DNA from: Baffinella frigidus
Lineage: Eukaryota > Cryptophyceae > Cryptomonadales > Baffinellaceae
Assembly: GCA_026770585.1 (NCBI GenBank)
Contig: MU646605.1
Coordinates: 1 to 41,103, forward strand
Length of the DNA: 41,103 nt
Direction: 5' to 3'
In this document: piece after piece, positions 1 through 41,103 of the stretch
How the letters are laid out: every line of letters starts with the position of its first letter
How positions within the stretch are numbered: the first letter of the stretch is position 1
Program-made: the position numbers and the translations under genes
Notes under the pieces: generated by a model
The model's input: the letters and a program-made list of their open reading frames with translations, nothing else
Database searches by the model: none
What the model was told of the DNA's origin: nothing

Positions 1-656
1 CTCAGAGACCTCGGGCGAATTCTCGACCTCAATGGTGTCCCTGGCGGCACTCCCTCCTCCATTTTTGAACCTTTTGGGCGTTCCCGCCAAAAAAAAATCA
101 TGCTATATTAAGGGTACGGGAGGGGGTCCCCGAAATGCTATATCAGGGTAGATTTTTACCCTAGGATTCGCGGGACCGCGACGGCCGTGCTATCTTAAGC
201 CCTGTGCTATTGCAAGCATATGCTATATGAGCATACATCCACTGTATCATGTGAGCTGGATTTCAGCTCAATCCTGGACAACGTAAGTTAGGGGTCTACA
301 ATATTGTACAGACATTTAAACTCGAGCCTACGGTACGGTAGTGAGTGTTTTCATCGTATTGCCCTATGTACAGATTTTGTACCAGTTGATTTTTCGTCTT
401 GACCACACCGGTCAGACGAAGGCGTTTTGACGATTGTGGTCAGCGCTGACACATTTTAGCGTTTTTACAATATAAATGGACATCACGTGACCTATCATGA
501 CTTTCAGTGGTAGTAAATTACTACAGAAGCTACGACCGGCACCAGTCTTAAATCTTTATCAAGAAATAGGTGGGCGAAGTGGTCAGACGAGAGAATTTCT
601 TGTGACAAAGAAATCTTGGCATCTCCATCCACGAAAGGCTCGCACGCACACGCTCC
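1..656. other. Left-edge non-coding stretch
   Basis: I see no gene here. Positions 100-230 hold several spaced copies of a TGCTAT(A/C)T motif. Around 395-420 there is a short inverted repeat (CGTCTTGACC / GGTCAGACG). Open frames on either strand are short and show no recognisable protein features. Confidence 0.4.
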
Positions 657-793
657 ATGGACCCTGAGCAGGAGGCACTCGCCTCGTACGTGGCCAGGCT
701 CGCCAAGTTGGACTCTGCGACCTCGGCTGTAGAGGAAGGAAGCAAGGCACAGAAGCGCTTCAACCATCTCGCTGTCTGCGCCGTCGCAGGCGC
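657..793 (+). CDS. Possible first exon of the RING-finger gene
   Basis: An ATG at 657 opens a frame whose product (MDPEQEALASYVARLAK... in outline) looks like an amphipathic helix rich in Ala, Glu and Lys. A good donor, GC|GTGAGAG, follows 793 and leaves phase 2. That phase matches the acceptor at 3413-3414 of the RING exon, which needs one base to complete a codon. If joined to the three RING exons the product would be 119 residues. The intron would be about 2.6 kb and further exons may lie in it, so the link is an inference from phase and coding look only. Confidence 0.4.
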
Positions 794-1155
794 GTGAGAG
801 CGTGGTCAAGATCAACACTTCTGAGGTCCATCCCCTCTCGCTGGACTCCCTGCGCTCTGCACCCGGAATTTGCCCAGTGCTAGAATTTCCCATCTCGCCC
901 TTCTTGTTCGTTAAGTGGAGACGTTCGCTTCTTGGCTGGGCAGACAACGGAGTGATGGGCATCACTGACATCCTTGCGGCTGGCAGGCTTCAACGACAAT
1001 CACCACCCCACATCCAGCATGCTCTCCAATTCAGCATGCTCTCCAATTCAGGTTCTGGCCCCTGTCTCCATAGGCCCCGGATCCCTGCCTCCCTGCGTCC
1101 GCCCGCTGCTAGGATCCCCTGCCCTAGGCTGAATCAACTCCCACTGATTGCAACC

Positions 1156-1417
1156 AACCCCTAAACTAAACCTGAACCCCAAAACCCCAAAACCCCAAAA
1201 CCCCAAAACCCCAAAACCCCAAAACCGAAACCCTAAACCGAAACCCTAAACCCTAAACCCTAAATCCTAAATCCTAAACCCTAAACCCTAAACCCTAAAC
1301 CCTGAAACCTAAACCTAAACCCTCAACCCTCAACCCTGAACACTAAACCTTAAACCCTAAACTCTAAACCCTAAACCCTAAACCCTAAACCCTAAACCCT
1401 AAACCCTAAACCTTAAA
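1156..1417 (+). repeat. Interstitial telomere-like tract (CCCTAAA)n
   Basis: About 260 bp of CCCTAAA and variants (CCCCAAAA, CCCTCAA), C-rich on the + strand. It would sit inside the first intron of the RING gene if the exon at 657 is correct. Confidence 0.9.
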
Positions 1418-1777
1418 CCTGTGGCCAGGTCTCTCTCATCACCCACCACTACCAATTCGAGCAATTCCTCCTTCCCGCCACCGCTGGAACGGTTTCCGGC
1501 CGCCGCCCCAGAGCTTCACATCGACGCACGCCCCCGAGGAGACGATGGCAGAATATTTGAGTGTCGGATCTCAAAATTTCGACTCAGACTTGGAGTCTGG
1601 GCCGGAATTTCGAGATTTGGGCGCTCCTCGATTTAGAGGATGAGTGACACGAACAATTATCCTCGGGCAAATTACGCCGTGAATTGTTCGTTGTCGGTGT
1701 GACGTTTCAATAAAACGCGCAAAAGTTACGAATTTCTCGGTGTCCTGGCCACACCATCACACAAAACATCTATGAAG

Positions 1778-2236
1778 GGGAATGGCTCAAATTGACGGGT
1801 GATTTTTAATTGAAGGGGTCTTTACCACACAAAACGAAACGATTGAATTCAAACCTGGTACAAAAAAAACAATCTCACTTTTGAGATATGTACCGAAATT
1901 CATTTTTATATCTCAAAAGTGCTTCTGATGAGCAAATGGGGCAAATTCGGTCTTTACAACACATTTCCCGTTTACAATCACATTTAGTGCTGACACAATT
2001 TGTGATTTCACCAGGGATTGTGTGGTAAAGACCCCTTCAATTAAAAAGTCGCCTTGGTCTGAGCAAATTTTGGCACGCCGCAGCTCGTCCCAAAGTTAAT
2101 TATTTCAACTTTTGAAAACGGGAAAGATCTCAGCGTGATCTCAGCTTCAAAACGACCTAAAGAAGTGGGGGTCAATTTTGAGCTCAAGGTGCAGTTCTTT
2201 GCCCCCATTTTGACCCGTCAATTCGTGCCATTCCCT
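1778..2236. mobile_element. Foldback element with nested inverted repeats
   Basis: The outer arms GGAATGGCTCAAATTGACGG (from 1779) and its imperfect complement ending near 2236 enclose a second, strong inverted repeat: TTTTAATTGAAGGGGTCTTT near 1803 and its complement near 2025-2050. A third palindrome (ACTTTTGAGATAT / ATATCTCAAAAGT) lies at about 1877-1920. There is no coding capacity. It looks like a non-autonomous DNA transposon or foldback. Confidence 0.65.
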
Positions 2237-2285
2237 TCGTACGAGCCTCGTAGGACCCTACAGCACATGGACGCATCCAGGGATC

Positions 2286-2417
2286 ATGAACATTCCAGAA
2301 GGAATTATGACCAGTCTCCTGTTCATCAACCAGAATAAACCAGAAGGAATTATGACCAGGTGACCAGTTGTAAAGAACATTCCAGATGGAATTATGACCA
2401 GGGATTATGACCAGGTC
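2286..2417 (+). repeat. Short tandem repeat, unit CCAGAAGGAATTATGACCAG
   Basis: Three clear copies and one partial copy of a roughly 20-bp unit occur with small changes and variable spacers. No coding frame is supported. Confidence 0.75.
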
Positions 2418-3414
2418 CGTCAGCAGAAAGTTCTAGATGAGTGTGTGGATCATTGTAAAATGCGAAGAGAGATTAGTCCGTGCGTCCAATTGTCTCCACG
2501 ACCGAATTGATGTGTTTGCAACAATTTATCCGCTGTTGTCCCCGTGGAGTAGTAAGATATCCGCTGTTGTCCATTCCCCCTTCTTGGAGCGTTCCGTTCC
2601 GTTGCCCGTCTTGGAGCGTACACACAAGGCGGTCGTTGGCCTTTTCAAGGGGTATTTTTAGGGGAAATCCAGGTCGCGTCCAGTATTTGTACGAGAATTG
2701 GTCACGTCCCCGGGGCAAATTTCATTGGTCACGTCTTCCCCGTCTCCGGGGCAAATTTAATTCCCCCGGAGACGTGACAATTACTACACAACGCAGAGAA
2801 GACCTTCTTAAGAAGAGGGTTTGAAGAAAAGGCCAATTGCAGCCTACCCGGTACGAGCCAAGGATAATTATTACATAATTACTAAATATTTCCTCTTGTA
2901 TCCTTATCCTCTTGCAGGTCTGAAAAATAAAGTGTCCATCTGTATTTCGGGAATTCTGCTGAATTTCACCCCTCAATTTCATCCTTTTTTTTAAATCTGA
3001 AAGCGCAGATCCTCGAGATTTGGCCGTCAGCTCCAGATTCTGCTAAAAAAAATCGAGCTGCGATGAAATCGTGACATCTTTACGACAGGCCAAAAAAGAT
3101 GTTCTAAAGTGATTATAATCCTATTAGACCTGCAGGAGGATACCGTACGAGCTCGTAGGACCTAGATCAAGGGGTACATAATTCCCCTTGCCTACGAGCC
3201 TCGTACGTAGGTCCTACATCTACTAAAGGTCCTACCAAGCTTCGTAAAGGTCCTAAAGTTCCTCTTGCCGCCCTCCCCGCCCCCGCGATGGTTTGGCCCT
3301 TCGGCCCGCCTCCTCCGCATCTGTGCTTGCCTGCAGGTCCTTTAGGTTTTAATCCCTCCCAACATGGCCCAACGACACGCCCTTCCGCCTTGCCCCCCCT
3401 GCTGGTGAGGGCAG

Positions 3415-4520
3415 GGGGGGCAAGGCTGAGCAGGAGGCAGGAAGGGGCGGGGAGGCTAAGGCTGATGAGGAATGCGTGATATGCTGGGTGGGCGTCAGGA
3501 CGCACCTGGTCTGATCCTACACCCTACACCCTGAATCATAAACCCTTCACCCTAAACTGTAAACCCTAATCCCTTAACCCTAGACCCTGCACCCTGGACC
3601 CTGAACCCTCAACGCTAAACCCTGAACCCTTAACCGTTAAGCCTCAACCCTCAACCCTTAATCCTCAACCCTTAACCCTAAAACCATAAACATGAGATTC
3701 TAAACCCTGAACCCTAAACTTCCAACCCTTCATCAGCAACCAGAACCCCGAACCCCGAAACCCCAACCCAAACTCTCAACCCCTAACCCCTAACCCCAAA
3801 CCTCTACATCCGAAACCGGAAACTAGGTGTTCCCGTGTGGGCACATCGCGCTCTGCGAAACCTGCGCGGGTCTCATGGGGAAGTCACTTTTGGCCTGCCC
3901 GGTACGTACTCCCAGCTGCGTCTCAGTCTATTTAGGCCCACCAATTTGGTGAGCCCGGGCTCTTCCCCCCTCCAAAGATGACGGGTTTGCACCGCACACC
4001 CAGCAAGTCAACTTGAGAATAGTCCGTGAAGCCAAGTGCGGCAGCGGTTCGGCATAGAGCGATGGTTCTATCTCTGCCGCACTCGGCTTCACATCGCTCC
4101 CTGCGGAAACTGCGCAGACCTCATGGGCATGTCGCTTTGTGCCTGCCCGGTATTGTCACAGTAATTCCTCCTATTCAATTACTATGGACCTATCGAAAAG
4201 ACCCTTCATTTTATAAGACTGCCTGATCAAATGACCTGACTGTCCGGGCCTTACGGGCAAGTCGCTTTTTGCATGCTCGGTACATAGCTCCTTGCTCAAT
4301 CTGGCTTCTTCATTTTAATCGTTTTCACGCCAAAAGTTGACGAATTTTGGACCTTCCCGTGATTGACCCCCGCTGATGAGGCGTTGATGCTTTTGTTGGA
4401 GCGGGTTCTCGCATCACTCCACCCCCCCTTCAGGTGGGGACTTGACTCTCGACACCCCTTTTTCAGGTGTGCAATGTGGCGGCTACCGCCCCCTTTACCG
4501 TCAAAGTCTACCACCCCTGA
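3415..4520 (+). CDS. C3HC4 RING-finger protein (3' exons)
   Basis: Three exons join in phase 0: 3415-3508, 3827-3901 and 4467-4520. The first has an acidic, Gly-rich lead (KAEQEAGRGGEAKADEE) and the first zinc pair, CVIC. The second carries PCGH, LC and ETC. The third supplies the last ligand in CPVCN and ends at TGA 4518-4520. The full pattern is C-x2-C-x11-C-x-H-x3-C-x2-C-x10-C-x2-C, a C3HC4 RING at the extreme C-terminus, as in many small E3 ubiquitin ligases. The fold is clear; the ligase role is inferred from the family. The upstream start is uncertain (possible exon 657-793). The second exon has two decayed echoes downstream, at 4090-4152 and 4243-4284. The gene meets the coiled-coil gene tail to tail. 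Confidence 0.8.
3509..3826 (+). repeat. Intron made almost wholly of telomere-like repeat
   Basis: The intron begins GTCTGATCCTACACCCTACA and ends AAACCGGAAACTAG. Nearly everything between is degenerate CCCTAAA/CCCTGAA/CCCTCAA. Both flanking exons are fixed by the RING motif, so the intron limits are well supported. Confidence 0.85.
4027..4092. repeat. Imperfect hairpin
   Basis: GAAGCCAAGTGCGGCAG and CTGCCGCACTCGGCTTC form arms around about 30 bp, inside the last RING intron and directly before the first exon echo. Confidence 0.65.
4090..4152 (+). repeat. Echo 1 of the RING exon with its donor
   Basis: A diverged copy of the exon at 3827-3901, from CACATCGC through GCCTGCCCGGTA. It keeps the donor GT but translates to HIAPCGNCADLMGMSLCACP, losing ligand spacing, and no good acceptor precedes it. 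It is probably a non-functional local duplicate. Confidence 0.7.
4243..4284 (+). repeat. Echo 2 of the RING exon 3' edge
   Basis: A more diverged partial copy of the exon end and donor (GGGCAAGTCGCTTTTTGCAT then GCTCGGTACAT), in the same intron. Confidence 0.55.
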
Positions 4521-4540
4521 TCGAAGGCGAAAACGTCCCC

Positions 4541-4700
4541 CCCACACAGAAGGCTACGAAGGGATTTCCGGGCAGGAGATGCCCGAGTTTCCTTTACCTT
4601 ATCTTTAAGAACCCCCCTATTTCCCTACGGTTTGCCTATCGTAGGGTTCTAGGTCTTATTCGGGGGTTATTTCAAGTCCCTTCGAAGTCTACTGTGTGGT
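4541..4700. mobile_element. MITE family G, copy 1
   Basis: The ends CACACAGAAGGCTACGAAGG and CCTTCGAAGTCTACTGTGTG are imperfect inverted repeats. A second full-length relative lies at 38510-38672 and a fragment at about 21285-21365. It is non-coding and sits just after the RING stop codon. Confidence 0.65.
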
Positions 4701-4704
4701 TACA

Positions 4705-4972
4705 GAGAAAGGAAAGTGTGTGCATTACAGACCGAAACCAACATGGCTCGTCCTCGCATGATGCGTTGATGCTTTGCAGTACAGGAGTACCTCGCTCATA
4801 AGACAGCACCCCCCCCCCCAGGACCATCAATAGGGCCTTAGGCATGGGCCTACTGCAGGGTCCTAGGGGGGGGGGCGTTCCTATGAGCGAGGTACCCCTG
4901 TTGAGAGAAAGGCATGTGTGTGTATTACAGACCAGAACCAACAAGGCTCGTCCTCGCATGGTGCTTTGATGC
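4705..4972. repeat. About 70-bp direct repeats flanking a MITE
   Basis: 4705-4775 and 4903-4972 are close copies (GTGTGCATTACAGACC / GTGTGTATTACAGACC through CGTCCTCGCATG). They bracket the family A MITE at 4780-4901. Confidence 0.7.
4780..4901. mobile_element. Palindromic MITE family A, copy 1
   Basis: About 120 bp with ends TACAGGAGTACCTCGCTCAT and ATGAGCGAGGTACCCCTGT, a C-run/G-run pair and a centre rich in CCTAGG and TAGGGCC. The whole element can fold on itself. Many relatives occur in this window. Confidence 0.85.
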
Positions 4973-4974
4973 TT

Positions 4975-5078
4975 TATCCCTCAAGTGGCAAGCAGGCTCA
5001 CACACCCTACCGTAGGGCCCAAGGACCTGCCTAGAACCTCTTGGCGGTTAACTTTGACCGCCTCGCCACTTCAGGAAT
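4975..5078. mobile_element. MITE family B, copy 1
   Basis: It starts TATCCCTCAAGTGGC and ends near GCCACTTCAGG. Inside are CTACCGTAGGGCC and a short palindrome, GGCGGTTAACTTTGACCGCC. Its right end is more worn than in the other copies. Confidence 0.75.
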
Positions 5079-5132
5079 ATTACCTCTGTAATCTGTCTCT
5101 CGTAACCCTCGAGGACTTGCCGGGGCGCTCTC

Positions 5133-5200
5133 GAGGGTTCTCGAGGTCCTGTAGGTTCTGCGAGCTCCTCACATAGGTGGACACCGGAACTTGTTCTGCT
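5133..5200. repeat. Family F repeat fragment
   Basis: AGGTTCTGCGAGCTCCTCAC followed by ATAGGTGGACACCGGAAC is shared with 19770-19822, 20386-20443 (inverted) and 22504-22560. No complete element is defined here. Confidence 0.55.
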
Positions 5201-5407
5201 GAAAAGCCATACTTCCTTTCGGATCAAGCCCCCCGGTGCAGAGGATCGCAGCAGAAACCAGCTAAAGAGTATTCTCATCGGGCGTGAGGTATCCCCAACT
5301 GGGAATGCGCTCACACACAACAGCACCACAACGAGGGGTTGGTTCCGGTCAGTCACATTTACCTTTACTCCCATTCCACCACACTCAGAAAGGGCGCACA
5401 CAGCCAG

Positions 5408-7651
5408 CTACTCGGCAAAGGCCGACGGGATCTGGAGGCCGAGGCGCTCCGCCACCGCCTGCATCCCCCCGTGCTTGATGCGCACAGCATCCGCCACAGC
5501 GCCGAGCCCTGCCGCGCGCATGGCCGCGTAGCTCGGCATGGTGTCGGGCGCGCAGAGCAGCTCGGCGAGCTCGAGGACGGCCTGTTGCATGTTCGCGAAC
5601 CGGTTCCACGCGCCAGCCTCCACCCCCTGCGACCGCAGCGAGATGGTGCGCACCGAGTTGTGGTGCACCTGCAGCCCCAGCTTCGCCGCCACGCTCTCAT
5701 ACCCCCCGTGGTAGAGCGGGATGGCGTCCGCGACGCCCGACATGCCCACCGCGCGGAGATCCGCGTCAGAGGGCATCATCCCCGGCCGCCCCCGCTGGTC
5801 CGCGAGCCACTCAGCTGCCTCAGCAATCGTCCCCATTTCTAAGTACTCCTGCGCAGACCGCCCCGCGAGCTTCTTGGGCGGGGGGTTCCACTTCCCGCTC
5901 TGCGGACGATGCACGCGCGCGCTCTGCATCACCCCCGGCGCCGCAGGTAGGTCCGGCATCCGCCCCTTGCCGTGCGCCACCATCCCCCCATCCGGCACCC
6001 CCCCCGCGCGTTGCCGCACCGCCCCCCCCGCCATCCCCGCCGGCGCGCTCCCGGGCGGGCGCGGCGCCTCCCCCCCGTCCGGGCGCCCGAAGCGCGTGCG
6101 GCGCACGCGCCCGGCCGCTGAGCGGAACTCGTCGTGCGCCGGGCCGTTGGAGGGGTGTGTGGGGTTGGCCTCGCCGCCGCGGAAGGAGGAGACCTGCCGG
6201 CGGAAGACGTCCATCTGCGTGTGGAGCTGTCCTTGCATCCCTTGTGACTCCCCGTAGACGCGCACCTGGGTCAGGGTTTAAGGTTTGGGGTTTGGGGTTT
6301 TGGGTTTTGGGTTTTGGGTTTAGGGTTTGGGGTGTGGGATGTGGGGTGTGGGGTGTGGGGTGTGGGGTGTGGGGTGTGGGGTGCGGCGTTTAGGGTTTGG
6401 GGTTGAGGGTTGAGCGCACCTGCGAGGACACGGTGCGCGCATCGACATTCGAGAGCTTCGCCACCGCCTGCATCCCGACGTTCACCTCCGCGCTCGCGGC
6501 CTGGATTAGGGATCAGGGTTCAGGGTTCAGGGTTTAGGGTTTAGGGTTTAGGTTTTGGCGTTTAGGGTTTAGGGTTTAGGGTTTAGAGTTTAGAGTTTAG
6601 GGTTTATGTTTTTTAGGGTTTAGGGTTTAGGGTTTAGGGTTTAGGGTTTAGGGCTTAGGGCTTAGAGTTTAAGGTTGAGGGAAACCTGCAGCGCGTTGCG
6701 TAACCGCTCCAGCTCCGAATGCAGCAAGTCCCGCTCTTCCCTGAGCGTCGCGACCGCGTGCTCGCTCCGCGCCATGCAGTCCTCCAGCTGCATCCGCAGC
6801 CCCCCGATCTCCGCCTTGTACCCGTTCACCTCCCCCAGGTACTTCTCTGCCTTGCCCTGCGCGTCCCCGAGCGCCTGCGAAGGGTTGAAGGTTTGGGGTT
6901 CAGGGTTTGGGTTTGGGTTTTGAGGTTGGGGGTTTGGTGTTTGGTGTTTGGTGTTTGGTGTTTGGTGTTTGGTGTTTGTTGTTTGGGGTTGGGGGGTGGG
7001 GGTTTGGGGGTGGGGTTGTACCACGCGCAGCCGCATCAGCTCCGCCTCGATCCGCGCAACCTGGTTTAGGATTCAGGGTTTAGGGTTTAGGGTTTAGGGT
7101 TTAGGGTTTAGAGTTTGAGGGTTTAGGGTTTAGGGTTTAGGGTTTAGGGTTCAGGGCTGAGGGTTGAGGGTTTAAGGTTTAGGGTGCAGGGTTTAGTGTG
7201 TATGGTTTACCATGGCCTTGCTCGCCGATAGCTGTATCTCCGCATCGCTCAGTTTCGGCCGCAGCACTGTCACCTCCTGGTGTAGGGTTTAGGGTTTAGG
7301 GTGTAGGGTGTAGGGTTTAGGGTTTAGGTCTTAGGTTTTAGGTTTTCGGGTTTCCTGTTCCGTGTTTAGGGTTTGGGGTTCAGGGTTTAGGGTTTAGGGT
7401 TTACCCGCAGCAGCCGATCACGCTCGCCCTGCACCTCCTTCAACGCATCCCCCGACCCCGCCCCCCCATCCCCGAGGCCCTGCAGCGCCTTGAGCTGGTG
7501 CCGCGCATCCTCGAGTTCCGCGCGGAGTTTTTCGTTGCGGCGGCGCTCCTCTTTCAGGAGTTCGATCTCTTTGGCGAGGCGCGTGTTTTCGGACATGTAG
7601 AGCTTCGCCTGTGTGCGGGTGTGTGTGTGAGAGAGAGTGACAGATGGCGGT

Positions 7652-7719
<68 letters not shown>

Positions 7720-7793
7720 AAGAGAGGGAGCGAGAGAGAGCGAGGGGGGGGGAAAGATACATGCATGAAGAGAGAGAGCGAGGGACATAGAGA

Positions 7794-7825
<32 letters not shown>

Positions 7826-9772
7826 CCTGGGCGTCAGCCTCCTTGTACGCCTTCGTCGCCTCGCGCAGCTGGTTCTCCAGTCGCTCGCGCGTGTCCTGGT
7901 TAAGGTTTATGGTTTAGGGTTTAGAGTTTAGGGTCTGGGTTTGGGGTTTGGGGTTTAGGGTTTAGGGTTAAGGGTTTCGGGTTTAGGGTTTCGGGTTTAG
8001 GGTTTGGGATTTGGGGTTCAGGGTTCAGGGTTCAGGGTTCAGGGTTCAGGTTTCAGGTTTCAGGTTTCAGGTTTCAGGTTTCAGGTTTCAGGTTTCAGGT
8101 TTCAGGGTTTCACGTTTCGGGTTTCAGGTTTCGAGCGCAGGGTTTAGGGCTTCGGATTTCGGGTTTCAGGTTTCGCGTTTCGGGTGCACGTGTCACTAGG
8201 CACCTGGAGGTCAGCGACGGCCTCGTCCTTCTTCTTGTTCGCAGCAGCCAGCATCGTCTGCAGCGCCAGCACCTCCGCGCGCGCCTCCTCCCCCTGTCAT
8301 GCAAACAGCTTCAGCCAGCGAGGCACTTGTTTGGAAGCGGCTCCGTAAAAAATTTAAATTAAAAAAATCTACTGCTTTGAAGTCGTGGAATTGCTTTTCA
8401 AATCGCGTTAGAGCTGACACGTCCCTCTTCAGCGAGTTCCCTCGCTAGCGTATGCTTTCGGCATTACCTGGATGCGCCACTCCTCCTCGGACCGCCGGCA
8501 CTGCCGCACCTCCACCTGCAGCGTGGCCCCGTGCTTCTCCGCGCGCTGCACCGCGGCCGTCTGCACCGCGAGGGACGCCTCCGCGTTCTGCAGCGCCATG
8601 CGCATCTCGGCCTGGTCGCCCTGGAGGCGGTCGCGCTCCGTCTGGAGGTCCTCGATCTTCTTATCCTTGGCGGCGATGTCCGCCTCGAGGCGCGTGCGGA
8701 GCGCGAGCACCTCCGTCTTCCAGCCCTGCTCTTTGTCCTGCCAGCCCTCGAGCGCGCGCTGCATCTCGCGCATACGCGACTTCTCCTCGAGCAGCTCCGC
8801 CTCGAGGCGCTGCACCGCCGCGGTCTGTACGGCCAGGGACGCCTCCGCGCTCTGCAGCGACTCGCGCATCATCTGCCACTCGTTCTGCAGCCGGTCCCTC
8901 TCCTGCTGCAGCCCGCGGATGCTCTGGGCCTTGGTGGACTCCCAGTGCTCGCTCTTGGCGCGCCACGCGACCAGCTCGGCCGCGTAGCTCTCGGCCTTGT
9001 TGCGCCAGTCGTCGCTCTCGCGCCGGCAGTCGGACGCCGCCTTCTCCGCGGAGATTGACCGCAGCTCCAGCTCCTCGAGGCGCTCGAGCGAGGCGCGCTG
9101 CTTGGCCAGCTGCTCGGCGTCGAGCATGCGAAGCCGGTTCACCTCCGCCAGCTTCGCCTCCAGCTCCAGCAGCTCCTGCTTCGCCACGCCGCCGCCGCCG
9201 TCTCCCCCGCCGCCGCGTCCGCGCAGCCGCAGGTTGTACTCCTCGGCTTTTGTGCGCCATTCTCCCTGGAGCTCCCTTGCGACGCGCAGTTCTTCGGTCA
9301 GCTGCGTGACTTGCGAGTTGAGCCGCTCGACCGTCTCGGTCTGCACCTTGAGGGACATCTCGCTCGCGCTCCAGCTCTGCTTCACCGTGCGCAGCTCCTC
9401 CACGCATGAGTCGTAGTCCTGATCAAGCGCTGCGGAACTGGCTTGATTCTCGCTCATCGCCATCGACGCGTCCGCCATGAGGTGCCGCACCGTCTGGAGC
9501 TCTGCCATGAGGATCGCCTGGCTCGCCGAACCCTCCCCGCGGCCGCCCCCTCCAGGCTGATCACCCCGCAGGTAGATCTGCACCTGATCCGTCTGCCGGT
9601 TGCCCCCCTCCCCGCCTTGCTTGCCACCTCCACCACCCTGGCGTTGTCCCCCATACTTGTGGTTGACCTGCTGCTCGACCTCGGCCAGCTGCTGCTGGAG
9701 CGTCGCCATACGCCCCGACGCGCCCGCGGTCCCGGCTCCGCTTCGCATCGTCTCCATGCCCCGGCCTGACAT
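5408..9772 (-). CDS. Large coiled-coil protein with two C-terminal HGG repeats
   Basis: Nine exons: 8468-9772, 8204-8293, 7827-7895, 7405-7608, 7211-7276, 7022-7060, 6686-6874, 6420-6500 and 5408-6265, giving 966 residues. Every intron is phase 0 and every exon keeps the frame. Residues 1-90 are low-complexity (Gln- then Gly-rich). About 90-680 are heptad-like coiled coil, with a recurring ASLAVQTAAVQR-type unit near the end of exon 1. After a Pro/Gly-rich linker, the tail has two related units at about 845-880 and 924-959: MPS..A..R..G...VADA....HGG...VA..LGL. I do not recognise a named family; a structural or scaffold role is inferred from the coiled coil only. The final exon-6 donor is ambiguous by 3 bp. 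The gene is divergent from the Canopy gene and shares its promoter. Most of its short introns are telomere-like repeat. Confidence 0.82.
6266..6419 (-). repeat. Telomere-like intron 8 of the coiled-coil gene
   Basis: The whole 154-bp intron, read on the coding strand, is CCCTAAA/CCCCAAA/CCCCACA repeat between GTGCGC and CCCAG. Confidence 0.85.
6501..6685 (-). repeat. Telomere-like intron 7 of the coiled-coil gene
   Basis: A 185-bp intron, GTTTCCCTCAACC... to ...CTAATCCAG on the coding strand, made of CCCTAAA with few changes. Confidence 0.88.
6875..7021 (-). repeat. Telomere-like intron 6 of the coiled-coil gene
   Basis: A 147-bp intron on the coding strand, GTACAACC to TTCGCAG, with CCCAAACC and a run of ACACCAA units. 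It is a more degenerate version of the same repeat. Confidence 0.8.
7061..7210 (-). repeat. Telomere-like intron 5 of the coiled-coil gene
   Basis: A 150-bp intron starting GTAAACCATACACACTAAAC and ending CTAAACCAG on the coding strand, with CCCTAAA throughout. Confidence 0.9.
7277..7404 (-). repeat. Telomere-like intron 4 of the coiled-coil gene
   Basis: A 128-bp intron whose donor is itself repeat sequence (GTAAACCCTAAACCC). It ends CCTACACCAG on the coding strand, and no non-repeat block is longer than about 25 bp. Confidence 0.92.
7609..7826 (-). repeat. Microsatellite intron 3 of the coiled-coil gene
   Basis: The intron is mostly (GA)n on the + strand, so (CT)n on the coding strand: GTCTCTC donor, CTCT tract, GTGTGTG-complement, CACAG acceptor. 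Confidence 0.88.
7896..8203 (-). repeat. Telomere-like intron 2 of the coiled-coil gene
   Basis: A 308-bp intron with CCCTAAA at the acceptor side and a run of CCTGAAA units toward the donor (coding strand). A single array has diverged into two variants. Confidence 0.88.
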
Positions 9773-9921
9773 CCCTTCCGACGGAGCTGGTCCTCAATTC
9801 CTTCTTCCCCAAATCAACGCGTTTGAACACCTGGTCCAACCGCAGCTCTCGTTTGTCAAATCGCCTGAAAATCGCCTTTTTGTGCTCGTGTAGGATGACC
9901 CTATTCTGACGTCACCAGAAA
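9773..9921. promoter_or_regulatory. Shared divergent promoter, coiled-coil and Canopy genes
   Basis: Only 149 bp separate the two start codons. A perfect palindrome TGACGTCA lies at 9907-9914, seven bases before the Canopy ATG. This is the bZIP/CRE core; bZIP factors of the unfolded-protein response use related sites, which would suit an ER protein, but that link is inference. No clear TATA box is seen. Confidence 0.55.
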
Positions 9922-12900
9922 ATGGGCGCAGTCCGCAGGATCCTGCTCGCGGTGCTCGTGGTCGTCCTTCTCGCCACGGGAACCGACGCCAAGAAGAAAC
10001 GCGTCAAAACCACCTTCAAGGAGCTGAAATGTTCCAGTTGTAAGGTCGTCTCCGCGAGCCCTGAAGATGATCCAAGCCTGGTGGCCTGGCAGTGCGTACT
10101 GGGGGATCTGGGCCGTTGGGTTGCGATTAGACCTGGGGATCTGCGGGGTTGGGCAGGGAAAGTTCTGGCTCTTGCCCGCCAGTGCAGAGCGCTGCCATCT
10201 CCTCCCCCGGGTGCCACTATTCGGCCCCGGGCACGGGGTGCTCTGCCTGAGCAAGCCCGTGCGGTTGCCTCCGGGAGGAGGGCCCAAGGGGATCTGCAGT
10301 TACCTATGGCAGACCACGATGTTGACCAAACGGAACCAGGATGCTGGAGTGGCGCTGGGTCCAGGTGGCCATGCGTCTGACTGCATCTTTCCTCTCCTTG
10401 GCTGCAGGCGGTGGCGGGAGAGTTCGGAGAAAAAATCGTTGAAAACTGGGACAAGAACAAGGGAAACACCATCCTCATCGGTCAGTTGCAGCCACCCGGC
10501 CACCCGGCCTCCGGATTCACGTGCTTTGCTCCTTTGCCCAGCCCCCGATTTGTACCAAACGTTACCTGCAATCGACAACTCCTCGTACAAATCCGACAGA
10601 CCCGAGGGATAAACATCTTTGCAAGAATTCGGAGGGTGGCGTGTGGAGAGGTTTGATGGTCGAGTGCCCGGGCATGATGGCGAGCCTGACAGAGCGTTTC
10701 ATATTCTTGCAATTCTTGCAACACACACACACACCCTCTCTCTCTCTCTCTCGCTCGCTCTCTCTCCATCCCTCCATCTCACTCTCACCCTCACGCCCCT
10801 CTCCCCCTCTCTCCCTGAGGCTCTCGCTCACGGTGGCAGAGAAGCGAAAGAAGAAGACGAAAGTGCTCTACCAAGAGAGCGAGCTGAGCATCCAGGAGGC
10901 AGTTGACCACACCTGCGATTCCGAGGACCACTTCGACAAGGTCCTAGTAAAGATTACTCAGGGCCCTAAGTGATTACTTAGGGCCCTAAGTAACATTAAT
11001 TAGGGCCCTAAGTAAATTTAATTAGGACATAATCCGAGCTGAGCTTCCGGGAGGCGGTTGACCACACCTGCGACTCCGAGGACCACTTCGACAAGGTCAT
11101 CACCCCTACACCCTACACTAATCCGGGGACATGTTTAATTTACAACAAAACGAATCTCTATGTGTTTATAGGAGTTTGAAGAAGATTAATTAAGGCCCTA
11201 AGTGAATTTAATTAGGGCAGAACCCGAGCTGAGCAACCGGGAGGCAGTCGACCACACCTGCGACTCCGAGGACCACTTCGACAAGGTTCTCACCCCTAAA
11301 CCCTACACCCTCAACTCGAGACCCGAATCCCGGAGCCCGGAACCCGGAACCCGGATCCCGGATCCCGAAAACTGAAACATGAAACACGAAACATGAAACA
11401 TGAAACTCGAAACCCGAAATCCGAAACCATAAACCATAAAACCTAAACCCTAAACCCTAAACCCTAAACCCTAAACCCTAAACCCTAAACCCTGGACCGT
11501 CAACCCCAAACCCTAGACCATGCACCCTAAACCACAAACCCCGAACCCTCAACCCTCAACCTTAAACCTAGACCCTGAACCTAGACCCCAAACTCTAAAC
11601 CGTAAACCGTATACCCCAAACCCCAAACCCTAAACCTTAAACCCTCAACCCCCAACCGCCCCTTCCACGTCAACCCGGTTCTTCCTAGTTGGCGAACACC
11701 GATTTCCCCAATGAGGGGGTCATTCAAATCGGACATAATAAGCGATCAGGCCTCTGAATTTCGAAACGCTCGTGGTTCCCGCAGTGCCCGGACTTGGTTC
11801 GTTCTCGACGATGCTGCACCACCCTGGAGGCAACATTAGGGTATTTTGAACCTCACAAAAGTCAACTCCCCTTGAGATGCGGCCGGATTCTGTACCCTAA
11901 GGTTGCCTCCAGGGTGGTTCCTCAAAGCGGCCATGTAACTCTGACTCGGTTACCACTCAAAAAGCTACGAGGCACGCCAGCCCCGGATATGCGGTATAAC
12001 GTGACCAACATTTGCTGACTTTTTGGCGTGCTTTCCAAGAAACAATCCGACAATTATGTTTAGGAAAGTTCCCCGTAGTGTTCTGAGTGGATCGGGGCGC
12101 CTCATTAAATACATCCAGATGCTCTGTGTACTGGCGCGTGTGTACGGATACCTGACCTGAATGTATTCAACGAGAAACACAAACTAACAGAGGCTGAGCG
12201 AGGTCATCTGGTAGTAGGCACGTTGCCAACAAACAGCCCCCGTGTCGTTGGTGTTTGGAGGCCAGCCACGCGTCAGGACGGTCCAGTGCAGGGACGTGGT
12301 ATGGAGTGGGTATGCCCCTCTCTATGGCAGTAAGAGAGCCTCGCGTCTCGCGGCTGAACCATGCCATTGGAGCCATTGGAGCTGGACATGGTGGTGTTGT
12401 TGGTGCTCGCAGGCCAGCCATTCGGCAGGACAGTCCAGTGCAGGGAATTGGTATGGACTTTAGGTGTTGGTATGCCCCTCTCGCGGACAGTACGCGCGCC
12501 TTGCGGCTCAACCATGCATGCCGAAAAACTGCTTCTGCAAATGAAGAATGGGAAGAAACAGGAAGCCGTCTTGAGGCTCATAACCTCTTGGTACGGCAGT
12601 TCACTAAAAGTCTCTTCCCTTGGTACGGCACAGTTGACTAAAAGTGTGTTCTCTTGGTACGGCAGTTCAACGTGACCAAGGTGGGGGGGCGGCCGGAGTA
12701 CACTAAGGTTGAGAAGTCTGTCGGGAAGAAGGAATACAAGAAGCAGCTTTCTGGTGAGGGGCGAAGAGCGTGGGGCGTAGGGCGTAGGGCGTAAGGCTTA
12801 GGGTCCGGGCCTTCGTTTTCGGGGCTTCGGGTGTGGGGCTTAGAGCTTCGGGCTTACGGTGTACGGTTTAGGACTACCCTACACCACACGTGGGGGTGGA

Positions 12901-15900
12901 GGCATAATCTCCAGCTTGGTCGGAGCATGCCGCCCAGTGCGCCTGCCTTCCACGGGTGGCGCTTATTTAGAGGTTTGGGTCCAATGTTGACAGATCAAAG
13001 GTTTTCCTGGTACAGATCCTGTCCGGTTGAGGTATCGCCCCGGTACAAATCGTGCCCAGATCGGTCCACTATCCCGAGCCTGTCCGCAGAAGCAGCCTCG
13101 GACCAGAAAGGCCCCCCTGACCCAGAACAGCAGCTGGCCGGGGCTGGCCGGATCAAACCCCCTCGCAAGTCAACAACGTGACTTGCCAATGGGGGGCTGT
13201 CTGAGCTTTCCGGGATGGTGGTATGTTCATAGATAGAGGGTACACATCCATAAATTGAGGGCACTCATCCATAAACGGAGGGTACATACCATAAGTGGAG
13301 GGTACACATGCTCACCATTCGCTGCGTCCCCCCTTGTGGGGTTTAGGGTTGAGGGTTTAGGGTTTAGGGTTTAGGGTGGTGCCGGGTGGGCGTGTTTTCT
13401 CGAATGCAACGAATCGGAGGCGATGTGCCAGGCCGATTCACTCCAGACCACGCCAGAGCCCTGGAAGGGTTCGCCAACAATTTCCCCTCAGAGCAGCGGT
13501 TGTCGTCATCAGCGTTCATGTGAACGCTCAGAAAGAGCCGAACCCCCGCGAGCCATCTGGCGTGGGAGTCAGGGTACACCTCCATACCAGGAGAGTACGC
13601 ATTCACGAACGGATGGTACACGTCATTAATGGAGGGTACACATGCTCACTCGCGGCGTCCCCTGTACGTGGACGTCAACGGATGGTCGTCAACGTATGGT
13701 CAACTTATGGTCCGTCCTTGTGGCCGTCAACTTATGGTCTGTCCTTGTGGCAGACGGTGTCAGCAGCGTCATCAAATCTCCGTGTCGGGCAGGCATTTGC
13801 CAGACGGGTCCCGGTGCGTGTCAACACTCGCTGATATGTGCTCAGCACTCGCTGCATGTGCTCAACACTCTTCCCCAGGTGTTGCGGGGCAGGCATGTGT
13901 CGGACGGTGTTAGCAGCTTCATCAACCCTCCGGCGTGTGTAGGAATTGCTGGCATGCGGCTGTGGAGGCAGGTCACGAGGAAGTTCATCTCGGAAGATAA
14001 CTGAATCAGTTCCTTTTCAATAGGAGGTTGCATAGGAGAAATTAGTTAGGGCATAGTAAATTCAATTAGGCGTCCTAATTAAATGGAAAAGCTAATTAGG
14101 GAACTGATTCAGTTATCTTTCGAGATGAAAGTGGCTGGGGGGGCTGCTCGTGGATTCTCGAAACAACATTGAACGTAATTTCGAGAAAGTGATGAGGGTT
14201 TGGATGTGGCAGGCATGCAGGGAATTCAAACTCCCATGGCGCGGGGCCGCTCTACTAAAATCACCTCAGCAACAAAGCGGTCCCGGACCACTTGGTTGTC
14301 AATAAATCTCTCTCTCTCTCTCTCTCTGGCAGGCATGTGCCAGACATTGCTGGCAGAGCACGAGCCGGAGATCGTAAGTTTCTTCTTTAAGCGGAAAGAG
14401 TGGCAATCCGATGCGTCCCTCCCGCCCCGCGCGGTGCCCCCTCCTCCTCCCACTTAGCAGCCGCTCAGTTCTTTTCCCCCCGGGGGGAAATCCGTTGGAA
14501 TCCGGGGGGAAATCCATTGGAATCGATAGCAATGGATAAGATTCTAGTGCAAATAGTTTAGATGGACTGTATCCGTGAAGCCCCCGGTGCCTGCTATGTG
14601 GACAGGGGTACCTCGCTCATACGAAAGCGCCTCCTCCTAGGACCCTACATTAGGGCTATTCCTAGGGCCCTATGGTGGTCCTAGGTGGGTTGCGATTTCT
14701 CATGAGCGAGGTACCCCTGTAGCCTCGAGTCTACCGAGGGCTGGCTCGCCACCACCCCTCCCAAGTTAAGTTTTTTGACCGATTTGCCAAGGACCGATTT
14801 GCCCCAAGTCAAGTGTTTGACTGATTTGCTCCAAGTCAAGTGTTTTGGTCGATTCGCCAACCCCTGATTATCCCTGGGGTGCGCTGATTTCCCGCAAGCC
14901 CCTGGCACAAATCTAGTCCTGCCACCTACTAGATTATATGTTAGATTTGGCTTGGCTTGGAAGCCATTTTGTACGTTTAGGGTTTCGACCCCAAAGATAT
15001 GTACCGGAAATCTGCGTTGGACGCCCAAGCCAGGACAGAAGTCGAAATTTGAACTTTTTTTTCATCTTACTACACGATCTAGAAGTAAAGTTGATTCTAC
15101 CCGAGAAACACGCCAAAAGTGTTGGGAATTGGAGCTGTTTGCCGCCGGAATTTTAAATCTCTGTACCACGATAAGCCATCTAAACACTTTTAGCGCGAAC
15201 GAGTGCGTGTAACAAAGGGACTTGTGACCTGGCGTGGTTCACGAAATAGGATCGATTGGCTGACGCGATGAAATCTGCCTGAGGCAAACAATGACAATCC
15301 ATGGCGCGACCTCCGCACGCGTGTATCCCCTAAGTGGCGAGTAGCCCATTACCCTACTCTGTAGCCCGTGGGGTTCTACAGGGGTACCTCACTCATAAGA
15401 AACTGTCCCCCCCCTATTACCACCGTAGGGCCCAAGGCATAGGTCTATTGTAGGGTCCTAGGGGGTGGCGCTTTCATACGAGCAAGACACCCCTGTATCA
15501 TAACAAGGAGCCTACGACCTGCTGCGGCCCAAGCGTGCCACGCTCGCCACTTGATATCCCTTAAGTGGCAAGGCGGTCAAATTTGACCGCCAAGAGGTCC
15601 TAGGCAGGTCCTAGGGCCCTACGGTACGGCGTATGCGCCTACTGGCCACTTAAGGGATAGCGCGAGGCTGCAGCGAGAGAACGCGACTTGACTGTACAGC
15701 AACCAGGCGCCGTGTTCCCGAGGCGGGCCGCATCTCTCTCTCTCTCTCGCTCTCTATCTCCGTCCCTCTCGCTCTTGCTCGCGCGCGCGCGCTCTCTCTC
15801 TCTCTATCGCTCTCTCTCTCTCGCGCTCGCGCGTCGCACGGAATGCAGGAACGGGAAAACGCGACGGGCCAGCGTTGCCGAGAGGGTTGCCAGGCATGGC

Positions 15901-16193
15901 TGAGAATGGTGCTGGTGCCACGCCAGGTCACAAGTCAGAATTTCATTTTACCACACATGCACGTATAAAGCCGATTCTCACCCAGGAAACACGCCAAACG
16001 TCGATTACCGCGTGTGTCAAAGCCGGGGAAGGCACACTCATTTAGTAACACGAAACGAAACGTTGCGTTTTGAAAACCCCAGTAATGACCTGGCGTGGCG
16101 TCGCAGATCTGCGTGGACATCGCAGGGTTCTGCCGCGAAGAGGACATGGTGCCTCTGGAAGAGGGTGCTACTTCGGCCAAGACCGACCTGTGA
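9922..16193 (+). CDS. Canopy-family (saposin-like, DUF3456) ER protein
   Basis: Six exons join without a frame break: 9922-10044, 10408-10480, 10840-10940, 12666-12753, 14333-14433 and 16107-16193, giving 190 residues, close to animal Canopy proteins. Residues 1-23 are a signal peptide (Arg-Arg, then ILLAVLVVVLLATG, cleavage near DA). Six cysteines follow in the Canopy order: CSSC, HTC, GMC, IC and GFC. The stretch EHEPEIVSFFF matches the family's acidic-plus-aromatic helix. Canopy proteins assist folding or receptor maturation in the ER lumen; that function is inferred from the family. No KDEL-like end is present (the C-terminus is AKTDL). At exon 5 an earlier GTAAGT at 14374 would also be phase-compatible but would remove the FFF helix, so I chose the donor at 14434. 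Introns carry telomere-like tracts, exon echoes and MITEs. Confidence 0.85.
10727..10816 (+). repeat. CA/CT-rich microsatellite
   Basis: (CA)n followed by (CT)n and mixed pyrimidine sequence, ending just before the acceptor of Canopy exon 3. It may act as a polypyrimidine tract. Confidence 0.8.
10941..11035 (+). repeat. Short TTAGGGCCCTAAGT repeats
   Basis: Several copies of the palindromic AGGGCCCTAAGT word alternate with ATTAATTAGG between exon 3 and its first echo; the same words recur at 11190-11220 before the second echo. Confidence 0.7.
11036..11095 (+). repeat. Echo 1 of Canopy exon 3
   Basis: A close copy of the last 60 bases of exon 3 with the donor (ACAAG|GTCATC). It is in an open frame, but the nearest upstream AG does not give the needed phase, so it is unlikely to be spliced in from exon 2. 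Confidence 0.85.
11221..11285 (+). CDS. Echo 2 of Canopy exon 3: possible alternative exon
   Basis: The copy is preceded by ATTAGGGCAG and followed by GTTCTC. With this acceptor its phase is the same as exon 3 at both ends (enters at phase 1, leaves at phase 0). Its last 60 bases differ from exon 3 at four positions, two of them silent. Using it in place of exon 3 would keep AVDHTCDSEDHFDK, including the cysteine, and drop the basic KRKKKTK segment. Splicing use is not shown by sequence alone. Confidence 0.45.
11286..11657 (+). repeat. Telomere-like tract in Canopy intron 3
   Basis: CCCTAAA and derivatives, beginning directly at the donor of the second exon echo (CACCCCTAAACCC). A GC-rich variant section (CCCGGAACCCGGA) lies near 11325-11365. 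Confidence 0.88.
11817..11920. repeat. Imperfect inverted repeat
   Basis: CCACCCTGGAGGCAAC followed by TTAGGGTA pairs with TACCCTAAGGTTGCCTCC and AGGGTGG. It is a hairpin of about 100 bp in Canopy intron 3. Confidence 0.75.
12252..12517 (+). repeat. Diverged tandem duplication
   Basis: Two units at about 12252-12365 and 12404-12517 share AGGCCAGCCA, CAGTCCAGTGCAGGGA-like, GGTATGCCCCTCTC and GGCTCAACCATGC in the same order. They are non-coding and lie upstream of exon 4 of the Canopy gene. Confidence 0.75.
12587..12665 (+). repeat. Triplicated acceptor of Canopy exon 4
   Basis: CTTGGTACGGCAG occurs at 12587 and 12653, with a variant CTTGGTACGGCACAG at 12619. The third copy is the real acceptor (cut after 12665); the first two are followed by GTTCACTAAAAGT / TTGACTAAAAGT in place of TTCAACGTGACC. 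They may act as decoy acceptors. Confidence 0.8.
13225..13650 (+). repeat. Dispersed GGAGGGTACA(C/T) repeats
   Basis: Several copies of CATAAA(N)GGAGGGTAC-type units occur at 13225-13310 and 13590-13640, with a short telomere-like patch (GGGTTTAGGG) at 13338-13378, all inside Canopy intron 4. Confidence 0.6.
13736..13960 (+). repeat. Echoes of the Canopy exon 5 acceptor
   Basis: GGGCAGGCATTTGCCAGAC (from 13787) and GGGCAGGCATGTGTCGGAC (from 13887) resemble the real junction TGGCAG|GCATGTGCCAGAC at 14329-14346. The flanking ACGGTGT(C/T)AGCAGC(G/T)TCATCAA is also duplicated. A shorter match lies at 14207. Confidence 0.65.
13984..14128. repeat. Hairpin with about 30-bp arms
   Basis: TTCATCTCGGAAGATAACTG and AATCAGTTCC at 13984-14013 pair with GGAACTGATTCAGTTATC and TTTCGAGATGAAA at 14098-14128. 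It lies in Canopy intron 4. Confidence 0.8.
14601..14721. mobile_element. Palindromic MITE family A, copy 2
   Basis: Ends ACAGGGGTACCTCGCTCAT and ATGAGCGAGGTACCCCTGTA, in Canopy intron 5. Confidence 0.88.
15377..15497. mobile_element. Palindromic MITE family A, copy 3
   Basis: Ends TACAGGGGTACCTCACTCAT and ACGAGCAAGACACCCCTGTA; the right arm is worn. It is in Canopy intron 5, about 60 bp from a family B copy. Confidence 0.82.
15555..15659. mobile_element. MITE family B, copy 2
   Basis: Perfect terminal inverted repeats TATCCCTTAAGTGGC / GCCACTTAAGGGATA. The inner GGCGGTCAAATTTGACCGCC is a perfect palindrome. The orientation is opposite to copies 1 and 4. Confidence 0.88.
15735..15835. repeat. 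CT/GC microsatellite
   Basis: Mixed (TC)n and (GC)n tract in Canopy intron 5. Short open frames across it are low-complexity and not coding. Confidence 0.8.
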
Positions 16194-16228
16194 CCGGGGG
16201 GGGCGCCGGGTGTCAGGACGGCCCCTAG

Positions 16229-16349
16229 ATGGGTGCCTCGCTCATAAGAAACTACCCCCCCCCCCCTAGGACCACCATAGGACCCTATGCATGGTCCTTC
16301 TGGAGGGTCGTAGAGGGGGGGGGGGTCTTATGTGCGAGGTACTCCTGTA
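16229..16349. mobile_element. Palindromic MITE family A, copy 4
   Basis: Left end GGGTGCCTCGCTCATAAGAA, right end near GTGCGAGGTACTCCTGTA, just 36 bp after the Canopy stop codon. Confidence 0.78.
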
Positions 16350-16448
16350 AGACGGGGGCGCCTCGGGCGAAGAGCAGTCGTTTGTGTAGACAGGCTCGGG
16401 AGCGGGCGATAGCGGCGGATAGGTTGTCAAGTGGAAAAGTGGAGGCGA

Positions 16449-16628
16449 GGGTGAAATTGGGAGAGAGTCTTGAGGTGAAAGTGAGCATGTACCAAGTCGG
16501 GTGAGTCCGCTGTTGAGGCAGAGCTGCAGAGAGAGAGGGGGTGAAATTGGGAGAGAGTCTTGAGGTGAAAGTGAGCATGTACCAAGTCGGGTGAGTCCGC
16601 TGTTGAGGCAGAGCTGCAGAGAGAGAGG
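16449..16628 (+). repeat. Near-perfect 90-bp tandem duplication
   Basis: The unit runs from GGTGAAATTGGGAGAGAGTC to CAGAGCTGCAGAGAGAGAGG and is present twice with no clear difference, so it is recent. A (G)n/(GA)n/(GACA)n microsatellite follows directly. Confidence 0.85.
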
Positions 16629-16687
16629 GGGGGGGGGGGGGGGAGAGAGAGAGAGAGAGAAAGAGAGGGGGAGAGAGACAGCGAGAT

Positions 16688-16726
<39 letters not shown>

Positions 16727-16785
16727 TACAGCCAGACAGATAGATGGATAGATAGACAGACAGTCAGATAGACAGAGGCAGAGAA
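16618..16785. repeat. G-run, GA and GACA microsatellite
   Basis: A poly-G run of about 17 is followed by (GA)n and about ten GACA units (16685-16730). Frames through it are artefacts. Confidence 0.88.
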
Positions 16786-16837
16786 AGGAGGCAGCTCCCC
16801 ACGCCACGTCATGGCACCTGTGCAGCTCACCGCCACC

Positions 16838-16940
16838 CTACAGGGTCAACTCGCTCATAAGACGACAGGGCCTACTCGCGAATAAGGACACGCACCGCCC
16901 TAGGGTCCTCCGGTAGGCCGCAGAGAGAGAGAGAGAGAAG
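16838..16940. repeat. Degraded MITE family A fragment
   Basis: Retains CTACAGGGTCAACTCGCTCA and CCTAGGGTCC but lacks the right arm; it ends in a short GA tract. Confidence 0.5.
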
Positions 16941-17000
16941 GCCCCTTTATTCAACGAAGACGAAACACGACAGCGTCAGGCTTCACCAGAAGGCACCAAT

Positions 17001-17125
17001 TACAGGGGTACCTCGCTCATAAGACACCGCCACTCCCCTAGGACCACCATAGGGCCCTAGGCGTAGGCGTACTGTAGGGCCCTAGCTAGGGGGGGGCGGT
17101 TTCTTGTGAGCGAGGTACCCCTGTA
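17001..17125. mobile_element. Palindromic MITE family A, copy 5
   Basis: Full-length: TACAGGGGTACCTCGCTCAT to GTGAGCGAGGTACCCCTGTA. Confidence 0.9.
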
Positions 17126-17282
17126 CCCCCCCCCCGGGAGGCTACCCCGAGGCGGGCCCGTCCTTACATTCTATCCCCACCCGGCTAGGGTGTGACTTGA
17201 TAATGGCTGGGCTCGGGATGGGGGGGGGGGTTGGCGTCGGGGCACGGTTCCGCGCCAGTCCTGCGCGGATTGGACGCAACGC

Positions 17283-17402
17283 ACAGGGGTACTTCGCTCA
17301 TAAGAAACCGCCTCCCCCCAGGACCCTGCAGTAGGCCCATGCCTAGGGCCCTATGGTGACCCTAGGGGGGGGGGGATTTCTTATGAGCGAGGTACCCCTG
17401 TA
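17283..17402. mobile_element. Palindromic MITE family A, copy 6
   Basis: Full-length: ACAGGGGTACTTCGCTCATA to TATGAGCGAGGTACCCCTGTA-type end, lying about 160 bp after copy 5. Confidence 0.9.
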
Positions 17403-17558
17403 CCCTTCTTGACCTCACCATGGCCTCCAGGTACAGGGGTCGCATGCACTCGCGACTAAGAACACAGAAGGCCTAGGATGCGTCGTTGCTTGAGACCCCG
17501 CTTGAGTCGAGAGGCACATCAGCTAGAGGCTCGCGACCTGGCCCATGCCCGAGGCTCG

Positions 17559-17753
17559 CTACCTGTCTGACCGAGGTTCGCATTGCTGACCACCGATCTT
17601 CTCCTCCTCCTCCGAGAGCTTGGCCTTCTTCGTAGCCGGCCCCGCCTCCCCTCCCCTCGCCCCGCGTCCCTCTCCACTCCCCCCCCCGCCCTCCCTCTCC
17701 GGCTTGCCACCGTCCGGCGACCACGAGGGCGCCCGCTTCGCTGCCGCGCCCCC
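17559..17753 (-). CDS. Possible exon of an unrecognised basic/acidic protein
   Basis: On the - strand an acceptor (CCGTCAG, cut before 17753) opens a frame of 64 codons to TAG at 17559. It begins GGAAAKRAPSWSPDGGK, continues Gly/Glu/Arg-rich, and contains PATKKAKLSEEEEKIG, with a KKAKL patch that resembles a nuclear localisation signal. The DNA beyond the acceptor is telomere-like repeat with the C-rich strand in sense, as in the proven introns of this window. No matching upstream exon was found, so this may be a gene relic or chance. Confidence 0.3.
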   Translation of the reverse strand, partial: GGAAAKRAPSWSPDGGKPEREGGGGSGEGRGARGGEAGPATKKAKLSEEEEKIGGQQCEPRSDR

Positions 17754-17756
17754 CTG

Positions 17757-17956
17757 ACGGGTTTGGGGTTTGAGGTTGAGGGTTGATGGTTTATGGTTGA
17801 GGGTTGAGGGTTTGGGGATTAGGGATTAGGGTTTGGGGTTTGGGGTTTGGGGTTTGGGGTTTGGGGTTTAGGGCTTGGGGCTTAGGGTTTTGGATTGAGG
17901 TTTTCGGGTGTAGGGTTTGTTAGGGTTGAGGGTTAAGGGTTTACGGTGTAGTGTTT
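17757..17956 (-). repeat. Telomere-like tract between genes
   Basis: GGGTTTGGGGTTT and GGGTTGAGGG variants on the + strand, 200 bp. It could be an intron of the possible exon at 17559-17753: a GTAAACAC donor-like word lies at its right end on the - strand. Confidence 0.85.
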
Positions 17957-18026
17957 ACCCACACCCCACACCTCAAACTCCAAACCCTTTATGTGTACAC
18001 ACCAGTAAAATTCGGGCGAGATCAGT

Positions 18027-18110
18027 ATGAAGGACGCGGAGAAGGAGAGTGTTTTCATGGGGAAGAAAGTCGAGGAACCATTCCTCCGAATCCTCAACCG
18101 TACGCCATGA
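18027..18110 (+). other. Short unexplained open frame
   Basis: ATG at 18027 opens 27 codons (MKDAEKESVFMGKKVEEPF...) with a protein-like composition and a CAG just before it. There is no partner exon or homology that I recognise. Confidence 0.2.
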
Positions 18111-18171
18111 CCCGTAAACCGAACCCCCTAACCTCAATACCCTAAATCTTGCTTCACAGGTGTATCTGGGC

Positions 18172-18287
18172 TATCCCTTAACTGGCCAGGGGGTCGAATT
18201 CGACCCCCAAGAGGTCCTAGGCAGGTCCCAGGGCCCGACGGTACGGTGTGGATACGGCGTATGAGCCTACTGGCCACTCAAGGGATG
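18172..18287. mobile_element. MITE family B, copy 3
   Basis: TATCCCTTAACTGGCCAGGG to GCCACTCAAGGGAT, with inner GGGTCGAATTCGACCCCC as the palindrome. Base changes on the two sides compensate each other relative to copies 2 and 4. Confidence 0.82.
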
Positions 18288-18335
18288 AGAACACTAGTGC
18301 TCCGACATCGACCGGTGTCTTTTTTCTTCAATTAG

Positions 18336-18382
18336 TACCACAGGGTTGACTCAACATGAGATTAAGTAAACCCTGTGGTACA
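18336..18382. repeat. Short hairpin
   Basis: GTACCACAGGGTT and AACCCTGTGGTAC are perfect arms around about 20 bp. Confidence 0.8.
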
Positions 18383-18604
18383 GGGGTGTGAGGGAGAGAG
18401 AGCATAAGCGGCTTCTGCGCAGTCCTCCCGGTGTCTAGCTCTGGCTGAGTAAATCCTGGTGAAACTTTATCTGGAGGAAGTATTTACACAGATCGAAAGA
18501 GGACACTATCCTAAGAAGTCCTTCCAAAGATCAATTGATTTGGCCAGGGGTCGAGGAGTAATGGCCGTTTGAATGGCGGGCCAGCCTCACGGGGAAAAAA
18601 AATT

Positions 18605-18670
18605 CGCGCTTTACAAAAATACTTCAAATTGTGAGGGGCCCTTACAATTTGAAGTCTTTTTCAAAATTAT
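18605..18670. repeat. Hairpin around AAATTGTGAGGGGCCC
   Basis: AAAAATACTTCAAATTGT and ACAATTTGAAGTCTTTTT pair around GAGGGGCCCTT. Confidence 0.7.
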
Positions 18671-18795
18671 TTCCGGCCAGTTAGAATTTGGGGCCTAAGG
18701 GAAATCCTAAGGATCTCTGGCTAGTTGGAATTTTTGAGATGACCGTTATTCAGATCAGCCCGCTCAAAAAACCGGCTCATAGGGAAGAGGAAATC

Positions 18796-19300
18796 TGAAA
18801 GCGCCCGCCCTCCGTTCCTTAATTATTAATCCGGAAGAGCTCCGCTCGGGCGCTAGAGACACACGGAGACATCGTGTGCGACTCCTTATAGTGGACGTGA
18901 CTGAGTGGACGTGACCTGTGTAAAGTCACTCCGGGATCCTACATGGGGTAATATCCCCAGAATTGAGGAACTCCTTGGAAACGCCCTTCTTCCGTTCCTG
19001 GTTTATTAAGGAACTCACGAAAAAAGCTCGCCTTGTTTCTCAATCCTCTGCCCCCCCCCCTCTCCCCCTTGTGACACTTCGCCACCCCCTCAATCTCAGA
19101 TCATGCCTCGTCCTCACCACTGCCTGCCTGACTGGGCCCTGCGGCGATCCCAGGGAGGGGGTGGCTTCTTTTGAGCGTAAGCAATCTATGTCGATTTTTT
19201 TCGCGGTTCGTGAGAAAACGCCCGATTTCCGTTCCTTATTCATTAAGGAACTCTGTGACAACGCCCGCCTTCCGTCCCTTAATTATTACAAGGAACTCAC
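18796..19300 (+). repeat. Four diverged copies of a palindrome-bearing unit
   Basis: Units with CGCC(C)...TTCCGTTCCT and (T)TATTAAGGAACTC recur near 18801, 18979, 19216 and 19263. The centre TCCTTAATTATTAAGGA is palindromic. A 43-bp word (GTAAAGTCACTCCG...) near 18917-18960 also occurs at 24270-24313. No coding assignment. Confidence 0.55.
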
Positions 19301-19467
19301 CCCCCCTAAAATCCCTGATCTTATGCAGACCGTTCCTCATACTACAGGTACCCTTGTACTAGATTAAAAAAACGGGGGGCCGAAAACCGGTCTGTGATCT
19401 TAAATTGAAGAAAAAACCGACCGACCGACCTTGGAGCAAGGGTGTTTTGTTAACCGAGGTAGCCCTC

Positions 19468-19594
19468 TACAGGGGTACCTCGCTCACAAGAAACCGCCGC
19501 GCCCTAGCACCCTACAGTAGGACCATGCCTAGGGCCCTATGGTGGTCCTAGGGGGGGGGCAGGGGCGGTTTCTTATGAGCGAGGTACGCCTGCA
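19468..19594. mobile_element. Palindromic MITE family A, copy 7
   Basis: TACAGGGGTACCTCGCTCAC to ATGAGCGAGGTACGCCTGCA. Confidence 0.87.
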
Positions 19595-19769
19595 GGCACC
19601 ATCCTGGCTTTTTGTGATGCTTTTGTGTTGAAAGTTAAAACATTGCCCCCCCCCAGGTTACCATCTCAATTAAGGTGTTGCTTTGTACAAAACAATAGCA
19701 GCGCGTTTGGGGGGGAGGATCTTCACCGTGATGCGGATGGTTCGGCCGGCGAGTGCGGCCGCCTTTAGG

Positions 19770-20443
19770 TCCTTTAGGTTCTGCGAGCTCCCACCATAGG
19801 CGGACACCGGAACTGGTTTTATAAAAGGTCGCGACAATGCAGTGGCGGAACATGGCGCATCCCCTGAAGTGGATCGTCCCCGTTGCGTTCAATCGCGACG
19901 CCATTTCTCTCAACGTCGATAGGAAGGATGTCGCACCGCCTGGCCCCAACCAGCACGTGAAGTTGCACAAAACGTTACCCACAATCAGAAATACGCCACA
20001 TGCCTGCACTTCACTGCCTCCGCATCGCACGCCTTCTCCTAGTATGACCCTACAGCAGCCCTATGCCTAGGGCCCTACGGTGGTCCTACAGAGGTACCTC
20101 GCTCATAAGGAACCAACCCCCCCTAGGACCCTACAGTAGGACCATGCCTAGGGCCCTATGGTGGTCCTAGGTGGGGGGCGCTTTCTTATGAGCGAGGTAC
20201 CCCTGTAGCGGGGGGGGCGCTTTTTCATGAGCGAGGTAACCCTGTACAGTGAGCACACCACCCGCCTCCCTCTTTTTCGTTTTCGTTTTTAAAAGTTTCT
20301 TTCACCGTGACTACTTGAACAAAAGTGTTTTTACTATGTACCGCGCTACCGCCACGCGGCGAAAGGAAACAATGGCCTTTCTACAGAACCAGTTCCGGTG
20401 TCCGCCTATGGTGGGAGCTCGAAGAACCTAAAGGACCTAAAGG
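19770..20443. repeat. Family F repeats in inverted arrangement
   Basis: CTTTAGGTTCTGCGAGCTCC to ACACCGGAACTGGTT at 19770-19822 is mirrored at 20386-20443. A copy of MITE A sits between the arms, so this may be a composite foldback of about 670 bp just downstream of the porin stop codon. Confidence 0.65.
20042..20246. mobile_element. Palindromic MITE family A, copy 8, with partial copies on both sides
   Basis: The complete element is 20087-20207. To its left (20050-20086) is a partial core, CCTATGCCTAGGGCCCTACG; to its right (20208-20246) a second right arm, ATGAGCGAGGTAACCCTGTA. This suggests local partial duplication. Confidence 0.8.
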
Positions 20444-20457
20444 GCGCTGCGCACGCG

Positions 20458-23400
20458 TCACGCGTCGAACTTGGCGTTGACCGTGATGCGAGGTCCGGTC
20501 GAGTCGAGCTGCCGAGCGGGGACGCGAATCAGGTATCCCTCAAGTGGCGAGTAGGGCTCATACACCCTACCGTAGGGCCCTGGGACCTGCCTAGGACCTC
20601 TTGGCGGTCAAATTTGACCGCCTCGCCACTTAAGGGATAGGAGTCACTCGAACTCAAGGACACGCAGCGCCCCTAGGGTGGCGATATGCTCGTACGACCA
20701 GACTTTCTGTAGGACCCTATGGCAGAGCGTGTCCTGAACGTCAGGTACCCTAGTTGACGAAAAGTAAACTCAGTTCTTGAAAGTCTACAGGGGTACCTCG
20801 CTCATAAGAAACCGCCCACCCCCTAGGACCACCATAGGGGCCCATGCATAGGGCTACTGTATGGTCCTAGGGGGGGTTGGTTTCTTATGAGCGAGGTACC
20901 CCTGTAGTGGCGGCAAGATCTGACGCCGTTTCGGCGTATACAGTCTCTCACGGTCCGGGCTCTCTACACTCCAATCCTGCCGCCAGCGCCATTGGTCCCA
21001 CATCGCAAAAGTGACGAACATTTTTTTCTTGGGAGGGCTGATCGAGATCAGCCCTCCCAAGGCTGGTCCAGACGGGGAGGGGGGGAAGAAGACCTGGGCT
21101 GATCGATGGAGAGGAGGGGAAGAGGACCAAGGCTGGTTGAGATGGGGAGGGGGGGAGAAGACCTGCATGACAGTATGGAGGACGTGGGACGGGCAGGCGG
21201 GAAGGAAGTTCCGAAGCTGCACTGAGGCTGCTACCGATCGCGTACGGCTCTCCACCTGCATCCTCACACGTGTTAGCCAACCGTTGCACCCTTTTTTAGC
21301 ATGGTTCCAGCCACACAGCGGGCTACGAACAAGGGATTTCTGGCCGATCCTGGACGAGAATCGGTTGGGATGTCCGTATGAACAACCCTGCGTACGCGCG
21401 CCGTGTGAGGAGGGGGCAGCCACCTTACAGGGCGGGGCAGCACTGCATGTTGATTACAGAGCTAGCTGGCGCTAAGCTGATTCCCCACCTAGCATTGGGT
21501 GTTGATGTTAAAGCTAACTTGCGCTGAAAAAAATTAGCGTTCGCGTCTGGACGTTGCTGCACCTCTCGTTGGTTCGCGTTACGATGGATGATAGACTCAG
21601 GGTGACCACTGCCTCGTGTTGCCTCGGGGGAGGCGACACGAGACAAGAAAATGTTCAAAGGTCACCTACACAGAGTCGTGTATCGCGAAGTATACAACAT
21701 ATACTAAGATAAACATAGCTGGCTTGTTTTCCGTGTCGCGCTGTGGCACATCTATCCAATAAGTTTCATCTTTGGCACGGCTGGCCCCAAAAGCGCCACC
21801 ACGGAGAGGGAGACCAGAGACAAAAGGGCATGATTGGCTCTGAACGGCTCTGATAAATTCCCGAGTGGAAATCACCTGGGGAAATCGTGGCGATTCTGGA
21901 GTAGCAATCAGGGACAAGGGCTGGGATCCGAACCTTGGCTCGGACGACAGCCGACTCAGATTCGTGCTGCAACCCTGCCGTTCACCGTGCCACACGCCAC
22001 ACCATTCAGCAACCCCGCAAGTAATCACCAACGTTTTGCTGATATAGCGGTTATCAGATTGGTTGGCCACGCGGTTTCAAAATTCAATATGCGTGTCCTG
22101 ACACGCAACAAATTGACCCCCACGAACAGTCTGGCGTGGGTTGACCGACCATGTTGGTGCTAAACCGTCAGCGTTTGCCATTGTTTCTTTTCGTTTCCAA
22201 CAGATGTGAAATGCGGGAGTCCTAGCTCTGGCTGCGTTTCATTCTGGCTCGTCCTCAAAAATCTTGAAGAGCAGAACTCCAGTTCAGAAGTGCGAATAGA
22301 AAGCCGTTAGGACGAGCCAGTACAAAACTCAGGCAGAGCTAGGAGTCTGCGCACGAGAACGTCCCACGGAATGCAGACACAGCATACCGCAGTGTGGTCC
22401 GCTGTCACAAACCCTTCGGGGGTCACCCGTTAGTCGGCAGTCGGTTCTGCTGAGTTCCTCTGCAATGAAAGGTTCACCGCAGGCCCATCCTGCAGATACC
22501 TTCCAGTGTCCACCTATGGCGGACGTTCGCAAAACCTGAAGGACCTACATCAGCGGCCACCGCACGGGCGCGCACCGAGCGTAGGTTACGGAACTTTACG
22601 GAAAGGTCACGGGACTTGCGGAAAATGTTACGGAACTCTACGGAACGCACCGAGCGTGACGGAGTTAACAGTGAAGGACGCGGCCGCCTTGAGCGACTCC
22701 GAAATGCGCTGCTCGAGCGTGACGTCGGCCTTGCTCCCACCGGCCTTCCCCATGGCGCTCAGCATGAAGTTTTTGCCGGTATACCTGGATAGTTTTTTGA
22801 TAGGTTAATAAATAGGTTAGGTTAATACATCACCTATATATTAACCGTAGGGTTTGATCGGTGAGCTACGAGAGGAGCTGTGTGCAAGGAAAGGGCTGTG
22901 CACGAAGAAATACGGAACCCTACACGCAAAACCCTTAACCTGGAACACTACGTTTCCCTTTGTCACAGAAACTATTAACCTAGCAGGACGCTGTGCTGCA
23001 ACCCCCAGGACGCTCTGAAGAATTCCACGTTCAGACGAAAACCCCTGAAACCTTAACCCTGAACCGGGGCAGGGCTGAAATTCACAGGAGTGTCAAAAAA
23101 AGAAATCTGGCCATGGGGAGGGGCTCGGAGATGGCGCCCGTGTCCGCATCGAAGTAAAACCGTTTCCCTTTCTTACAAGACTGGAAACTATCAACCTGGC
23201 AGGACGATGTGTTACAACCCCCAGGACGCTGTGAAAAATCTTCGCAGGGGTGGGTGCCAAAAAGAATTTCAGAAACCTGGCCATGAGCAGGGGCTCGGAG
23301 ATGGCGCCCGTATCCGCATCGAAGTCTGTCCCACACCCGAGCAGCGCGTTCCGCACCCCTGCGCCATTTCGAGGTGTGTTGGGTTAGGGGTTAGCGATGA

Positions 23401-25662
23401 GGAGTTAGGCTATTGTATCACTCAACTCAAGGCTTAAGGGCCTATCTAGGACCTGGATCGAGAGTAATAATAAAAAAGAAGAAAACGAGTAGGGGTTAGT
23501 ATGGGTTGCGGGCACAACACCAGCCCCCCCACGTTCAACAGATCTCATCCCGCCAGGTATTTAATTTAAATGCTCGGCGGAGTTCCCCATACAACGAAAA
23601 TTACTACACAAGCAACAAAAGAGTCGTGTCCGAAAGGCCCTGTGTAGTAATTTTTGTACATTCGGGGAACTCCCGAGCATTTATTTTAATTACCTGACCG
23701 GATTAGATCGGGATATTCTACCTGTAGTGAATTTCACCAGGTGGAAAATCCCGATCTGTTAAACGTGGGGTGGCTGGTGTTGGTACACAGGCAAGAACTT
23801 CATGCTGAGCGCCATGGGGAAGGTCGGCGGGAGCAAGTTTCACGGTAAACCCTGAGAGTTGACCGCCTGGTGAAAAAGCCTTTTCTTCCTCGACCCCGAT
23901 CTGGTTCATTCTGGTGATTGGTGGCATGAGGTGCTAGGGGTTCGGGGTTAGCGAGTAGGGGTGAGCATCCGTTGCGGGCTGCAAACACACGCAGCGGAGG
24001 TATGTGTGAACATAACCTGCGTTTCACCCACCCTGTACGGATCAGTTACACATCCTGGCGAAGAGGGAGCCAGCCCGAGCTTTCTGGCACACGCGGTGTA
24101 ATTAGTAGTTGATCCCTTTGCAAAAGGCTTGCTGGGCCTCTCGAGAATCATCGAGGTCCTTTCTGAGGGTGATAACGAAGAAGAAGAAGAAGTGCGGGCT
24201 GCTGGATGCACACGCGCAAGACGGGCCCAGCTCGCCTGGAGCTGGGGGTCTGGGGATACCACCTCTGTGTAAAGTCACTCCGGTCATCCTACACGGGGTA
24301 GTATCCCCAGAGATGTCTGGTGGGGGGCTGGGTTGGAACGCAGGGCATGCGCCACGCGTGAACCCTCAACCCGAAACCCTGAACCCTACACCCTGAACCT
24401 TGAAACATTAACGCTAAACCCTAAATCCTAAGCCCTGAAACCTCAACCCTCAACCCTCAACCCCAAACCCTAAAAACCGAAATGCGGGGCGGGGCGGCAG
24501 GGGCAGGGCTACGGAGCGGGCACGCACCAAGCACCCCTGACATTGCCAACCGCGACCTTTCAAATCCCAGCCGCCCCTGCCGCATGCGCGTCCAGAAGTC
24601 AGTCAGTGAAATTCTTTCAGAGGCGCGTTAGTCACATGCGTGCAGAAGCACGTCAGTCAGCCAGGAAACACCCCCCAACCTCGTCTCACCCGAGAGTTCC
24701 CAGAGATTCTCGGGCTCGCTGGGACCTGAACCTGCAGCCAGATTCCAAGATGCTCCAGCACCCAAATGCTGCAACGTTCAAAACCAAAACTCCAACCCTC
24801 ACGGGTGTATCACCGTCACCAGTTCAACGAGCGTGTCACCGTCACCAGTTCAACACATTCTTCCTAGGGGCATCCCACCGAGAAGCCAGGCTTCTGGAAC
24901 GTGTACTCAGCCGAAGCTCCCGCCGAGCGCCCCGGAACGCCCTCGCTGTGGTGGAATCCGCCAGAGAGCTGGACCGCGAGCCCCGGCACCAGGTCCGACA
25001 CCCTTGCCTTCGCGCCGAATTGCCCTGCGCCACCAGGTGGGAAGAAGTGTTGGCGAGGCTCACGAGGTGGATGCTTGCAAGGAAGATCGGGGGTTTCCGG
25101 GATGCCGACCGAGTCGAAGGCTGCTGGGCCAGCTGTGGATGGTGCGCAAGCGGCATCCTACGACCACCAAACCTCATCCAGGAATCTCGTACCTTGATCA
25201 TCAACATTGCAGGAGACGTCGACAGAGTTTATCTGCGACTCTGCCTGGAAGAACCCCCGAACGACCGCGTGTGCCTTGGTCAGCCCCGCCGTAAGCTTGG
25301 TCCTCCCAAACCTTTTTGACAGCTCCGCACTACACGCCACATTTCATTAGAACAGCATAACAGTAAATGGGTCATGCTCAAACAGGGCGCCATCACGGCA
25401 CACGTTTAGGCCAGACATCAACGAGCCACGTCGCCGCCGCCGTCTATCTCGCCCTTGCTCTCTCTGTCAGCAAGCACCCGGCGCGATGTGGGGATGTTTC
25501 ATGGAAATGGCGCGACCGATTCTCGAGGCTCGAGAAGTCCAGGAGCTGCGGTGTCGCCACGGCCTTCTCAAGGGTGGGCACGACGAGTGGGGGTGTGATT
25601 CTTGCCGACGAGAGGGCGATCGCCAGGACCAGTAGCACCGACAGGAGGGACCGCTTCGGCAT
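20458..25662 (-). CDS. VDAC-like Porin_3 protein with apparent signal peptide (exon set incomplete)
   Basis: Exons placed on the - strand: 25478-25662, 25193-25329, 24879-25024, 23277-23358, 22651-22784 and the last, 20458-20508. Phases match across exons 1-2-3 and 4-5; at least one exon is missing between 24879 and 23358 and one between 22651 and 20508. Exon 1 starts MPKRSLLSVLLVLAIALSSA, a typical signal peptide, followed by about 40 residues. Exons 2-3 give amphipathic strands typical of Porin_3 (SDLVPGLAVQLSGGF, AEYTFQKPGFS), exon 4 DFDADTGAISEPLLMA, exon 5 RYTGKNFMLSA and LEQRISESLKAAASFTVNS, and the end PRITVNAKFDA is a porin-style last strand. VDACs form anion channels in the mitochondrial outer membrane and normally lack a signal peptide; entry into the secretory or complex-plastid route is my inference. 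Family call is by pattern, not search. Confidence 0.65.
20534..20639. mobile_element. MITE family B, copy 4
   Basis: TATCCCTCAAGTGGCGAGTA to GCCACTTAAGGGATA with inner GGCGGTCAAATTTGACCGCC. It lies 26 bp from the last porin exon, in the last intron. Confidence 0.88.
20785..20906. mobile_element. Palindromic MITE family A, copy 9
   Basis: TACAGGGGTACCTCGCTCAT to ATGAGCGAGGTACCCCTGTA, inside a porin intron. Confidence 0.9.
21028..21061. repeat. Perfect 16-bp-arm hairpin
   Basis: CTTGGGAGGGCTGATC, two bases, then GATCAGCCCTCCCAAG. The following 100 bp repeat CCAAGGCTGGT and related purine-rich words. Within a porin intron. Confidence 0.9.
22219..22348. mobile_element. MITE family E, copy 1
   Basis: Ends CCTAGCTCTGGCTG and CAGGCAGAGCTAGG; the inner arms TTCTGGCTCGTCCT and AGGACGAGCCAG also pair. 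A relative lies at 38760-38887. It is in a porin intron. Confidence 0.8.
22504..22600. repeat. Family F fragment and echo of the porin exon 5 donor
   Basis: GTGTCCACCTATGGCGGACG to GGACCTA belongs to family F. At 22570-22592 GCGCACCGAGCGTAGGTTAC repeats the exon 5 edge and donor at 22645-22665 (ACGCACCGAGCGTGACGGAGT). Confidence 0.6.
23100..23165 (-). repeat. Echo of porin exon 4
   Basis: GGCTCGGAGATGGCGCCCGT then TCCGCATCGAAGT is a near-identical copy of 23291-23325 within exon 4, same strand. It keeps DFDADTGAISEPL-type coding (YFDADTGAISEPLPMAR) but its acceptor side differs. Confidence 0.8.
23510..23795. repeat. Wider inverted repeat enclosing MITE M copy 1
   Basis: ACACCAGCCCCCCCACGTT and CAGATC near 23516-23545 are mirrored by GATCTG and AACGTGGGGTGGCTGGTGTT near 23753-23782, so the MITE is nested in a larger foldback. 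Confidence 0.75.
23545..23707. mobile_element. MITE family M, copy 1
   Basis: About 160 bp with arms CCAGGTATTTAATTTAAATG and CATTTATTTTAATTACCTG, inner arms GGAGTTCCCC / GGGGAACTCC and AATTACTACACA / TGTGTAGTAATT. Close relative at 34624-34785. Confidence 0.88.
23782..23840 (+). repeat. Inverted copy of porin exon 5 (5' half)
   Basis: TACACAGGCAAGAACTTCAT to AAGGTCGGCGGGAGCAAG on the + strand copies the sense strand of exon 5, which lies at 22730-22784 on the - strand. It translates YTGKNFMLSAMGKVGGSK on the wrong strand for the gene. Confidence 0.85.
24358..24477 (+). repeat. Telomere-like tract in a porin intron
   Basis: CCCTAAA/CCCTCAA variants with the C-rich strand on +, that is, antisense to the porin gene. 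This is opposite to the fully telomeric introns. Confidence 0.85.
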
Positions 25663-25978
25663 GATCCTAGCGCGTTCGGCCGCGAAAACGCGAAAATTCC
25701 GCTCCTCGGGTCAAGTGGATTGGATTGAGGGCGGAGAAATCAGTATTTACCCGCCAAAAGCCTCGATTCTCAAACTTTCCAGACACAAAAATGGCTCGTA
25801 CACTACGAGCTCGTAGGTCCTATCCTCGATTGGTCCACTTTGGAGCGACAAAAAGTGTCCAGGGCTCGACGCTTCCGTAGCGAGAGTGAAAGGGGCGAGC
25901 TTGTTCCTCCTTCCCCGCGTTGTGTAGTTGGGACCGCTAGTAGAAGGTTGGAGGTTTCAGGACAGAGCACCATCCGCG
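25663..25978. promoter_or_regulatory. Shared divergent promoter, porin and WD40 genes
   Basis: 316 bp between the two start codons. It includes GCGAAAACGCGAAAATTCCG near the porin side (E2F-like words), a palindromic ACGAGCTCGTAGG near 25804, and ATTGG (reverse CCAAT) near 25830. No TATA box is obvious. Motif roles are inferred. Confidence 0.45.
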
Positions 25979-28900
25979 ATGGCTTCCGACTCCCGGGCGC
26001 TCCCCGGACACCAGCCCCCGGTAAGCTTCTTCCCCAGCCTCGCGTTGAAACCCTCTCCCCCAACATTGGTTTGCTGAGGCGGATGGCGGTGGGCAGGTGA
26101 CGCCCGGGTTCCAGCCAGGGATGTCGTCGGTCCCGATGGCCGGCATGCAGGCGATCTCGCTCTCAGGCACGCAGCGCAACGTCGACTTGGTAACAGAGGA
26201 GAACCGCAAGCTGCGTTCGCGGCTGGAGAAGCTCAACAATGAGCACCGCGAGCTGAAGCGCGCCTACTGGGAGCTCTCCCTATCCCTGAGTCACCAGACC
26301 CAGGTCCCAGTGCCCACGCACCTGTTTCCTCCCTCGCCAGCCCCCTCCCTGCTGACGCCCCGCCTGCTCGATCTGATCTGCAGGTCTAGATCGCTGAGAA
26401 GAAATCAACGACCGTGTGCAGGAGGGCAAGCCAGGCCAAGGGCGCGACATGCACTCGCTGATGAAGATTGCGGACATGGCGCCGGGGCGGCACGACCACT
26501 TGGCGCCCGAGGAGGTGAGCAGCCTGGCATCTATCACCTCCTTGGACCCGCAGCAAGGCAGACGACTCTACTGTGCGTCAGCACGGACCCGTGAGCCCTG
26601 CCGACGGGGGAGGCTGATCATCAATCGCAAAGAAAATATTCCCGCACTCGCTTCTGCCCTGCACCTGTGCGTCCCCCATCTGAGCTCTGCGCACAATAAA
26701 CACGACGGCATCCCCGTGACGGTGACCTGGGAAATGAATTTATTAAAAGGATTAAGAGGAAACTTACCTGTTCACTTATTTGCAGGCGAGCACGCCGGAC
26801 GTGAAAGGCAAGAACGACACGCGCCTGCTGGTGGATCGGGGGATCTTGGAGGGGCACTCCGGCGCGGTCTATGCGGTGGCCTTCTCACGAAAAGGTGCTG
26901 CCCCCTGAACCTTAGACCCTAGACCCTAGACCCTAGACCCTGAACCTTGGACCCTAGACCCTAGACCCTCGACCCTAGAGACCCTGAGCCCTTAACCCTG
27001 AACCCTAGACCTTCAACCCTCAACTCTCAACCCTAAAACCTAAATCCTCAACCCTCAACCCTCAACCCTCAACCCTTAACTCTTCCTGGGGATGTCTGGC
27101 AGGAAACCTGGTGGCATCAGGGTCGTTCGACAAATCAGTACGGATCTGGTCGCTCGACAATCTCAGCGGCGCCCTCTCCTCAGCTTCCTGCGAAGTCCTC
27201 CAGGTTTTCACACAGTTGACTAATCTCATCGCAGACTAGATTTAATTTCGGGAATGTCCTTCTAAACGAAGATTTGTACCCAGAACTTTTATGGCTTTAA
27301 TAATTCGTACTTTGAAGGGCTCTAAAATATCTGAATTTGTAAAAAAAATCGTTTGAAAGGACAGTTCCCGAAATTAAATCTATTCAGGGACCCGATGACA
27401 TCCCCCGTTTTCCCGGTACCGACAACGCCTGGATTTAGGTACCGCCCTGTCTTGACGTTTGGACCGGGGAAGGGGGTCTTCAACCCCCCCCCCCCGCCCT
27501 ACCATCCACCCCCACTCCCACCTCCATTTTTTTCATCTGTTGCTTCTCCCGCGTTTGTACAGGGGGTTTTCGATCTCGGGGTTGTACTGGGGTGTACCAA
27601 CATCCGTTCCTAGCAGAACTGAGGGGGTTACAAAGAAATTGGCGGTTTGAAACCCCCGAGGTTTACAATTCATACCAGGACGTTGCTTTTCGAATCTCAT
27701 TTCAGACACTCGCACTATTAAGTTGTTGGCAATGGGGTCTCGCAGGACCACGCGCTGAACGTGAGCGAGGTGGCGTGGGGGGCGGGGGACGCGTGCCTCG
27801 TGTCTTCCTCCTACGACAAGACCATCAAGGTCTGGGACGTCCAGGTGACCCCCCCCCCCCCCCCCCCCCCCCCCCNNNNNNNNNNNNNNNNNNNNNNNNN
27901 NNNNNNNNNNNNNNNNNNNNNNNNNNNNNNNNNNNNNNNNNNNNNNNNNNNNNNNNNNNNNNNNNNNNNNNNNNNNNNNNNNNNNNNNNNNNNNNNNNNN
28001 NNNNNNNNNNNNNNNNNNNNNNNNNNNNNNNNNNNNNNNNNNNNNNNNNNNNNNNNNNNNNNNNNNNNNNNNNNNNNNNNNNNNNNNNNNNNNNNNNNNN
28101 NNNNNNNNNNNNNNNNNNNNNNNNNNNNNNNNNNNNNNNNNNNNNNNNNNNNNNNNNNNNNNNNNNNNNNNNNNNNNNNNNNNNNNNNNNNNNNNNNNNN
28201 NNNNNNNNNNNNNNNNNNNNNNNNNNNNNNNNNNNNNNNNNNNNNNNNNNNNNNNNNNNNNNNNNNNNNNNNNNNNNNNNNNNNNNNNNNNNNNNNNNNN
28301 NNNNNNNNNNNNNNNNNNNNNNNNNNNNNNNNNNNNNNNNNNNNNNNNNNNNNNNNNNNNNNNNNNNNNNNNNNNNNNNNNNNNNNNNNNNNNNNNNNNN
28401 NNNNNNNNNNNNNNNNNNNNNNNNNNNNNNNNNNCAAACAGACAAGCAAGCTGGCGGGGACGTTCGAGGTGGGGGGGTGCGCGCTGACGGTGGCGTTCGC
28501 AAGCGGGGTCGAGGACAACCTCTTCTGGGCCGCGACGAGCCAGGGGCATTGTCATCTGATTGATAAGCGCATGTCGGGGAGCGCTGCGGTGAGGATCCTG
28601 CCCGGATGGAGAGCCAATGTGAGAGAGAGCGAGGAAGAGAGAGAGAGAGAACGAGCAAGCGAGCGAGGAAGAGAGAGAGCGAGAGCGAGAGAGAAAGCGC
28701 GCGATAAAGGGAGTGCTGCGGTGAGTGTCCTGCCTGGATGGAGAGAAGGAGGGAGGGGGGGCGGGGGGCAGAGCGACAGAGAGGGGGAAAGACAGAGAGG
28801 CAGAGAGACATAGGGACAGATAGGCGGAAAGACATTGAGACATAGAGAGAAAGACAGAGAGATAGAGAGAAAGGTTGCGCGCCATAGCGACATAGTGACA

Positions 28901-31900
28901 GAGACACACAGAGCCAGAGGGCCAGAGAGCCAGCGAAAACGCTTAGGTATGCTACCATGCCCGCAACGTGATCCCCCCCAAGGAGGGTATGCAGAATGTT
29001 GGGCGGGGCATTCTGGTTCGCGTCCGGCAGACCCCCGCCCCACCGACCTGTTTTGCGGGAAACCCTGGCCTTGAATTTTGGAAACCGGAGGGGTGGTCTC
29101 CGTGCGGGGGGGTGTAGGGTGTAGAGTGTAGGGTGTAGGGTGCAGGTCTGAGGGTGTAGTGAGCGGGACAAATACTGCGACAAGGTGGTGGGAGGGAGGC
29201 GCTCATGAGAATGCGTGGGAGGCAGAAGGATGGTCTCTGCTGGGCGCGGGTCAGCGCCGGGGTAGTCTTACCTGGTTTAGGGTTTAGGATTTAGGGTTGC
29301 AAGGATGGCCAGGCAGAAAGCGTGGCCAGCACCCCAGAGTTGCCTGAGAAAGTGATGGGAGGACGCTCATGATTTCTGAAGCATGAGGCGTCCATTACGC
29401 CTGTTTCCGACTTTTAATCTGGCCCCCCCTTGTGTCTCGCGGCAGGTGCTAGTCAACGACTGCATGGTCAACACTCTCGTCGCTGACGCGTCGGGCGAGG
29501 GCGAGGGCGGGCGGCTGCTGACAGGCGACACACGGGGGCTGGTCAAATGCTGGGACGTGCGGGTGCTGTCGTCACGGACAGATGGGGGGATGCAGGCGTG
29601 CGAGGTACGAGTCTCCGATGCTCACGCCACCATACAGCTACACACCCTGCACCCTTCACAACCTACAGTGTCTGGGGCGCCCTGCTCCTGAGCCGAGTGA
29701 TCTCTACCTGCTGACAAAGCCGTGCGGTCCACACGAGGCTACCAAAACACCCTGTTTAAATGTCGATTTTAGGCGGTTGGTACGGAGTTGGTCACGTGTC
29801 CCCCCGAAAAGCGGGGCGACACGTGACCAAACACATGCAAATTACCACACACGGCCTCATTTGTACAGCGTCCCGGGGTTTAAAAAGGGTGTTTGATCCG
29901 CCTGGTGTGGGTGATCAGGTGCTGATGCGGAACGCGTGATCAACCAACCTGGCCACCATACCTGCCCCTCCTGCCCCCTCCACCCATACCCCCCCCCCCT
30001 CCCCTCCTGGACAACCTTCTCATCTCTCTCTCTCTCTCTCTCTTTCTCTCTTGCTCTCTCTCTCTCTCTCTCTCTCTCCAGGTGCTGATGCGGAACGCGG
30101 ACGCCGGAAAACCCATCTCACACCTCGCGGTCTCGGCGCCGGGGAGTGCCGGGAGCGGGGGGGGGAGTGGGGGGGACGACCATTCGGTGCTTGCGGCGAA
30201 CTGCTACGATGATGTCATTCGCGTCTACGATCGCTCCACCGAGGTGCGTGCCACACCATCCCCTCCACTGAGCAGGCACCGGAACCTTCGATGATGTGTC
30301 CATCTAAACGATTCTGGTACAAATTGCAATTCTTTTCAGGGTAAGGGGCTTGAAATGATGCCCGGAAATCCGGGGAAGATAGAACCCGGGCCCTGCTCAG
30401 TGGCCCTCGTCCACTGACTACCCCCTCCGCGTCCCTGTTTTCTCGACCTGGTTGAGGGTTGAGGGTGTCGATTTCGTGAAACAAACGGTCCGGAAACGGT
30501 CTGGATGCGTGGATCGTCCTTTAAACTCCAAACCCTAAACCCTGCACCCTAAACCCTATCCCCCACACCCCACCTCCCAAACCCCGAAGCAGGTGGCAGC
30601 AAGAGGAGCGGCGTCCGGGCCTGATGGGGCGTGTGCCCCTCCCCCCTGGTTGGTTACAGCGGCTCTGCCAGACAGGAACCTGATGTGTGTAGGTTGGTGA
30701 CCACCAACTGAGTGGGGAGCTCCGACGTAGTCACCCACAACCTACCCAGTCAGACACCTAACGCGGCACGTTCCGCGCAGGCGGCAGCAACAGACGCGGC
30801 GCCCGGGCCAGAAGCACCGCGCGCGCCCGCGGAGGCCCTGCGCCTGACACATTCGCTCTACGGCCACAAGAACAAGAACCTCCCGATCCGCTCCAGCATC
30901 TTCCGAGGGGCCAAGTATTCCGCGCGCATGGCCGCTGCGGAGGGCCAGGTGCTAGCCGCACGAGAATGCTGGAGATGCCTATTTAAAACTGTTTGCTTTT
31001 ACAAGTGGGCATTTGTGTAGTAACTATCACGAGATTGGTCACGTAACTAGGCGATATTAGCCCAGTCACAATATTGTTCACCTTGTCCTGGTACAAATTC
31101 TTACAACCCCACATGTAAATAGGCCCCTCTTGCAACCTCGAGTGTTTCCTAGCGCTGCCTCACTGGGGTTGACGGGCTATCCTCAACTCGACAGTACACC
31201 CGGGTGTACGGTACGGGTGTACTACACCCGGGTGTACGGTACAAAGTCGTTGACGTTGGAAAGGAAACGAGCCGGGCGCACCGGATTAGTGAGTCCAAAA
31301 CGTACAGAGTCATAGCTAGAGGTTTGTCTCTGACGAGAGCCTCGCGTCTTGGATACCAGCATGGTCACCGTGTCAACTGGAAAGGTACTCTTCTTTGGGT
31401 GTTAAGAAGCCGCGCCCCGCACGGAAAACACTGAACCCCCCAACACTTAATTGTCTCACAACACTCCAACAGCGGTCTCTGGGGCGGGATGCGGCGCGCA
31501 ATCGGGGGAGCGGCGCGGAGCAGCAGGGTGATGAGAACAGCTACATGGCTGACTCTGGGCCCAAGATCGACCGGTATCACGTCCGCCCCTCCCCACGCGC
31601 CGATACCCTGTGTGTCAAATCGATGCGTCTGTCTGTTATTTATGCGCTGCTAAAAGATTTTTTGGGACGGATTGCGGGACACGTTGACGGATTTGCGGGG
31701 GCGTTGGCTTTGAAAACAGGTCGATTTGATACACAGGCTATCGTCGCGTGGCCTCTGGTAGGATGGGCAATGGCTCCAATCGCATTTCCAATGCTGTAAT
31801 AATGGCAGGAACCACGTGGGGAATTGCCCTCTGTTTCTAGACGCTGCTTCGGGTACTCATGAGAAGGGGGGGGGGGCACGTTGTGTGGAGAGGGGGTGCG

Positions 31901-33636
31901 ATTAACGATGCGTGGTGATAAAGAGGCATTCACACGTGAGGCATCAACAGTGTCTAGCACCAGACAAGCTTGACGATGGTGCGTGCTATGTTTTGTGAAA
32001 GGGGCTGGCTGGCCGCCGGGTTGGGGTTCAGGTTTCAGGGTTCAGGGTTTAGGTTTGAGGGTTTGGGCTAGACCCCATCTTGCGGTTCTTTTAGACGTTA
32101 CCGCTCAGGTTGTGAGTTGGCTGTTGGGTAGGACGGTGTTGCAAGTGTGGTGACGTGCGCGCCCTTCCCGAAACTCACCGTATCCCTTAAGTGGCGAGTA
32201 GGTTCATACGTCCTACGGTAGGGCCCTAGGACCTGCCTAGGGCGAGTTAGGGCGATCAATCGCCCGTCCGCCACTTACGGGACAAGCCGGCTTGCCTGAA
32301 CCATGACCGTGTCCTGTGGGGGTTTCAGGTCGTTGCTGCTGGCGACAGGGTCAGCAGACACGGCGTGCTACGGTGGCGGTGGCAGGTCCTCGGTTGTGAG
32401 TTGGGTAGGAAGGTGGTGCACTCACGTGTGGTGACACGCGCTGACCCCCCAGTTGAGTAACCCTGTGATGCTTGCAGGTTGTGGGAGTTTTGAAACTCTG
32501 CCTGCGTGCCGAAACCCTGACCGTGTTGTGTGGGGGTGTCAGGTCGTTGCTGCTGGCGACAGGGTCAGCAGACAAGCCGTTGACTGAACCGGGTCCGGTG
32601 GCGGTGTCAGGTCCTTGGTTGTTTGTTGGGTAGGAAGGTGGTGCACTGACGTGTGGCGACGTGCGCCCCGCCGCGCGCGACCCTCCACTTGAGTAACCCT
32701 GTGATGCTTGCAGGTCGTTGCTGCTGGCGACAGGAACAGGTTGGCGCTGAAGATGCTGATCAATGCGGGGGGCAAGCAGCGGATCCTGACTGACAGCCGC
32801 GTCTTGTGGGGGTGTCAGGTCCTTGCTGCTGGCGACAGGGTCGGCCGACAAGGCGTGCTACGTCTTCGACGTTGCGCCGGGCCAGGTCCCATTGCCCTAG
32901 CCATTGCCCTAGCTAACGGAACCGGGCTGGAGTTTCTAGATCGCATCCCCCCAGGTAACACTGTTGGCTGAACCGGGCTGGTGTTTCTAGATCACATTCA
33001 CCCAGTTAGCAGGTTACATCCCGCCCGCCGGAATGCACTGCCAGCCAGAAAATTTCACCTTAAGTAAACTGGCTGATCCTCGGCAGTAAGTTGCGAGGAA
33101 CCTTGCTCCCAGAGCAGGCATTTGACTTGAGGTTCTGGTTGTCGTCAGGGCAGTTGACTTGGGGTTAAATGTTCTGGCTTGACTTGGGGTAAAATGTTAT
33201 GGTGAGGCTGTCGCGGTCACAGGGCGTTCTGCTGCTCAGAGTACCGCTTCCCTTGTATGGTTTCGGCGTCACGAGTGGAATCAACTGGTTGTAGAAGAAA
33301 AACGTCGTTTGTTACGGATCGAAACCAACGCAGTCACCATGTTTTCCTTTCCGGGAAGGCCTTGTACGCCGGGTGTTGCTTGCGGGGTGCAGGTTGGGGC
33401 CCAAACCCCCAACCCCCAACCCTCAACCCTCAACCCTCAACCCTCAACCTTCAACCCTCAATCCTCAACCCTCAACCCTCAAATCTAAACCGCAAACCCT
33501 GAAGCAGGTCGGGGCGCTAGTGCAGCGGCTCGACGGGCACTCGGACCGCGTCTACGCAACCTCCTGGCATCCCTCCGAGCCTGTCCTCGCCACAGCGTCC
33601 GGCGACTTCACAATCAAGCTCTGGAGCTGCAAGTAG
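25979..33636 (+). CDS. WD40 propeller protein with N-terminal coiled coil
   Basis: Exons: 25979-26020, 26097 to about 26289, about 26399-26514, 26786-26894, 27103-27203, 27746-27844, an exon cut by the gap ending 28588, 29446-29604, 30082-30243, 30781-30948, 31473-31573, 32819-32885 and 33508-33636 (TAG). Phases fit from 26786 onward. The exon 2/3 junction is uncertain: CAG|GT at 26304 would break the frame. The N-terminus has a coiled coil (EENRKLRSRLEKLNNEHREL). WD units follow: LEGHSGAVYAVAFS...SGSFDKSVRIWSL, VSSSYDKTIKVWDV, LTGDTRGLVKCWDV, ANCYDDVIRVYD, LATGSADKACYVFDV and LDGHSDRVYATSWHP...GDFTIKLWSC. GHKNKNLPIRSS lies between the last blades. At least one blade is damaged by the gap. 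WD40 proteins act as scaffolds; the partner is unknown and I do not assign a family. Several exon edges are echoed in introns. AATAAA lies at 33721. Confidence 0.8.
26895..27102 (+). repeat. Telomere-like intron of the WD40 gene
   Basis: The intron is almost wholly CCCTAGA/CCCTGAA/CCCTCAA repeat, C-rich in sense, between GTGCTGCC and GTCTGGCAG. Here the main variant is CCCTAGA. Confidence 0.88.
27237..27385. mobile_element. Foldback/MITE in a WD40 intron
   Basis: AGATTTAATTTCGGGAATGT and TCCTT pair with AAGGA, ACAGTTCCCGAAATTAAATCT. About 150 bp, AT-rich inside. I see only one copy in this window. Confidence 0.75.
27850..28434. other. Assembly gap behind a poly-C run
   Basis: A C-run starting at 27849 leads into 559 N (27876-28434). 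The following bases are already coding (QTSKLAGTFEVGG), so the gap hides the rest of an intron and the 5' part of a WD40 exon. Confidence 0.97.
28615..28900 (+). repeat. Purine-rich GA/GACA microsatellites and echo of the WD40 exon donor
   Basis: (GA)n tracts flank 28711-28745, where GGGAGTGCTGCGGTGAGTGT and CCTGCCTGGATGGAGAGA copy the exon end and donor at 28577-28613 (GGGAGCGCTGCG|GTGAGG...). The copied donor GTGAGT is a better consensus than the original. Confidence 0.8.
29788..29832. repeat. Hairpin with CACGTG core arms
   Basis: TTGGTCACGTGTC and GACACGTGACCAA pair around CCCCCGAAAAGCGGGGC. In a WD40 intron. Confidence 0.8.
29916..29936 (+). repeat. Echo of a WD40 exon 5' edge
   Basis: CAGGTGCTGATGCGGAACGC plus G is identical to the junction at 30079-30099, 160 bp downstream. 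The copy then runs straight to TGATCAACC, an in-frame stop. Confidence 0.85.
30026..30078 (+). repeat. (CT)n microsatellite before an acceptor
   Basis: A CT-rich run ending in CCAG at the exon beginning 30082; it doubles as a polypyrimidine tract. Confidence 0.85.
30589..30621 (+). repeat. Echo of the WD40 exon at 30781
   Basis: GCAGGTGGCAGCAAGAGGAG then CGGCGTCCGGGCC resembles GCAG|GCGGCAGCAACAGACG then CGGCGCCCGGGCC, including the acceptor. Confidence 0.72.
32181..32284. mobile_element. MITE family B, copy 5
   Basis: TATCCCTTAAGTGGCGAGTA to CGCCACTTACGGGA, with the core GGTAGGGCCCTAGGACCTG. In a WD40 intron. Confidence 0.82.
32311..32740 (+). repeat. Three echoes of the WD40 exon at 32819
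   Basis: GTGGGGGT(T/G)TCAGGTC(G)TTGCTGCTGGCGACAGGGTC recurs from 32317, 32530 and 32710, each copying the acceptor and first 15-45 bases of the exon at 32819. Between the first two copies a further roughly 130-bp block (GGGTAGGAAGGTGGTGCACT, GTAACCCTGTGATGCTTGCA) is also duplicated, at 32385-32480 and 32625-32713. Confidence 0.85.
33400..33507 (+). repeat. Telomere-like tract before the last WD40 exon
   Basis: CCCTCAA units, C-rich in sense, running up to the acceptor GAAGCAG. Confidence 0.88.
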
Positions 33637-33699
33637 GACTGGGGCGACCACTTTACACTTTCACCACTTGGGGATTTGACCACTTTGGTCTTGGTTGTG

Positions 33700-34084
33700 C
33701 GTGGCGGCCGTGTCGGGAGTAATAAACGTGTCTCGAATACAACACCGGTGAATGTGTGGGTGTCGTGCAGCTGAATACCCCCCCAAGTAGCTCTGGGGGG
33801 TGTCGTGTGCGTGCGTGGCGGCCGTGTCGGGAGTAATGAACGTCTCGCTCGGCGCTTCACCATCAAGCTCTGGAGCTGCAAGTAGCCCCGGGGCGTGTCG
33901 TGTGCGTACGTGGCTGTGGGTATCTAGGCTCTACGGGTATCTAAGGACGCAAGGTTATGAGGACGCCACTCAGGGCTCCGAAGCAGATTCACTTAGATCC
34001 TAAATATCTGCAGTGGCGGCCGTGTCGGGAGTAATAAACGTCGTGTAAGCACTTCGTCATCACGCTCTGGAGCTGCAAGTAGCC
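33700..34084 (+). repeat. Repeated 3' end of the WD40 gene
   Basis: GGCGGCCGTGTCGGGAGTAA with TAAACG occurs near 33703 and 34014, and with TGAACG near 33817. The last coding bases and stop, ATCAAGCTCTGGAGCTGCAA plus GTAG, are copied at 33853-33885 and (with ATCACG) at 34050-34082. Confidence 0.88.
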
Positions 34085-34085
34085 C

Positions 34086-34206
34086 TACAGGGGTACCTCG
34101 CTCATAGGAAAGCGCCACCCCCTAGGACCCTACAGTAGGGCTATGCCTCGGGCCCTACGCTGGTCCTAGGGGGGGGGCGGTTTCTTAAGAGCGAGGTACC
34201 CCTGTA
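34086..34206. mobile_element. Palindromic MITE family A, copy 10
   Basis: TACAGGGGTACCTCGCTCAT to AGAGCGAGGTACCCCTGTA, beginning three bases after the second echoed stop codon. Confidence 0.9.
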
Positions 34207-34378
34207 GCCCCAGCCCTGTTTTTTGTGCAGGCATGTTTCAATACACCCCACTCGCCCCCTTATTTGGACTAGTCCCATCATCGCCCCAGATCTGGACGTG
34301 TCTCGGATGCTGCCTCACACTTCCGAATCAAGGATGGGGGCGCGGAGGGGGCGAGGTTGGTCCGGGGGAGAGGCGGTG

Positions 34379-34499
34379 TACAGGGGTACCTCGATTACAA
34401 GAAAACGCCTCCCCGTAGGGCCCTACAGTAGGCCTATGCCTAGGGCCCGATGGTCGTCCTAGGGGGGGGGCGTTTTCTTGTAATCGAAGTACCCCTGTA
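34379..34499. mobile_element. Palindromic MITE family A, copy 11 (variant arms)
   Basis: TACAGGGGTACCTCGATTAC to GTAATCGAAGTACCCCTGTA. The arm change GATTACAAG is matched by CTTGTAATC on the other side, so the palindrome is kept by paired changes. Confidence 0.9.
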
Positions 34500-34623
34500 T
34501 GTGTGGGTGTCTTGCAGCAGAATGCCCCCGGGAAGGGCTCGTCACGTCGCACACGCCAAGCGTGCTGGAGCTTCTCGAAATGTGGAAAGCTCACACCGAA
34601 TCAGATCGTGGCGGACCGCGAAT

Positions 34624-34785
34624 TCATCCGGCCAGGTATTTAAATTAAATGCTCGGGAGTTCCCCGAATGTACGAAAATTACTACACATGATCTTTTGGA
34701 CACGACTCTTTTATCGCGTGTGTAGTAATTTTCGTTGTGTGGGGAACTCCGCCGAGCATTTAAATTAAATACCTGAAGGGATGAG
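34624..34785. mobile_element. MITE family M, copy 2
   Basis: CCAGGTATTTAAATTAAATG to CATTTAAATTAAATACCTG with inner GGAGTTCCCC / GGGGAACTCC and AATTACTACACA / TGTGTAGTAATT, in the spacer between the WD40 and kinase genes. Confidence 0.9.
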
Positions 34786-35094
34786 ATTCGCACCGGCAGC
34801 CATTGCGCAGAACCACATTTATGGTCCGCACATCGACACCCACACACACAGACGTGCCCGCGTTGGCTAGGAACAGGTGTTGCTTCTCACCCCTCATCGA
34901 GGTGTGAAGCTCACCCCTCATCAGGGTGAGAAGCTCACCCCACATCGGGGTGAGACGTTCCTAGCATGCACCCGCGTACGTTGGAGCGCGCCAGCCGCAT
35001 GCGCGCCCCTACACTCATCTACTCTCACCCATCTACTGCTCCCCTGCCTACTGATCACGTGAGTTGGCGCACATTCCCACGTATCTACTGCCTA

Positions 35095-35218
35095 CAGCTA
35101 CATTCCCGGCGCGGCGTGTGGATGCGAGCGCGCTTCTCCACACGGCGAGACGGTCTCAATATGCCTAGGGCCCTATGGTGGTCCTAAGGGGGGTGCGCGT
35201 TCTTATGAGCGAGGCACC
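35095..35218 (-). repeat. Echo of the kinase stop region, then a half MITE A
   Basis: 35099-35157 (CTACATTCCCGGCGCGGCGT, ACACGGCGAGACGG) is a diverged copy of 35258-35312, the 3' end of the last kinase exon including its stop. 35160-35218 is the right half of a family A MITE (ATGCCTAGGGCCCTATGGTG to ATGAGCGAGGCACCT). Confidence 0.75.
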
Positions 35219-35256
35219 TATCTACTGCTCACCTATCTAAATTTACGGAGAAGTAT

Positions 35257-38200
35257 CTACATTTCCGGCGCGGCGTCTGGATGGGGCCGGGCGTCTCGGT
35301 ACGGCGAAACGGCATTCGGGCCCCAGAAGTGGTCGAGTAACCGATCGGGCGTCCACCGCTTGTCCGGGTCGATCTGCGAACATAACAGTTGAGTAACCTG
35401 GTTTAGTTGAGTAATACAGGAAAGTTGAGTACCCCTGTAGAGCCCTACGGCATGGCTTTGCCTAGGCCCTCCGGGTCGATCAGCAAAAATGAGAGTTGAG
35501 TAACCCTGTTTAGGTAACGTCCCAGTTGAGTGACCCGGTTTAGTACACGGCCCAGTTGGGTAACCCGGGTTAGTCAACACCCACGATCGAGAGGCAAGGC
35601 TGCACGTGCGGCCTCTTCGCACGCAGGAGCGCAACGCGGGGCCAAAGTTCACTCTGGGCCAGAACATTTCACCTAAGTTAAGTCCCCCTGAAAACCAGCG
35701 CCGTAAGTCAAATGCTTGCTGCCAAAGCAGGTCCATCTCAACGAAATGGCAACTTACTGCCGATGATTAGCTTTTTTTGACGCAGGGTGAAACATCCTGG
35801 CTGGCAGTGAAGTGCGTGACGCCCTAGGTTCATCCGGGAACAAGTATTTTTCTTTTAACAAAATCTACACGCAAATTACTACACAATTGCTTCGGACGTG
35901 ACCCGTTGTGTAGTAATTTCCGTTGCCAGCTTTTGATAGAAAAATACTTGTTCCCGGATTAAAGTGGAGTAGACCTGGAGCATCGGGGTGAGAAGCTCCT
36001 TGAGCTGCCGCCCTCCCATGAAAGACTCCACCTGCAACGCCGCGCATAAGTCAACTCACCCGCCATAAGTCATCCGACCACCCACGGGGGTTGTCCTGGG
36101 TCGGTCAAAAGCTGCGGGCTGGGGTCAACTTTCGAGGCCAGGCTGGTCGGTTGACTTATGGGTGGTCAGTTGACTTATGCGCGGCCTTGCGTGCAACCCG
36201 CGGGAGAAGCGCGGGTGGTTTTGGAAGGCGGGCCACGAGCAGCCTGGCGCTCCCTCCCACTCAAGGTCGCAAATGTCAGTATTTCAAAACCGGGGATCCT
36301 TTATAAGTGGGGCGGTGTTTGGTAATTCATCCAACATGAGAATGTTAGATACGTGACCAAAGCCGCCCGTGACTGGTACACATTCAACAATCCTACTATT
36401 CACATAGTCCTATCTCTAGCCTCGAGTGGTGGTCTTACCAGTTCGACTGACGTCGTTTGAGTGCACAAACTGTTGGTGACTTGTCAGTACTGAAACTGAA
36501 GCCTTTTGAGTTGTTGCGCTGGAGATAGTTTTCTGTCCCTGAACGCACGATGTGTTTGAAAAGATGGTTATCAGTTGTTGAATCCAATACCTTTCTGGCA
36601 ACGCGGTTCAGGGAGGGTGTGGGGCGGGAGGGAGCATTGTTTTATGTCGCATAACTCAAGCCATTTTTCAAAAGATGGTTTTCAGCTGTTGAACTCTAGA
36701 CCTTTCTGGCAACGCGGTTCAGGGAGGGTGTGGGGCGGGAAGGAGCACAGACCCGCGAGAGAGGCAGGACCAGGTGCACCTTCTCCTCTTCTGCCCGCCC
36801 CTGCGACCGCCGCCGCCATTCAGGGCAAACGTAATCCTTTCTCCCTCGGAAGACAAACGTAATCCTTTCTTCCTCGGAAGGCAAACGTAATCCTTTCTTC
36901 ATCTTCGAAGATCACAATTGCCGGAGAATCACAATCGGCACGCATGGTGCCGAATCTGCATCATCAGTGATACAGGGTGCTGAGAATGGCGGCGCGCCTC
37001 GTGTACGTGCAGTGGCACGTGAAGACTGAGAAGCAGCACGGATAAGCGCAGCTGTCGAAGCGCAGTCGAACTCTGACGCCAAAAAAACGAGGCTGAATTA
37101 TGCCGCCAAAAACCGCGCGCCGTGCAAGCGTGCACGGCGCGCGTCTTGTTTCACGAGTAACTGGGGGGGCAAGAGCAAGATTTCATGGCGGTTAGGTCCT
37201 AGTCGAACACGATCGACACTGCCAGGCAGTCATCCCGCGTGAGGCAGGAGCTAGGTCGGACCTGCGCGAGCTCGGGCCAGCGGAGGGTTCCGTCGCGATC
37301 GAAGAGGCTCTTGACAACACCCAGGTCCTCAGGGATCTTGCGTATCAGCCTTCGCGGCACCGGGCCGCAGAGTCGCTCGATCATTGCCAGGTGCTGCGTC
37401 ACAACTTCGTAGTTAGTAATTTGATCGCATTAGTCGCGAGAGTGATAAAGAAGAAGAAGAAGACGACAAAGACGAAGAAGGCACCGGCCCGCAGAGTCGC
37501 TCGATCATTGCCAGATGCTGCGAATCCAGGTCAAACGTCAGAGGAAACCTCAAGTTCCCCAACAATTTCAGGAATGGATCAAACTCCTTTAAAAAATCTG
37601 AAATTCTTAAACTTCTGTGTTTTCCGACTAGAATTCACTTTCGCACAACCACTCGATCATTGCCAGGTGCTGCATTCCGCTGCCCGTCTTCTAGCTCTGT
37701 CTCGCTCGGGTTGACCGACTATTCTCAAGTTGACATGCTGGTTTTGCGGTACTAATTCGTCAAATTTTAGGTAAAAACAGCCCTTGCTCACCAAATTGGT
37801 GGGCCCAAATAGACTGAGCCAGAGCTGGTCGTGCGCCTAGCTGGGTCGGGGGGGGGTTGATGGCTCCCTCGTGGGCGGTGGGTTCAGGAGTTGGGTGGAT
37901 TTCGGGAGTTGGGTTGTGTTCAGGAGGTGGGTTGGGTTCAGCGGGTGGGCGAGGCCCAAGAGGCGGGTTACGTTCAGGATGTGGGCCAGGTGCAGCGCAC
38001 TGCACTTCATTCTTGTCTCCGGATTGCACCGGACAGGAGAGGGGTCGGGGGGGGAGAGTGCTGGCGTCCTCGTGGGTGTTGGATTCTGGAGTTGGTGGGT
38101 GTTGGGTTCTGGGGTTGATGGGTGTTGGGTTCTCGAGTTGAGTTCAGGATTCAGCGGGATCTGAGCAGTTTCGTGCGTGTCGTGGGTTAGGTTCAGGGGG

Positions 38201-40958
38201 TAGGTTCAGGAGGTGGGTTCAGGAGGTGGGTTCAGGATGTGGGTTCAGGATGTTGATTCAGGATGTGGGTTCAGGATGTGGGTTGAGGACCTGAGCAGTG
38301 TCGTGCGTATCGAAGGTGAGGCGGGTCTCGGTAAGCTCCAGCAGGATGCACCCCAGGCTCCACAGGTCGCATGGGTAGGACCACTGTTGTCAGGGTTCAG
38401 GTTTTAGGGTTTAAGGTTTCGGGTATAGATTTTTGGGGTTTAGGGTTTAGGGTTTAGGGGAGAGTTGGCCAGGAGCGCCTTTTCCTGGGATTGTCAAATC
38501 GCGTTAGCCACAAAGCGGGCTACGAAGGAATTTTCGGCCCAAATCGGGCCACCTTTCCGTTAACTTATCCGTGGGAATCCCCCCTATGTCCCAACGGATT
38601 GCCATTCGCAGGGTCCTAGGTCTTATCGCTTATGGGTTATTGAAAATTCCTTCGAAGTCCGCTGTGTGACAGGTTGAAAGCTGCGCATCGCCTCTCGACG
38701 GATACGACCATTGGAGCGCGGGGCATCAGGCGAGCGACTGCGTGAGATGCGTGAGAACGTCTAGCTCCGCCTGCGTTTTATTCTGGCTCGTCATTAAAAA
38801 AAACACGAAGAACAGTAATCCGGTACAAAAGGGCGAATAGAAAGCCTTTATGCCGAGCGATAGTAAAACGCAGACAGCGCTAGAATGTCTCGCACGCTCC
38901 TGCCCGAGCGACAGATCTACCAGCCCCGGGGCCCACGTCCATTGTGTTCCTCCTGCCGCCTCTGCCACCCACGATTCGCCTTCCCGGTGTGTACCAGAGG
39001 TATCACGATTCCCAGTAATGACATGGCGTGGGACCTAATTGTGTAGTAAATTGCGTTGCCAGAAAGAAATATTTGTAATCGTTTCCGCTGTTGAAGTTCT
39101 ACCGCTAGGCTCGGCAGGGGGAGGGGACCGTGTGTTCATGCTTCAGGGTTAGGGTTTAGGGTTTGGGTTGAGGGTTCGGGTTGAGGTTCAGGTTGAGGAC
39201 TAGGGATTAGGGATTAGGGATTAAGGATTCGGGATCAGGGTTAGGGAGTGGCAGACCTTGAGGCCGAGAACAACCTCTGGCGCCCGGTAGTGCCGCGTTT
39301 GAATCACCTGGTGCACGGGGGTCAGGGGTCAACCGCGGGACATGCGTTCAGAAAAAATGTTCTAGAAAACTGAACATGATTTCTTCAGAAAAAAACATTC
39401 GAGTCGCGATCCCAGAGACACCGCATGGTGCGGAATCTCCACCACGTGCTTTGCAGACAGCCTGTCACACTGACCGCTGGTCAAAATTGGCAATGGTCAA
39501 AATGAGGAGGGAGGGTGGAAAGATTACCTTTGAGTGAACATCGTCTTCCCAGGTTGCGCCTCCAAAATCGATGAGTTTCACGTCCACGTCCCCATCCAAC
39601 GTCTGCTCACCACCAAGACCTCTATTAGAGATCGGTGAATACGCATCTATCCTCTCAAAAGGGTGGATAAGCTTCTGTTAGATAGCGGCGAATAACCCGG
39701 GTGCAAATAACACACCCGAGATTGATGAGGTTCACGTCCACGTCCCCATCCAACGTCTGCTCCACCAAGGCAGGTACCATGTATCAGGAAACTTTCCGCA
39801 GTGTAAAAGTCGTAACACGTTGTTAAACGCGTTTCGACTGGCGTGGTACTAAGGAAATCCGAAATGATTTCCGGGAGTGTCACGTCCACGCCCCCCTGCT
39901 CACCACCAAGGCAAGTATCCTCTATTAGAGAACGGTGAATGAGTCTGCTGGCGTATCCTCGAGAGAACCGTGGATGAATCTTCTGGTGCATCATGTGTTA
40001 GAGAACGGTGAATAAGTCAACTGCAGGTAACAGGGCGGAGCAGCAGGACCGCGCTCGATAATCTCGCCAGGAGCGAGCCAGAACTTGACTGTGAAGGAAA
40101 ATGCTCGAGTGGCGTCAGGCGGAACGCAGGAGCAATCCACCACCAAAGGGCGTGGGTGGGGTGCAACTGGGGCAGTCCGTATGCGCAACGCGGATAAGGT
40201 GCCACACTCACTAAAAGTCGGGATTCAGCTCTGGAGTGTAGCACGCGTCAAAACAATCGAGGTGGTACTTCACTGGCAGCTCAGGAGTATAGTACAACTC
40301 CAAAAGTGTGACGGTACTACAATGTTAGTAGCTGGAAGGTGCGGCGGGAGTACCATGCCCGGCTTCGAGAGAAGGACGTTCTCCGTCTTGAGGTCAGCGT
40401 GCACCAGCTGCACCGATCGCAGAAACGCCAGCGCCTCCAAGAGGCGCTTCGCAACAGCCCAGATGGTTTTCAAGGAGACCATCCTCCGCGTCTGCCGGAA
40501 GCGCCGCAGTTGGTGGTACACCGAATCCCCGAGAAGCTCTGCACCGCCAAGAATCGGTTAGGCGGTGCACGCATAGGCTGATCACACGCCGCCCCTCTAC
40601 TCAACGCGTCTGGAGTAGTTACCCGCCTGGTACAAATCCTGCACGGATCAGTCAACTGCGGTGCACGCGCTCCGCCAACAACACATTGCAGATGGGGCGC
40701 TAGGTGGGGTCTCGGGACGTGCAACCATGCAGCAACGCACAAGTAATCCACCACCAAAGGAAGTGGAGTGCGTTGAACTGGGGCGGGCGGTATGGGCGAC
40801 GCGAGTGAGGTGCCACACTCGGCAAAAGTCGTGAGTCAGCGGGGGGGGGGCGCACCAGTGACGATGCAGAGGTGGCCTTTGTAGTGGAAGTACTTGTAGA
40901 GCTGGACGCAGTTGAGGCCCTTGCGGTCCAGGTCCGCGAGAGAGTTGAGGATCGAGAC
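35257..40958 (-). CDS. CLK/LAMMER-type protein kinase (5' part outside window)
   Basis: Exons on the - strand: 40856-40958, 40354-40538, tentatively 40032-40088, 39528-39602, 39257-39307, 38291-38383, 37262-37393, 35975-36031 and 35257-35373 (TAG). About 289 residues; phases agree throughout. Visible kinase motifs in order: YFHYKGHLCIVTELLG (hinge region), LVHADLKTENVLL (catalytic loop, HAD in place of HRD as HTD is in CLKs), LIDFGGATW (DFG), TRHYRAPEVVLGL (APE), WSYPCDLWSLGCILLEL, THDTAQHLAMIERLCGP (LAMMER-like signature, with Q and I at usual E and M) and IDPDKRWTPDRLLDHFWG near the end. The glycine loop and VAIK lysine lie beyond the right edge. The family phosphorylates SR splicing factors; that role is inferred. 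Unusually, four exons have diverged copies of their edges in adjoining introns. The exon 40032-40088 (SSSGSLLARLSSA...) is phase-compatible but weak. Confidence 0.85.
35470..35508 (-). repeat. Echo of the last kinase exon acceptor
   Basis: TCCGGGTCGATCAGCAAAAA and GAGTTGAGTAACCCTG copies 35362-35400, which spans the real acceptor. Further GTTGAGTAAC(C/T) words recur at 35390-35570. Confidence 0.72.
35830..35957. mobile_element. Foldback related to MITE M by its core
   Basis: CATCCGGGAACAAGTATTTT / AAAATACTTGTTCCCGGAT as ends, and AATTACTACACAA / TTGTGTAGTAATT inside. In a kinase intron, 18 bp from exon 35975-36031. Confidence 0.85.
36040..36185. repeat. Inverted repeat CCGCGCATAAGTCAACT
   Basis: CCGCGCATAAGTCAACT...CCATAAGTCATCCGACCACC pairs with GGTTGACTTATGGGTGGTC and AGTTGACTTATGCGCGG. 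It starts a few bases from the acceptor of kinase exon 35975-36031. Confidence 0.8.
36555..36750 (+). repeat. Direct repeat of about 85 bp
   Basis: AAAAGATGGTTATCAGTTGT... and AAAAGATGGTTTTCAGCTGT..., both running to AACGCGGTTCAGGGAGGGTG and TGGGGCGGGA(G/A)GGAGCA, about 115 bp apart; followed by three CAAACGTAATCCTTTCT units at 36825-36900. Confidence 0.85.
37481..37676 (-). repeat. Two echoes of a kinase exon acceptor
   Basis: GCACCGGCCCGCAGAGTCGC and TCGATCATTGCCAGATGCTG at 37481-37520, and CTCGATCATTGCCAGGTGCT at 37652-37671, copy the exon edge and acceptor at 37356-37396 (exon 37262-37393). Confidence 0.85.
37855..38290 (+). repeat. GGTTCAGGAGGTGGGTT-type minisatellite
   Basis: Imperfect units of about 14-16 bp (GTGGGTTCAGGATG and variants) in the kinase intron; densest at 38190-38286. 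At 38159-38182 CTGAGCAGTTTCGTGCGTGT is an echo of the exon 38291-38383 donor edge (CTGAGCAGTGTCGTGCGTAT). Confidence 0.78.
38392..38459 (-). repeat. Telomere-like patch beside a kinase acceptor
   Basis: GGGTTCAGGTTTTAGGGTTT... on +, so C-rich in sense for the kinase, directly next to the acceptor at 38384-38386. Confidence 0.85.
38510..38672. mobile_element. MITE family G, copy 2
   Basis: CACAAAGCGGGCTACGAAGG to CCTTCGAAGTCCGCTGTGTG; the interior shares CCCCCCTATGTCCC... and GGGTCCTAGGTCTTAT with 4541-4700. Confidence 0.75.
38760..38887. mobile_element. MITE family E, copy 2
   Basis: TCTAGCTCCGCCTGCGTTTT to AAAACGCAGACAGCGCTAGA; shares TTCTGGCTCGTC and GGGCGAATAGAAAGCC with 22219-22348. Confidence 0.82.
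39137..39244 (-). repeat. Telomere-like tract beside a kinase donor
   Basis: GGGTTTAGGG, GGGTTGAGG and GGGATTAGGGATTA units on + (C-rich in kinase sense), ending 13 bp from the donor of exon 39257-39307. Confidence 0.87.
39608..40022 (-). repeat. Two echoes of the kinase DFG exon, with TATTAGAG repeats
   Basis: GGTTCACGTCCACGTCCCCA and TCCAACGTCTGCTCCACCAA at 39729-39769, and TGTCACGTCCACGCCCCCCT with GCTCACCACCAAGG at 39878-39911, copy the 5' edge and acceptor of exon 39528-39602. CTATTAGAGA(A/T)CGGTGAAT words recur at 39622, 39923 and 39997. Confidence 0.85.
40131..40840 (-). repeat. Diverged direct repeat of about 95 bp on both sides of a kinase exon
   Basis: AATCCACCACCAAAGG, CAACTGGGGC, GTATG and GGTGCCACACTC occur in the same order at 40134-40210 and 40746-40820. 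The right copy ends beside exon 40856-40958. Confidence 0.75.
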
Positions 40959-40984
40959 CTGTGTGGTGTAAAAGGGGTAAGTGT

Positions 40985-41035
40985 TCTTCTTCTTCTTCTT
41001 CTTCTTCAACTCTTTTTTCTTTATTGCTCTCGATA
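40985..41035 (+). repeat. (TTC)n microsatellite
   Basis: CTTCTTCTTCTTCTTCTTC in the intron upstream of the last visible kinase exon; the remaining bases to the window end show no exon. Confidence 0.88.
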
Positions 41036-41103
41036 CAGGGGGGGAATGGGGTAAGTCCGGCACCCTTGCTTGGAACCATAGGCGCAAATGGAACCTGGGG
41101 GGG

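Follow-up and report, generated by a model that had tools for sequence, protein, structure and literature searches.

The literature found on local repeats at exon borders consists of single cases and of related mechanisms. In the RNA-dependent RNA polymerase gene of potato, as the source outlines it, a tandem duplication crosses an intron-exon border: it takes in both intronic and exonic sequence, and of the two exonic copies the upstream one becomes intronic (PMC4974935). The account of repair-mediated duplications in vertebrates lists 4 partial exon/intron donors beside 278 intronic ones; these duplications are local (at most 619 bases), can include splice sites and partial exons, and decay without constraint (PMC2671141). 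The fill-in of staggered double-strand breaks is reported to produce small tandem duplications at engineered breaks in mouse cells, which are direct, of the size of the overhang (tens of bases) and made by end joining (PMC8355091). Finally, introners, for example those of Amoebophrya, are described as families of repeated introns bearing direct repeats of 3-5 nt and inverted repeats of 8-20 nt, which overlap exon/intron borders in a protist (PMC7789003).

A 41,103-nt stretch of cryptophyte DNA, called here the window, holds repeats that resemble each of these systems in part. They are diverged copies of one exon end with its splice site, or of the coding end of a gene, lying in nearby non-coding DNA; they are called echoes below. 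Whereas the potato duplication is presented as a single case that created a new intron (PMC4974935), the echoes occur in many genes, can form arrays and give no sign of new introns as their usual outcome. Compared with the vertebrate duplications as tabulated (PMC2671141), exon borders dominate the repeats found here and the copies keep one orientation. Fill-in duplications, in the cited account, are known from engineered breaks (PMC8355091), whereas for the echoes we infer the mechanism. Unlike introners as that source describes them (PMC7789003), each echo belongs to a single exon and measures tens of bases. Since they typically lie 100-929 bases from the border, the model of intron gain by tandem duplication of an exon segment that contains AGGT misses most of them. 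No earlier report of such a pattern in a cryptophyte was found in a search of titles and abstracts drawn mostly from outside the subscription journals.

Echoes in the window

The sequence-only reading had listed copies of exon edges in several genes, and the list was checked by comparison of the window with itself and exon by exon. Nearly all of the copies were recovered, and four of the five modelled genes of the window carry local direct copies of exon edges. The RING exon, placed by its frame and splice signals at 3827-3901 on the plus strand, is the original of two downstream echoes of its last 60 bases and donor site. The first, at 4090-4152, matches 3842-3904 (81% over 63 bases, E 4e-12), and the second, at 4249-4282, matches the first (82% over 34 bases, E 2e-4); they correspond to the copies proposed near 4090 and 4243. 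The Canopy gene, also on the plus strand, was modelled as one frame of five exons from homology and splice signals. The last 61 bases of its exon 3 (10840-10940) recur downstream, near the expected 11036 and 11221, at 11035-11098 (94% over 64 bases, in a tandem unit of about 155 bases) and at 11225-11290 (92% over 66 bases). The other Canopy copies are less clear. The one proposed for exon 4 is a real 19-base repeat in a short tandem array (12585-12669) that abuts the acceptor, of which only about 4 bases are exonic; those proposed for exon 5, which starts at 14333, are two marginal upstream echoes within 13777-13916, of 29 bases each (79-83%, E 1e-4 and 1e-3). The echo-rich 1.7-kb intron 3 (10940-12666) is apparently absent in a relative, in which two predicted proteins of possibly non-genomic source (P0001 and P0002) run directly from exon 3 into exon 4.

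On the minus strand, the copy of porin exon 4 expected at 23100 was found as an exon-like pair, 23101-23155 and 23271-23325 (93% over 55 bases, E 3e-20), either member of which may be the exon. The porin copy announced at 22570 is just a 12-base match at chance level (E 0.04). The reading had overlooked an inverted copy of the start of the porin exon at 22651-22784, which lies at 23782-23837 (91% over 56 bases). The coiled-coil gene was said to have no exon-edge echo, and none appeared in the self-comparison; it carries an internal coding repeat at 8543-8911 (78% over 106 bases, shift 264). In the window as a whole, Rfam gave no match at its gathering threshold.

The WD40 gene was modelled on the plus strand with eleven exons, the first two of which were corrected later; as the joined frame is not clean, it was used by coordinates only. 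All its proposed copies (28711, 29916, 30589 and 32317/32530/32710) were recovered. The exon end at 28577-28588 recurs downstream with the start of its intron (28577-28613 against 28709-28745, 89% over 37 bases, only 12 of them exonic). Echoes of exon starts lie upstream of the exons beginning at 30082 (29916-29936, identical to 30079-30099 at 21/21 bases), at 30781 (30589-30624, 83% over 36 bases against 30777-30812) and at 32819, which has three (32307-32372, 32529-32580 and 32711-32734). The kinase gene, on the minus strand, was modelled with eight exons in one open frame from the first modelled exon to the stop, and self-comparison of the window found its copies again at 35470, 37481/37652, 38159 and 39729/39878. 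Upstream echoes belong to the starts of exon 3 (39528-39602; echoes at 39721-39769, 92% over 51 bases, and 39875-39940, 73% over 75), of exon 6 (37262-37393; echoes at 37480-37522, 95% over 43 bases, and 37652-37673, 22/22) and of exon 8 (35257-35373; echo at 35470-35513, 84% over 44 bases, with 11 exonic bases), and a downstream echo belongs to the end of exon 5 (38291-38383; echo at 38157-38191, 83% over 35 bases).

Echoes of the stop-codon ends of these two genes had been overlooked. That of the WD40 gene (33600-33646) has two downstream echoes, at 33850-33895 (89% over 47 bases) and 34051-34082 (88% over 32), and that of the kinase gene (35257-35312) has one, downstream on the minus strand at 35098-35153 (80% over 56 bases). 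Since ends of genes at a stop codon are copied too, the border that matters is that between coding and non-coding sequence.

Prevalence and geometry in kinesin genes

The survey was extended beyond the window, in the eukaryotic assembly of 382 Mb, through kinesin genes chosen from 45 Pfam matches by that match alone, regardless of echoes: ten loci, and later three more. Their 94 exons, placed by a purpose-written spliced alignment to a kinesin-derived profile (some exon limits may be wrong), make 120 with the 26 exons of the window. Matches were required to reach E <= 1e-3 and to lie within 1.5 kb of the exon; those overlapping the query exon, holding fewer than 15 exonic bases or made of simple repeats (TRF period up to 8) were dropped before counting. 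Twenty stretches of 10 kb picked by place, 16 of which were wholly N, were excluded from the echo counts, and four loci (L016, L018, L025 and L026) served in the repeat census only. Among other gene families in the assembly, a myosin search gave four matches and phycoerythrin alpha eleven, five of the latter within about 75 kb on contig C225, with a sixth nearby there. In 14 control genomes phycoerythrin alpha had no match, and the eleven matches mark the assembly as that of a cryptophyte alga.

Exon-edge echoes are real in this assembly and common in the sample. They occur in 9 of the 13 kinesin genes (7/10 in the first batch and 2/3 in the second), and of the 162 internal exon edges of these genes, 36 are matched by a copy that touches only the edge in question. 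Introns are short in three of the four kinesin genes without echoes (L029, L036 and L040; means of 187-329 bases); L028, with an intron of 1.7 kb, is the exception. Over the 120 exons, 107 non-coding direct matches, and 6 more to exonic partners, stand against 4 inverted matches at the same threshold. This imbalance, together with the extension to kinesin genes, bears out the earlier claim that chance cannot explain the recurrence across unrelated genes. As a chance control, exons were also compared with other kinesin loci (21 direct and 0 inverted matches), but this control was spoiled by kinesin paralogy and dropped.

The position of the copies follows simple rules. When the 7 matches that touch both edges and the 6 exonic partners are left out, copies touching only the exon start lie upstream of the exon in 48/48 cases and copies touching only the exon end lie downstream in 39/40, the sole exception (exon 9 of L030) probably being a copy that the aligner mistook for an exon. 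Full exon copies are uncommon, 100 of the 107 direct copies lacking one or both exon edges, and only 12 of these 100 touch neither edge, against 27.6 expected under random placement. The median distance is 254 bases (range 100-929). The adjacent intron or flank holds 84 of the 88 single-edge copies, and in all eight introns with both kinds the donor copies precede the acceptor copies. The arrangement is that expected of tandem duplication across a border between coding and non-coding sequence: direct orientation, a functional copy on the exon side and a stranded copy in the adjacent non-coding DNA.

Whether the border itself is special is less easily read from the counts. In the first batch, the seven kinesin genes with echoes carry them at 44 of 104 edges, if outer edges and matches to both edges are included, and 19 repeat families confined to introns were found in 27 kb, which gives a ratio of 11 per base in favour of edges. 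Local repeats, with both members taken into account, cover 0.34-0.38 of the sequence near exon edges and much the same deep in introns (0.34-0.37), but the figure drops to 0.12 beyond 60 bases into an exon. When tandem duplication is simulated without bias, the observed geometry and the scarcity of exon-middle copies are reproduced, and no targeting is therefore required for them. Under neutral decay, the simulation gives ratios of edge to intron-only copies of 2.2-3.4 in one set and 3.6-5.2 in another; in the latter set, the observed values are reached if events confined to introns occur at 0.03-0.1 of the rate for edges, an unexplained edge excess of ten- to thirtyfold. The most realistic model, in which exonic copies decay more slowly and gaps in introns come near the rate measured in ten hand-picked pairs, gives 1.7-5.7 without bias. 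Its best fit sets the rate of intron-only events to about 0.3 of that at edges, which leaves an excess of about threefold. This leftover excess, threefold or more, may be real, or introns may turn over faster than modelled.

Arrays, decay and spacers

A single edge can be copied up to five times. The four copies of L032 exon 6 share their exon-side break, at an AACC common with telomere-like repeats; in other arrays, the breaks differ from copy to copy and neither flank is common to them, which shows that one border was copied more than once. Plain tandem units with long intron parts are found at L032 exon 3 (212 bases, 97%), in L030 (503 bases, 86%) and in L037 (335 bases, 88%), whereas exon 7 of L032 and exon 7 of L033 resemble inserted patches. 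Flank homology was measured by anchored extension in the 32 pairs whose exonic parts are 93% identical or more: in 20 of them it stops less than 20 bases beyond the splice site, and in 12 it reaches more than 20 bases into the intron. In the window, 16449-16626 is a perfect 90-base tandem duplication (88/88 matching), evidently very recent.

Substitutions were scored in the pairs of at least 25 bases, the VDAC gene and the WD40 exons without a set frame being left out. The exon-copy differences fall 56, 88 and 251 times on codon positions 1, 2 and 3, with position 3 at 3.5 times the frequency of positions 1 and 2; they comprise 231 silent changes, 162 residue changes and 2 stops, and there are 21 gap openings besides. 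At edges with at least two copies, changes private to the copies are spread 21/28/43 over the codon positions and those private to the exons 0/2/15. As judged from these substitutions, the exon is constrained and the copy little or not at all. The third-position excess that the copies still show may come from faster mutation at third positions, from weak or past constraint, or from wrong polarity due to serial copying. CpG mutability was rejected as its source, the non-CpG rate at position 3 being itself higher (0.225 against 0.140). Divergence between copy and exon is homogeneous within 8 of the 9 genes tested; in L032 it is heterogeneous (0-16%, p 0.002).

Several spacers between exon and copy contain sequence from small dispersed families that have inverted ends, as introners or MITEs would, with no clear enrichment over control windows. 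A 122-base palindromic element at 4780-4901, one of about a dozen in the window, has a 72-base direct repeat on either side (4704-4775 and 4904-4975, 89%), unusually long for a target-site duplication. The stretches 3914-4044 and 37697-37828 are copies, in opposite orientation, of a dispersed family of small elements whose ends are close to AGCTCTGTCTCAG; relatives are found in L018, L031, L033, L034 and L035. Telomeric repair was also considered as a link and rejected, since telomere-like sequence makes up 0.129 of the spacers, 0.107 at exon-side breaks and 0.114 of control intron windows.

Origin and meaning of the echoes

The best explanation, to which we give a probability of roughly 0.55, is that echoes are small local, mostly tandem duplications that were filtered by selection and then decayed. 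Such duplications would arise when a break with staggered ends is filled in and repaired, or from a backward switch of template. Within an exon, they would break the frame and be lost. Across an exon start, a duplication would leave a good exon behind and strand a partial copy upstream; across an exon end or a stop codon, it would strand the copy downstream. The survivors would be the border-spanning and the intron-only duplications, the stranded copies would then decay, and repeated events at one border would build arrays and lengthen the intron. For this reading count the direction and adjacency of the copies, the donor-first order, the tandem units, the common break in L032, the decay, the match with simulation and the short introns of echo-free genes. 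The scarcity of exon-middle copies counts likewise, as random duplications kept only if an intact exon is left predict it, and copies of stop-codon ends fit such a filter too. Against it count the loss of homology within 20 bases of the splice site in 20/32 pairs, where a simple tandem unit should hold more intron, the 11-fold edge excess set beside 1.7-5.7 in unbiased simulation, a position-3 excess beyond plain neutral decay unless third positions mutate faster, the homogeneous divergence in 8/9 genes, with no obvious mix of ages, and the existence of four inverted copies.

The sequence-only reading had suggested copying biased to exon borders, and a process tied to splice sites and to the ends of genes is a possible but considerably less probable source. 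Such a process, for example staggered breakage of exon borders in connection with transcription or splicing, would copy a border patch of about 20-110 bases into the same intron. The rarity of exon-middle copies and the edge excess, 11-fold per base over intron-only families and still threefold to thirtyfold after simulation, speak for it, as do young pairs whose homology breaks off sharply at the splice site and the repeated copying of one border with different breaks. However, selection acting on random duplications explains the rules of direction and edge by itself and simulation without targeting yields the same geometry, stop-codon ends are copied though they have no splice sites, tandem units with long intron parts are present, and decay of introns faster than modelled would erase the excess. 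It is similarly doubtful, though conceivable, that border-centred duplication, perhaps coupled to transcription or splicing, repeatedly places a border patch in the same intron and is a main source of new intron sequence. That diverged haplotypes or strains were placed end to end in the assembly and joined where their exons agree appears improbable. Such an artefact would yield the edges, the direction, the third-position bias and the poor intron homology, and would suit the homogeneous divergence in 8/9 genes; the assembly has many N runs, and a stretch inside an L030 echo (reverse strand 4079-4098), which we take to resemble an Illumina adapter, indicates that the assembly is imperfect there. 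Yet there are up to five distinct copies per edge, copies within arrays share exon-side breaks, L030, L032, L033, L035 and L037 are free of N, Canopy is a single locus in the assembly, L032 has heterogeneous divergence, and the copies hold gaps and stops.

Two further explanations seem very unlikely. In one, exon copy and echo are the two halves of an unusually long target-site duplication made by small inverted-repeat elements. Some spacers do contain dispersed-family members with inverted ends, the element at 4780-4901 lies between direct repeats, and the copied patches have sharp ends. Dispersed repeats, however, make up 0.129 of the spacers against 0.096 of control windows (in a sample of about 128 kb), by which transposon target duplication was rejected as a general cause; moreover, element ends often fail to meet the copies and tandem arrays without spacer occur. 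The other, hardly more credible, makes echoes alternative exon parts or decoy splice sites under selection, and the reading had indeed proposed that selection keeps copies near splice sites. The third-position excess, the part that decay does not fully explain, favours it, as do nearly all-silent pairs (L037 exon 3, 6/6; L033 exon 5, 10/11) and the fewer indels in copies than in flanks among ten hand-picked pairs. The copies are nevertheless truncated on one side and hold gaps and a few stops, 164 of the 395 scored substitutions alter a residue or create a stop, and changes private to the copies are far more even over codon positions than those private to exons; nor do most echoes form a complete copy in an open frame with a splice site at each end, as expected of mutually exclusive or alternative exons.

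How introns gain sequence and grow longer is poorly known because the traces usually fade. The exon border acts here as a conserved tag that makes it possible to spot duplications in the neighbouring intron, to tell their orientation and to date them roughly; rates of intron growth, signatures of break repair and selection against exon damage thereby become measurable from one genome. Gene finders are warned as well: decoys in the form of decayed exon ends that include splice sites are frequent in this genome. The border excess, if real, would suggest that exon borders are linked with the breakage or copying of DNA in a way not recognised before. In many introns of this cryptophyte, the decayed copies of a gene's own exon edges form a readable record of intron growth, most likely by small local duplications.
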